64,000 nucleotides of DNA, taken from contig JARUPZ010000006.1 of NCBI GenBank assembly GCA_031213475.1, positions 4,150,045 through 4,214,044 on the forward strand, given 5' to 3'. The translations under genes were made by a program, and so were the position numbers. The first letter of the stretch is position 1. The number at the start of each line of letters is the position of its first letter. The notes beneath the pieces are model-generated. The model was given only the letters and a program-made list of their open reading frames with translations, had not been told where the DNA came from and made no database searches. Shown piece after piece: positions 1 to 64,000 of this stretch. The stretch comes from Nereocystis luetkeana. Taxonomy: Eukaryota; Sar; Phaeophyceae; Laminariales; Laminariaceae.

Positions 1-249
1 ACGACGAGTAGCATGGACATGTTCTACTTCCTAGTCGGCCTGGTGCCTTGCTACCCTGTCTGCCATCTCCTTCCTACTTTCGTACTCCGCGGTTTCCCTT
101 TGACTCCTCCTGTTCCCCCCCCTCTCCGCATTTACTTGGTCGGGTTTTCTTCCACTCCTCCTGTTACCCCCCCTCTCCCCATTCCCTAGGACACCACCGA
201 CGGGGGATGCTCGGGCCTCCGCAGCTGTGCCTCATCCTCGTGCCACCTC

Positions 250-870
250 ACCATGAACCGTTCGGCTGCTTCGTAGACAAGATGTTGTGGTCTGAGTCAG
301 CCTTAGCTGGGGCAAAATGCTGTGTGGAACGACTGTAACATCTTTTGTACTCTAGGTCGATGGGATTGACGGGGTAGGATGCAGTTGATCCGCTCACAGT
401 CCTTCGGGCTGGTGCCGCTGTGTGTATGCGATATCCCACCCTTGCGCGTGCTGAAAAACGTGTTGGTGAGAGCGAACTTGCAATTAATTGATAGCGAACG
501 GCAGGAGGAGTCGTTGGCCATTGTCGTGAACATCGCGTACATATGCTCCATGCACTCTACTTTCATCATCACCGCACCCTTCCATCCCCTGTCCAGTTCG
601 CGCGTTGACACCCCTCAGTACAAACATACACTCTTTCGTCGGAATCTTTTCCACCAAGTCCTCCACCTTCTGCCAGAAAATACGTTTCAGTACGGCGCCC
701 TTGGTGCAATCAGTTGGATGGAGTTTACGCACCACGAAATTAACTACCTTGCATCTATTAGCCAGCATAGACATATTGTGTATGCCGTTCGTCAATGAAG
801 TGGTGAGTGTACACAGACTCACAGCACAACGATTCCTTGGCAGCTAAACCTACTCCGTACAGCCATTGCC
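250..870 (-). pseudogene. Decayed non-LTR retrotransposon endonuclease (EEP fold) fragment
   Basis: Read on the minus strand, three frames in turn give pieces typical of the endonuclease-exonuclease-phosphatase domain of LINE elements: YGVGLAAKESLC near 860-830, FWQKVEDLVEKIPTKECMFVL with NARTG near 670-580, LTNTFFSTRKGGISHTHSGTS near 480-420, and APAKADSDHN near 320-285. The last matches the usual SDHN catalytic-histidine motif. At least two frameshifts separate the pieces and no reverse transcriptase follows within the window, so this is a dead, truncated copy. It has no link to the genes downstream. Confidence 0.72.
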
Positions 871-1379
871 TGGCAGCTATTCTTTCCTGAACGCGATACC
901 CATGGGGCGTCGTGCTGCCGGACCTCCTAGTTTCTTACAGGCATATATATGAAGTCACAGCCGAGTTGCCGTCCCTTCGCCAGTACGCGCCCGTCATGCC
1001 CGTACCCGTCATTCCCCTTACAGCCAGGGGGCGCACATTGTAGATCGCTACCGCCACATGTGCCTCCTTCTCTGTCTCTTACTACGGTCTCTGACGAGCC
1101 TCACGTGCTGCTTTCTTTGTCAGCCGACGTGAGCCTCGCCCCCTCCTCCTTTTTTTGTATACCAGGTACGAGTACGCGTCTGTATTTATGTACAGAAAGC
1201 AGCAGCAGCTGTGTAGTACGAGTGCGGGTATACTCGTGAAACAAAGCGGCCCGAATCTACAAAAAAAAATGAATTAACAAAGCACATTATTAACCGTTGC
1301 ATTTTGTTTAATGCGAAGAACACACACGACACACACCGCGCGCAGCTGGCAGGTGAGAGTGTGTCGAGGTATACAGCTT
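871..1379. other. Intergenic, no gene recognised
   Basis: Short ORFs are present but carry no recognisable domain. The stretch contains small CAG runs and a TACGAGTA motif near 1150. I see no gene here. Confidence 0.5.
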
Positions 1380-1495
1380 GGGAGGTGTGTGTGTGTGTTC
1401 TTCACATTAAACCGTTCTTTCTACCCGTCGACATCCAGCACAACCAGTGTCCGTGCCGATTCTTCAATCCTAGAAGAGAGGTGAGAGAGCAGTGG
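1380..1495 (+). repeat. Family E dispersed repeat, copy 1
   Basis: Shares GTCGACATCCAGCACAACCA and flanking text (TTCTTCACATTAAACCG, CGGTGCCGATTCTTCAATCC-like) with copies at 3938, 4325, 17078, 18737 and 45428. The family is about 130 bp. One frame reads a similar peptide in several copies ([19 protein letters not shown]), which I attribute to sequence conservation of a young repeat, not to a gene. Confidence 0.75.
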
Positions 1496-1629
1496 TTATC
1501 TGTGCTGGTAGTCGATATAAAAAGGTATCCACATCATTTAAGAATAATCGAGCACGGTGATTTGATGAGCACAATGAATGTTGTACAAATAGATGCTACG
1601 AGTACTACTACTGCTGCTGCTGTTTCTCC

Positions 1630-1735
1630 TATTACGGGAGACCATAGTTAATACCTGGTAGGACCTAAGGTAAACATAAGAGCCTATTTTTACTAACAAT
1701 ATTTAGTTCTGTTAACTATGGTCCCCCCCGTAATA
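1630..1735 (-). mobile_element. Family A TA-MITE, copy 1 (carries a TACCTGGTA insertion)
   Basis: Bounded by TA, with TTACGGGAGACCATAGTTAA at one end and the inverse ending CCCCCGTAA at the other. The core is in the reverse orientation (TTTTTACTAACAATATTTAG). Relative to other copies, TAATAGGACC reads TAATACCTGGTAGGACC at 1650-1666, an exact 7-bp gain at a TA. Confidence 0.85.
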
Positions 1736-3557
1736 GGACCTGTCCTTCTACAACTAACTGCCCACATACAGCACAGATCATATACCACTATACTATTGAT
1801 ACTATAATCCTATCAATACTACCACGACATACCAGGGTATACACTAATTAATAAAAATGATATCACACCCTGCCCAGCCTACTACTACTGATGTTGTTGT
1901 TGTTGTTGTTGTTCTCACATTAACTCTCTGACGAAGGAGTCCGTGGTCACACAAAGGTGCTGGAGCCCTAGGAAGATCCGAAAAACAAAAAAAAACGAAA
2001 ATTCGGCTGCCTCAAAATACACGAGACGGAAAAAGCGCACACAAGATAAAACCAATGTGCAAAACTGAACTAACATGGCCGCGGGTATATCCTCTCAACT
2101 ATAACATAGAGTACCCCCGTTCCCACCACTAACCAACTCGTGGCTGCTGACTACAGCGGATGCTGTCTGAAGTGCTGCCTGCACCGTACGAAACGCACGG
2201 TAGTCGTGAAAACGAAAGAGGAACACACCTGCCTGCTATCTGGAGTGCTGTCAGAGTGAAGACTCGCGGATATGCAGTGAAAAAAGGAGCAATCGAACCT
2301 TACTGCCACACGAATATCAACGATCGCCATCTCTTCCTGGACTGTCTGACACAAAAAGGTGCAGCACAGTTATGATACCACGTCCCTGATAATTGCGTAG
2401 GTTATTCCCCATGAAGGGTATACAACTCGTTAAACTACAAAAACCAGTGACGAGTACCGGTAGATACTATTCTGCCTCGTGAAAAACAAAACCAGGAAAA
2501 AACAAACTATGACTGCTTCTCTCGTGATGATAGTGTGCGCGCAAATCATGGGTCTCCATGCACCGTCTTCCTGCCGCTCTTCATGGCCGCATCATCGCCT
2601 TGGCCCAATCCACCCGCTCCTTTGCGCGTGCACTCGTTGCCATTCCCTTCCTCCAGTCGTTTCCCTTTCTCCGTCATCCTGAAAAACAAAATGCTCCTCG
2701 CACTTGCGGTTCTGATCTGGGAAATAAAAATTCTCGCGCAGGGGGAGGTCAATCCGTCTCTTCCCCGCACGTCGACGCTCAGTCTCCCTCCTCCCTCGTC
2801 GTCGAATCCAGCCTCCTACCGGCGCAATAGACTGTGCCGTAGTGTGGCCTGTGGTGGCGCCTGCCTCCGCGCATGGACACCCCGATTGAGCATTGCTGCT
2901 CTGCCGCAGCTGCCTAAAAAGACGCGCGAATCGTAGGTCTCCGTGCCTGACGCACCACGTACGACCCAACTCTACTGCCGCCTGAGCCTCGCGGCCACAG
3001 GCAGCAGCGAGAAGGTATCACTCCTTGAGGGTGAGTCCGGCCTTACACCCGCCAGAAAGACCTACCCCACTCGTTATTAGCCTGATAGGGCATGCCTCGC
3101 AGCATTCCTTGCCGAGGCAGGGAGGGGAACGGAAGTATATTTGTACACCCGACAACATCATACGAGGTACACATTCTTAGAATCTGTAAACTTTATTTTG
3201 ATATTCATATCATTTTGATATTATTATAGATAAACTATTCATACAATACTATATATATACCTGGCACTAGATAATATACTACTATTAATACTGCTTCTTC
3301 TGTAGACACTAACTTTTAATATTATACGTCATCAATCATCAGATCAGCGACGCTAACTACTATTATTTCGTTTTCGTCTCCCCGAATTCGGAAAATAAAT
3401 CAATATTAGAAACCTCTATTTCCAGTACGATTTGACTTCTAATAAAAAATATACCAGGTAGTATGTACAGATATACCATCCACGCATTTTCACACACACC
3501 CGTATTCTAACATGATGAGCCTATACTCCAGTTATATACCGGAGTCCCTGTATACAC
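1736..3557. other. Intergenic, no gene recognised
   Basis: No gene and no member of the main repeat families was recognised. The segment 2535-2990 is GC-richer and has overlapping ORFs on both strands without recognisable motifs. The 3180-3480 part is AT-rich. Confidence 0.45.
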
Positions 3558-3918
3558 CCTTTTTTTATTTTTTTTTATTTTTTTTATTTTTCATCCCATT
3601 CATTATCTTCGCACATCTTTTCTTGTCTCTCTCCTTCCAACTCGTAACTCAGATCCGGGGTCACATAGCAGGCTCTTCTCCCCCCTTCCCGCTACGGTAC
3701 GTGCCTTCATTTTTTATCGCGAGAAGATTTCAGCCTTTTCTTCCCTCGTCGACTCGCATCGAATTGTGCCTATACCCACGCTGCAAGGCGCTCTCAACAA
3801 TTGAATCCCTTTTTTTTATTTTTGCAAATAAAGTCAAAGTCCGACCCTCCTGGGGCTCGAACCCAGGACTCAAACAAGTAGAATTCGAGGTTAACCACTT
3901 GAACCACCGGGGCGACCG
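3558..3918 (-). mobile_element. Family C tRNA-derived SINE, copy 1
   Basis: On the minus strand this is a full-length SINE. The head GTCGCCCCGGTGGTTCAAGT carries an A-box-like segment, GGGTTCGAGCCC is a B box, and the body (GATTCAATTGTTGAGAGCGC, CTTCTCGCGATAAAAAATGA, GACCCCGGATCTGAG-like) ends in an A/T-rich tail at 3558-3590. A Pol III-transcribed tRNA-like head plus oligo(A) tail is the standard SINE architecture. Confidence 0.85.
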
Positions 3919-3937
3919 TGGGTCCTCGTAATTTGCA

Positions 3938-4072
3938 TTGTGATCACAGAAGGACTTGTACATCTCTTCTCGGGTTGAAGAATCGGCACGGACACTATAC
4001 TGGTTGTGCTGGATGTCGACGGGTAGATATACCGTTTTTTTAATGTGAAGAATATACACACATTCATTATTA
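3938..4072 (-). repeat. Family E dispersed repeat, copy 2
   Basis: Reverse-oriented copy with the shared block TGTGCTGGATGTCGACGGGT near 4007-4026. It directly abuts SINE copy C1 on one side and D1 on the other. Confidence 0.7.
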
Positions 4073-4073
4073 T

Positions 4074-4287
4074 ATTCCAGAGAGCGTGAGTTAGCTACAT
4101 TCGATGAAAATCGACGAGCAGTGGGAATGCTGAACCTTATGCGCGACAAAAAATAAAGGCACGTACCGGGGGGGAGAAGGGATGACACCTGTGACCACGG
4201 CTTGTCCAGAAGCTCGTTGAGGGTAAAACCTCCCGCGAGTAAAAGGCTGGAAGATGAAAGTGTGATGTTGAAAAAAAAAAAAAAGAA
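4074..4287 (+). mobile_element. Family D SINE (subfamily of C), copy 1
   Basis: Body block GATGAAAATCGACGAGCAGT, then GGAATGCTGAACC, GGCACGTACCGGGGGGGAGA, CACGGCTTGTCCAGAAG and a terminal GTGATGTTG followed by A(14). The body aligns loosely with family C, so the two look like diverged subfamilies. Confidence 0.75.
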
Positions 4288-4324
4288 AGTGCACTGTGAT
4301 GATGGTACTGCTCGCACGTCGTAC

Positions 4325-4390
4325 TTTTATGACCACAGGCCTCTTCGTATCGGCAAGGACACTGGTTGTGCTCGATGTCGACGGGTATTC
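4325..4390 (-). repeat. Family E fragment, copy 3
   Basis: Retains the GGACACTGGTTGTGCT...GTCGACGGGTA block only. Confidence 0.55.
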
Positions 4391-4423
4391 TGTATAATAA
4401 TACTATATTAATAGTATAGCAGC

Positions 4424-4866
4424 CGGTCGCCCCGATGGTTCAAGTTGTTAACCTCGAATTCTACTTGTTTGTTTGAGTGCTGGGTTCGAGCCCCAGGTGG
4501 GTCGGACTTTTGACTTTATCTTTATGAGAAACTAAAGGAGTACGTCAGCTGTGAGTTCAACCGATCGGCAGATCGATCGATACTCAACTTTGCAAGCTGC
4601 ATTTATTTGCAAAAATCAAAATCAAAAGGATTCAATTGTTGAGAGCGCCTTGCAGCATGGGTAGGCACAATTCGATGCGAGTCGCGACGAGGGAAGACAA
4701 GGCTGAAATCTTCTCGCGATAAAAATGAAGGCACGTACCGTAGCGGGAAGGGGGTAGAAGAGCCTGCTATGTGACCCCGGATCTGAGTTATGAGTTGGAA
4801 GGAGAGAGAGAAGAAGGTGTGCGAAGATAATGAATGGGATGAGCAAAAAAAACAACAACAAAAAAC
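4424..4866 (+). mobile_element. Family C SINE, copy 2, interrupted
   Basis: The tRNA-like head is at 4424-4515 with B box GGGTTCGAGCCCC, and the body resumes at about 4602 (AAAAGGATTCAATTGTTGAG). Roughly 70 bp of unrelated sequence (about 4530-4600) separates head and body. The tail is A-rich (AAAAAACAACAACAAAAAAC). Confidence 0.8.
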
Positions 4867-5339
4867 GTTGGAGAACACACCTCCTATCATCGCAGTTTTT
4901 TACATACTCGTACATACGAGTACCTCTCACTCGTACGTCGTGACAAAAACGATGAAAAACTTAGATAATATGAAGAAACACCTCGCCTAATCTGTGTGCA
5001 CGTCGTACCGGCCGGCCCAGGTGCGATATGGGACCACCTGTGGTGGTCGTGGTGGTGTAGGCAGGTACCGAGCACACTGGCACAGGTCTCCAGGATGAGG
5101 GTCACAAGCACAGACAGACGTTGATTTAAGATATCATCATCTCAGACAGTAAATAAGATATAAAATACCGTAAAATGTGCAGAAGAACCGTTTCTCTCTA
5201 TCTCTGCTGTTTTACTTATTATTCGTAAAGAAAGAAAAAATAATAGTAAAAACATCAACTATGCTATGCGATGACCGCAGACTGCAGACGTCACGAAAAC
5301 GAAAAGCGCTAAAATAAAGCGGTCTATTTCGATTATTCA
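4867..5339. other. Intergenic, no gene recognised
   Basis: Nothing recognised apart from TACTCGTA/TACGAGTA near 4907-4922. AT-rich toward 5200. Confidence 0.4.
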
Positions 5340-5489
5340 AACATGGAAGGCGTCTTCCGTTTCTTTTATATGTCCCCTCCTCACCTCATCAGCGAATATT
5401 TTTTTGCTACGTAGCTTTTCCTCCGCCACGACGCACACTCACTCCCACTCTCGCCGCCGACATCGACTACACCGCTGACCGCCCCACAG
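5340..5489 (+). promoter_or_regulatory. Probable glutamine synthetase promoter and first non-coding exon
   Basis: A TTTTATA sequence near 5364 precedes a pyrimidine-rich, GC-rich stretch ending CCGCCCCACAG|GTGAGTACG. That is a strong splice donor with the break after 5489. The next good acceptor in the sense direction, TTTTCGCACCCAG, ends at 6910, 14 bases before the GS start codon. The simplest reading is a 5'UTR exon ending at 5489 and a 1.4-kb leader intron. The transcription start was not determined. Confidence 0.4.
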
Positions 5490-6910
5490 GTGAGTACGTT
5501 GCCCTCGGTCTGTCTGTTGCTGTTGTCGTGGACTAAACGCTCCGTTACTGGCTTGTGCATTTGGAACTTTCGGGTTAACGCGAGATCGCTGCCGCTCCTG
5601 CTCCTGCTGCTGCTGGTGCCGCTTCTGCTGCTGATTGATGCTGATGCTGCGTGCTCCTGCGCTCTCGGCGTGTTCTAAACCACGCGACCATTTGCATACG
5701 TAACGATGTGGCTTGCACCAACCGCTTCTGCGCCAACATCTCCAGAATTCCGATACCAGTAGTTGACCTCTAAGGCGGCTTTTGCCACCAGTCGCGCAGT
5801 TGGAAGCGCGCCGGGCCACCCCAAGAGCGGGCACACAGAGAGCGCAGCGAAAAGCAAAATGACGTGCATACCTCTTGTGCGTTCGCGTTCGGTCTGCTGC
5901 ATGTTCACGACTAGAAAAAAGAATGTGTGTACTCGTCTGAAGTTTCATCTTTCTCCATGAACGAAGTAACTCCTGACCGCCGGTAGAGGCTGTCGTCGTA
6001 CCCAGGGAACTGGATTGGCTCGTGCGTTGCCCGGCCCGGCGAGGGCCATTCCGGCTTTGAGTTGGACCCCTGTTCCTGCTTGTGCGTTGGAGACTTGATG
6101 TATGACTTCTGGTGAAAGATCCTTCTTCGGCATCATCATTTTTTTGTTGTTTTCGCGTTTCGTCCCTCTAGAATGCCTCAACAAGCCTTGCTGACTATTC
6201 GGTGACGAGCTCGCCTGTCAATTAACCATGCCAACCAGGCGCTTGAAACGCTCTCTTCGCCAGGTCGTGCTTGGCTAGGTACTGCTGCTGCTGCTGCTGC
6301 TGTTGCGAGTAGCTTTTCACTGCCAAACGTTGGTCGCTATCTCACGCATGCACCTCTAGAAGTCGGGGAGCATCCGAGCGATTCTTCCCAAAAAAAAATT
6401 GCCCCACAGCAGTACGAGTATCGGTATGTATGTGAGTGAGTGTCTTCTCTAGGAATAGTATTACATGCAGTGGGCCCAAATCATACCCATACGTACATGT
6501 CATACGAGGTAATATTAATATGAATACCTGTTACCTGGTATACAATAAGCTGTACTGGTGCTGTGTGAAACCTGCTGACTGTTGTTACTCTTTCAGCGCC
6601 CCTGATCGACGAGAGGTCGGTGGGGTGGGGTAGGAAAGGAAGGAGGAACGGCTACACGTTTAGGCTTACGATAAAACAGGAGCTCGTCGCTTCATGCGAG
6701 CCCCGAACGTACCCAGCGGACGTGGCGATGTTCAGCGCTGCAGCCTCAGCAGCAAGCAGCAGCGCCAGCAGTCAGTAGCAAGACAACATGAATCAACCTC
6801 CCTCTCCCCCCTCCCCTCCCCACGTGCGTTCCCCCAAAAAAACTGAACCACAAAAAATCGCACGCAACACCCCACACGCACAACGCACGATCAGGTTTAT
6901 TTTCGCACCC
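5490..6910 (+). other. Proposed 5'UTR intron of glutamine synthetase
   Basis: Begins GTGAGT and ends CACCCAG. It contains CTG-rich stretches (5590-5640, 6283-6304). The opposite strand has a 169-residue glutamine-rich ORF (5439-5948) that I regard as a by-product of these triplet runs. Confidence 0.35.
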
Positions 6911-6924
6911 AGAAAACAGCCAAG

Positions 6925-7103
6925 ATGCCGAACCCCAGCTTCTCGAACCACACCACCCTCTCAGACGAAGTCCTCGCGGAGTTCCGCAAGCTTCCCCAAA
7001 ATGGCAAGATCATGGCCGAGTACATCTGGATCGGCGGTTCCGGTCAGGACCTCCGGTGCAAGACTCGCACATTCGACAAGAAGCCCAAGACCGCCGCTGA
7101 TCT
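6925..7103 (+). CDS. GSII coding exon 1
   Basis: Residues 1-59 plus two bases of codon 60. Contains [13 protein letters not shown] and [19 protein letters not shown] of the N-terminal beta-grasp domain. Donor is CT|GTGAGT. The split codon CT+G gives Leu60, and the protein continues directly into PKWNFDG of exon 2, showing no exon is missing in the 14.6-kb intron. Confidence 0.93.
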
Positions 7104-10100
7104 GTGAGTTTTTTTTTCCCCATCGTATTCATACAACCTTTACCTGTATGTCCGATATTATAAGGAGCGATCGCCGATCCGTATCCATACAAAAATAGTC
7201 CCTATATTTTCGAGCATGGGTGGTACGGCAATGTTTGGTGCTTTGTTTTCATGAAGAACAACTTCCAGGTATATTTTGTTCTTTTTTGTTCTTTTTGGTT
7301 CCACATTCTCTCTTTTTCCGCATCAATCAACAATTTCATTTTTTCATCGTTTTTTGCTTGCTTTTTGTTCACGGATCTCCTTTGTAAAACTTGTCGATCA
7401 TTTTGCATTTTCAGGAGTATGACGTACTAAGGAATCACTTCCTTTGGGCACGGTTCTTACACCCGGTTGATATGATCTGTATTCACCTGTGCGCTATCGT
7501 ACTATTAATACGTACCTGCCCCTATACGCACGTACGTACGTACGTGCGTGTGTTCTTCGTTCAGTGTAGTAAGCGGCCCACAGCAGCAGCAGTATCCAGC
7601 GAACAGCATTACCGGAAATATATTCAATCGATCGGGAGATATATACCAGGGACGTACCAGGTACCTGGTATTGGTTTTACTCTATTATTATTACAGCACG
7701 CATCCCATTCTCAAATATATAACCATGAAGTGTCCGGTACCCGATACAACCACGTACAGGCCCATCAAATACGACATCCTGATGAGGCTGAGACCATGAC
7801 TTGATAAAACAAGCAGTTCCGGAGCCGTTATACTGAAGTTAGTGTAGGTGCACGAGCAAGAAACAAGCCCGTCTACGTTTAATTATTTAGGTACAGCATC
7901 CTGTCAGAAATTGATGCTCTCATTAATGGAACGAGCAGCTCAGCGGCAAGCGCTTCTTGTTTGTTCGTAGGCATATCAGGCGTATGCGCTATTTTTCGCA
8001 ACAGCAGCAGTATCTTGCTGGTAGGTGTCAATCGTGATGTGCAAGGTTTTTCCCCGTGAGAGGCGTTCGGACTTGGGTTGACGGGGTAACGCAAAGGTAA
8101 AATCGGGCGATGTTACGTGCGTCTTGTTGCACCCGAAAAAACGAAAGGCCCACCACCAGTTACCATTTCAAAGTCTGTACAGCCCAAAAAATTAAGGGCA
8201 TGACGACATGCGCAAGAAAATTGCCGTATACTATAAATAAGTATACTGTACATTGCGCTACCAGCTGCGTAGATGTGCAATACATGATTGCTGCTGTACT
8301 GGTGTATACCAGGTAGCAAATGCCCTATTCATAGACTACTGGCGCTGTATTCATGTTTTTGTGAACCCAGGGGCGCACGAGAAAAAGCCAAACGACACGA
8401 CACTCCTAAAAAGCTCTTGTAATGAAAACAAAACTGCTGTTAACCCCTTTAGAAGCGCAGTCCCATTGTGGGGACAAACCACTCAAATTCCAAGTAGTTC
8501 GTCCCCAAAACGGGGGACTGCGGTCCCAATAGGGTTAACTCGTTCATGGTACGTGCGTGGTAGGGTGGAGTTTCTGTTCGAATTTGTTATTGTACGAGTG
8601 TAATACTTGTACCTGGTGTTTGAATCCAGGTACGGTAGGTGGTACCCCTGGTATGTTGGAACGCTGCTTTGTTTTGTTCTGTTTGGTTTTTCGACGTTTT
8701 TTGCTTGGTTTCATCACGTATCCTCCCCCTATTTTGGTCTCGAAAAATAGTGATTGGTCCACTATTCTTTGGACTTTCATGTGCGTGTTGGGGTGTCATT
8801 TTTTTAGCGGTTTGGGGGGGCAGATGAGCGACTGAATAACCGACAAGTACTACTGCTGCTGCTGTAGCGCGGTCTCTGCGAGCGTCCATCTACGTGAGTA
8901 AAGAAGCCGCCATGATGCGCGGATATAATATTGACAGCTCTTTGTGTTGCTCTTCGGACAAGCGCCCTGTCCCGGCAGGCCCGACTGCCTTGTGTGGCCT
9001 ACTGGCCTACTGCTGTTGTGCTGTAAACTGCACTTGCTTCGGGCGGTGTTTCTCCCTTTTAGAACCGCAGTCCCGTTTTGGGGACACACCACTCAAATTT
9101 CATGTAGATTACCCCCAAAACGGGACAGCGGTTCTTAAAGGGCTAACCCCTCAGGGGCTTCGAGAACGCGAACCACAACAAGGATACATGTATTCGGTGT
9201 TGAGACCAATTATCAAGCGCCCATGGAGGAGCTACGAGAGGCGCCAGCGGTACCGACTGAATGATGTATAGCGCCCGTGCCGTGCGACTCTCTTCGTTGT
9301 CACTGGAACCTACTACTACAGAGTGTTATCACGGGGAACATAGCAGGTAAGACCATACCACTATAATGTTTAGTAAAATTATCGAAACATGTAAGTTTTT
9401 GTGTGCACCGTAGGTCCTCTTTTTAAAATGGTCCCCCGTAATAGCACTATTACGGGGGACCATAGTTAACAGGACCTATGGTACACACAAAAACCTATAT
9501 GTTTAACCATTTTTACTAACAATATTTGGTCCTGTTAACTATGCCCCCCCCGTAATACCAGGTACAGCAGCAGTAGTTTCAGTAGCAGTTTGTATCATCC
9601 CCCAAATCACCAAAAAATCACAAAAATAGAGTGACGGCTGCTGCAACCGTCACCTTCTGTCGTCAATTTTCCCCGCCTGAAGTCCCGGAAGGGTCGACGT
9701 GCCCCCCTCGACCACCAACCAGACAGACAGACATATACTAAATATACTAAATATACTAAATATACTAAATATACTAAATATACTAAATATACTAGAACTG
9801 TCATTATTAATAATATCACAGCAGTAGCGGGAAGGGGGGAGAAGAGCCTGCTACGTGTCCCCGGATCTAAGTTACGAGTCGGAAGGAGAGAGAGAAGAAG
9901 ATGTGCGAAGATAATGAATGGGATGAGAAAAAAAAAAAAAAAAAAAAAAAAAAAGTAGCGCTTGTTCGCCGGGTAATAATATGTTCGTTTTTTTCTACCA
10001 ATACTGCTTATATAGTGCTGTCCAGCACCAGATACTACTACGGGTATACCAGGTACCTATTAATAGCATGATCACGTACCTGGTATATACCTGGTAGGCC

Positions 10101-13100
10101 GTAATGTGTTGATGTGTTTGAAGATGTACTACCTGGTATTAATATCAATATATACCAGGTATATATGTATATACGATATCGTACGTATCGTATATTTTTT
10201 TTTTACCAGATACCATTGGTACCAGGTAACACCTTATTAATATTAATAGTTGAATTTGTAGACGGCGTAACCATTGCTATCGTACAGAAAGCCTCCGCCT
10301 GTGATGGGTTCAGCGCACAAACATGCCTTGCACCTTGGAGCTCACGCTGGCTTTTCACGCACATGTACACACTATTGTGAATACATGTATACACGAGGTA
10401 TATGCTTCACCGGTATAACGTATTTCGTTTCCTTGCATGAACGGGGTGATTGAGGCTTTTGCTCGGCGTGGATGTTTTGTCTATCCTTCCACTGCAGTGA
10501 CTTGGCTCCGTCCATATTCGGCAAGAGCACGCACGAGCAATAATAGTCGGGGACACGTCATATTATCCCTGGTTTCCTCACGGCTGTCTTGCTGCTGCTG
10601 TGCTGTGTGTGACTGTCACATGGAGGCATGACCACAAGGATCACCCGGGACATGATGTATCACAATAGCCCGTCGGCACGATCGAGCGGGACAAGCTGCA
10701 GGCTGTAGTCGTGTTTGTGGCCCTTTTTGTGCCTCAGCGACAGGTTCTTCTTGTGGCGGAAATACTAAATAATCCCGTTCTCTCGCGAAAACCAAGAGAA
10801 AATTCCATCCTTTTCCCCAACACCCCAGCTGTGCCATGAAAAAAAGTCGGGGATCGGGGATCAACAACCGCACTTCGTTCGAGGCTATACATATCTGATA
10901 CAGCAAGGGGGACGAAGGGATGATAAAATAAGGTCCGACCCGTGGCTTCGACGTGACCATTTTCAGGCTTTAGAGCCACCAGGTGTTACTGAGCTAAAGC
11001 GGTACGGATGTTTACGTGCATGATACGGGTTGTACGTATGTGTGCGTTCTTTACACTATTAATAGGCAGCACTGCCAACTGCCACAAATGCTCCGGAATA
11101 CCAGCAGATTACTTTCTACCTGGTGCGCGTTATTTCCAGTCTTTTATAGTCCCGTTTTTGGGTTATAGTCCCGTTTTTGGGGATAAACCACTCAAGTTCC
11201 GAGTAATCTGTCCCAAAAACGGGACTGTAGACCTAAAGGGATCGATAGCTACCAGAGGCCAGGTATTAAAAACTACCAGGTAACAGCTAGTAGTGATGAC
11301 AGCAGTTGCGAACGCGACTACGGTGTGGTAGACTGCTGTCATCCTTGCGGACGGTGCGCTTGGCGTGCGGATTTTCCCCACCTTATGTAGTACGCAGGAT
11401 GTGCTGACTACTGATACTGCCGTGTGTTTTGTCCCGTTCCCGGAAGTCCGAATGCGCGAGTTGGCCAAAATCGATGGAAATGGACGAAAAACAGTGGGAG
11501 TGCTGATTCTAACGAATGAACCCTGTGTCCGATAAAAAGCAAGGCCCGTGTGAGTATTATATATTATGTGCTATTAATTGTTCCGGGAGGGAGAAGGGAG
11601 GGCACATGTGACAAGGGTTTCTTGGCCAAAAGGCGGCTGGCGGTAAAATCTCCCATAAAAACATTCGTACGTGACCGACCGTACAGGAGTTGAGCTGGAA
11701 TTAAGAAATGACAATATGGTGATGCAAAAAAGTTACCCGGTGCTACTGGGTGCTGCAATTGAAAGCCGGCCAAAGGATCATGGCCTATACACGGGCCTGG
11801 TACTGTTATGTACCCTGGTATCATACCTGGTAGTTTTTTACGGAGGACCATTGTAAATAGGACCAAATATTGTTAGTAGAAATAGCGAAATATATAGGTT
11901 TCTGTGTGTACCGCAGGTCCTATTTAATACTGTCTCCCGTATTAGGATGTACGTGGTAGATATGTGCCGTTCCCTCCGGACGTTCTGCAGCGGAGGTTGG
12001 CTGCTGTTGTTGTTTTTCGTGTCTTATCAGACTGCCTTAACCGTACTTGGTGTGTTACGCAAGATAGCACACCCCGTCGGATGGGCTCCCAAACCGGCGT
12101 TTCTCCAAAGCGTGCCCTGAGGGGGGCACACAAAGCGTAAATGGTGGCAATGGAAGGATGCGTCGTCGACATAATTCCATGTAGGCCTGGCCTCCTCGCT
12201 CGACGTTTGCGCTCTCCCCGCTGCCGATAAACGCCCACAGCAATTTCCTCGATGGGGTGTGGTAGCCTACCCCCCGGGTGATACGGTATAGCACGCACGG
12301 CCTATCGCACGGGTGACAAGACATCACACGACCTTCTCTGTTTCCCCGTAGGGGGTTCCTGCAAGCCCACAGCTGATCGACCTTGATTCAGTCAAAAGTA
12401 ATAGTTCCACACTATTTCTATGTATATTTTGTCCCCCGAAAAGCAGGCGCAGTTCTAGAAAGGTCTTAAGCTATTATACATGCATGTCTGTCTATGTGGA
12501 CAGCACCACTGCTGTGCGGACATTTCCTAACGTCGGAGTATTGTATCATATGCGCATTAAAAAAAAGGATCATCGTATGCTGTATCGTTTTCAATTCGTT
12601 CTTGCGCCACCACCCCCATAGGCACGTTCCGGAGGGGAACCTTGTACCTGGTATAGACTAACTACCTGGTACAATATGAAGTAGGGCAGAAGCCAAAATC
12701 GGGTACACCTGTTCCATTTGAGCCCAAAACAGTTATATATACCGAAACCGAGTAAAAATCTAACGCCCCAAGCGGTGTTTTCGGCCATGAGAAATCACCA
12801 GTTTTTTTTGCATCTGAACATCGAGCGCATGGCCTCCAAAATATGTACCAGGTATTGTTTTTACTCTTCAGGGTATCGGTACCACGGACTCCACCTGGAC
12901 CTACATAAGGTCACCAGGCTTTGTTTGTTTCGCCACAGTTGGCACGCCAAAAACATTTATTCTGGCGCCCCCCCCCCCCCTCCCCGTGGCCAGCTTCGAA
13001 GCCTCTCGACCATCCTCGCAGTACCGGCTGCTCGGCACGAAATTACTTTGCCGTACTGTGCCAAACCTGAGACCAGTTGGACGCGAGGTCGGGCAGACAT

Positions 13101-14026
13101 TAGTAGTAATAGTACCCCAAGCGGTCGCCCCGGTGGTTCAAGTGGTTAACCTCGAATTCTACTTGTTTGAGTCCTGGGTTCGAGCCCTAGGAGGGTCGGA
13201 CTTTCACTTTATTTGCTAAAATAAAAAAAGGGATTCAATTGTTGAGAGCGCCTTGCAGCGTGGGTAGGCACAATTCGATGCGAGTCGACGAGGGAAGAAA
13301 AAGGCTGAAATCTTCTCGCGATAAAAATGAAGGCACGTACCGTAGCGGGAAGGGGGGAGAAGAGCCTGCTATGTGACCCCGGATCTGAGTTACGAGTTGG
13401 AAGGAGAGAGAGAAGAAGATGTGCGAAGATAATGAATGGGATGGAAAAAAAAAAAAAAAAAAAAAAAAGAAGAGAAGGAATCAGCGTACGTATGCATGCC
13501 TCGATACGTACGTACGTAGGTAGAGATTTGATACACAAGAATTACAAGCGAGGGATCGAAGACGCATACGCGGAGAAAACTTTTGGCCTCTCAGATTGGC
13601 TGGAAATCAGGTGAAAACAGTTGAAAGCTACGAAACAAAGTAGACAAAAGCCAGGGTTGTACCTTGTACCAGGTATTGTATAACAGGTTTTCATATTAAT
13701 ATTACCTCGTATGACATGTACGTATGGGTATGATGGTACGTGGCTACACGTATACGTGGCCAGTTTCAAGCCAAAAACAGGTACGATCTGAGGCTGGCCA
13801 AAAAAAAAAAAAGGGATTCAATTGTTGAGAGCGCCTTGCAGCGTGGGTAGGCACAATTCGATGCGAGTCGACGAGGGAAGATAAGGCTGAACTCTTCTCG
13901 CGATAAAAAATGAAGGCACGTACCGTAGCGGGAAGGGGGAAGAAGAGCCTGCTATGTGACCCCGGATCTGAGTTACGAGTTGGAAGGAGAGAGAGAAGAA
14001 GATGGGCGAAGATAATAAATGGGATG

Positions 14027-14065
<39 letters not shown>

Positions 14066-16000
14066 AGGGCCCCTGGCGTATATATTTCTACTTGTTTTTT
14101 AGTCTACACCTTGGTCCAAAAAATGGAACAGGTATACCTTATTTTGGCTAAAACCTTTCAAGTCCAGCATAATGGGCCCGCCAAGGAGAAACACCTAATC
14201 TGGGCAAGCCTGAGATTGTTATAGGGGCGCCATCTTGGAACAGCCTTGAGTATAGGGTATTATATAGGATTTAGTGTAGAGTTCGCCACCGAGGCGTTTT
14301 TCGTAACCCAGTTTTCTTATTAACCCTTTCAGAACCCCAGTCCCGTTTTGGGGACAAACTACTTACAGTTAGAGTACGCTGTCCCCGACACATGGGAGTG
14401 CGGTGCTATAAGGGTTAATGGCGTTTTAAAAAAAGTGGGCATTATGTTCTTATTACGCTATTTCTTAATCGTGGGCCTACACTGCTGTAGGGCGCATGGC
14501 GTTCTGGCGTCCCGGTATTCTGATGGTATCCAAATATATGTTTGATGGAACAGCAGTAAGACCTACCTGGTATGCCAATGGAAGCGCGATGTTCATTTTT
14601 TTTTTTTTCTAATATACTGGTATTGTTTTCAAAAAACAGCCGAAAAAATTCTCGTACCGCCGCTGTGGGGAAAAAAGAGAAGAATGTTTTGATTTTTTTT
14701 TTTTTTCCCCAGCGGCTGCGGGCGGCGCAATTTGTGTTTTTCTGCTTGCAAATTGTCAACACGGTGATCGAAACCAGCTCGTGCGACGATCGACGCTCGA
14801 TCTCGACATAGACTCAGCCCACAGCCAACCTGCTCGGTATCTGGCAAGGCCAACGAAAACAGATGACGGCCCCGAAGATATCAGGTGGATCCATGGTCTA
14901 GGGGGCGAGAGCTTGCCGGCGGCGTCCTACGGTATCCTCCCGAACCTGACAAAAACTCTATTTTTTGCCATCCGAGACGGATGGAGAAGTTTTGTCTTCT
15001 ATTTTGTGCAAACCAGCGGCCAAATGTGTTTTTATGATATGCCTGGTCAGCTCCCGCCACATGACACCGGCCATGGTGTGAAGACGGTGACCCTAGGGTG
15101 GGTCGGAGCCCCTAACGAGCGCACTTAGTTCAGAATTCATGACGCAATCGTTGGTTTTGTTGATCGATGTCTGTCGAGGACTCGGAATCTCGCCGCTTCA
15201 AACCAAAGATCGGCCTGAGTTTGTCTCAAGCCGATGTTGGCCCAACATCGCCCCCAGATTTGCTTTTTTCGGGCTTTTCCAAAAGTTAGGAACTGTTTTT
15301 TCTTTTTTACGTGGCCCATAAGAGGTGTTCTGATTTTTTTTTGGCGGGTATCTTCGAAATCCAAACCTTTTATTGAAACTTCTCTGTCCCATTGGCATAG
15401 GTCTACGTAACAGGTGAGGAATTCGCACCGGAAAAAAATCTCCACCCGTGGCGAGCTTCGTACAGCAGTACGTACGTGCGTGCAACCTCGAAAATTAGTG
15501 TTTTTATCTATTTTTAGAGTCTTTGCGATGGAGGTAAAAAAAAAAAAACTTTACTTGCGCTAAAAAAAGTGAATTTCCTTCCCTTCCCGATTTCGGTGTG
15601 CTTGCGAGTGAGGTAAAACAAATCCTGCAGGCGACGCCTCCGAAAATAAGAAGGGAAGGGGGGGAGGTGAGGCAGACACGGCAAACAAAAAAAAAAAACA
15701 AAAAACAAAAAAACAGCTTGGGAGTAGCAACGGCAGCCTAGCAACGTTTCGGCGGCAGAGTTTACAGCGGTGCCACCACTGCCAGCCCACGACTGCAAGC
15801 AGCAGCACAGCAAGCGGCAGCTAGCAAGCGCTAGCCGCAGCTAGGGGAAGCTTGATCAATTAAATTAAACAGCGTCAGCAGCAGCACCAGCAAGCACCAT
15901 AGCCGCAGCTAGGGGAAGCTTGATCAATTAAATTAAACAGCGTCAGCAGCAGCACCAGCAAGCACCAGCACCAGCACCGGCCAGCTTCCCTTTTTGATTG

Positions 16001-16038
<38 letters not shown>

Positions 16039-19000
16039 GCTCAGCCTGCGCACGCCACAGCGCCGGCGGGCTCCGCTCCGCCGCCACTGTCGCGGCCGCT
16101 GCTGCTGCTGCTGCTGCTCTGTTGCTGCAGTGTGGTGGAATCAGAATGATACACGAGCTGTCGCGCTCTGTGCGAGTACGAGTACGAGTGTGATTGCGAG
16201 TCCTATTTTGGAACGAAGCATCCTCCACGTCGTCACCAAGTAGGCGAAAGCGTGCACCCTACGTAGCAGCGGCGGCGGCCCGCTGGCACAATCCAACGCC
16301 GCTCGTGCGCGCTATACTCAAGCTACACCTCTTGAACGTCTGTGCCCCCAGCGGTTGTCGTGACGTGTACAGCAAGCAGCATGGTGGCATGGAAGATGCT
16401 CGGTGTGTTGATCCTTCGCATCGATATTTGAGATGATGCGTTCTGCGCCGGGATAATGCTCGGTGCGTGTAGGCCAATGAAACAGAGCCAAAAGTTGCCC
16501 GCAACTTTTGATGAAATCCTGACTTCGCTGAAGTACTTTTTCGCGTTTGTTTCAAAAAATTACCTCAAAAAGTTACCTCGGGAGAATTTTTGGAGAAGTA
16601 AAAGTAAAAAAAAAAAACGAAATCGCAAACACTCTTATTTCTCCAATAATATAGACACACATCACTTCTTGAATCCTTCAGCTTCAGGTGTTGTCTGCCT
16701 CATGCACTGGATGCATATATCCTGCATGAGGGTATATATAACCCGTACTCGCAGTACGCACGGTCGAAGTGTCACACACAGCTTGCAAAGATGAGTGTCG
16801 ACCAAATCCTCGATCTCACAGCTATTAATATTGTAGTGTCGGTTTTCAGTTCTAGATGTTATCCTGGTTCCCGGTATGCGCTCCTTTCTGTACAACAGCG
16901 GATGTTAACCCCTTTAGAACCGCAGTCCCGTTTTGGGGACAAACCATCCCGACGTTAGGATGGTTTGTCCCCAAAACGGGACTGCGGTTCTAAAAGGGTT
17001 CATGGTAGTGTTCATATTAATAGTAGTGTATTGAAAATGCTGGACGCGCGGACTTTTGTGGCCATCTCCTCACGGTCGTGCTGTTTGTGTGTGTTCTTCA
17101 CGTTGAATTGTTTTTTTTCTAACCCGTCGACATCCAGCACAACTACTGCAATCCTGTATCAAGAGATACCTTGGTACAAGTTCTGTGGTGACGACGAGCA
17201 TGAACGACATGAAACCGGTAGAAAAGATTATGTCAAGGGAAGAAGCGTATTGGTCGTGGTATGAATCCATCCGGCAGGAGACAAGTCAGAGGAGATTCGT
17301 GTTGCCATATCATACGCTCGTATATATTTTGTTGTTTTGTCTCAAGGGCAGCCCTCGTTTGACACCTGTCCATGAGACGAGAGACCTTGTGTATACGTGC
17401 ATACTACATAACGTTCAATGTGAAGATTTCTTATTGTTAACCCTTTTAGAACCGCAGTCCCGCTTTGGGGACAAACGATAATTATGAGTAAGTGATAGGA
17501 GGTGGCAACGGAGCAGCAGAATTACCGTGATCGTTTGTTTTGTCTAGGAACACATGAAGCCATTTTGCGAGTCCAGCAACACGTTGACAGAACGCACAAC
17601 AATGGCGATACGCACAAATGCAACACCATGGCAAACACAGCATATATATAGCACCACACAACGAACGTCCTTATACTGTAGTATGTCTTGGGAAACAAAA
17701 TAGAAGTGTGCACGTACAACATGTGCACCCTTCTCCCGCTTGGCACGGGTACATCGGATGTAGGAGGCGTTATTGTCAAAAGACGTCAAAATGGTGTTTT
17801 TGAAAACGGGATGAAGGGCCTCGAATTTCTGCGCACTTCTAACCCACTATTAATAGTAACTGCTGTGTTGATGTAAGAAGGGCCTGGCACTAAGTCTGAT
17901 GGAGGGCGTCGGTATATAAGGAACCTTCAACCCCAAACGCACCACGTGCGGCAGTGGGGTCTTAACCCCTTTAGAACCGCAGTCCCGTTTTGGGGACAAA
18001 CTACTTGCAAATTGAGCGGTTTGTCCCCAAAACGGGACTGCGGTTCTAAAAGGGTTAAAAGAGGCCACATACGTTATGGCGTTCTTTATGTTTTTTTAGT
18101 ATTGATACTATTACAATAATAGTATGACACAGTCAGGACACTGGGGGAACTGGTGTACAGCGGTAGTTCGGTAGAAAAAACAGAGAACACTTTCGCGTGT
18201 ACACATACCAGGTATATACGTGTATACCTGGTACCTGGTATGATACAAACTTGTAGAGATGTACCCGTCGACGTGCTTAGTATATTAATGTAATGCCTGG
18301 TATGTCACCTACAAAAACTGTCAATACTTGTTTCAAAAAGAAACTAAACTTCCTCGAATTCGTTGGGCCGTCGTTCGTTCCAGTGCGCTATGCCCATAGT
18401 GCTGAACTTCATCTGCTCGTGGCCCTTTCAGTATCCATTCCCTAACCATTTGCCCCCTCTTCCAATTCATGGCCATCTACTTTTTCCAGCTCGTTCTTTT
18501 CAGCAACACTCGCCTGCGGGGGGGGGGCACGACAGATTGTTTCTCTTAGATTTTGCTTTCATTTTTTTCTTTTTCTCTTTCGATTTGTCTACCTTGTTTT
18601 TGTTTTCTCTTTGATTGTTTCTTTTCGTTTCACTATTTCATAGATTGCGTATGTCGTGCCTGTCGTATCTAGTATGATGACATGGCTTTTCATTGCCCGC
18701 TGCAGTGCATACTGCACACGTGGCAACGTAGTATCTCTGTGGCGTAGCTTTGTGACCACAGAACTTGTATCTCTTCTAGGATTAAAGAATCGGCACGGAC
18801 ACTGGTTGTGCTGGATGTCGACGGGTAGAAAGAACAGTTTAATGTGAAGAACACACACACTGCTGTCTGTAGGTGCCATAGGGTATCGTGTAACTTCGTC
18901 TTTAATTAATTCCTCACACCTGTTCCTATTAGTAGACAGCTGAACTATAATCATTTTAGAACTGCAGTCCCGTTCTGGGGACAACCCAGTCAAATTCCAA

Positions 19001-22000
19001 GTAGTTTGTCCCCCAAACGGGACTGCGGTACTGAAACGGTTTATTCACCGACAGGAAGAACGCGGGGCGTGTGAACCGCAACGTTTGCATAATATTCACA
19101 TGCAGCAGTATTGGTTACCAGGTACCATGGTATACATTTTCCACCGATGGTGCTATTCACGCCCTACTAGGCTTCTACACGACACAGCCGCATAGGGTAT
19201 CGTGTAACTTCGTCTTTAATTAATTCCTCACACCTGTTCCTATTAGTAGACAGCTGAACTATAATCATTTTAGAACTGCAGTCCCGTTCTGGGGACAACC
19301 CAGTCAAATTCCAAGTAGTTTGTCCCCCAAACGGGACTGCGGTACTGAAACGGTTTATTCACCGACAGGAAGAACGCGGGGCGTGTGAACCGCAACGTTT
19401 GCATAATATTCACATGCAGCAGTATTGGTTACCAGGTACCATGGTATACATTTTCCACCGATGGTGCTATTCACGCCCTACTAGGCTTCTACACGACACA
19501 GCCGTTGATATCTAGCCGTTGTATGTAACCGGGTGTGATGTGTGGCGGTGACACGGGGCCTTGTAGCGAAAATGCCCCGGTGACCGGCCGGTTTCAGTTT
19601 TTGTGGGAGAGCGGGATGATATCCCATCAAGACCGGAGGAGAATGGGAGAGAATATTGAGAATTCAAGAAAATGCTCGGGTTCAGAGACTCGGACGAACA
19701 GAAGTCCTGCTTGGTGTTTCGGGTTCGTTCAGCCGGCAAGATAAACAGAGCGTCGCATCTACGGGGCGCATCGCAGAGTGTCGTGTCAAGTCGCCCTGAT
19801 ACACTTGTATAGATTGCCACTATTATCACGACTGCTGTGTTGGTAGAGGGAGGGAGGAAGGGAGAGAGGGAGGCCCGCAAGTCGTCAAAACAAAGGAGAA
19901 ATCTCGATTCTCCGGACGTTGAGACACGCGGGACGGACGAGAGCTCCGTTGTGCTTCGAGTGGTTTGTCCCCAGAACTGGACGAGGGAGCGTAAAAAAAT
20001 ACCAGGGTGTTTTAAATATAAACGGACAGTACGCACGGCAGCAAAGTCCTCCCGTAAGAGATGGCCTGGATGGAGTGCCGTCTGATATGTGTATACCATC
20101 TCATACATTGGAATTTGATGTGCCAGGTATAGGATTGTGGCAAGAGTAGAATATACTAATAATACTACTGAATCTGTGTATATGTATCCTGTCCTACTAG
20201 AATCAATTTCGTGGGTTCGAGTCTCCCCGAGTGCGCCCTGGTAAAAATTGATTACGTAGCGGAAAGCGCGAGAGCGTGAAGTCAGCAACAGTCTATGATA
20301 AGCGAGGGGCAGTAGGAATGCTGAGCCCTATCTAGATTAAGGTTACGTGCAGGGGGACAGAAAGGGCGGCACCTGTGACCACGGCTTGTCCAGAAGATCG
20401 CTGAGGGTGATTCTCCCTTACTTGCGAGTTATATGCTGGAAACTAAAAAGTAATGAGTAAAACAAGTTGTTTATATTCCAGGTGTTATATACTAGCCGAT
20501 GGCATTATTATCCAGGGATTCATGTTTTGTTTTGTTTTTCGATGAAGTTTCAAGGGAGGGGGATTCCAAGTGGGGGTTACAGCCCCAAGCACCGTTGGTC
20601 TCGTTTGCTTGTAATAGCTGCCATATGTTTTGTGTGTATATATATATAATATATATATATATAATTTATATATATATATTTATATATATATAATTTTTTT
20701 ATATATATATATTTATATATATACCTGGTATAATTTTTTTATATATATACACCAAGTAGCATGTACGCCAAGTAGCATGCACGCCAAGTAGCATGCATTA
20801 CTATTGATAACATGAAGAAGGAAAGAACGAAGCTGTCAGATCGAAATTAATGCTAGAGGCTCATATTCGCAAGCTTGGTGCGACAACGTCATCGCGCACA
20901 TATTATTTATAGCACCGGGTACACCCAAGGGTATTGTGTCAGGCAGGGGCTTGTTCCAGCGAAAGGCGGAACCATTTCGGCTTCGATTTCGGCTTCGGAA
21001 TTTTGCGTCATGGTTTTAGTTTCTTGGCGAAAACTAACATGGCTCCTTCATGGAAATGTGAAAATGCCTGAGGACTCGTCCCTTGCCCCCCCCCCCCCCC
21101 CCCCCCCCCCGCCGTTTTCAAGGCGCATTTTTACGGAATTTAGGGATTTTTCGGCAGCTTTTGGCCATGCCTGATGCTCGAGTGCAAACCAAGACCGTTT
21201 TTGCTTGGGGGGGGGGGTTGTGCCGTGGCGTGTGTGCTCTGCACTCTTTCTAAGTGAGATTGCTGAGCGATATGTTATACCCTCGTTCTGCATGTACTCC
21301 TGCCTGATTCCCAGGCGCGGTTGGGTTAACGTTAGCTTTTTGGCTTTCAAGTTTGCTTTTATGCTATTACGGGGGACCATAGTAGTAAATAGGACCAAAT
21401 ATTGTTAGTAAGAGTAGGGAAATGCATAGTTTTTTGTGTGTACCGTAGGTCCTATTCAATGTGGTCTTGTATCGTTTTTTGTGTGTACCTTAGGTCCTAT
21501 TTAATATGATCCCCCGTAATATTGATACGATGTGCTTGAAAAACATCCCCGTTGTTATCAAAGCTCTCATAATTCGGGTCAAGCAACCCTGGCCTAGGGC
21601 TCCTCCTCCCCCTCCTCCTTATCCTCCTCGCACTCGCCCGCCAACCCTTCTCGTGAGCTGACTCGATTGGTGGCATCTCTTCTCGTCCGCCGCACGCTTT
21701 ATTTTTCGTTTCTTAGGCCTAAGTGGAACTTCGATGGCTCTTCCACGGGCCAGGCCCCCGGGGAGGACTCTGAGGTGATCCTATACCCCCAGGCCATCTA
21801 CCCGGACCCTTTCCGCGGTGGGGACAACATCATGGTCATGTGCGACTGCTACAAGCCCGACGGCACCCCAATCGACAGCAACACAAGGAAGGAGTGCGCC
21901 GAGATCATGGCCAAGGTGTGTCGGAAGGCGGATGGGTCGGGGGGGGGGGGGGGGGGAGGGGGTTGGTTAGGGGGGGGGTTGTATGACGTTTTGAGGCGCA

Positions 22001-25000
22001 TTTTTTTTGGTTCGCCGTCGGCGAAGAAATAAAAAAAGAACCGTTTTTAGTCATCTTCACGCATTTTTTGCGTATGTTTTTCGGGCATATTTTCATGCAA
22101 GCAAGGGTTTCCTACGGAGTGGTTATAGCGAGAGCGACGCAAGAAGTACGGGTTAGTTACCTCGACAGCAGCAGGGCATCAACATAGATGTACAGGCATC
22201 AGCGGCAACAGCTTGCAACTTCGACAGCAGCAACTGATGCGTTCTACGATAGAGGTAGCACGTTTCCGCTCGAGTGATTTCTGAATGACGGGGGCTCCTT
22301 AACCCAAAGTCGTCGCGATGCCAATCTTGGTTTTCTAAAAATGACGTTTTTGTATACTTCAGGCCATTGTATTATGTATTATTCACCGGGAGGCAATTTG
22401 ATCTTTGCTGAAGTCAATTTTCGGGTGAGGTATGGAACCCCTCGAGGGAAAAGCCTCAGAAAATACAGGGTACACCTTCATCGTATGTAGAACGCCTCCA
22501 CTAATACTATTAACACCTGTGTCTTCACCCGACACGGACGAAGAAGCGTCTGTAGACGAGAGAAGGAAACAAAACTGTAAAGGAAAACTGTGTTACGTGC
22601 GTGCTCTCCATTCTTCCCATCGTGCTACATACAGGGCGCCGCCCCCGCAAAAAATACCAGGGTAGTTGAGACGCCAGGACACGCTGCATAATTTGTTTTC
22701 GAGGGGGGGGGGGGGGGGGGGGGCTCTGCAAGTGAAAATACAATATGGGCCTGCCAACAGGAAGCGCCTACTCGTCCGGAAATTCTACTCGGCAGGCCTG
22801 ATATTCTTTTTGGGGCGACATCTTGGAAAATTCCTCGAGCGTAGGCTACTACCTGGTTTATCGGATTAGCTCATCACTGAAGCGTTTTTCTTAACCCTAT
22901 TTTCTTGGCACGAAAGAGTGAGCATTTTCCTCATGTATTAGACCATTTATTAGTCGTGGGCCACTGTAAGTATCCAAAAACACTTCCTAGTTTCTTATTT
23001 CGCCCTGTGATCACAACGCTCGGGTTGGTTTTTCCATCCTGATCTCTGGAGGCGTGCGGTGTGTCGTTTTTCTCTTTCGGGGGCGCTTGTCGCATATGCG
23101 TGCTGCTGAAATATTTGCGTATCTCCTACACTTTTTAATATTTCGGGGGACCATAGTAGTTAATAGGACCTATGGTATACATAAAAACCTATGTGTTTTA
23201 ACAATTTTTACTACTACGGGGGACCATAGTTAACAGGACCTATGGTACACATGAAAACCTATGATGTTTAACCATTTTACTAACAATATTTGGTCCTGTT
23301 AACTATGGCCCCCCGTAATAACAATATTTGATGCTATTAGTTAATAGGACCTATGGTACATAAAAACCTACCTACCTGGTATATATTTAACCATTTTTAC
23401 TAACAATATTTGATGCTATTTAACTATGGTCCCCCGTAATAGGACGTACTGCTGTATACGTTCGTCATGCCGTATAGTAGAATATGGCAGCCGCAGAGAA
23501 AGGCGTTGGCTTAAGGCCTTTCATTCCTTTATTTTTTGTCGACAATTAAAAGAAAGGTCGGTACCCCCCCCCTGTACCTGGTATGCTGCTGTTGTACTGC
23601 TGTACGAGTGTATATATATAGCCTTGGAGAACGCAAATTGCCCCGCGTGGAAAACCAAAAGTTTATTTTCCACGTATTCGTACTGCTGCAGACTGCTGCA
23701 CGCAGAGGGGTCACATACCTTCCATCTGTGTATCCTTGTCCGTGCTTGTCGCGTTGCTATTGGCAAAAAAAGTCCCTACTATTTTTGGGGGGCCATAGTA
23801 AATAGGACCCGATGTTACACATGCCTGCCTACTACTGTAGTAAAACTCGCGCTGCCGACGCTTCAACGCAGCAGCAGCTTACACAAGCTGCGAGTACCAA
23901 CCCGCTCGCGGCAGAACTCAAGCGCCAAAGTTTACGAAGTTCTAACGTGAAAGACGAAGAGATTAACATGGGGCAAGTAATCAGCGAAATATTCTTACGG
24001 ACCACTCCCCACGAAAGTATACCTTCGCGTTTTGGTGGGTGTTTGGAGAGGGGGGGGGTTATAAGAGTGTGAGTTGTCATTTGGGGCGGGGGGGAGGGGG
24101 GGGGTGCCGGACGGAAGGGGTGCGCCGAGGTTTCGGCCGTGATAGTTGGACTGGGGGGGGGGGGGGGGACGGAGGGTGTACTCGATATCATGCATGATCA
24201 TACTACAAATCATGGAGACCCTCGCATCCATCCACACAAGACCAAGCGCAGGGGGCGGGGGGGGGGGGGGGGGGGGTACTCGCCGTATAGTCCTATGGCC
24301 ACTGACGGGGTGGGGGGCGTTGTACCCGTTTGTTGCTTGCCTTACGCATTTGGTCATCGGTAAGCGCATCACTTTCGAGACGGATCACGTTTCTACCCTT
24401 TGTGGAGACACCTCCAGCAGCAGTTGAGCGCTCATTACGTCGTTTCCTCGTTGTTTCCTATGTATGATATTTCACCATTTTCTTTTTGCTGATCTGTAGG
24501 GTCCCCCTCTATCCCTTTTTCGCCACGCGTGTGCCCCCACCTCATATCTCCCAGGATATCGATCGTTTTCTCTCTACTATGAACATCTAATGTATTGTAC
24601 CGGAGGGAGGTGATCGGGCGGGTGAATTAATTCCCCTTTCCTTGACCCGTTTGTCGTTGGTGTCGTGTACCGAGAGTTGTTTTGGTCGGTGTTGAGGTTT
24701 GTGTTGGTGTTGTTGGCGCTGCGGATGATGCCGATGGTGCATCTATACCTCAACACACGGCGCGGCAGCAGCGACGGCGAAATGAAACGCATGCGCGTGG
24801 CTCACTCAACCCGAGCCCGTACATACATATGATACGACCCTAGTTTTTTTTGTTTTTTGTTTTTTCAATACCCGCGCACCTGGCTTTCGTAAACGCCATC
24901 ACTCGATGCCTCGTGCTTTTCACGAATATTGACGTCCTCACCCCCCCCCCCCCCCCCCCCCCCCCCGCCATCCTTGCGCCTCTGCTGCCTGGTTATGGTT

Positions 25001-26493
25001 CGTCTTGTGCCGGTTCTGTTGAAACTGTCACAACGACACAACTTACCTGTCTCGACGACACCGCTTTCGCCGGCTCGGATGGATGGAACTGCCCCGATGA
25101 CAAAACCACTCGTACCGGTTCGTGTGTAACTGCCACGACGACGACGACGACGACAACACTTGTGCCGGTTCGCGTGTAACTTCCACGACGACGACAACAC
25201 TTTTGCCGGTTCGGCTGTGGATGGAACTAACTCCCACGATGACGCAACACACAACCGGCTCAAAACGCGATCGATCTTTGCGTATCGGTCACCCCCATAT
25301 GACTCGGCTGGCCGGGTGGCTGCAGACCGAGGGCCTCGTGCCGTGGTTCGGCATCGAGCAGGAGTACACCCTGTTCGAGGCGGACGGCGTGACCCCCTTC
25401 GGGTGGCCCAAGAGCGGCTACCCCGGCCCCCAGGTGCGTCCTAGGCCGGGGAAGGCCGACACGACCGTACCACACCCGTTGACGACAGCCTATCACACCG
25501 GTGATAGCATAGCGTGCCACAACGGGTGATAGCCATAGAGCATATCACACGGGTGATGAAATAGCACACCCCCTCTTGAAAGAATCTCTCGAGCTGGTTT
25601 CGATCGAGAACAGACAAGGTGCCAGTGCCGAGCGATGTACACTTTCTATTGTGGTAAGACCCCGACGAGACCCTCTCACACCGCCGCCATTTGTTTCGTT
25701 GGGTGTGCCTGCGTGCCCCCCCCCCTCCCCCCCCCGCCCTCCTCCCTCTATGTTACGGCTGCATATAGTTTCGGAGAATTTCGGGTCTGATATTTTGTCT
25801 AGGGGGTGTGTTGCCTCGCGTGTTGTGCGAACTCGCCAATGAGCTATAGATAGATCGTACAGATCATAACAGATGAGGAAGCGACCTTGCCTGAAATATA
25901 CTCGAGTAGATATTTTCCTTGCAATGGGAATGTAGCTATTTTATCCATTCTGATCTATTTGACGGGTGAAAACGTGCATCATACCCCTCGTCTCATACGT
26001 TGCTGTCTACTTCCCCTGCTCGATGTTCGCGTGCGTGGTTCACGTGTGTAGATTTCGTTTGGTGCTGTTTTGTGTGCTCGTTTTATTCATTTTGTTGATT
26101 TGCACTGATTTGTTTATTTCGCGTCTCTTCATCTCTGGAGTTTTCTCCTGCTCCGATGTCCACGTACAGTCCGTGGTTTTCGTGGATTTTTTTTTTTTAC
26201 GCCCCCCCTCCCCCCCCCCCCCCCCATCAGGGCCCTTACTACTGCTCCATCGGGTACGAGAATGCCTTCGGACGCCACATCATGGAGGCTCACTACAAGG
26301 CTTGCCTGTTCGCAGGTGTAACCATCTCTGGGACGAACGGGGAGGTCATGCCGGGCCAATGGGAGTACCAGGTGAAGTTGAACAACATGTTATGAGCGGA
26401 AAGCGCGAGAGCGTGAGTTCGCTACAATCGATGAAAATCGACGAGCAGTGGGGAATGCTGAACCCTACGCGCGACAAAATAAAGGAAGGCACG

Positions 26494-26535
<42 letters not shown>

Positions 26536-29500
26536 AGGACGACACCTATGAACCACGGCTTGTCCGGAAGAAGACCGTAACACCTTCTACGAGTTATAAC
26601 CCTTTTAGAACCGTAGTCCCGTTTTGGGGGCAAACCACTCAACTTTCAAGTAGTTTATCCCCAAAACGGGACTGTGGTTCTAAATGGGTTAAGCTGGAAA
26701 GTGCAAGTGACGATCGTGCAGCAGTTACCGTATGATAAACGTACCCGGTACGAAATTCGTGTTCATGCAGTTAGGAATACGGCGGTGCAACTAACTGTTG
26801 GGTCGAGATTCTGGCACCCGCACATATGATCTATGCGTTGCTGTCGGAAAAAAAATCTCCATTGTATTCATTTACGTGCCTCAGTTAAGCGGTAGCATAG
26901 ACTCGACACATGTTTTTTAATATCTGGTGTGATATTTTGTCCCTTCGTATGAAGAAGAATACCAAAAACTGAAGCTGTGGGATCGAAAAAAAGAGCTCAT
27001 ATATATATCGTTTTTTTTTGCAAGATTGGTGTGATAATTCGTATGTATACGTACATACCTACTGCCGTGATGCTCTCGAGTCTTAAGGCCAATTGTTCTG
27101 CCGTCGGATTTGCAGTCAGTTTGAAGGGAAAAAAAAACCAGCACGTTCACCTGGGCTTTTGCCCCAGAAATGTTTTGAGAGATGTGGTATTTTCTCGCAC
27201 CGGCATGTATGTGTCGGGAGGTGTTGTTGTGTTTCCCGCTTCTCCAGGCAACCAGACAACCAGATAGATACAGAACATTGCCGTCCGTCCGCGCTCTATT
27301 GATCCAACTTTGGGTCAAACACGACCCAAAGCCCCGCGATCCGATTGAATTTTTTTTCTACCGGTCGGTGGTAAGTATTTTTCGATCCGGTTCCCGATCG
27401 CAGTCATGTTCGTTCACCTACGTACGTACGCACCTCATTCGGATCGCAAAAGTGCTGACGGAGTTTTTTTTTTTTTGTTCTTCAAGCGAGCCCTGTTCGT
27501 TCACCTACGTACGTACGCACCTCATTCGGATCGAAAAAGTGCTGACGGAGTTTTTTTTATTTCTTCAAGCGGGTCCCTCGAGACGCTGGAAAACAGCTCC
27601 GTGTAGACTCATGGAGAGAACTCCCCCGACACTTTCTGCTGAGGCGAGAAAGGCCAATTTCACTACTCTTTCCGGGGCGACAGCTCTCCTGCGAGCACGC
27701 TGAAAAGGACCTTTTCAAGATAAGAATTGGCCTTAACGGTGTTGCTTTTTTTTGTTTTGTTTTGTTTGGTTTTTTACCAGATAACTCTTTTACCAGTAGT
27801 TTTTTTTTTTTTTTTTTGTGAGCTGTGTTGGAATACGGACGCTGACTGCAGGCTATCTACAGCAGTAATAACGAACCTTTTACTTTCTACCGCGATTGAT
27901 TTTTTGTGCGAGCCTCTCTTACTGCTTTTCCCTATTCCCCTCGTATATACGTGCGTACTTGCATATTTACATACATACCAGGTATGTACCTGGTATCGGT
28001 TTTAAAGTATTGTCCCAAAATGTAAGAAAGGTTCGCCCTTTACTATTTAATACAAAAGGATCTTATATTTTGGGACACAATGGTACCTGGTATCCCAGTA
28101 CTGCTGTACGTTCTTTCGGGACGTTGTGAGACTAAACGTAATAATAGATGATTGATCTTGCTGCTGCTGTACTTTCGCATTTCCCGGCTCGAACCTGTTT
28201 TTTTTTTTGTTTTTTTTTCGGTTTGTTTGTATTTTCGTATTTTGTGATATCGTACGATTGTCGATTCACTTGTCACGACGCTCTGCGACTCTTTGGGGCA
28301 AATGCCGTGCCTACAGGTGGAGGAGATAGGATTAGCGAAAAGTTTCATTTAATATGTGTTACATGGAAACATCGTCATGTGCGCCCATTGGAGTTGGCTG
28401 TATGAGAACTATTAATAGGAACGGTGCTCCGTCTCGAAAGGGATGCGTGGTCAATGGCCAAATGAAGCAAGCAACAAATGAGTACGCCCCCCGCGCCCCT
28501 CGCTCCCAAGCTTTCCTTCCTTTCGTTCATTCTCGCTTGTCATGCACCAAACCACTCTGGGCAGAAATGTAATGACCGTTCACGCATTAATAATGAGTAT
28601 CAAACGGTCCTTGTATTGCCGCCCTGACTGATCCTCCTTTGAGTTCGGTATTCCGATGATCCCTCGACGTTTTTAAGGTGGTGAGATGAACGACCGACCT
28701 GCAAAACGAAGAACGAACACCCAATTCTATCTAATCTGTAAAAATGAAAGATGAAAGTACAATGATGACCGTGGTGTTTTGGAACTACAGAAAATCGTGA
28801 AATGAACGACCTGAAAAATGAAAATAATCACCATGGGGTTAGGTCTCCCAAGATTTGGAAACGAAGGTACGTTTGGTGATTTTGGTGTTGGTATTATTGG
28901 TGGAACAACATACTCGTTTGTAGAGCTGTTCTCGATGCCATGGCGCGGCAGGGCTCCACTCCATGATGTGCGAATGAAGGCGGATCACTTGGGATCGCGG
29001 CGCGCTCGATAAGAGTTTTGTTTTTGGCCCAGCATAGGAAAGCGCGGTTCGTTCTCACTCGATATATAGAGGTTTCGCATTGTATGGTTATGTGTGTCCT
29101 TGCCTGCCGGCCCGCCTGGCGTAAACAAGAAGAGAGAAAGAGGGAGAGATACAGGGAGAACGGTAGAGGGGAAGGGGAAGGGAGATAAACCACTCTACAG
29201 CAGCATGGGCCCGCCGACAAGAAAACACCTACACGTATTCCGGGCAGGCCTGAGATTCATGTCGGGACGCGCCATCTTCAAACAACCTTGAACATACGAG
29301 GCTATTAATACTTCTTAATACTTCGGAGTACACGATATAGTTTAGACTACGCCGCTCCTGAGCCGTTTTTTTTCTTGGCGCTTCTCCGAAAAAGTGAGCC
29401 TTTGGTTGTTATTATTGTTGCGGGGGACCATAGTTAATAGGACCTATGGTACACATGAAAACCTGTGTGTTTAACCATTTTTACTCACAATATTTGGTCC

Positions 29501-32500
29501 TGTTAACTATGGCCCCCCGTAATAGGCTCTTCCTTAATGGTGGGCCTACACTGCTGTATGTATGGGGCTCCCATTACAATCTGGGAGGAAGGATCTTTAG
29601 GTTGATAGGCTGTTGAGGCGTTTTGGTTCCTGCTGGGATCAAGGTACGGGCGAAGACCCAACCCGACCCCTGACTCTAACCCTAACCCTAACCCCAAACC
29701 GCAGCCAGAACGGGCCAAAGCTGGCCATACACGCGGCTGCGCCGCGTTTGCATCGAATCAGGAAACTTCTCTTGTTACTTGCGGACGACGCTTCCGAAGT
29801 GCAGACCGCGCATGGCAATTTTCAAGTCAAAAACATCCCTAAACACCTCTTCTCCTCCCAGATTGTTGAGCCTGCCTACTCGCTGTATGCCCGAATGTCA
29901 TGGGACCGTTTTGAGTAATATTTGACATGTTTGTGTACGTGTGTGTAGGTATACAAACACTCGCTGTATTTTGGCGACGGAGAGGTATTTAATATTATTA
30001 GTGTACTCGTACGTAAAAAAGTAAACAGGGAGAGAGCATCGCTGACTGCTCAGATGGGCACCATACGCTGTTGAATGGCGTGCTGATCGACACTCGTGTT
30101 TCCCTCTTGATCCTTTTAGGGCCGCAGTCCCGATTGGGGACAAATTACTTACTCTGGTAGAATTCGAGTGCTTTACCCCCTAAACAGCAGTATGTGAAAA
30201 GGTGTTACCTACTGAGCTATAGGGGTAAAAGACCGATCGATTACCCAGCCCAAGGTAATCCTTATAACACTCTCCCCCCCTCTGGACGGCGGGGTCTTTG
30301 GGGCGTCGGAACCGTATACGTCCGTACGCCGGCCTCTACCCGCCTCGTTTCATTCCCTGAGGAACCAGGGAGATAGATGTGTGTGTGTGTGTGTGTTGTT
30401 TTTTTAGGTGTGCACGCGCAAGCGTTTCTGTAAAAAAAACATTCGAAGTTGAGGTTCGAACCCGTGACCTGGACGACGTGAAACAAAGGTGAAGGTATTA
30501 CCTACTGAGCTATAATAGGGGTAAACGACCGATCGATTACCCAGCCCCAAGGCAATCCTTCTAACATTGCTCTAAAGGGGTTATTAAAGCATCCGGTACC
30601 TGGGGCGCTGCCCCCCCTTCGTCTTTTCTCGAAACGAAGCACTTCGAAATGAATCGGCGTGGCTTCCTCTAAATTTTATTTTATTTTATTTTATTATCAG
30701 TCTCAAAAGAAGACCCGGGATCGAGAATGCCTCCTTTTTTTTGTGCTGCATTTCCCCCCCCCCTTTCTTTTTTTTTTCCCCCCGTTTTCACACGCCCAGG
30801 TGGGTCCCTGCGTGGGCATCGCCTCCGGCGACGAGGTGTGGATCTCGCGATACCTGCTCCAGCGCGTGTGCGAGCAGTTCGGTGTCATTGTTTCCCTGGA
30901 CCCGAAGCCCATCCCGGGAGACTGGAACGGAGCGGGGTGCCACACGAACTACTCGACGAAGGAGATGCGCGAGGAGGTGAGCTTATGATGAGATCGGAGA
31001 CGATTTGGGATTTTGGGGCCTTTTGCCCCGTTTTGTGTGCCCTGTCGACCCCTGAGTTATTTTCCCCCCCCTCTCTTTTTTTTTTTGAAGAACGTTGCAA
31101 GCTCTTGTAACCCTCTTAGGGCCGCAAAGCGCGAGAGCGTGAGTTGGCTACCTCCGATGAAAATCGACGAGCAGTGGGAATGCCGAACCCCGATGCGCGA
31201 CAGAAGATGAAAGGCGCGTCGTACCGGGGGGGGGAGAAGGGAGGACACCTGTGTGACCACGGCCTACTTAACTGTCCAGAAGATCGCTGAGGGTGTAACC
31301 TCCTATTAACTCCTTTAGAACCGCAGTCCCGTTTTGGGGACAAACTACTTGAAATTTGACCGTTTTGTCCCCGAAACGGGACTGCGGTTCTAAAGGAGTT
31401 GGGCTGGAACAAGTAAAAGTGATGTTGAAAATAAAAATAAAAAAGTCCCGTCTTTTGGGGGGGGACAAACTACTGCTGTAGTCAAAGTGTAGGTACTTTG
31501 TCCCCAGAACGGCGTACTGCAGTCCTACCAGTCTTAACCCTTTTAGGACCCCAGTCCCATTTTGGGGACAAACTACTTGAATTTTGAGTGGTTTGTCCCC
31601 ACAACGGGACTGCGGTACTAAAGGGGTTGTTTGTCCCAAATCAGGACTGTGGTACTATAAAGGGTTATAACCCCTTTTAGAACCGCAGTCCCGTTTTGGG
31701 GGCAAACTACTTGGAATTTGAGTGGTTTGTCCCCAAAACGGAACTGCGGCTCTAAAAGGGTTAAAAGGGTTGAACTTCAACACGTGGGGTATTTGGCCTA
31801 CCTGGTACGTACGTACCAGGGGATACATGTTTATATTACGTTAAAATATATAACCCAGTTTCGAATATCTGCGTGAAGTAAACTGTCTTGTTTTGGGCGT
31901 ATGACCCAGTTTTGCTACGTGTTTACGAGTATTAAATATTTCACAACCCAGCTTTTTTACTTTTGCCAATAATATATCCCGCGTTACTGTATAAACGTTT
32001 GGGTTAAATATACCAGGTATACCGGTATATATATTGTATCGATCTGTTAATTTGGGGCATCGTGGTATGTACCTGGTATACTACAGTACTGCTATTACGG
32101 GAGGCCATAATAAATAGGGCCAAATGTTGTGAGTAAAAATAGGGAAGTATGTAGGTTTTTATGTATACCGTAGGTCCTATTTACTATGGTCCCCCGTAAT
32201 CGTAGTTTGCCCGCTTTTTTTTACCCCGGTGCTTTGGATGGACTACCGAGGAAGTGCGGCAATCGTCGTTGTGTAAACATAAATTTACTCTTGTTGTTCC
32301 GTGCTGTTTCTGCTACTATAGAGTGTTTGGGTTTTTTTTTTTTTTCAACTTTTACTTCCTCCAAAAATTCTCCCGAGGTAACTTTTTGAGGTAAATTTCT
32401 GAAAAAAACGCGAAAAAGTACTTGAGCGAAGTCAGGATTTCATCAAAAGTTACGGTAACTTTTGGCTCTCTGTCTCATTGGCCTACACGCACCGAGCATT

Positions 32501-33413
32501 ATCCCGACGCAAAACGCATCATCTCAAATCTCGAAGGATCAAAACACCGAGCATCTTCCATGCCACCCACCGCCTCCTCCGCCGTTTCGTTTTCCCTCTC
32601 GTTCGGTCGCTGTTTCGTGCTGCTGCTGCTGCTGGTGATGGTGACTGTGTATGTAGGGTGGCTACAAAGCGATCATTGCCGCTATCGAGAAGCTGGCCCT
32701 GAAGCACGACGAGCACATCGCCGCTTACGGCGAGGTAAGATGGCACGCAAGACCGCGACAAGAGTTGTTGGTGTTGTGGTGGTGATGGCGGTTGGTGGTG
32801 CTGCTGTCGTTGCTGCTGTTGTTGGTGCGGTCAGAGAATGGATACAGCAGCTACACGGCGTCCTGAAGTCGCATCGACGGTATTGAACGGTTTGTGCAGC
32901 GTGAGGAGGAACAAGACAGCCAGCGACGCTTTGTACGTACGCGTACTGCTGCTGTATACCTTTTGGTACCTGGTACAGCAGCTATAGCTGCTGCTGCTGG
33001 TTGTTGTTGGGGTCATGGAAAACGTGAAACGTCGGACTCTTCTGAACAGCTTGTAGTGACCAACGACGGCTTTTGTTTTTTTTTTGTTTGTTTTTTTTGT
33101 TTTTGCCCCCGTTTTTTTGTTTTTTTTGCAACTTTTGTCGTTTGACGGCTTTTCTGTGATTTTGGTGTGTTTGTTCTTGGTTTGTTCGCTTTCTTTGTGT
33201 CTTTTTTTTGGTATAATTGCCCAGGGGAACGAGCGGCGCCTGACCGGCCGCCACGAGACCGCTTCGATGGAGAAGTTCTCGTACGGTGTCGCTAACCGTG
33301 GAGCATCGATCCGCATCGGCCGCGATGTGGAGAGGGAGCAGAAGGGCTACTTCGAGGACCGCAGGCCCTCATCCAACATGGACCCTTACGTCGTCACGGG
33401 CATGATCGTCAAG
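6925..33413 (+). CDS. Glutamine synthetase, type II (GSII), seven coding exons, C-terminus open
   Basis: Joins 6925-7103, 21717-21915, 25326-25433, 26231-26371, 30800-30976, 32657-32734 and 33225-33413 into 357 residues without a stop; all junctions are GT-AG and phases match. The enzyme makes glutamine from glutamate, ammonia and ATP. Seen in the protein: the GSII beta-grasp segment ([15 protein letters not shown]), FDGSS at 65-69, the EQE metal ligands at 137-139, the ATP-binding signature [17 protein letters not shown] at 245-261 with His257, Arg319 in [10 protein letters not shown], and EDRRPSSN near 338-345. Eukaryotic GSII is about 350-375 residues, so only a few C-terminal residues are missing. 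The ATG has a purine at -3 (AAGATGC) and no targeting peptide is visible, so the product looks cytosolic. The last exon is unresolved. Confidence 0.95.
8025..8205 (+). repeat. Weak diverged repeat shared with 33860-34015
   Basis: Both segments share blocks such as GTGTCRATMGT, TTGGGTTGA/TGGGTTGAG, GAAAAAACGAAAGGCCCA and RAGGGCATRA in the same order. Function unknown. Confidence 0.35.
8440..8538. mobile_element. Family B palindromic MITE, copy 1
   Basis: Two arms of about 40 bp around AACCACTCAAATTCCAAGTAGTT. Outer edges are TTAA-CCCC and GGG-TTAA, that is, the same 4-bp flank on both sides. Confidence 0.85.
9053..9147. mobile_element. Family B, copy 2
   Basis: CCCTTTTAGAACCGCAGTCC arm and its complement GGGACAGCGGTTCTTAAAGG, with loop CACTCAAATTTCATGTAGAT. 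Confidence 0.85.
9362..9443 (+). mobile_element. Family A, partial copy 2a
   Basis: The core TTTAGTAAAATTATCGAAACA and the right end GGTCCCCCGTAATA are present; the left arm is missing. Confidence 0.7.
9448..9557 (-). mobile_element. Family A, copy 2b
   Basis: Complete, TA-flanked: TATTACGGGGGACCATAGTT to CCCCCCCGTAATA. The core is reversed relative to the adjacent copy 2a, five bases away. Confidence 0.85.
9735..9793. repeat. 9-bp microsatellite (TATACTAAA)n
   Basis: About seven units of TATACTAAA. It creates an artefactual [12 protein letters not shown] on the minus strand. Confidence 0.9.
9822..9954 (+). mobile_element. Family C SINE, 5'-truncated copy 3
   Basis: Starts at TAGCGGGAAGGGGGGAGAAG and runs through GATGTGCGAAGATAATGAAT into A(25). 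The 5' truncation is typical of target-primed reverse transcription. Confidence 0.8.
10920..11005 (-). repeat. tRNA-like SINE head fragment
   Basis: The minus strand reads TTTAGCTCAGTAACACCTGG (A-box-like) followed by ACGTCGAAGCCACGGGTCGG, a degenerate B-box region. A SINE relic is more likely than a tRNA gene because no cloverleaf closes. Confidence 0.35.
11137..11244. mobile_element. Family B, copy 3, rearranged
   Basis: TAGTCCCGTTTTTGGG is duplicated in the left arm; the right arm is CCCAAAAACGGGACTGTAGA. Confidence 0.7.
11466..11660 (+). mobile_element. Family D SINE, copy 2, diverged
   Basis: Recognised by ATCGATGGAAATGGACG, AACAGTGGGAGTGCTGA and GTTCCGGGAGGGAGAAGG. An AT-rich insertion with CTATTAATT interrupts it near 11552-11580. 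Confidence 0.55.
11836..11945 (+). mobile_element. Family A, copy 3
   Basis: Left end TTACGGAGGACCATTG, core GGACCAAATATTGTTAGTAG, right end GTCTCCCGTATTA. The ends are somewhat decayed. Confidence 0.8.
13123..13468 (+). mobile_element. Family C SINE, full-length copy 4
   Basis: Best copy. The head is at 13123 with an A-box-like TGGTTCAAGTGG at 13134 and B box GGTTCGAGCCC near 13178. The body is complete and the tail is A(24). Head plus body is about 320 bp. Confidence 0.9.
13797..14061 (+). mobile_element. Family C SINE, headless copy 5
   Basis: Begins with an A run at the point where the body GGGATTCAATTGTTGAGAGC starts and ends in A(26). The tRNA-like head is absent. Confidence 0.85.
14165..14500 (+). 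repeat. Family J dispersed repeat, copy 1, with family B inserted
   Basis: Shares GGGCCCGCCAAGGAGAAACA, GCCTGAGATT, GCGCCATCTTGGAA, GAGGCGTTTTTC and CGTGGGCCTACACTGCTGTA with copies at 22742 and 29200. A family B element sits at 14320-14418 inside it. Confidence 0.7.
14320..14418. mobile_element. Family B, copy 4, inside family J
   Basis: Edges TTAA-CCC and GGG-TTAA. The other J copies read TTTTCTTGGCG at this point, so the insertion site is known to within a few bases. Confidence 0.8.
14560..15403 (+). mobile_element. Family H non-autonomous DNA transposon, copy 1
   Basis: 844 bp, colinear with 50131-50981 over its whole length. Ends are inverted: GACCTATGCCAATGG and CCATTGGCATAGGTC. In this copy the left end reads GACCTACCTGGTATGCCAATGG, a 7-bp TACCTGGTA-forming insertion. 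No transposase frame is visible. Confidence 0.8.
15833..15968. repeat. 68-bp tandem duplication
   Basis: Two units beginning AGCCGCAGCTAGGGGAAGCT at 15833 and 15901, identical except for the last base. Confidence 0.95.
15998..16125. repeat. CTG/CAG triplet runs
   Basis: (CTG)11-12 near 16003-16038 and a second run near 16098-16118, separated by GC-rich sequence. Confidence 0.9.
16905..17002. mobile_element. Family B, copy 5, longest perfect hairpin
   Basis: The arms extend into the loop (AACCATCC...GGATGGTT), giving an almost uninterrupted inverted repeat. Confidence 0.88.
17078..17145 (+). repeat. Family E fragment, copy 4
   Basis: Contains TGTGTGTTCTTCACGTTGAA and CCCGTCGACATCCAGCACAA. 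Confidence 0.65.
17436..17479. mobile_element. Family B half element, copy 6
   Basis: Only the left arm (CCCTTTTAGAACCGCAGTCC to GGGGACAAAC) remains. Confidence 0.75.
17962..18058. mobile_element. Family B, copy 7
   Basis: Complete. TTAA flanks both sides. Confidence 0.88.
18737..18862 (-). repeat. Family E, copy 5, most complete
   Basis: Runs from CTGTGGCGTAGCTTTGTGAC through AGAATCGGCACGGACACTGG and GTGCTGGATGTCGACGGGTA to TTAATGTGAAGAACACACAC. Confidence 0.75.
18949..19043. mobile_element. Family B, copy 8
   Basis: ATTTTAGAACTGCAGTCCCG arm, mutated outer end. Confidence 0.8.
19263..19357. mobile_element. Family B, copy 9 (duplicate of copy 8)
   Basis: Identical to copy 8 as part of the 314-bp duplication. 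Confidence 0.8.
20190..20460 (+). mobile_element. Family D SINE, copy 3, with tRNA-like head
   Basis: B-box-like GTGGGTTCGAGTCTC at 20210, then AGCGCGAGAGCGTGAAG, GGAATGCTGAGCCC and CACCTGTGACCACGGCTTGT. This copy suggests family D also began with a tRNA-derived head. Confidence 0.6.
20637..20752. repeat. AT microsatellite
   Basis: Imperfect (AT)n interrupted by T and A runs, with one TACCTGGTA inside at about 20721. Confidence 0.9.
21365..21521 (+). mobile_element. Family A, copy 4, with internal duplication
   Basis: TATTACGGGGGACCATAGTA to CCCCCGTAATA. The right half (TTTTTTGTGTGTACC-TAGGTCCTATT) is present twice. Confidence 0.85.
21717..21915 (+). CDS. GSII coding exon 2
   Basis: Residues 60-126, from [20 protein letters not shown] to [10 protein letters not shown]. 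Acceptor is TTTCTTAG|G and donor AAG|GTGTGT. A poly(G) run begins about 23 bases into the following intron. Confidence 0.94.
22742..22975 (+). repeat. Family J, copy 2
   Basis: TGGGCCTGCCAACAGGAAGC, GCAGGCCTGATATTC, GCGACATCTTGGAAAATTCC, GAAGCGTTTTTCTTAACCC. Carries CTACCTGG where copy 3 has CTATTAATA. Confidence 0.65.
23139..23441 (-). mobile_element. Family A cluster, copies 5a-5c nested
   Basis: Three overlapping or nested A elements: three left arms (ACCATAGTTAATAGGACC-like) and at least two right arms (GGTCCTGTTAACTATGG, AACTATGGTCCCCCGTAATA). One copy has TACCTACCTGGTATAT at 23366-23381 where other copies read TATAT. Confidence 0.75.
23779..23820. mobile_element. Family A half element, copy 6
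   Basis: Left arm only (GGGGGGCCATAGTAAATAGG). Confidence 0.6.
24337..24400 (-). repeat. Family G fragment next to poly(G)
   Basis: CATTTGGTCATCGGTAAGCG and TTTCGAGACGGATCACG match copies at 28418, 40400, 40530, 43882 and 62018. Confidence 0.5.
25026..25260. repeat. About 55-bp minisatellite upstream of GSII exon 3
   Basis: Repeated blocks GTGCCGGTTCG/TCGTACCGGTTCG, GTGTAACT and CACGACGACGACGACAACAC, with some units keeping GGATGGAACT. Confidence 0.75.
25326..25433 (+). CDS. GSII coding exon 3
   Basis: Residues 127-162, [20 protein letters not shown] onward, containing the catalytic EQE. Acceptor is GGCTGCAG|ACC and donor CAG|GTGCGT. Both are phase 0. Confidence 0.94.
26231..26371 (+). CDS. 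GSII coding exon 4
   Basis: Residues 163-209, [20 protein letters not shown] to [10 protein letters not shown]. The polypyrimidine tract before the acceptor is essentially poly(C) (26202-26225, then ATCAG|GGC). Donor is CAG|GTGAAG. Confidence 0.95.
26393..26580 (+). mobile_element. Family D SINE, copy 4, with internal G(37)
   Basis: GCGAGAGCGTGAGTTCGCTA, GATGAAAATCGACGAGCAGT. The short G run found in other copies after GCACGTACC has expanded to about 37 G (26498-26534). Confidence 0.75.
26596..26692. mobile_element. Family B, copy 10
   Basis: CCCTTTTAGAACCGTAGTCC arm and its near complement GGGACTGTGGTTCTAAATGG. Confidence 0.85.
27407..27575. repeat. 87-bp tandem duplication
   Basis: TGTTCGTTCACCTACGTACG starts at 27407 and 27494. 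The units differ by one base plus T-run length. Confidence 0.9.
28418..28505 (+). repeat. Family G, copy 2
   Basis: GGAACGGTGCTCCGTCTCGA, AAGGGATGCGTGGTCAATGG, ending in a C-rich stretch. Confidence 0.65.
29200..29560 (+). repeat. Family J, copy 3, with family A inserted
   Basis: GGGCCCGCCGACAAGAAAAC to GGTGGGCCTACACTGCTGTA, interrupted by A7 at 29417-29524. Has GGCTATTAATACTTC near 29298. Confidence 0.7.
29417..29524 (-). mobile_element. Family A, copy 7, inside family J
   Basis: GCGGGGGACCATAGTTAATA to GGCCCCCCGTAATA, core reversed. Confidence 0.85.
29672..29697. repeat. Short interstitial telomere-type motif
   Basis: CTAACCCTAACCCTAACCCC: three units of the TTAGGG-type telomere repeat. 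Far too short to be a telomere. Confidence 0.6.
30110..30203. mobile_element. Family B, copy 11, degenerate
   Basis: CCTTTTAGGGCCGCAGTCCC arm; the right arm is strongly mutated. Confidence 0.5.
30206..30571 (-). repeat. tRNA-headed repeat, two partial copies
   Basis: TTACCTACTGAGCTATA...GACCGATCGATTACCCAGCC occurs at 30206 and 30499. On the minus strand the second copy continues as TAGCTCAGTAGGT (A box) and GGGTTCGAACC (B box) near 30450. A third SINE-like family is likely. The intervening region does not fold into an evident functional tRNA. Confidence 0.5.
30800..30976 (+). CDS. GSII coding exon 5
   Basis: Residues 210-268, [20 protein letters not shown] to STKEMREE, carrying the ATP-binding signature with Lys245 and His257. 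Acceptor CACGCCCAG|GTG, donor GAG|GTGAGC. Confidence 0.95.
31127..31444 (+). mobile_element. Family D SINE, copy 5, split by family B
   Basis: The body is at 31127-31305; the 3' part GGCTGGAACAAGTAAAAGTG-ATGTTG resumes at about 31401. Copy B12 lies between. Confidence 0.75.
31306..31402. mobile_element. Family B, copy 12, inserted in SINE D5
   Basis: CTCCTTTAGAACCGCAGTCC and its complement GGACTGCGGTTCTAAAGGAG. The outermost bases of both arms have changed together (CTCC/GGAG instead of CCCT/AGGG). Confidence 0.85.
31444..31530. mobile_element. Family B, copy 13, diverged
   Basis: The loop contains TACTGCTGTA in place of a simple TA; arms GTCCCGTCTTTTGGGG / TTTGTCCCCAGAACGG. Confidence 0.65.
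31534..31668. mobile_element. Family B, copy 14 plus a right-arm fragment
   Basis: Complete copy to 31630, followed by an extra right arm (TTTGTCCCAAATCAGGACTG...AAAGGGTTA). Confidence 0.8.
31666..31764. mobile_element. Family B, copy 15
   Basis: CCCCTTTTAGAACCGCAGTC and GAACTGCGGCTCTAAAAGGG arms. Confidence 0.87.
32093..32201 (+). mobile_element. Family A, copy 8
   Basis: TATTACGGGAGGCCATAATA to ATGGTCCCCCGTAAT, forward core. Confidence 0.85.
32657..32734 (+). CDS. GSII coding exon 6
   Basis: Residues 269-294: [20 protein letters not shown] followed by IAAYGE. Acceptor ATGTAG|GGT, donor GAG|GTAAGA. Confidence 0.94.
33225..33413 (+). CDS. GSII coding exon 7 (last certain exon)
   Basis: Residues 295-357: [55 protein letters not shown]. 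Donor-like AAG|GTCAGA follows. Reading on without splicing gives a low-complexity hydrophobic tail unlike GS. Confidence 0.94.
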
Positions 33414-34385
33414 GTCAGAAATAGAAACGGCCAACGCAGGGATGGGCGGGTCCGGAGGATGGTCGATAGAAAAAATGTTCGCTCGTTGTTTTATTTTGTC
33501 ATTTCGTTTGTGTTTTCAAATGTTTTGCTTTTCTGGCTTTGCCCAGATGTTGTGGGTGTTTTCGTTTTTTTCTTTCTAGTGTTTCCCGCAGTTTTCGTCG
33601 ATATTTTCGGGCAAAAGCTAACGCCGCTCCTAGGAGTGTACATCCGTAAGAACGCGGAGGGAGGAGCAGCGAGACGAGAGATGGAACCAGCACTGTTGTG
33701 TGCAGTTAACAGTGTATAGGTGACAATAACAAGATGATAACAAAAAAAAATCGGCCGCAAATGCACTGTGTCGGAGCTGGAGTTGGCGCGGTTGTACGAA
33801 GATAGCGTGGTATATATTTTATACATTCTGCCGTGTTACAGGAACACATATTAATGCCTGTGGGTGTCGATAGTTTTGAGGTTTCCCTTCGGAGGCGTAT
33901 GCGTTCGAATATGGGTTGAGGTTGACTTTTTGTGCTGCTGAAAAAAACGGAAGGCCCATGAGCCGTTACTTTTGTTGTTGGAAGTCTACGCCACAGAAAA
34001 ACGAAAGGCATAATGTAAAGACCACTTGAAGGGAATCGGCACATGTAATCTTGTATGCACAAGTATATGCACTTGACTGCGTACTTATGAACCAAATATG
34101 TGCATATCATTTTATTGATACTACTGACGGCAGTAGCGATTACGTTATTGACAGCACGCGTGTTTATTTTGCCTTTTTTGCCGCCCTGCCCGTCATCGCG
34201 CTCTGTTCGGACAGACCACCGCTCTCTGGACGCCGCCGTGAGAGCCTTGCCAGCATCTACCGGGTGTGCACGCACACACACGAGAGGTTTATATTTTCTC
34301 GCTCCACAAACACAGGCGAAACGCCTGGCGGGGGGGGGCACGTTAAACGTTTCAATTGCGCATGCGCCGCCTTCGGCGACGCTTT

Positions 34386-34521
34386 TTCACCACAGTAGGA
34401 GGCTATTACCCCGCAGCAGGAGATTATTATCCCGCGGTTCGAGGGTATTGCCCCGCAGTATGAGGGTATTGTACCGCAGTAGGTCGCGGTTTCACCGCAG
34501 TAGGTGGCTATTGCGCCGCAG
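34386..34521. repeat. About 30-bp minisatellite
   Basis: Units of CCGCAGTAGGNGGCTATTRC type, about five copies (ACAGTAGGAGGCTATTACCC, GCAGTATGAGGGTATTG and similar). Confidence 0.8.
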
Positions 34522-36876
34522 GTAAAAGAACGGGGGGGGGAGGGTGAAGGAGGCGGGGCGGGGCGGTCGACCCACTCGTATTTTGTTTAGTGCCTATGCA
34601 TGCCGTGTATTTATCGTTAAATTCTGGCGGCGGGAGTAGCGCAAAGGGAACGAGATGGGGATGTGTTCTTGGGGCATTCGTGTCAGTTCGTTTCGTCTTG
34701 AGGCTGGGGCCGGCCAATGCTTTGCTTGCTTGCACGGCAATATTTACTTGCTAGCACGGCACATGCTTGCTTACCTGTGTGCGTGGCAAATGTTTGCTTG
34801 CTTTGCTTGTGAATGCGAATGCGAATGCGAATGCAAGTAGGCCTTGCTTCGAGCTCGAGTTTTGATTTGACACGTAGTTCTAGCCTGTCGCGTTCTCACA
34901 CCATGGGGCCGATTTCGCTTGGAAGCTCGTGGGCGAGTCTTTGATGCAGTGCGCGCCAAAGCAGAGGGGTGGGCGTGTGGGCGTCAACTGGAGTGGGCTT
35001 TCGATCGTTCACCCTTACCTTCGCCTTCCCACGTTTTTTTTCGGTCGAAGATGCTACCTGGTATTAGTTACCGGTATGTAATGTTTTTGCTTTTTTCCTG
35101 GGGGGTTAATTGATCTCCTTTTTTTGTGGCTTTTGCAGGAGAATGGGTCGGTTCCGTCATCATCGTGTAGATGGTCTGCTGTACATAAATACTCTCGAAA
35201 GAGCAATAGGAGGAGGCCAAGCTTCCACGAGTAACGCAGACAGTCGAGCGATCAAAAATAAAAGCGAACGGCTCAAAACACGCATTCGAAGCTCGGAAAC
35301 CCCGTGCGCACTCGGTCGGAAGCGAGATTTTCGTTTCTCGGGGATGTTTGGGGAGTAAGGTGGGAGGGTTGGGGGCGGCGGCAAAATAGAGGGGATTCAC
35401 GTATACATTCTGGTGTTTCGATCGATGTCTCGCGTTATAAAGTATATGTGAGAAGCGGTCTGGCGGCTGGTTTGGTGCTTGTCTTTTCTCGAGAGCTGAG
35501 ATTGTGTGGATTTTGTGTTTTTTTGTCCGGAAAAGGTGTGATTCCCTGCGCGCCGTCGTCGACAGGCAGCTCTTTTTTTTTTTGCGTTTTAACATCCATT
35601 TCTACAGCAGTAGTACGCACGTTTCGTTGGGGGGGTTTTTCCCATTCTCTTTTTGACGTTTTTCTCCTCGGGAATTGGTCCTTCTCTCTGCCAGGTACGT
35701 TTTTTTTTGTACGCCCGTTCGTAATCTGGATGAAAATTGAAGGGGTGTGGTGGTATAAACAATATCGAAAGTAAAACGGCCCTTGTCTTTTCTTCCAGAG
35801 TAGTACCAGGAAGGACGTACGTGAGTAGTTTTTTTTTTATTATTATTTGCGGTTTGTTGGAGTCCAGCTCAAGGCGTGGGAGGGGATGAGTAGAGGGCTT
35901 TTTCGCTGTCGTCGCTGTGGCTCCCCTGTTGTGTTTCTTAACCGCTCGTGACTTTGAGTAGTTCCGTCACCGCACGCCGATTCACCGAATGGGACAAACA
36001 AAACGCGAAAACAAAAGTTACGAGCTCAAGGTATGTATGTTGGTGACGAGGCGGGACAATGGCATGGTCAGCACAGCATGGTCGTATAATATTGAGCGGT
36101 ATCTCATCGGTGAGTATCGTATCGTAGCAGCCTTTTTTTTCATGGACGGGACGGAATGTAAGAACCGTATGGAGTTGCTTGCTCCTCTTGCCTTACGCAC
36201 TGCAACCGTATTTTCTCGGGGCATGTGTATGTGCTGCTCGGAATTGGTGTCGGGACACTTTTTTTTTTTTTTTTTTTTTTGTGACGTTGCTAGGGTTCTT
36301 GATTGCCTGCTTTAACCTGGTGAGCGTTCCTCAAACCTCCTCGTCGTGCAAGCGTCCGACCTTGACGCACGACAAACGCGGGAAGTACCAGATAGGCATC
36401 ACACAAGGCCTGATGCAGGCATGAGGCCGTGCTGCCTCGGGTTTCCTCTCTGTAGTTGATTGATCTGTGGATGATCTATCTGCAGATGATCTATCTGTAG
36501 ATCAATATTACCAGGGTACTCTTCCACCAGTCGAAAACACTTGTGGTCTCTAGAACGGATTCAGAAAAAGTGGCTGTCCGATGAAGTGTCACTCATTGGT
36601 CACCTACGGACAATTTTCTTTCGAAACGCCAGCGCCTATGCCGCACGCATCAGGTCGAAGGCCTCGCGCAGGCGATCGTCGTGGTCTAAACCTCGCCTCA
36701 TCGGGTTGCCCTGTATGTGGAGTTATCAGAGTTGACATCGAAGCATCCCAACCGGGGTGACAGAACGAGCAGCAGCAATCGCTCGCCCGATCGTTTGGTA
36801 GCTCTTACTGGTATGAGGCACTTTCTGTGAGACGAGTGATCCGTTAGATGTGGACCATTCGTATATATATTCTTCG

Positions 36877-36920
36877 ATATGGGGACAAAGTACTTGGGAT
36901 TTTGAGTGATTTTGTCCCCA
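36877..36920. mobile_element. Family B core fragment, copy 16
   Basis: GGGGACAAAGTACTTGGGAT to GATTTTGTCCCC. Confidence 0.55.
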
Positions 36921-37115
36921 TCAACCGTGGCATGAAGAAGAAACATACATGAAAAAAAAAATATACCGGTACATTTATTTTACCATTTCCATGCGCATGT
37001 CACCAGTCAGTGTGATAATACTATCACACGGTTAACCATACAACACGCCTCCTCACAAAAATATCGAAGTCGATGTTCTTGACCATGGAAGAGGTGCAAA
37101 ACGCCTACTACGAGT

Positions 37116-37214
37116 GTTGACCCTTTTAATACCGCAGTCCCGATTTGGGACGAACCAGTCTAATTCCAAGTTCTGAGTTGTCCCCAAAACGGGACTGCGG
37201 TACTAAAGGGTTAA
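37116..37214. mobile_element. Family B, copy 17
   Basis: CCCTTTTAATACCGCAGTCC / GGACTGCGGTACTAAAGGG: both arms carry the altered TACCG/CGGTA. Confidence 0.85.
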
Positions 37215-37341
37215 ACCCTTTTAGAACCGCAGCCCCGTTTTTGGGGACAAACCAGTCAAATTTCAAGTAGATTGTCCCCAAAGCGGGGCTGCGGTCAAGT
37301 AGATTGTCCCCAAAGCGGGGCTGCGGTTCTAAAAGGGTTAA
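37212..37341. mobile_element. Family B, copy 18, with duplicated right arm
   Basis: The arm pair GCAGCCCCGTTTTTGGGGAC / CCCCAAAGCGGGGCTGC shares the same changed base on both sides. TCAAGTAGATTGTCCCCAAA is repeated in tandem. Confidence 0.85.
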
Positions 37342-37575
37342 TACGGGTAGCGATGAGTCTGACGGAGACATACCCTGGAGGTATTTCCAGAGGCTACCAT
37401 TTTCTTCGCTGCATGTGTTCCCCCCCCCCCCTCCCCCCCATGCGGGGAAGGCCATGCGGAAGGTGCAAACGCCTACCGTACCAGTAGCGGCGAGGTCTAC
37501 ATGAGAAAAATATATCGTCGAGATATTTATTTTCCGGGGTAAACATTTTCGTTGTGCCTCTCTTGATCCAAAACA

Positions 37576-37622
37576 CCAGAGATTTGAGTGGTTTCGTCGG
37601 TGAAACGGGACTGCGGTCCTCC
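37576..37622. mobile_element. Family B right-arm fragment, copy 19
   Basis: GATTTGAGTGGTTTCGTCGG and GAAACGGGACTGCGGTCC. Confidence 0.55.
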
Positions 37623-38267
37623 TACTAACAAATGGATTAATAGTGCATACTTTGAAGTAACCCGGGCTGGGGGTATTAGGTCGCGGGGTGTGTGTTACAT
37701 CTTGTGCGGTACACGAAAGTCAAGTAAGAGTGCAGAATCCCCCGTCCTCTTTCTCGTCTCCGCCTGACCTTGGGGGAGACGGGGCGGCGGGGGAAAAAAT
37801 AAATCGCGTGCGTGCGTGTGTAGATGAACGCACGGAATATTCAAAACAGCAAACAACCACGCCTGCCCACAAAAACTAAAAAAAAGAGCAAAATTATGTT
37901 TCTTCAATGTTAACACCCGCCACAGGATTGGTTTTCGAAGCCTCGAAATGTGTTGTGCGGGGGTGGATGATGCCCTCTTGTCGATGGCAAAGAGGTTTTG
38001 TTCGTCAAGCCTGCACACTCCGCATCGGCAAGCGCCTGGACTATGCCCCGCCCCCCCCTCCCCACCCCCCCCCCCTCTCTCTCTCGCTTTTTTTCCTCTC
38101 TGTATCTCTCCTTTTTCACTCTATATCTCTCCTTTTTCACTCTAGCGCGCCACTCGGAGACTATCAGACCTCCACGAAGCCGTCGCATGCGGTTGCCAAG
38201 CCGACACCCCCTAGCAAACAAACACCTGGAACATCACCCCCCCCCCCCCCCCCCACCAATTGATCTT

Positions 38268-38622
38268 ATCAAGTAGGGTTCAAGGTGAGGCACCCAAGAG
38301 GCCGTCACGTAGTACTCCCATTCATTGCTGTCTCTAGAAGTGGCTACCACCCGAAATTGAATGAGCTCATTGAAGCTGTCATATATGCGAGTCCGCCCCT
38401 CAAAAGCGGTTCTTCGTAGGATGCAGCTCACCCTTCACGCGACTCGCCAGACACCTCACGTTTCGCTTCGCGCTTGGTGCAAGCAATGTTTGTCTGGTCG
38501 GTGAAAACCCGACATGCTCCGTCCCGGCATTGTAGGGATGCGAGGGTCTATACGGTCATACGACTACGGCCATGCATGAGATCGAGTACATCTCTCCTAT
38601 CGAGTACACCCCCCCCCCATCT
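38268..38622 (+). repeat. Family F repeat with poly(C) end, copy 1
   Basis: GGTTCAAGGTGAGGCACCCA, GAAAACCCGACATGCTCCGT, GGTCATACGACTACGGCCAT, GATCGAGTACATCTCTCCTA, then a C run. Shared with 51768, 57435 and 63422. Confidence 0.8.
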
Positions 38623-38800
38623 TCTCACTATATCTCTCGCTCACAGATGGGCATACTGACAAGACTGCTGTGCGGACGGCTGTCTTCCTCGATGCTCCGT
38701 ACTGTAAAAAAAGCGTACAGATTTTGAGGGGACTAGAGACCGCCCCCCACCCAACACCCCCCCCCAGCCCAACGCAGAAGTCGGTTTTCAACCGCACAGC

Positions 38801-38912
38801 AGCTCTTCTATGTCACAGTAGTAGCTCTTCGATGTCACAGAAGTAGCTCTTCAATGCCGCAGAATAGTAGTAGCTGATCAACGTCACGGTGGTAGCTCTT
38901 CAACTGCAAGCA
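38801..38912. repeat. About 30-bp minisatellite
   Basis: Four to five units of GTAGCTCTTCRATGTCACAG type. Confidence 0.8.
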
Positions 38913-39138
38913 GCCCTGGCATTTGCACCGTATCAATCCATATTTTTACAGCCCGGCACGTCACCCCCCCCCCCCCTCCCCCTACCCCCTCCACCACCGG
39001 AAAAACTAATTCATCACACATCGTGAGGCGAGGAGCCAACCTCCCTCCGAGTAAAACAAAACAAAAAATAAATAAAAAATAAAAATCGTCAACTTTGCGG
39101 CTCGCTACAGTACCTGAACAAAAAAAAGACCGAAATAG

Positions 39139-39139
<1 letters not shown>

Positions 39140-39184
<45 letters not shown>

Positions 39185-39312
39185 AGGAAAAAAAAGGTCC
39201 TACTGCCACACAATGCCTACCGTGTATAGTTTCCATCATACAATGTCCGATACACCACGAGGCTTCCGAGAGAAGTGGATGGGGTGGGGTGGGGTGGGGT
39301 GGGGTGAGGTGG
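39140..39312. repeat. (GA)n and (GGGGT)n microsatellites
   Basis: (GA) run at 39143-39181 and GGGGTGGGGT units at 39279-39312. Confidence 0.9.
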
Positions 39313-40077
39313 AGTGGGTGGGTGAGGGCGGGGCGCAAACGAGCGTGCGCCTGCTGGACGGGGGGGGGTGCGCTGAGAGGAGTCGGCAGTCACCCCGTGC
39401 ACGCGAGGCAACGGCCACGGCGAGAACCTTTCGACTCAATGGCATCCTGGGGGGCACAAGCAAGCGCACGAACGCACGCAGAGCAGAAGGAAAAAGCATG
39501 CATGGAAAGCGTATGGCAGAACCAAACTTGCCTCGTTCTATGAAAAAAAAAAAAAACGCCGTGTGCGCGCTCGAAAAACAGAAACAAAGAAGGGGAAACA
39601 CACACACACACATTCTTCCATCCATGGGAAGAACGATTTGAAAAAATGTGTTTGTTTGTTTGTTTGTTTGTTTGTTTGTTTGTTTTGTTTTGTTCGTCGT
39701 CAACCCCGCCTCACCCCACCCCGCTTCTTTTCTTCTTTCTTGTTCATCCTCTTCCTCCTACCCACCGGAACGACGCACCGCGCACATCCCCGCGGTGCCC
39801 TCACTCAAAGCACCCCGGTGCGCTGCCTGTCCTAACTCTCCTACCCCCCCCCCCCTCCTGACTCCGGCTCCTTTCCCTCACCTCCGACCCCCCCCCCCCG
39901 CCCCCCCCCCCCCCCCCCCCCCCGTCCTACCCACCCCACCCATCCCCAACCCTCGCGCGGCGAGTCTAATCCAAAAGGTCAGTTCGACGAAATACAACAC
40001 AACACGGAGATGCCTATATACGCTTCAACAAAAAACCCAATCCCAGCGCTACCCCATTCAAAAAACCCCTAAGTAGC

Positions 40078-40109
40078 AGCAGCAGCAGCAGCAGGGTCAG
40101 CAGAAGGGT

Positions 40110-40139
<30 letters not shown>
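40078..40139 (-). repeat. CTG repeat in the PP5 3'UTR
   Basis: On the PP5 sense strand the stop codon at 40152-40150 is followed about ten bases later by (CTG)9, a short interruption, and another CTG run. Confidence 0.85.
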
Positions 40140-40141
<2 letters not shown>

Positions 40142-40149
40142 CCCTCCCG

Positions 40150-40284
40150 TCACAGGCCCATCACGTTTCCGAATGCGCCTGCGTAAGCCATGGGTCGCAC
40201 GCCCGGGTGAGGTACGGCCTCGAAGGTCGTAAAGTGTGGTTTCAGGTCTACCCCGAACCGGATAAACGCGCCCTTGTTCCCCAT
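40150..40284 (-). CDS. PP5 last coding exon
   Basis: [20 protein letters not shown] through [13 protein letters not shown] to GNVMGL and TGA. Acceptor is CGGCAG|ATG, phase 0, directly continuing YCDQ of the previous exon. A coding-strand poly(C) tract lies 70-100 bases upstream of the acceptor. Confidence 0.93.
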
Positions 40285-43200
40285 CTGCCGGGCCGGGGTT
40301 TCCCAAAAACGTTCAGAGGTTTACAAAACAATCGTTTTGAGGGGCGGGCAGGGGGGGGGGGGGGGGGGGTGGTCGGGGGGGGGGGGAACTCAGTTGTTGT
40401 TTGCCTTAGTCATTTGACCATTGACCACACATCCCCTTACGAGACGGAGCATCGTTGTATATAGGCGTTTCGACAAATGTTATACCTGGTAGGTTATAGG
40501 GGGGGGGGGGGGGAGGGGTACTCCTTAATTGCTTTGCCTTTCCATTGACCACGTATCCCTTTCGAGACGGAGCATCGAGATGGTATATATAGCGTGTCGA
40601 CAAAGGCTACATATAGGTTAAGAGGTTAGGTTGTTTCGGAGATCGTTTTTTGTAGCGGGCCGACGAAGGTATTGTATGTAGGTTAGATCGGGTTATGGAT
40701 TGGTTTGGGGGAGGCATTTGTGTTTGAATATGGAGAGTGTTACCCGCTAATAGAGAGGGGTTTCGACACCGGCTTGGAGAGGGCGTTTCGTTCGGGAAAT
40801 CGATGGTACCAGGTACGTGCTGTCAGACATTGTATGGAACAAATCGATCCATGATACGAAGTATAATGATACACACGCAGAAAAAAAGTCCCCTAACCCC
40901 GAGAAATAGGCCGAACATCAACTACGAAGCCCTTGTACGTTCCCCATCTACGTGCAACCCTTCGCTTGGCACAGACCAGCGGGGGGAAATATATATAATA
41001 TATATATATATACGCGATAACGCCGCCCGATTTTTTCGATTGTTATGATGAGCATCGCACTACCGAAAATCAATATATACAGGTATACCGGTATTGAATT
41101 ACTGCTGTAGAAATATACCCCAGGTATACATATATTGTAAATGCGATCACTGAAAAAAATGGTAACGGTACGGGTAGATGTACCGCAAGCGTTTCGCCCT
41201 CTATTACCCCGTGGCATGCATCCCCCTAATACGGGGGACCATAGCATAGTTAATAGGACCAAATATTGTTAGTAAAAATGGTCAAGTATAGAGTTTTTAT
41301 GTATACCATAGGTCCTATTAACTATGGCCCCCCGCAATAGGTGTGTGTGTGTGAGTTTTTTTTTTTCGTGCGGATGCTGAAAAAAAAAAATCAGCGTTTG
41401 GTCGGGTCGACCACATGTATAAAAATACAGCATATATATAGTAACCGGTTTGCAAATCGGTTTGTTTTTTCGCGTGTTGTTTTTTTCGCGTGTCAGGTCA
41501 GTACGGCAGCAGCAGTATCGTATTTTCAACGCGATCAGACAGTGCGGTATCCGTCACGCACGGCAGATAGCTGCGACAAAAGTGTGCACAGATCGGAACA
41601 GATCGTCGAGTCACCGCTTCACGATCTACAGGTCCTTTCGAGGCAGATATATCACCTATTCCCAATATGGTACCATCTGTGTGATCTGTAAGATCTGTAA
41701 GATCTAGCTCACGCTGGACCCGTACAATCTGCATCATCTGTGCACTATTACGGGAGACCACAGTAAATGGGACCAAATATTGTTAGTAAAAATAGGTAAA
41801 TATATAGGTTTTTGTGTGTACCGTAGGTCCTGTTTACTGTGGTCCCCCGTAAATATTCCACCATTTCAGGGCAAAAAACTGCCGTCTCGTTTTGGGGGTG
41901 GGCAGACTACTCACTCAGAATTCAAACGGGACCACAGTTTTGTTCTAAAATAATTGTAACGTATGGTGTGCAGCATTTGCGTTTACTCGAATACATACAT
42001 ACTTTCAGACAGACAGACAGACAAACAGACATGTACACATACATACATACAGACAGACATACATACATACATACATACATACATACATACATACATACAT
42101 ACATACATACAGACACACAAACAGACATACATACAGACATACATACAGACAGACACACATGAAGATAACAGAAACCTAATAATCGTGAGGCTTTTACGAT
42201 CAATAGTATCCCCCACCGTAACTGAAAATGTACACCAACGAGAAGTTACGGTGGGCAGTTTCGAACAAAGAGGGGCGCACTGCGTACTGTTACTGTTCGT
42301 TTAAACGAGCAGAAATAACAGCAACAAATAATCGCACGGAACACAGGTTCAATATGTTTTCGCAGCCCATTCATCCCCCCCCCCCGCCCCTCTCTTATAC
42401 CGCCGCTCAGCGCTACTAGTTCCGCTCCTACCGCTGTTCTCTCCTGTATAAACAAACAAACAAACAAACAAACAAACAAACAAACAAAAGAGGACTGCAA
42501 TACAACGCACTTGGACCGCGGGGGGGGGGGGGGGGGGGGGGGGGGACGGCGGCTGACCTGGTCGCAGTAATTCGGTGCGGAGAAGACGGTGATGCACCTC
42601 TCGTTGTGCTCTATGAGGTACCCCTCCTGATGCAAACACACGCACGAGGACAAAGTCACGCGGAGGGAGGGGGGGGGGGGGGGAGGGGGGGGGGGCGGCT
42701 AGCGGTGAGCGGGGTTGGGATCAGGGTTCGGGACGCATGCCACATTTAGGGTGGGTTCACGTGATATTTGGGGTAGGCTCCACTCTATTCTTCCGAGATG
42801 GGTTTTGAACGAAGGGAAAGCGGACGCATCAACCCCTTTAGTGGTGCAGTCCGTTGGTGGGGACGAACCAGTCAAATTTCAAGTAGTTTGTCCCCAAAAC
42901 GGGACTGCACCACTAAAAGGGGTCAACTTGATGGCCACTGAATGCCATGCATGGCCTCCTACCGGTACTACACCGAAATAAAGGCACAAAACAGTGGTGT
43001 ATATTTGCTGGATGAGAGGCACCACAAGTCAGAAAAACTGCAATAAGGCAGCAAGGCAACAACGCCAAGAGCACAGTACGGTATTAATAGTAAGTAAGAA
43101 GATACGGCAGTAACGCGATAAGCCAATAGCCCAGTGTGGCAAAAAGTGCAAGCAAGGCAACAAGCCGAAGAGTGCAATAAGGCAATTGAGACAAACAAGA

Positions 43201-44649
43201 CCATAATGCCTTCTGTATAGCAGCACGGGTTTCCAGGCGGGTGAGCTCGGCGTTGGTTGTTGGGTGGAGGGGGGTCTTGTGTCATCCAAGGCCGTAGTCG
43301 TATGACCATAGACCCCCGCATCCCTACAATGCCCGGACGGAGCACGTCGGGTTTTTCGCCGACCAGAGGCGCCAGGTAGCTCAGCTTTTGTCACGGGGGG
43401 GGAAAGTACTTGGAATTGACCAGTACCGGGTATGGAATCATTTTTTTAAGCAGGAAAAGATAAGAGACACCACATCAAAATAAAAGACCTCGGACGTTTC
43501 TGGACTTGTCGCAGGATGGGCCTTGGAATGGTGGGTGCACCGATGCACTCCCGCGAATAAACACTGGGCGTGGTGCGAGGGCCTTGTTTGTCCTTCGAAG
43601 GGTCTCCGAGACATGCGCCGTCTTTGCGGACAAGCTGTCTCCCCCCCCCCCTCGCGATGTTGCTAGAGGAGGAGAGGAGGGAAACAATAGACGAATGCGA
43701 CATGTAGAAGTTTGATTCAATCGATAGTGGCGAGTGAAACGATCGCTATCCTAGGAGATAGATGGTGCCCACAGGCGGCGAAACGGGAGGGGGGGCGAGA
43801 TTCGGCAAAAAATAATCTGTGGAATATGTACACGGAAACAACGTAATGGGCGCCCATATGTTGGAGGTGTTTCTGTCAGGAGAAGGAACGGTGCTCCGTC
43901 TCGAAAGGGATCCGTGGTCACTGGTCAAATGACAAAAGGCAAGCAAAAAATGAGAACGCCCCCTCCTCTCCCTCCCTCAACCCTCCTGACCCTCCGCCCT
44001 CACCTCCTTAACCTCGTGGCTGCGAACCAGCAGCTTCAAGTCATTCCCGTCCAAAAACGCCTCCGTAACGTCGGGGCCGAACGCCATCCCCACCCCTCGC
44101 TTCGAAGGGCTCCGCCCGGTGAACGGCTGGGGGTCGGACCACATGAGGTCCGACATCATGCCGCTGTCCGGAGGCTCCCTGCCCCGCCTGACCGAGTCGA
44201 TGTCGGCGAGGGTCTTCGCGTCTTCCGCGGGGAGGCCCCCGTGTGTGATGAAAACGCCTCCGTCGAGAGTGGCCGCTAAGGGTAGCCAGCAGAACACCTC
44301 GGCGAAGAGGGTCATGACCGTCTGGTCGAACTTGTGCCTAACCTGCTCGTACACGTATTGCATTGTACACACACACACGTACGTACGTACCCATTAGGCA
44401 AAACACTAGCCAGGGGCGGCCCGGGTCGCGATTTCACGCCGAGTGCACCGGTACAAACTCAGAGAGGGACCGCCAGGCTGATGCTACGGAAGGATGGAAG
44501 AAACCGGAGTACTGCTGCCTATGACGTGGAGCGAACACATACTGTAGGTCAAACGAGGGTTTCCCAAGATGGGGAGGGGTTGCAAGTAGTAGGGGCCTTC
44601 TAGAACGAAAAACAGGGACATACTCGTATATATATAATATATACACATC

Positions 44650-44687
<38 letters not shown>

Positions 44688-46131
44688 TGGTTCAAAGCGA
44701 CAGAAGAGAGGCCACTTCTGAGGTTTCGGCGGGTGCTCGATCCAAGACGGACTGGAACATGTAGGATACATTGTCGTATACCTGGCACATGTATTATACC
44801 TACCTACCTACCTACCTACCTGGCAGGCATTGCACAAGCGCGAACGACAACAAAACAAAACAAAACAAAACAAAACAAAACATAACAAAACAAAACACTT
44901 GACACTGGGGAAAGTGGAGAAAAAAAAAACAAAAAAAACGACAAAAAACACCAATAAGATGAAGGACGTATACGTAACGCCCCCCCCCCTACCTCTCCCT
45001 CGAAGCCTTACTTTCGACGCTCTTGGGGACGCGATAGGGGGAAAAATGAAGATAAAATGCGAACACAGCAACCATTGTGACCACTGCATGGTTGGGGGAT
45101 GGTATTCGACAACGGTTGGTGTTCGAGTTACATGCCATGGTTGCGGCACAGGCGCAACATGACCCCACCAGTTTTCTCTTCTCTTTTTTTTCTGTTCTCG
45201 ATTCGTTCCTCTTGTTTTCTGTTTTTTCTTCTTTTTTTTTCTTCTCTCTCTTCACAGAATGTGTATGCCGTGTCTGTCCGTATCCAGCATTTGTGTTGTC
45301 TACTCTGCTTACTGCACTACGGGGGGCCATAGTAAGTAGGACCAAATATTGTTAGTGAAAATAGCGAAATATATAGGTCATTGTGTGTACCGTAGGTCAT
45401 ATTTACTATAGCATGGTCGCCCGTAATTAGCTCTGTGGCGTAGTTTTGTGACCGCAGAACTTGTGCGAGCATCTCTCTAGGATTGAAGAATAGGCACGGA
45501 CACTGGTTGTTGGTTGTGTTGGATGTCGACGGGTAGAAAGAACGGTTTCATGTGCAGAACGCACACACCCGTACTGACGCACCCCGACGCCGATCGTACA
45601 TGGTTGACGACACCTACGTCACCCCTGTTGTGGTCGTTATCTCGAGATCCCGAAGGGGGGTTAAGGATAATAACCATCTTAGGACTGCAGTCCCGTTTCG
45701 GGGACTAACCACACCAATTCCAAGTAGTTTCTTCCCGAAACGGGACTGCATTCCTAAAGGGGTCACCGCACACACTTCAAACAATTCTAAACAAACCCTA
45801 CAATAAAAAGGATGAACACCGCCTTCTTACACGTACACCTCCGCCCCGAAACCGAACACTCGTTGAGCAAATACTGACGCAGGTGTTGGTACGAACAAAC
45901 GCCTCCCCACCTCTCCCTCGAAACCGTAGATCTTGTTCATGTTTTTGCTTTCGTGGTTGCCCCTAGTCATGAAAATGCTCTCCGGATCCGCCAGCTTCAA
46001 GGCTAGGAACGTCGTCACCACTTCCACGCTAAAGGACCCCCTGCGTAGACCAATCACATCATCACACATTCACAGCGCAGCGTGGCGTAGCGTAGCGTTC
46101 GTTCGTTCGTTCGTCCCATGACCAAAAGTAT

Positions 46132-46167
<36 letters not shown>

Positions 46168-49100
46168 ACTCGATAGGAGATATGTACTCGATCTCATGCA
46201 TGGCCGTAGTCGTATGACCATAGACCCTTGGGAGGGGCGGGGGGGGGGGGGGGGGGGGGGGGGGAGAGGGAGAGAGAGAGAGGAGAGGGAGAGGTTTATG
46301 TCACCAATCGCCAAAGCAAGGGCAAACCACGCACAATACAAACTGGAGCTGAACTGGAGGGGTGGTGGCACAACGGCGGGGGCTTAAACGGAAGCCAAAA
46401 CGGCCATGTTTTTTCTTCTTTTTTTTTCCAACTTTTTTTTTCAAAACTTAACAAGAATGAAGAAATACAAGCAAAAAACAAAAAAAACAAAAAAATGGGG
46501 ACGAAAACAATACCGGGTGTAACACGCAAAACTGCAACCATTTTGAGCACACCACCTCTCACTTACCAGGTATCCTGGTACAGCAGTACGTACCACCCCA
46601 CTGGACTGCAAAAAATAAACACATGTCTACACGAATTAATTCGGAGTAGAGTCTGCCCCGAGAAACGATCGCGCAGTCCTAAATACGTCAAAAAAGAAGC
46701 TCGTCTTATGCGGAGGAGTCCACCACGGGTCCAGTCGGGTAGGGTGATCCAACGGTAACCGCAAAAAAAACGCAAAAAAAAACAAAAAAACGAAAAAAAA
46801 AATTGTTTCTGCGAGTCTCATGACAGCAGGAGGAGAGAGGGGGGGGGGGGGGGGGGGGGGGAGGTGGCAGTGTTACCACAATCAAGTTGAAAAAAAGCCT
46901 AGAAAACAAAACAAAACGAAACAACACTAGTTTTATTTCATTTCCGACAAAAAAAAACGTACTGCTGTACAGTGGTTTGTTTTCAATTCCGACACATGAT
47001 GGTGAATGTACCTCCCTCTTATTATTACTCTTGTTCGTGTGCTACTGGATCATCCGTGAGAGACGCGAGAGTTCGACAACTTTCTGAGCCGAGCCGAGCC
47101 GAGCCGAGCCGAGCCGAGCCGAGCCGAGCCGAGCCGAGCCGAGTCAAGCCAAGCCGAGCCAAGCCAACCCGTGATAATTCGAAGAAGAAAAAAAATAACC
47201 TGACCCGCCCCGCCCGCGGGTCAGGTCACCTGACCCGCCCCGCCCGCGGGTCAGGTCAACAAGCCGTGAAGAACAGCAAGTGGCAATACGTGGAAGGCTC
47301 AACTTCTTGTTCTTATCTGTGTCATGCAGGGTGTTTCCTCGGATCCGGTCGACAAGCCGTCATCAGCAAGTGGTAATAGAGGGAAAGGCTCAACCTCTCG
47401 TCCTTACTCAACGATTTGATGCAGGGTGTCTCCAACTAGATCTTCGAGGTCGGACGGACGATTAAAAGTCGCCGTCTACTGTACAGTAGGTGTCATTTGG
47501 CTTGTTGTGGTCATTGGTTAACTGTATGATAAGGTAGTAGTGACGGTCCCTCTACGATAGTGCCGGCAAATAAATGCACCAGGCGGCAATACCGGCACTA
47601 TACGTAGCGGCAACCGGCACTACTCCCTCCGCACACTACCTTCCACACTGGTTAAATAAACTTCATCCGTTCCGAGCCAATATATTTCGCAGGCACCAAC
47701 TAGTCAACCGACAAGCTTCTTTTTTTGCTACATATCTAACGCGGTGCGCCTTGCTCCCGTCAGAGAGAGCGAGAGAGAAGGGGCGGGGGGAGGGAGGGGG
47801 GAGGGAGGAAGAGATGGAGGGAGGGAGGGAGGGAGGGAGGGAGGGAGGGAGGGAGGGAGGGAGGGAGGGAGGGAGGGAGGGAGAGAACAAATAGCGCCAT
47901 CCGACCACTATTACGTGGGATCATAGTGAATAGGACCTACTGTACGGTAAACACAAAACACACACACACACATTTTCCTGTTTCTACCAGCAACATTCGG
48001 TCCTGCTTACTATGGTCCCCCGTAATAGTTGCTTGTACCTGGTATGTACATATAATGAAGCTAAATAGCGTCAACCGACCACTACTACGGGGAACGATGG
48101 TAAATAGGACCGAATATTACTAGTAAAAATAGGAAAATGTGTGTGTTTTTGTGTGTACCGTAGGTCCTATTTACTACGCCCCCCCGGGATACAAGTATAG
48201 AGCACACTGGGCGAAAATGTAAGTACCGCTTCGACATCTTCATGAATACCGACCGGTCCTTCTATCCCCGCCAAGAGCGGTCGTCAGCGAAAGTCAGATA
48301 CAGCAGTTCGTTGACGGCCTCTTGAAAAGGCTCAGACCTTCTACGAATACCCTAAACAAGCAGACGAAAAACAAAAACAAAACCCGATAAACGTCTTGTT
48401 TTGGTGTGCTTAGTCGAGTGACGCGACTGACCTGTCAAGACTAACAGTGTTACCCGCACTGACCTGTCAAGATTAACCCGTGTGGCGGCACTATTAATAG
48501 CCCGTCGAGACTGACCCTAGACCTGTCAAGACTGACTAGCGCGACGTAAATGACCAGTCGCTAACAACGTAGCGTGACTCGACTGACCCGTCAAGACCGA
48601 CGAACAAAAGTGTGACCGGCGCAAGCCTGTCCAAACCAACCGGTGTGGCCGGCTCTAAGCTGTCAAAAGACTACCTGGTGTAACCGACACTAGCCTGTCA
48701 AGACTGACCGGCGTGGCGGCACCAACCCGTCAATACTGACTAATAATAGGGTGACAGACACTAACCTGTCAAGACTAACTCGTGTAGCCGGCACTGCCCT
48801 GTCAAGACTAACTCGTGCGACCGGCACTGGCTTGCCAAGGCTGGCTGGTGTGACCGGCACCAACCTGTTAGGACTGACTTGACTGGCGTGACGGCACCAA
48901 CCTGTCAAGACTGACTGGTGTGACGGCACCAACCTGTCAACACTGACTGGTGTGACGGCACCAACCTGTCAAGACTGACCGGTGTGACGGGAATGGCCCG
49001 TCACGCCCGATCGACTGACGTGACAAGACTGACCTGTCAACGAAATCCCCGTTGAAAAGGTAGGGGTTCTGCGCTGAGGGCAGCCCGTTCAGCTTGAAGA

Positions 49101-49309
49101 TGTTAAGCACGTCGTAAAACTGGCCGTGGGTGTCCCCGCAGACAGTGAAGTGTCCCCCCTCCCCCTCTGGGATCTGCACGAGATAAAAAGGCGTTCGTCG
49201 AGGGGGAGGGGGAGGGGCGTGTGCGCGTTGGAGTTGTTGTTTGCCAGAGATATAGTTTCGAGGGGCCATGCCGTACGTAGCGCACTGCAGCGGAGGAAGG
49301 GGTGATTGT

Positions 49310-49355
<46 letters not shown>

Positions 49356-52300
49356 AGCGTCTGCGTTCGGGCCTGGTCGGAGCGCCGCGCTGAACAAAGC
49401 ACTACCTATACGAAGTTCTCTATAAAACCACCTCCGGGGTGCTCCCCCTGCCCCCCCCCCACCATCTCCCGATACCCTCCCTCTCCAGCCCTTACCTTGA
49501 GTCGCATGAGGCTCGACGACGACTTGAATAACCTGTAAACCTGACACAAAATCTGAACAATGTACCTGGACGACACACACGAAAAAAAAAAAAAAAAGAG
49601 CAAAAGACGGTGAAAAAAAACGCAAAACAAGTGCGGCATTTTTTAAACGCGCGGCGGCGGCGGCGGCGGCGGTGGCAGCAAAGAAAATAAAAAAAAAAAA
49701 AACGACGAAGACGAAGCGACGCGAACCGAAGCGAACCGAAGCGAACCGAACCGAACCGAGCGAGGCAAGGGCGTGTCGCCATCATAATCACAAGGAGGCG
49801 AACAACACGAAGGGGGGGAGGGCGGGGGGGAGGGAGAAGCGTTTCAGCTGGGGAAATGCAATCAGGTTACGGCTGCAACGGTTGACACATCGGACAGATC
49901 ATCTACCAAATATGTACCAGGTATAGTACTTGACGACGGTATTGAGACTGTCGTGCGAGATGCCTCGGATCACACGGGTTCCACCCGGCGAGAATGAAAT
50001 GCGCGCTGCAGGAGCCGTGCGTGTCCTACAGATCTCACCGGGCGAAGAAACACAAATATTTGAATATATGGTGAAGATAATTTCCCCTTATTCTGACCGG
50101 AAACATGGAAAAACCGTCCACGTCGTATTAGACCTATGCCAATGGAAATTCGAAGTCCAAAAGTTTTCTTTCAAAAATCATGCTTGAAAAAAACAGCCGA
50201 AAAAAATCTCGTACCGCCGCTGTGGGAAAAAAAATACATTTTTTTTGTTTTTTTCTCTTTCTTCCCTCAACGGCTGCAGGAGGCGCAACTTGTTTTTTTC
50301 TGGTTTCAAATTGTCAACACGCTGATAGAAACAGTTCGTGCGACGATCGACGCTCGATCTCGACATAGACTCAGCCCACGGCCAACTCGCTCGGTCTCCG
50401 GCAAGGCCAACGAATACAGATGACAACCTCGAAGATACCAGGTGGATCCATGGTCTAGGAGGCGAGAGCTTGCCGGCGGCGTCCTACGGTATCCTCCCAA
50501 ACCTGAAAAATAAAAAAAATATTTTTTGCCATTCGAGACGGATGGATATTAGAAGTTTTGTCTTCTGTTTATAGAGCACAACAGCGGCCAATTGTTATTT
50601 TTATCATACGCCTGGTCAGCTCCCGCCACATGACACAGGCCCTGGTGTGAAGACGGTGACCCTAGGGTGGGTCGGAGCCCCTAACGAGCGCACTCCGTTC
50701 AGAATTCATGACGCAGTCGAGGGTTGTGTCGATCGAAGTCTATCAAGGACTCGGAATCTCGCTACTTCGAACCAAAACATCCGCCTGAGTTTTTCTCAAG
50801 CCGATCTTGGCCCAACATCGGCCCCAGATTTGCTTTTTTTCGGCTTTTTCCCAAAAGTTTGGAACTTTTTTTTTTCTTTTCTAAACGTGCCCACAGGAAG
50901 CGTGTTCTAAAGTTTTTTTTGCGGGTATCTTTGAAATCTCAAAATTTTAATTGATGTTTCGCTTCCCCATTGGCATAGGTCTTACTAGCTAAGTCTCCAT
51001 AGTAATATGACCATTACGTTTCCGTCCGGCACATTTTCGGGAATCTATCTATATTTCGTACGCCGCGAAACACCTATAGGTAAGATCCATCAAAAGATTA
51101 AAAGAATAAAAACGGATGTGACCCGTCCGGTGTTTGAACAGACCACGATCTAGATCATCTACAGATAGATCAGATAGACCATCTAGGTCCCGGCCAGTCG
51201 GTTTCATACTTTGCGCAGGGTCTGTCTGGTCCAGCTCCAACCCAGGGAACATTTCGTAGGGCATGTAGACCTCACGCCCCCCCGCGGCAACGTGACCAAA
51301 CACTGCTGTCCCAGACAGACCACAACACCGGAGCCGAAAAAGTCTACTACAGTAGACGAGCAAGCGGGAGCCGACGACCTATATCCGAGGGGTGTGAAAC
51401 AATCACATCCACTTCCAGGGCGGAACATACAGTAGTATTACGGTAGTATTACGGGGGGGCATAGTTAATACCAGGTAGGACCTATCGTATACATAAAAAC
51501 CTGTATATTCAACCATTTTTACTGACAATATTAGGTCCTATTAGCTATGGTCCCCCGTAGTATTGTTTCGAGGACCAAACGTGTTTGGTAAAAAATAGTG
51601 GAATGTTGTGTTTTTTTAGGGTATGATGGATCCTGATTTACTGGGCGCCCCCGTGGGATTAGAAAGGCGTATCACATCACAACCATTTTTCACTCCCTCC
51701 CCCCCCCCCCCCTCGCCCCACTGGCCTTGTACGGACTATACACTATACACCGCCCCCCCCCCCCAAAGTTAGATCATTTTTGTGTGAGGTAAATAACCTT
51801 TACTCCGCACAAGGGGGATGATCGTATCACGTGGTGTGTATATCGTGAGGCACCCACGTACGAGGCGGTTACATGGTAAACCCATTGCTGTCTCTGGAAG
51901 TGGGCACACCAGAAATGAAATCAATTCACTTGATGCCGTCATCCATATGCAACTAAATCCGCCTCTGAAACGGTTCTTAGTATTAATAGGATGCAGTGCA
52001 CTCACCCTTCATCCGACTCGCCGCACACCTCACGTTTCGCTTCGCGCTTGGGGCAAGCGATGTCTGCCTGGTCAGTGAAAGCCCGACAACCTCCGCTCCG
52101 GCATTGTAAGGATGCGAGGGTCTATGGTCATACGACTACGGCCCTGCATGAGATCGAGTACATATCTCCTATCGAGTCCCCCCCCCCCCCCCCCCCCTCC
52201 CCCCCGGCGCTATACTATACTTTGCCTCCGATATACACCGTACAACCCCCCCCTCCCCCCTTCCTTAGTTGGTGCAAGCAATGCCTGCCTGCTCGGTGAA

Positions 52301-53967
52301 AACCCAACGTGCTCCGTCGCGGCATTGTAGGGACGCGAACGTCCACGTATATATGGTCATACGACTACGGCCATGCATGACATGAGTACACCACCACCCC
52401 CGTCACGCCTGCCCCCCCCCCCCCCCCCCCCCTCTCCCCAAACCCTGTCAAGCCCCCATACACCTTACACCCCCCTCCTTCCGCCCCGTCAGGAAACACA
52501 AACTCACTTCTTATGGATGAGTTTTTGGTCCTCGAATCGCTTCATCATCGCTTTGCAGAAGTCGATCGTCACTTCCCCCTTGTCCCCCAAATGCGGCCCG
52601 TCGTACGACGCCTCCACCACTGGAACGGAAAAAAAAAACAAAACCGGCAGAACGACAAAACGTAAAAACCTTGAAAAACAAAAAAGCCCAAGTAATGAAG
52701 CACACAGCACAAAACAAAACACACACCCAGTGCAAAGCACGACAGAACACAAACACACAAGAGGTGCCATAACACGGAACACACGGAACGCATGAGGAAC
52801 ATGAAACACAAACACACAACGGGTGCAGAACACGGAACACACAAAAACACATGGACCATAAAACACGAAACAAAACAAAAAAAACAAAAAAACGCACAAC
52901 ACACAGACCCCAAATCACAACACAGAACAAAACCAAACCAAAAAGGGAGAAACACAAAAAACATGTCCGAGAAGAAAAGAAACCACGGCACATAAGAACA
53001 CACACCAAAACAAAAAAACACACTAATCACAAAATGTACACAAAGCATGAGGAACAATAAAACAGAGGAGGGCGTGCCCACGAGGCGGGGGGGGGGGGGG
53101 GGCGACGGTGGCAGCAGCGAGAGGGCGGGATTGAAGAACGTGCAGAATGATCGTACAGCAGTGGCTCTGGACAGAAAACATTAATTCGTAATGCCTTCCT
53201 TCAGGCGGCGTCTGTTTCTTCTCCCTTCAATCTCGACCAATCATCAACCGACAACTTTTCAGCCGATGAACGATCAAAAACCAAGTTTGCCGTGACGGTC
53301 TGTACTTTTGATTCAACCCTGAGACTAAACCTCTTCCCTCTTTCCTCTTCCACCACCCTACCAAATGATGCCCTCCAAGTCTGCGATGAAAACCTCGCAC
53401 ACATATCCTCCGGGTCTATTTCTTCGGCTATACATGTCCGCGCTAATCTCCCCCCCTCCCCCCCCAAAAAAATGCTCTCTAAGTGTGCGATGAAAACCTC
53501 GCACATACATCATCCAGATCCATCTCTTCGTCTATACCGGGGGGAATGTCCGCCATAACCACAACCCCCCCCCCCATCCCTAAAAAAACAAAAAAAAGCA
53601 CTCCAAGTGTGCGAAGAAAACCTCGCCCATACAATCATCATGCAGGTCTATCTCTTCGGCTATATAGGGGGGGGGTGTCCGCGGTAATCCCCCCTCCCCC
53701 CCCCCCTCCCCTGAAAAAAACAAATGCTCTCCAAGTCTGCGATGAAAACCTCTCACATATTTCACCCGGGTCTATCTCCTCGGCAAGGGGGATGTCCGCG
53801 TCGGTCATGATCGCCTGCGCAAAGGCGGCTTCTTTCTGCATCTTTTCGCTGGCCTTGAGCTTCTGCGCCGCCTCTTTGCTCTTCGGCTGCATCTTCGTCA
53901 CCTGCATGCAGATTTCAAGAAGCAAAAAAAAAAAAAAAAAAAAAAAATCGGAACTGTTTGATCGAAA

Positions 53968-54015
<48 letters not shown>

Positions 54016-57000
54016 CATACCAGGAATTTTGCAAAAACTTTTTTTTTTGTGTGTGTGTGTGTGTGTGTGATGCCACTGCGGTGTGGTGATGCTTCCATCT
54101 AAACTTAGCTAGGTTGTAGGGTGGAGTGGAGCGGTCGAAAAATATCTGACGGTTTTGGTGCGCAACGGCATCGCCACCTGTCCTGCCGGGCATGTTTCTT
54201 AAGTCAGGCAATGGCCACTGCCTGTGCAAACAGTAAACAAAGGCAAGGGTGTCACAGAAGGAGGGGAGGCGTAGGTCTACACTACATTTTGTGCGTGTGG
54301 GACCTTGAGAGAACACCCCAATACCACAACGTGTGCACGTGGACATCAAGACACCCCTACCGGGCATACTTAGCATTTTTTTTTTCGTGTATACCTCACG
54401 ACACCCCCCAAATTACTTCTTTTTTTTTCACGTGGACCGCAAGACACTCCCCCATACCACATTTTGTTTTTCATGTGGACCCTAAGACACCCCCATACTA
54501 CAGTACTTTTTTTTTTTTCGTGGCGACCTCAAGACACCCACCCCACCACCAATCCATTTTTTTTTTTCATGTGGACCTTAGTACACCCGCCACACTACAT
54601 TATTTTTTTCATGTGACACCTCAAGACACCCCCCATACCCCATACTTTATTTTTACGTGGACCTCAACAACACATAAACCCAACAATCGATACGTACTAC
54701 TGTACGTACTATATACAATACGACTTCGAGAAAAATAATATTCTCGCTCGAAACGAAATTGGCAGCATTCTACATCCACTCTGCAACATTTGGTTCTTGA
54801 CATTCAGGGAGGGATGTGTGTCACGGCCCCTGAAAACCCCCCCATAAAACAAGAAAAAAGAGCGATTTGATTTCGCAATGGGGTTTGCGTTTTTTTTTTC
54901 AGCGCTCGACCTTTCTCAGAACGGGTAAGTTCGAACCCCGTTAGCAAGACTGCAGCCCCATTTCGGGGACAAACTACATAGAATTTGACTGCTTTGTCCC
55001 CAAAACGGGACTGCGGTTCTAAACGAGCTTAGGTTTTCTCCAATACCGAACAACAACCGAGTAAGATGTTTTCGGAAAAGATCTGGTCGAGAGAGAGAGA
55101 GAGAGAGAGAGACTTTCCCAAGAGAGAATGTTCGATTTTACAGCAAGCGCCCTCACCGTTCTTTTTTTGTCAACCCCTTGTTAGGACCGCAGTCCCGTTT
55201 TGGGAACAAACCAGTCAAACTATTACGGGGGACCATAGTTAATAGGACCAAATATTGTCAGTAGAAATGGTCAACTATGTAGGTTTTTATGTATACCACA
55301 GGTCCTATTAACTATGGTCCTCCGTAATACGAGTATTTTGTCCCCAGACAGAGACTGCAGTCTTAGTAGAAGGCTTACCAAGGGGAAACGAGCGCCGAAT
55401 GAAACCATCGCATCATCCCCCCCGTGCGATATCAACGCGGTCTGTTTTTCAAGACATCTGCACGAAATTGGCCTATATATACATAAACAGCGAACGGCGT
55501 CCAAGAACGGCCGCCGCGAAAAAATCTTGCAAAGGCGCTCCGCTCGTAAGACATCAGGACGGAACACAACTACAATACTTATCATCCCTTCCCACGGAAA
55601 ACATGGGGTTTCCAGTATTTAAATGAGGCATTTTCCCTCAGGGGCCTATATTTAAATTGTCGCGAAACGGCGAGGATTTCGCGGAACGGCGAGCGGAGTT
55701 TTTTCGAACGCCAGCGTGCTTGTAACGCGTAAACAACATCTACCAACTGTAGAATACATCACTTTTTTTGTACTTTGTTGCTCCGTTTCATTTCATTTTC
55801 CGTCGAGAACGCCATGGTATACGTACCGTACCGCGTCGGGCGTCGGGAACAACAATCCGAGGAAAGCAAGCAAGCGAGCAAACAAACAGAACACCGACAC
55901 ACCCAACATCAACGCGCCGACCAGCTTCCGTCCCCACCCGACCAACCTCAGACCATCACCATCCCCGTCATCTCCGTCATCCCCATCATCACCATCACCA
56001 TCATCATCACCATTACCTTTCGGAAATCCTTGACCGCCAGCTTGAATTTTCCGAGGGCCATATTGGCAGATCCTCTTCGGTAATACGCCTTGAGGTACGT
56101 GTGATCCAACCTGTTTTTCCCCGACGCCCCCCCACCCCCCCCCCCACCCCCCCCCGGCCGAAAAAAAAATCGAGAGGAAAAAAACACACACACGCACACA
56201 CACACAAATGCGTTCGTTTAAAGGTGCGGGGGCGGCGTGGGAGGGGAGGGGTAGGGGGGGGGGGGGGGGGGGGGGGGGGGGTAGAGAAGGGTAGAATGTT
56301 AGGTGGTTCATGGCTGGATAGCATATGTGCGATTCGCGTCACGCGCGTCTCCGTGGCGATTTTTTTCACTCAACCTCCTTCCTGCTGCTTGGTGATGTTG
56401 TGGAAGAAACGAATTTACATAGAGGCAACAAAAAAAAAAAAACACACACACACACATACACGCTCAGGTATACCCGGGTTCATGTCATATCATACCACCA
56501 CGTACGATTACGGGGGACCATAGGTAATAGGATCGAATATTGTTGGTAAAAATGTGTAAATAGATAGGTTTTTATGTAAACCATAGGTCCTATTAACTAT
56601 GGCCCCCCGTACTAACTGCTGTAGCTGGGTTCTACTGGTATTGCGTTCGAGCCCCCCCTCCCATCATTCAACTAAGCCTTCGCTCTCGCCGCTTCTGATT
56701 GAGGCCACTGCCACCCACCACGCGAAGCAAAGTGCATATTTGCAAAAATTGCTGAAAAAATGTTATTTTTTGTCTATTGCGGTAAACTCGCGGGGGAAGA
56801 GAACATAAAAACCGGCGGGAAAAATATGTTCGAGTTATTCTTGCTGTGCAGAAACGGAACAATAAAACATCTACCCGGTACTTCGTACGAGCACTTGGCG
56901 CCTCTCTGTCTTCAAACGAAAGATGCCTTATTAATAGTACGGCTGGGCACTACGTTTTCCAGTGGTGATCTACTGGCAGTTGTGATGTACTGATTGACCT

Positions 57001-59854
57001 GGCCAGTATATTTTCCCCAGTACTTTTCATCTTACGTGCGCCCAAGAAAGAAACACGCCATTTTACAGTACGGAGACCCAGTAAATGCATTTCGGGGGAA
57101 GAAGAGCAGAGAGGAGAAGACAGCACGAGTATACTGCTGCAATTCAGTGTAAAAACGCTGCTGACAGAGTCAGCCAGTGCCCACCCCTAAGCGCTACCGC
57201 ATTAATTACATATACGGACATACTGACAACTACGACGAAACGTTGTACCGAACTCGAAAAAAAACATGAAAGAAAACGCAACGTATTGTTGGGTGCGATT
57301 TCCTTATTTATCCCCCCTCCCTATTACGGGGGACCATAGTTAATAGGACCTGTGGTGTACATAAAAACCTATATATTTGACCATTTTTACCAACAATATT
57401 TGGTCCTATTAACTATGGTCCCCCGTAATAATATATATATATATAGGTTGGGTTGGTGTCGGTTGGCAACGACACTGTAAAACATGCCGCTCTATAGAAC
57501 CAGCGTACCGTTTTTTTTGTTGTTTTTTGGGGTGGTTACCACGGCTAGGGATCGAGTAGTTTTTTTTTTTTTTTTTTTTGGGTGGTTACCACGGCTAGCG
57601 ATCGAGTAGATCATTTGTGCGAGTTGAAGGACCTTCACTCCGCACAAATGGGAACGATCGTATCAAGTAGTGTTCAAGGGAAGGCACCCAAGGGACAGTA
57701 ACATAGTACTCCCACTGCTGTCTCTGGAAATGCCTACACCGGAAATTAAATCAACTCATTGAAGCTGTCATCCCTATGCAAGTCCGCCCCACAAGCGATT
57801 CTTAGTAGGATGCAGCTCATTCTTCACGCGACTCGCCAGAGACACCTCACGGGTGCAAGCAATGTCTGCGCCGTCGGTGAAAACCCGACATGCTCCGTCC
57901 CGGCATTGTAGGGATATGAGGGTCTATGCTCATACGACTACGGCCATGCATGAGATCCAGTACATCTCTCCTATCGAGTGCACCCCCCCCCCCCGCCACA
58001 ACAACAGGTACAATACCGTTTTAGGCCTACCACCAAGAACATTGACAATTCAAAAAAATTATTGACAAAAAAATGTGGCGGTTCTGGTCAGTCATTTCCG
58101 GGAACCTGCCATTAATACGCACCAGGTACGAACTGTTGAGACCCATTCGGGTGAAGGTAGTTGACCGACAAACGGAGGGCATTTTGGTGTGGTCAGACGT
58201 CTACGAGCAGCGGGGAGCGAGCGCCCGGCACGTACACGAGTGGATTAGGGTCGTGCCGCAACCGTATATGCACCCCGTGTCGTGCGATTCCTTTTGTATC
58301 AACCATCGCAACTCGGACATCAACCACTGCAGCGTCCGGCCCCCTCTCTCAAAAATCACGCAGCACCCGTCGTCGCTGCTGCAATCGTCACCTTCTATCG
58401 ACAATTTAAATTCACCCTTTTTTAGGACCGCAGTCCCGTTTTGGGGACAACCTATACACGGAATTGGAGTGCTTTGTACCCGAAACGGGACCGCGGTTCT
58501 AAAAAGGGCCGAAGTAAACTAAATGCTTCAAGCTCGAAGAGTGTGCCCGAAGCACGAGAGGAACACAAACATTTATGTGTATATACTATTAGTATATATA
58601 TATTATATACATATACTCGACATCTCCAGCGCTCGAGCATGCTGAATCAGAAAACGAAAAAAGAGGGAACGAAACACAAAACAAACGGGACCAGCTTCCA
58701 GGTACCTGGTATAGAAATATCTCACGGATTATCACGTTTGAACATCATCTCGGTTTCACCGCCCGACGCTGATTGCTGAATCAGAAAGGAAAAAAAAACA
58801 ACAACAACAAAGGGGAAAAATAGTTTCGAAAACGAATTCACAACCGGCGTAAATCGCCGCAAAATAAGCGTCACCCATCAAAACATGCCAAAAATATATA
58901 TATATCAAAAATCAGCAAAAACGCAAAAACGCAGAGCATCATAAAATAAAAAACAGAGGCGCCCTTACCCTCACTTCTTGCTATAGAAAACTCCGCGAAG
59001 CTCAAAATTCCACTCAGCATCAGCTGGAAAATACTCTGGCGCTGGTTTACATGCAGTGAAAAGCTTATCTGCAACACCAGCAACCGTTTCGACGCCAAGT
59101 TTGTACGAGTCTCTCTCACTGTTTGGCCACTACGCCGTCCACGAGAGCTCCTCTTTTTGAAGAACGGTGTAGGGTACATTCCGCCCCTATACAGCACATC
59201 GATCTGATACGCCTGCATGCTACGAGAGCAGCGACACGGCAACAGCAGTACACGATAAAGCGGTACGTGTTGCGCAACGCAATCTTGACTGAGTAAAAAA
59301 AAAAACAGAAGCGCGCTTCCGTGTGAAGCTACAACGAACAACCACAGCAAGGCGGCCGTGGTACGACGAAGCCTCGGCGAGAAGGAGTACCGCTGGAATG
59401 TGACGGGCGGTAGTGGAAAGAGCGCCGCAGCGGCACAACGCCCTCCTTGTCGAGCCGAAATAGCGCTCAGACGCGTGGAAGATAACAACGACAACCATAA
59501 AAAACAAACAGCAGCCACAGCACAAAAACCACAATGAACAACCACATCATCGACAGTAGCCTCTGTCGTAATCACAGGCATGTCAAACACAATGAACAGC
59601 ACATCATAGGATGACCGACAGGAACCACAGCACCATCAACAACAACAAACAGCAGGATACCTCGGGGACGATCATAGGTATGTGATGTCACGGGAGGGCG
59701 GCAGCTTACGTGAGAGCCAGGTCGGCGTCAGCGATCGCGAGACCGAACTGCTCGAGCTTGACATAGCAGAAGGCGCGGTTGCTGAGGTAGATCGCGGTGG
59801 GGTGCAGGTCGATCGCCTGGGAGTACTTCGCCACCGCTTGGTAGATCTTGCTCC
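40150..59854 (-). CDS. Serine/threonine protein phosphatase 5 (PP5), ten exons found, N-terminus missing
   Basis: Sense order: 59854-59710, 56110-56017, 53901-53757, 52619-52508, 49565-49496, 49173-49034, 46040-45911, 44342-44004, 42626-42558, 40284-40150. All phases match, giving 458 residues and a stop. PP5 is a PPP-family metallophosphatase whose N-terminal TPR domain binds Hsp90 and autoinhibits the catalytic domain. Visible are TPR helices ([38 protein letters not shown]), the PP5 linker, and the metal and catalytic motifs GDTHG, GDFVDRG (split by an intron), RGNHES, THGG and RSHEV. The C-terminus is [22 protein letters not shown]5 is usually 480-500 residues, so a first exon of 30-50 residues is missing. 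The gene converges with GSII. Confidence 0.94.
40400..40465 (-). repeat. Family G, copy 3
   Basis: CATTTGACCATTGACCACAC and GAGACGGAGCATCG, next to poly(G). Confidence 0.6.
40530..40590 (-). repeat. Family G, copy 4
   Basis: CCATTGACCACGTATCCCTT, TCGAGACGGAGCATCG, again immediately after poly(G). Confidence 0.6.
41227..41339 (+). mobile_element. Family A, copy 9
   Basis: TAATACGGGGGACCATAGCA to ATGGCCCCCCGCAATA, forward core, TA on both sides. Confidence 0.85.
41746..41854 (+). mobile_element. Family A, copy 10
   Basis: TATTACGGGAGACCACAGTA / TACTGTGGTCCCCCGTAA: both arms carry the same C/G change (CACAGT/ACTGTG). Confidence 0.87.
41864..41952. mobile_element. Family B, copy 20, degenerate
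   Basis: CTCGTTTTGGGGGTGGGCAG, ACTCACTCAGAATTC, ACGGGACCACAG, GTTCTAAAA. Confidence 0.5.
42000..42162. repeat. (TACA)n/(CAGA)n microsatellite
   Basis: A long TACATACA array interspersed with CAGACAGA. It generates YIHTYIHT and CMYVCMYV pseudo-ORFs. Confidence 0.95.
42558..42626 (-). CDS. PP5 penultimate exon
   Basis: [20 protein letters not shown] followed by CDQ: the conserved SAPNYCD segment of the PPP fold. Acceptor GCATCAG|GAG, donor CAG|GTCAGC. Poly(C) lies on the coding strand both upstream of the acceptor and shortly after the donor. Confidence 0.94.
42829..42926. mobile_element. Family B, copy 21, with co-varying arms
   Basis: Flanked by TCAA on both sides in the same orientation, which indicates a target duplication. 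Arms are AGTGGTGCAGTCC and GGACTGCACCACT instead of AGAACCGCAGTCC and GGACTGCGGTTCT, so the same substitutions occur in both arms. Confidence 0.88.
43275..43372 (-). repeat. Family F fragment, copy 2
   Basis: AAGGCCGTAGTCGTATGACC, CCCTACAATGCCCGGACGGA. Confidence 0.7.
43882..43978 (+). repeat. Family G, copy 5
   Basis: AAGGAACGGTGCTCCGTCTC, GGGATCCGTGGTCACTGGTC, ending in a C-rich run. Confidence 0.65.
44004..44342 (-). CDS. PP5 catalytic exon with THGG and RSHEV motifs
   Basis: Longest exon, 113 codons: [73 protein letters not shown]. The two histidines (THGG, RSHEV) are metal ligands in the PPP family. Acceptor GAGCAG|GTT, donor GAG|GTGAGG. Confidence 0.95.
44630..44900. repeat. AT and (AAAAC)n microsatellites
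   Basis: (AT)n at 44630-44683; CTAC repeats near 44800; AAAACAAAAC units at 44850-44900. Confidence 0.9.
45318..45427 (+). mobile_element. Family A, copy 11
   Basis: TACGGGGGGCCATAGTAAGT to CGCCCGTAATT, forward core. Confidence 0.8.
45428..45572 (-). repeat. Family E, copy 6
   Basis: CTCTGTGGCGTAGTTTTGTG to GTTGGATGTCGACGGGTAGA, directly adjoining A11. Confidence 0.75.
45669..45764. mobile_element. Family B, copy 22
   Basis: TCTTAGGACTGCAGTCCCGT with right arm CCGAAACGGGACTGCATTCC. Confidence 0.82.
45911..46040 (-). CDS. PP5 exon with RGNHES motif
   Basis: Completes Arg of GDFVDR and continues [41 protein letters not shown]. Asn and His of GNHE are catalytic and metal-binding in the family. 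Acceptor CTACGCAG|G, donor GAG|GTGGGG, a weaker donor than the others. Confidence 0.94.
46135..46264. repeat. Two long poly(G) tracts flanking a family F fragment
   Basis: G(32) at 46135-46166 and a G-rich run at 46236-46264. Between them is a minus-oriented F terminus (TACTCGATAGGAGATATGTA, CATGGCCGTAGTCGTATGAC). Confidence 0.85.
47086..47165. repeat. (GAGCC)n pentanucleotide microsatellite
   Basis: About 15 units of GAGCC, ending in degenerate AAGCC units. Confidence 0.95.
47199..47440. repeat. Tandem GC palindromes followed by a 95-bp duplicated unit
   Basis: CTGACCCGCCCCGCCCGCGG plus GTCAGGTCA occurs twice in tandem at 47199-47258. Then two copies of a unit beginning ACAAGCCGT, with AGCAAGTGG, AAGGCTCAAC and GATGCAGGGTGT/TCATGCAGGGTGT blocks. 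Confidence 0.75.
47815..47883. repeat. (GGGA)n microsatellite
   Basis: About 17 units of GGGA/GGAG. Confidence 0.95.
47909..48027 (-). mobile_element. Family A, copy 12
   Basis: TATTACGTGGGATCATAGTG to ATGGTCCCCCGTAATA with a CA microsatellite expanded inside the core. Confidence 0.82.
48083..48188 (+). mobile_element. Family A, copy 13
   Basis: TACGGGGAACGATGGTAAAT, core GGACCGAATATTACTAGTAA; the right end has decayed to CCCCCCCGGGAT. Confidence 0.75.
48413..49033 (-). repeat. About 32-bp minisatellite built from the PP5 splice-donor sequence
   Basis: Starts at the donor of the GDFVDR exon. The sense strand reads GTTGACAG|GTCAGTCTTG at the true junction. The array then repeats units like CAGTCTTGACAGGTTGGTGC and CACACC, about 19 in all. 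Several (near 48460 and 48430) restore TTGACAGGTCAGT exactly. Confidence 0.88.
49034..49173 (-). CDS. PP5 exon with GDTHG and GDFVDR motifs
   Basis: [46 protein letters not shown] plus AG of Arg. The Asp and His of GDTHG and the Asp of GDFVD bind the two catalytic metals. Acceptor CGTGCAG|ATC, donor AG|GTCAGT. Confidence 0.95.
49174..49495 (-). other. PP5 intron (322 bp), shortest in the window, with CTG tract
   Basis: Contains (CAG/CTG)n at 49312-49353 and little else. Confidence 0.85.
49496..49565 (-). CDS. PP5 exon, start of catalytic domain
   Basis: Completes Lys, then [20 protein letters not shown] and RLK, matching the helix that precedes the phosphatase core in PP5. Acceptor CGTCCAG|G, donor AAG|GTAAGG. 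Confidence 0.92.
50131..50981 (+). mobile_element. Family H non-autonomous DNA transposon, copy 2
   Basis: Ends GACCTATGCCAATGG / CCATTGGCATAGGTC, flanked by TTA on both sides. The 3-bp duplication would suit a PIF/Harbinger-type element, but with only two copies (the other flanked TAA/TAC) this is tentative. Shares CGACGATCGACGCTCGATCT and GGGCGAGAGCTTGCCGGCGG-type blocks with copy 1. Confidence 0.8.
51447..51562 (-). mobile_element. Family A, copy 14 (carries a TACCAGGTA insertion)
   Basis: TATTACGGGGGGGCATAGTT, then TAATACCAGGTAGGACC where uninterrupted copies read TAATAGGACC. Right end is CTATGGTCCCCCGTAGTA. Confidence 0.87.
51768..52180 (+). repeat. Family F, copy 4 (carries a TATTAATA insertion)
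   Basis: GTGTGAGGTAAATAACCTTT through GATCGAGTACATATCTCCTA to C(18). At 51981 reads CTTAGTATTAATAGGATGCA where copies at 57781 and 63747 read CTTAGTAGGATGCA. Confidence 0.85.
52268..52395 (+). repeat. Family F fragment, copy 5
   Basis: GGTGCAAGCAATGCCTGCCT, GAAAACCCAACGTGCTCCGT, GGTCATACGACTACGGCCAT. Confidence 0.75.
52508..52619 (-). CDS. PP5 linker exon
   Basis: [36 protein letters not shown]: the segment joining TPR and phosphatase domains. Acceptor TTCCAG|TG, donor AA|GTGAGT. Confidence 0.93.
52620..53756 (-). other. PP5 intron (1.1 kb) with exon-end duplications
   Basis: Its sense-proximal 400 bases are tandem copies of the preceding exon's 3' end. The rest is CA-rich low complexity (52690-53060) and a poly(G) run near 53088. 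Confidence 0.8.
53366..53812 (-). repeat. Tandem array of about 115-bp units copying the 3' end of a PP5 exon
   Basis: Four units on the plus strand start at about 53366, 53472, 53600 and 53723, each with CTCYAAGTSTGCGATGAAAA and TCTATYTCYTCGGC-like blocks. The last unit overlaps the true exon end ([13 protein letters not shown] on the sense strand). The other three repeat AEEIDP-like coding text plus the donor region and early intron, with decayed donors (GTGCGAGG, GGGCGAGG). Confidence 0.85.
53757..53901 (-). CDS. PP5 exon between TPR and catalytic domain
   Basis: [48 protein letters not shown]. Two donors give the same phase: ATAT|GTGAGA (chosen, exon end 53757) and CCCGG|GTGAAA (end 53766), the latter giving EEIDPV instead of EEIDPGEIL. 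Acceptor is GCATGCAG|GTG. Confidence 0.88.
54330..54675. repeat. About 55-60-bp minisatellite
   Basis: Six to seven units of TTTTTTTCATGTGGACCTCA-AGACACCCCCCATACCACAT type. Confidence 0.88.
54941..55032. mobile_element. Family B, copy 23
   Basis: AAGACTGCAGCCCCATTTCG / CAAAACGGGACTGCGGTTCT. Confidence 0.75.
55169..55368. mobile_element. Family B, copy 24, split by family A
   Basis: Left part is 55169-55220 (CCCCTTGTTAGGACCGCAGT...CCAGTCAAAC), right part 55330-55368 (TATTTTGTCCCCAGACAGAG). A15 sits between, duplicating TA. Confidence 0.85.
55221..55329 (+). mobile_element. Family A, copy 15, inserted in family B
   Basis: TATTACGGGGGACCATAGTT to ATGGTCCTCCGTAATA. The host is a recognisable B element, so the TA duplication and element ends can be read directly. 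Confidence 0.92.
56017..56110 (-). CDS. PP5 TPR exon 2
   Basis: [31 protein letters not shown]: third TPR repeat with the conserved [12 protein letters not shown] segment. Acceptor AAAACAG|G, donor AAG|GTAATG. The acceptor is preceded on the sense strand by G runs, an unusual polypurine context. Confidence 0.94.
56506..56614 (+). mobile_element. Family A, copy 16
   Basis: ATTACGGGGGACCATAGGTA to ATGGCCCCCCGTACTA, forward core. Confidence 0.85.
57322..57430 (-). mobile_element. Family A, copy 17, near-perfect ends
   Basis: TATTACGGGGGACCATAGTT / AACTATGGTCCCCCGTAATA. The 20-base ends are exact inverted complements. Confidence 0.92.
57435..57985 (+). repeat. Family F, long copy 6
   Basis: Begins GGTTGGGTTGGTGTCGGTTG, CAACGACACTGTAAAACATG, has an internal T-rich tract with GGGTGGTTACCACGGCTAG twice, and ends in the usual GACTACGGCCATGCATGAGA and poly(C). 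Confidence 0.82.
58411..58510. mobile_element. Family B, copy 25
   Basis: TTTTTAGGACCGCAGTCCCG / CGGGACCGCGGTTCTAAAAA. Confidence 0.82.
59710..59854 (-). CDS. PP5 TPR exon 1 (first exon found)
   Basis: [49 protein letters not shown]. Acceptor CCCCCAG|GG needs one base from an upstream exon, proving at least one more 5' exon. Donor is CAC|GTAAGC, leaving two bases completed by G of the next exon (Thr). Confidence 0.93.
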
Positions 59855-59879
59855 CTGGGGGCCGTTGCAACAAACCAGA

Positions 59880-60330
59880 TAGGGGGGAGGGAGGGCGTTG
59901 GTGAGATGGCGATAGAGGGACAGAAATCGAGAAAGATAGAGAGATAATATAGAGAGATAAGATAGAGACAAAGGACAAGGAGATAATATATATAGAATAT
60001 CGAGAGAAGATAGGGAGAAATAAGATAGAGAGACAAGATGAAGAGAGAATATAGAGAGATAGATAGAGCACAAAGAAAGAGCGGATCGAGAGAGAAGATA
60101 CAGAGAGAAAATATAAAGAGAGAAGACAAAGAGAGACAAGAAAGGAGACTGAGAAGATAGAGAGATAATATACAGAGGGAGAGCATGGGGACATAAGATA
60201 AAAAGAGAGATACTTACATACAGAGAAAATATAGAAGATATACGAGATAGAGACTAAACAAACAGAGAGGTAGAGATAAGACAGAGAGAGGGAAAGCGCG
60301 GAAAAGGGAAACGAGACAAAAGAGAGACCG
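59880..60330. repeat. GA-rich low-complexity stretch
   Basis: Irregular AGATAGAGAGATAATATAGA-type units, creating leucine/serine-rich pseudo-ORFs on the minus strand. Confidence 0.85.
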
Positions 60331-60473
60331 AATCACAGTTCGGACAGTTCGCCGATCTCCACTGCATTACCTAGATTGGCATTTCAGTCCAGTTATGTCC
60401 TGACCTAACCTGAGCCCATATTGGCGGTGACGAGCCCTCGAAAAAAAACTGCGTGACTTTTAAGAACGGGTTC

Positions 60474-60600
60474 TCTGGGTAAGATCTCTACTATCTACAG
60501 ATCATGCATCTGGTATGTACATTTTCTAGAACAGGCCCCCTGGGTAAGATCTGTACTGTTTACAGATCATACAATCTTGTGCGTGCGTACTATTTACAGG
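60474..60600. repeat. About 62-bp imperfect tandem duplication
   Basis: GGGTAAGATCTSTACTRTYTACAGATCAT occurs at about 60478 and 60541. Confidence 0.75.
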
Positions 60601-60782
60601 CTCTGCACAGCATTTCGTATCAGACATCTCTGTCTGCACTACAGTGTATTCGTTTACAGATTCTGCACGGTACCTCACAAATAGGATCTCACGTCGATCT
60701 GGATGGTCTATTGGCAGATGATCTACCTCGCGTGTGCACCACAGGAGATACAGATCAACTCGAAGATGCAAGGTTCGCTTAA

Positions 60783-61258
60783 AAACTCTTTTGCGTGGAC
60801 CATGGCCCCGTTTTGGGGACAAATTACTCAGCCCACTCGAATCAATAAGTAGTTTGTCCCCAAGACGGGCCTACTGTAGCTCTAAAAGAGTGAAGAACGA
60901 TGCTTGTGAAAAAACGTTAGCGCTTTGTCCTCAAAACGGGACAGTAGCTCCAAATGGGTGAAAAAGGACACATGGAAATTTGAGTGGTTAGTCCCCAACA
61001 CGGGACTGTGGCTCTAGAAGGGGTGAAATATATACTCAAGAGTTTGACAGCTTTGCCCCCAAACCGGGACCGTAGCTCTAAATGGGTTAAGAAGGAACTT
61101 CAAAATTGAGCAGATTGTCCCCAAAACGAGACCGCAGCTCTCATAATAGGGTTGAAAAAAAAAGAAGAGAGATATTTTAGAATTTGAGTCATTTGTCCCC
61201 CAAAATGGGGCTGCAGTCCTAACAGTCCTAACAGTCCCAACAGTCCTACAAAGGGTTA
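60783..61258. repeat. Family B, copy 26, followed by five tandem right-arm halves
   Basis: A near-complete element at 60783-60894. Then right-arm-only units near 60915, 60973, 61040, 61102 and 61180, each running TTTGAG/ATTGAG...TTTGTCCCCAAAACGGGAC...CTCTAAATGGGTT. Spacing is about 60-75 bp. Confidence 0.82.
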
Positions 61259-61582
61259 AACAAGGACTTTTGTCGAACGAAAAACACGCAACATACCATA
61301 TGTACGTTTCCGTCTCAAGCGGCTACAAACGAGATCGACAGCCGTGAACGCCCGTTCGGCGGGGAAACAACCCGCTATGCACCTGGTACATTTCTGTTTT
61401 GCAGACTTGCTTGCTGCCCGTCGTACGCGGGGCTCGGTCATGATGTCATGCTTCGTACGACTTGCGCACGTGACGACCGGCGTGAAGTACGGCCACCGCT
61501 CGTGGATGGCCGGCGCCGCCGTCAGACAAACCGATCGAGCAAACGACACCGCGCTAGTTCCTGCAACCAATATTACCCATAC

Positions 61583-61693
61583 TATTACGGGGGGCCATAG
61601 TAAATAGGACCAAATCTTGCTAGCAAAAAAAAAGGTAAATATAGAGGTTTTTGTCTGTACCATAGGTCCTATTTACTATGGTCCCCCGTGATA
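61583..61693 (+). mobile_element. Family A, copy 18
   Basis: TATTACGGGGGGCCATAGTA to ATGGTCCCCCGTGATA, forward core. Confidence 0.87.
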
Positions 61694-61926
61694 CTGTATA
61701 CAAGTATATATATATATAACCAGCGGGGGTCCCTCGATAACGCTCGTACCCGATATAATGCCATTCATTTAGACTTGGCACAGTCGGGACTGCTGTCTAC
61801 AACACATGAGTCTACGTGTGTACAGAGTTGGTGTTGGACATCGAACGCGAGAGGTCGGCGTATCGACCCACCACTTTTTGTCCCTCGAGTCCCAGACAGG
61901 CGGGGGCGCACTCATTCGTCGCCTGC

Positions 61927-62023
61927 TCAACCCTTTTAGCACCGCAGTCCGTTTTGGGGACAAACTACTCAAGATTTGAGTGGTTTGTCCCCACATAAGG
62001 GACTGCAGTCCTAAAAGGGTCAA
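61927..62023. mobile_element. Family B, copy 27
   Basis: TCAA-CCCTTTTAGCACCGCAG ... GACTGCAGTCCTAAAAGGG-TCAA. Same-orientation TCAA on both sides supports a 4-bp target duplication. Confidence 0.87.
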
Positions 62024-62078
62024 GTCATTTGATCACTGATCACGCATCCCTTTTGAGGCAAAGGGGGGGGGGAGGGAT
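62018..62078 (-). repeat. Family G, copy 6, abutting poly(G)
   Basis: GTCATTTGATCACTGATCAC, GCATCCCTTTTGAGGC, then G(10). Confidence 0.55.
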
Positions 62079-63421
62079 ATGCCACAACCATACAAAAAAA
62101 AATGGGAAAAAAAAAACAATTTCAGTTCATTTCTTGAAAAAAACAAAAAAACCCAACCCGCTAGGTGGCGAGTGTAGCTCCATACACCCCTGCGAGAATA
62201 CGTTAAAAAAAAAAATTGGGACGCAATTTCGATTTTCGGTATCGACGGCACCGAGAAAAACAAAACTCGATACCGTACATACGATTTCCACATTTCATAC
62301 CACCAAAATTTCGTTTAACGCAAATTATATTCGTAATAAAAAGCAACAACAACAACAACAACAACAACAAAAACATTATATGTGAGATCGAGTATTTGGT
62401 AGAAACTCAATTTTTGCAAGACGTGTGAGTGATACGATACTTCGATCGCGCGTACTGCATATAATACGGGTTTTCCATGGCCTCATCGTATGCGATCCAA
62501 GTACCACACACTGCTGCTTCTGCTGCTCCTTGCGAAAACGAGTTTCGACGAAATCCTCTTACCTCACAGGTACCAATACTGCGCTCGTACAAGACACCTC
62601 ATAATTTTTATACTTTGAATACACAGCAGTAACACCAGGTACAACGTACGGTATAAACTTCGTACCGGCCGTAAAAAAAAACACGGCAACACGAGAAAAA
62701 CACGCTCATATGCGATAAATCGAAAGTTCGGCGTAACGGTACGTAGAAACTTTCAACTTTTGACAAAACGATATCCAACTCTACCGTAAAGCGAGCAAGC
62801 GTGGTTTCAAGCCTGTTTTGAGCGGAACATAAAACAAAAACTAGAACAAAAATAGACCCAAGCTTGACTCTTGTCTTTTTTTTTGTAACGCAATTATTTC
62901 GCTTCGCGCACAAGGCGGTGCAAGCCTGTGTTGTGTGGCATTGAAGCAATGCTTGCTATAAACACCTGCTACCTGTGGGAGCGGGAGCGAGTCTGTTGTT
63001 TCGGCGTGAAAGCTTCAAGTTCAGGATGCTAAAATTAGTTTCTTTGTAGAAGTGGTGGTACTACAACGAATACATCGCTCTTCTTGTGCATTTGGTTCAA
63101 GATGCAAAAAACATTATACTCCGTGAAAAAAACTGAGTGTACTTACGTGGTACCAGGTATGTATACACCGCTCGCTGCCCGGGAATTGGCTGTGAGAGAG
63201 GTATCGAATATGCTTCAGCTGGACTCGTTTTCCTGCTGTTGCTGCTGCTACTGTTGTTGTCTCGTTTTCCTGCTGCTGTTCTTGTTGCTGTTGTTTTAAC
63301 ATGAACTCGTCGACATCATCCACAGTAGTCCGCGACCACAGCACAGACTCGAGGAAAAAACAAAAACTCAGGAGGCCAGAAACTGTCAGGAAACAGAGTA
63401 TCCCCCCCCCCCCCCTATTTT

Positions 63422-63955
63422 ATATAGGTTGGGTTGGCGTCGGTTGGCAACGACACTGTAAAACATGCCGCTCACTACGTGAGCTAGACAACCAGGGTAC
63501 CGTTTTTTTTTGTTTTTTTTTTTGGCGGTCGCCCACAGCTGGTTGTCGAGTTAGATCACTTGTGTGAGGTAAATAACCTTTACTCCGCACAAGCGGAAAA
63601 ATCGTATCACGTAGTGTTCAAGGTAAGGCACCCAAGAGGCAGTTACATAGTGCTCCCATTGCTGTCTCTGGAAATGCCTACACCGGAAATTAAATCAACT
63701 CATTGAAGCGGTCGTCAATATGCAAGTCCGCCTCAAAAGCGGTTCTTAGTAGGATGCAGCTCACCCTTCATGCGACTCGCCGGACACCTCACGGCGCTTC
63801 GCGCTTGGTGCAAGCAATGTCTGCCTGGTCGGTGAAAACCCGACATGCTCCGTCCCGGCATTTGTAGGGATGCGAGGGTCTATGGTCATACGACTACGGC
63901 CATGCATGAGATCGAGTACATCTCTCCTATCGAGTACACCCCCCCCCCCCCCTCG
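63422..63955 (+). repeat. Family F, long copy 7
   Basis: Same order of blocks as copy 6, starting ATAGGTTGGGTTGGCGTCGG and ending in C(16). Has the empty CTTAGTAGGATGCA site at about 63745. Confidence 0.83.
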
Positions 63956-64000
63956 GCAGGGCAAACCTGCCTTGGTTTTTCTTTGGACGGACACCAAACT

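Follow-up and report, generated by a model that had tools for sequence, protein, structure and literature searches.

Probable excision scars of a lost Tc1/mariner-like transposon behind the TA-CCWGG-TA words of the Nereocystis luetkeana genome

What placed so many copies of two 9-nt words, TACCAGGTA and TACCTGGTA, in a 64-kb stretch of the N. luetkeana genome (here called the window)? A sequence-only reading had counted at least 40 of them against about 0.5 expected by chance. We found TACCWGGTA 45 times (21 TACCAGGTA and 24 TACCTGGTA), while 100 dinucleotide shuffles of the window gave a mean of 0.43 and a maximum of 3, which rules out a chance origin. Because the motifs at 19116 and 19430 lie in one perfect 314-bp tandem duplication, at most 44 are independent. 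TACCSGGTA occurs three times. We dismissed a methylation-motif reading of CCWGG, since it is the TA-bounded form that is enriched, at 45 of the 152 CCWGG in the window. Enrichment beyond the window had been set beforehand as a test, and samples from 20 contigs (197.5 kb) contained 77 motifs; by extrapolation, the genome holds roughly 180,000. Most copies are single units in diverse flanks. Motif pairs at most 20 nt apart number 9,824, compared with 2 for the reversed pattern, and, alongside 122 exact copies, words with one mismatch are in excess of expectation by about 95. Chains sharing a TA are real at both places where they had been reported, although the first starts at 7655 and not 7651. 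A Pfam search of 10 of the 43 open reading frames in the window gave a single match (Metallophos, 48937-49401, minus strand), which is motif-free; at 45 motifs per 64 kb, chance alone would put only one or two into a few kb of exon, and their absence from exons therefore says little.

Table 1. Candidate excision scars ("scar") and the reference MITE in the window. Strand + means that CCAGG reads on the + strand, - that it reads on the - strand.
Feature	Position	Strand	Evidence
TACCAGGTA scar	1160..1168	+	motif match
TACCTGGTA scar in MITE copy; exactly 7 bp missing from siblings	1652..1660	-	motif match, sibling alignment, indel list
TACCAGGTA scar	3452..3460	+	motif match
TACCTGGTA scar	6532..6540	-	motif match
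two chained scars, common TA (TACCAGGTACCTGGTA)	7655..7670	.	motif match
TACCAGGTA scar	8307..8315	+	motif match
TACCAGGTA scar	9556..9564	+	motif match
TACCAGGTA scar	10047..10055	+	motif match
TACCTGGTA scar	10077..10085	-	motif match
TACCTGGTA scar	10088..10096	-	motif match
TACCTGGTA scar	10130..10138	-	motif match
TACCAGGTA scar	10153..10161	+	motif match
TACCAGGTA scar	10220..10228	+	motif match
TACCAGGTA scar	11274..11282	+	motif match
TACCTGGTA scar	11824..11832	-	motif match
TACCTGGTA scar	12645..12653	-	motif match
TACCTGGTA scar	12663..12671	-	motif match
TACCAGGTA scar	12846..12854	+	motif match
TACCAGGTA scar	13667..13675	+	motif match
TACCTGGTA scar; empty siblings short only	14564..14572	-	motif match, sibling matches
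TACCAGGTA scar	18206..18214	+	motif match
two chained scars, common TA (TACCTGGTACCTGGTA)	18225..18240	-	motif match
TACCAGGTA scar, duplicated with 314-bp tandem duplication	19116..19124	+	motif match
duplicate of scar at 19116 (TACCAGGTA)	19430..19438	+	motif match
TACCTGGTA scar within AT repeat	20722..20730	-	motif match
TACCTGGTA scar in MITE copy, here 11 bp longer than siblings	23373..23381	-	indel list
TACCTGGTA scar	23575..23583	-	motif match
TACCAGGTA scar	27976..27984	+	motif match
TACCTGGTA scar	27987..27995	-	motif match
TACCTGGTA scar	28084..28092	-	motif match
TACCTGGTA scar	31799..31807	-	motif match
TACCAGGTA scar	32011..32019	+	motif match
TACCTGGTA scar	32070..32078	-	motif match
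TACCTGGTA scar	32967..32975	-	motif match
TACCTGGTA scar	35055..35063	-	motif match
TACCTGGTA scar	40483..40491	-	motif match
TACCAGGTA scar	40807..40815	+	motif match
TACCAGGTA scar	46564..46572	+	motif match
TACCTGGTA scar	48036..48044	-	motif match
TACCAGGTA scar	49915..49923	+	motif match
TACCAGGTA scar in MITE copy; exactly 7 bp missing from siblings	51469..51477	+	motif match, sibling alignment, indel list
TACCTGGTA scar	58703..58711	-	motif match
TACCAGGTA scar	63151..63159	+	motif match
103-bp MITE including flanking TAs, TIR CGGGGGACCATAGTTAATAGGAC; family arms serve as empty-site yardstick	57325..57427	.	

The motif is gained as a 7-bp unit at a TA, a second point set as a test, as sibling alignments, an indel list and a MITE site all attest. 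At 1652 and 51469, the flanks minus 7 bp align gap-free across the site to sibling copies, and both insertions were also recovered in the unbiased indel list. The same +7 difference had been claimed for 14564, where the empty siblings are only short matches of 16-27 bp (15389-15404, 50130-50147 and 50960-50986). Among repeat copies in 288 kb (loci L005 and L006 dropped for their overlap with L004), the 28 distinct 7-bp insertions included 5 of exact TACCWGG at a TA plus 2 degenerate ones; this list excludes alignments shorter than 60 bp, as well as cases in low-complexity contexts or with poorly matched flanks. Duplication of a TA target on insertion, a Tc1/mariner trait, is seen as TA becoming TA-CCWGG-TA.

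The arms of the MITE family allowed us to follow one defined TA through many copies. Of 24,234 exact arms, 23,206 were empty and 1,028 carried an insert of 3-30 bp, compared with 14 arms for a reversed control. Exact TACCWGG (+7) made up 47 of the 100 inserts listed, and the motif was gained in about 2% of arms. Minor inserts among the 100 comprised 7 CCCTGG, 3 CCGG, 5 multi-unit chains and one each of CCAGGG, CCCCTGG, CCAG, CTGG and CCA; a triple motif chain is present among the inserted arms. The dominant core is 5 nt long. In ten of the 100 TACCAG junctions listed in the MITE, the TA is missing and the join leads straight into the MITE flank, an outcome that end-joining can yield. Among 21 inserted copies, taken from 20 chosen places, the outer flanks were unrelated, with a mean pairwise identity of 25% and a highest value of 42.5% over 40 bases. 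When the site was oriented, the inserts listed showed CCTGG:CCAGG at 35:12 (two-sided binomial p 0.001) and CCCTGG:CCAGGG at 7:1. Symmetric ends do not predict these biases, and some scarred MITE copies may share descent from one scarred copy. A minor CTCSGAG/CTCCGGAG class is also found at this TA and would fit a CTCC end.

The flanks of isolated motifs (91 sites, after exclusion of those within 40 bp of another) form the palindromic context WANNNTR-TA-YANNNTW, as is expected of transposase integration. Position -1 avoids T (chi2 36), -6 prefers A (61) and -7 prefers A or T (54), compared with a chi2 of at most 15.2 in the flanks of control TANNNNNTA; those of TACWGTA and TACSGTA deviate as well. 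The excision-footprint origin proposed by the sequence-only reading is thus backed independently by the MITE-site spectrum and by target context.

One argument made for that origin, the A/T alternation at the centre, is no evidence by itself, since strand symmetry makes W trivial: CCTGG is simply CCAGG read from the opposite strand. The unequal products are informative. Between TAs, CCAG/CTGG occurs 28 times against 8.6 expected and CCTG/CAGG 12 times against 11.7; CCAGGG/CCCTGG occurs 12 times against 0.75 and CCTGGG/CCCAGG never; CCATGG fills 4 sites against 0.26 and CCTAGG none. Among the 100 C1 matches listed, CCAGGG/CCCTGG and CCTGGG/CCCAGG stand at 34:4, and CCATGG and CCTAGG at 13:1. 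Because words derived from CCAG are enriched and those derived from CCTG are not, the ends begin CCAG rather than CCTG, and the lost element probably began 5'-TA-CCAGG. The 7-nt class does not discriminate between the ends (CCTGGGG/CCCCAGG 2, CCAGGGG/CCCCTGG 3). The product spectrum would fit joins of CCAG(G) and CTGG ends, which are themselves inferred from the scars; CCAGG ends explain neither CCCGGG (14) nor CCTCGG/CCGAGG (16) among the same 100 matches.

The full-length TACCWGG...CCWGGTA element that had been predicted was found neither in 288 kb nor in the 100 that were listed out of 129 MITE arms filled with TACCAG. Inverted-repeat scans of the 288 kb for CCWGG and CCAG ends returned only chance-level pairs and overlapping scars. 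Half-sites, in which TACCWGG is followed by a dinucleotide other than TA, gave 145 rows from 294 kb (some repeated through the overlap of L004-L006) and by eye no recurring continuation, which argues against an abundant MITE with such ends in the 294 kb. With 30 candidates scored, Pfam DDE_3 matched nothing in the genome. Of the 28 DDE_1 matches, we inspected six in the DNA; they lie at four distinct places, one of which recurs in L032. The sole DDE_1 element with located ends terminates in CGCGACA, not CCAGG, and L033, L034 and L035 showed no inverted repeat beginning CCAGG; in the loci inspected, no DDE_1 transposase was linked to CCAGG ends.

We propose, with a probability of about 0.8, that a cut-and-paste, Tc1/mariner-like DNA transposon, with both ends reading 5'-CCAGG inward from TA, left the 9-mers as heritable scars of its excision. 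Its transposase would insert the element at a TA in the weak palindromic context, duplicating the TA, as the repeat copies and flanks display, and excision would leave end nucleotides behind at the donor site. The favoured intermediate would carry a 5-nt 3' overhang, which we infer from the main product, with CCAGG of one end opposite CCTGG of the other; the overhangs could pair via CC/GG around one central A:A mismatch, to be fixed by repair as CCAGG or CCTGG. Imprecise end-joining would generate the CCAGGG, CCCTGG, CCATGG, CCGG, CCAG, CTGG and CCA products that we observed, and likewise the direct joins without TA. If the element was moved and not copied, each hop would leave one scar, and prolonged hopping by a few elements could scar the genome very many times even as intact copies became rare or extinct. 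Other scar-like words (TA-TTAA-TA, TA-CTCSGAG-TA and TA-CWG-TA) suggest that several similar elements did likewise. More tentatively, one family with a stagger of unusual length, 5 nt, might have left some 180,000 scars and practically no element; end-joining would have healed nearly every site after the insertion was removed, whether by long conservative hopping of few copies or by a domesticated clearing transposase.

The 5-nt product could also stem from an element that targets TA but cuts with a shorter stagger of 3 or 4 nt, followed by partial fill-in and loss. Staggers of 2-3 nt are described for Tc1/mariner (PMC2170065, PMC7827188), which the 5-nt dominant core here exceeds, and CCATGG (CCA+TGG), CCAG and CCA products do occur; yet a CCA overhang predicts that CCATGG should be common, and it fills only 4 sites where the 5-nt product fills 122, leaving this variant rather unlikely. 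Scars far outnumber elements, with none intact in the 100 listed filled sites or in 288 kb, as programmed, ciliate-IES-like near-total removal by a domesticated transposase would predict. The scars nevertheless look decayed and inherited, with a one-mismatch excess of about 95 beside 122 exact copies, and we consider programmed removal improbable.

Two readings dispense with a transposon. An exact palindromic 9-mer at high density could be a functional site, such as a conserved binding site under selection, but this is contradicted by the gain of +7 units at TA between repeat copies and in the MITE arms; chained units, length variants (CCAG, CCAGGG, CCGG) and a sequence preference reaching 6-7 bp beyond the motif likewise tell against it, and we regard it as very improbable. 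Slippage of a (TACCWGG)n tandem repeat seeded by chance would produce the chains at 7655 and 18225 and the triple, but most motifs are single units in diverse flanks, and CC and GG should slip equally; the asymmetry of CCAGGG/CCCTGG over CCTGGG/CCCAGG contradicts slippage, to which we give hardly any credence.

Sleeping Beauty leaves footprints of the form TA-CWG-TA and has the target consensus AYATATRT, which the flank preference here resembles; members of Tc1/mariner with a 4-nt stagger exist. Sleeping Beauty footprints share with the scars proposed here a TA duplication around a short stretch identical to the donor overhang, formed via end-joining (PMC7827188), but its core is 3 nt where ours is the 5-nt CCWGG, and its scars are laboratory excisions whereas ours are heritable and very numerous, with no intact element seen. 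In grasses, Stowaway/Osmar5 scars are variable end pieces between TA duplications, with repeated events at one TA (PMC1925063), as is proposed here; those described there are 1-4 bp TIR fragments from CTCC ends, in contrast to CCAGG and one dominant 5-nt product. Three other systems differ: the duplicated target is TA with no invariant third base, as opposed to the 3-bp duplication of PIF/Harbinger; a scar remains at a TA target, as opposed to seamless excision from TTAA by piggyBac; and two TAs plus 5 nt stay behind, as opposed to the precise removal of ciliate IESs to one TA. In the brown alga Ectocarpus, 17 Mariner-Tc1 families with almost 12,000 mostly non-autonomous copies are reported (PMC12477816); the available text of that account contains neither "excision" nor "MITE", and no description of footprints was noticed in it. 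A literature search, with most subscription papers outside its reach, turned up no account of footprints swarming through a genome and nothing joining excision footprints, mariner and brown algae, and the listed matches to TACCAGGTA showed nothing on transposon footprints.

Beyond the sequence-only reading, our analysis resolves the CCAG ends and adds the palindromic target context and the direct joins without TA. Excision footprints have usually been studied through reporter assays or at single loci (e.g., PMC1925063). Here they form an abundant class of short repeats, dense enough that target preference, the terminal bases of the lost element and the end-joining spectrum of the host can be read from one assembly. 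TA-TTAA-TA and TA-CTCSGAG-TA suggest that several families of TA elements left swarms; if so, footprints would be an appreciable source of indels of 5-10 bp, and past transposition could be counted after the elements have vanished. Should some 180,000 scars indeed stand beside practically no element, they would amount to a near-complete odometer of past jumps, giving target preference, repair spectrum and a clock.

The word TACCWGGTA, read here as a scar, occurs 45 times in the window (21 CCAGG and 24 CCTGG), and the excess claimed for it is borne out by 100 dinucleotide shuffles of the window, in which the mean was 0.43 and the maximum 3. Just three such words in the window carry C or G as the central base. 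The flanking sequence is varied; two of the 45 scars are a single event, copied by a 314-bp tandem duplication. The enrichment extends beyond the window. The assembly comprises 465 Mb in 1,987 contigs. It probably belongs to a brown alga: a reverse-transcriptase ORF from one of the sampled loci (L021) gave, among 120 hits listed, five bearing an organism name, four from Ectocarpus and one from a bacterial MAG. Twenty 10-kb pieces, one per contig C1–C20 at an identical coordinate (one, L014, includes 2,500 N), held 77 copies, 0 to 9 each, which extrapolates to ~180,000 scars in the genome. Pairs of copies ≤20 nt apart number 9,824 genome-wide, versus 2 for the reversed pattern.

We deleted the 7 bp in silico and aligned the joined flanks to empty sibling repeats in 288 kb. 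The exact +7 bp gain at TA proposed in the sequence-only reading holds at window 1652 and 51469, where, as at three sampled loci, the alignment was gapless across the site; most of the 146 sites tested had no empty sibling in the 288 kb. Repeat copies in the same 288 kb differed by 341 distinct insertions of 3–40 bp. Among these, 28 were of 7 bp, five of them exact TACCWGG at TA and two degenerate.

A 103-bp MITE (TA-CGGGGGACCATAGTTAATAGGAC...) is common in the genome. Its empty arm, CATAGTTAATAGGACC, has 23,206 exact matches (11,714 and 11,492 by strand; reversed control, 0), and the arm with 3–30 bp between TA and GGACC has 1,028 (514 per strand; reversed control, 8 and 6), or 4.2% of 24,234 arms. 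Among 100 inserts listed of the 1,028, 51 were 7-bp inserts: 35 CCTGG, 12 CCAGG and 4 single variants. Because 4.2% of arms bear inserts and about half of those listed are exact, ~2% of MITE arms carry the exact +7. The same 100 included CCCTGG (7), CCGG (3), CCAGGG, CCCCTGG, CCAG, CTGG, CCA and the direct join TACCAGGACC (1 each), multi-unit chains (5), CTCGGAG (4, neighbouring on a single contig), CTCCGGAG (2), CTCCGAG (1), TTAA (2) and CTGCTG (1); seven inserts of 20–25 bp are rearrangements that duplicate parts of the MITE, whereas the remainder were short odd inserts. On contig C1, 33 of 35 insert-bearing arms among the matches listed lay beyond 15.2 Mb, and empty arms, among 100 matches listed, were spread over 0–15.3 Mb, the full reach of that listing; scar density may differ between chromosome regions.

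From the insert listing we chose 20 places with 21 inserted copies (17 CCTGG, 4 CCAGG). Their outer flanks were unrelated (pairwise identity over 40 bases, mean 25%, highest 42.5%), nearest-neighbour distances among the MITE copies were mainly 0.05–0.2, and several copies carried additional scars at other TAs; thus, many of these events were independent. In a comparison of the 21 inserted with 11 empty copies, though, the nearest neighbour was itself inserted in 71%, so part of the inserted copies could share descent. The 35:12 bias towards CCTGG may reflect shared descent or context-dependent repair.

The central A/T choice, offered as evidence for a footprint, proved uninformative by itself, because CCAGG read on the opposite strand is CCTGG. 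Minor products between TAs break this symmetry. CCAG/CTGG occurred 28 times (8.6 expected) and CCTG/CAGG 12 (11.7 expected); CCAGGG/CCCTGG occurred 12 times (0.75 expected) and CCTGGG/CCCAGG 0; CCATGG was found at 4 sites (0.26 expected) and CCTAGG at 0. The 7-nt class was non-discriminating (CCAGGGG/CCCCTGG 3, CCTGGGG/CCCCAGG 2). Slippage would yield equal numbers of both word types, whereas enrichment was seen for the CCAG type, as expected from joining partial CCAGG and CCTGG ends. The pattern TACCNNGGTA matched 28,845 genome places (reversed control, 4,918); the first 100, all on C1, comprised CCAGGG/CCCTGG 34 (27 with one array of ~528-bp units counted once), CCTGGG/CCCAGG 4, CCATGG 13, CCTAGG 1, CCTCGG/CCGAGG 16, CCCGGG 14 (in part clustered), CCCCGG/CCGGGG 9, CCTTGG/CCAAGG 5, CCGTGG 2 and CCGCGG 2. 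CCCGGG and CCTCGG/CCGAGG are not predicted by joined CCAGG/CCTGG ends.

Target context was assessed for 91 isolated scars against ordinary TA flanks, with both sides folded together. T was avoided at -1 (chi2 36), and the flanks favoured T at -2 (21), A at -6 (61) and A or T at -7 (54); control TANNNNNTA words gave at most 15.2. Unfolded, the TACCAGGTA preference was present on either side of the scar. Flanks of TACWGTA and TACSGTA deviated differently (largest chi2 62 at -1 and 28 at -5). A second swarm, TA to TATTAATA, has 72 sites in 264 kb versus ~1.7 expected, and 4 of 43 6-bp insertions between repeat copies make this conversion. Its scars favour their own context, TAC-TA-GTA (chi2 91, 46, 41), and so suggest a second family. 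The CTCSGAG and CTCCGGAG scars at the MITE TA are of the kind that ends beginning CTCC would be expected to leave.

Features located in the window, in contigs (C) and in sampled loci (L)
Feature	Location	Detail
Scars aligning gaplessly to empty siblings	window 1652, 51469; L028:7055; L017:9580; L011:5265	
Tandem duplication	window 18877-19504	314 bp, perfect; scar doubled with it
ORF matching Metallophos	window 48937-49401, minus	calcineurin-like phosphoesterase; adjoining minus-strand ORFs presumably PP5-type phosphatase, by appearance
TATTAATA scars (examples)	window 10235-10248; L015:4568; L021:6282	
TA-CTCSGAG-TA and TA-CTCCGGAG-TA scars	C2:1545935, C2:8628596, C3:1739699, C3:3616376	at MITE TA
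Eight TACCAGGGTA	C1:1304145-1308362	spacing mostly ~528 bp; apparently one scar amplified within a tandem array
TA-flanked element	L031:17-4330	4.3 kb; encloses DDE_1 match
Long inverted-repeat structure	L034:288-4056	
Two DDE_1 matches	L034:2282-2710 and 5086-5514	equal score, opposite strands, 2.8 kb apart

The excision-footprint interpretation finds support in kind, refined in detail; inverted-repeat scans of the 288 kb for the predicted full-length element with CCWGG termini returned neither TACCWGG...CCWGGTA nor TACCAG...CTGGTA elements. MITE arms run into TACCAG at 129 places. Among 100 listed, 50 continued as CCAGG-TA, 13 as CCAG-TA and 4 as CCAGGG-TA, 19 had a second unit, 10 lost the TA and ran straight into MITE flank, and 4 were other; these 100 had no shared element sequence after TACCAG, and, as judged by eye, a handful ran on after CCAGGTA into bases that differed from one another. 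The Pfam DDE_3 profile had no match in the genome, and DDE_1 (pogo type) had 28. One DDE_1 match lies in a 4.3-kb TA-flanked element with inverted repeats CGCGACAKCACTTAAG and ends CGCGACA; TA-inserting elements are therefore present in this genome. The small contig sampled as L032 has this element in identical form and is perhaps a haplotig. Four more DDE_1 matches, at L033, L034 and L035, had no CCAGG ends within the stretches read.

In mode of action the scars resemble products of Tc1/mariner excision, and we regard them as putatively Tc1/mariner-like. The simplest account would be a 5-nt 3' overhang at either element end, whereas the Tc1/mariner staggers described in PMC2170065 and PMC7827188 are 2–3 nt; grass Stowaway scars, as described in PMC1925063, are variable fragments of element ends. 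CCAGG would pair with CCTGG except for a single central mismatch, repair would fix one letter to give CCAGG or CCTGG, and the remaining products would come from imprecise joining. One-mismatch neighbours exceed expectation by ~95, compared with 122 exact words (264 kb, CCAGG and CCTGG pooled), or roughly 8% divergence per site if they arose by mutation; from this we infer that the scars are inherited rather than somatic noise. Conservative hopping without gap repair would leave scars many and elements few.
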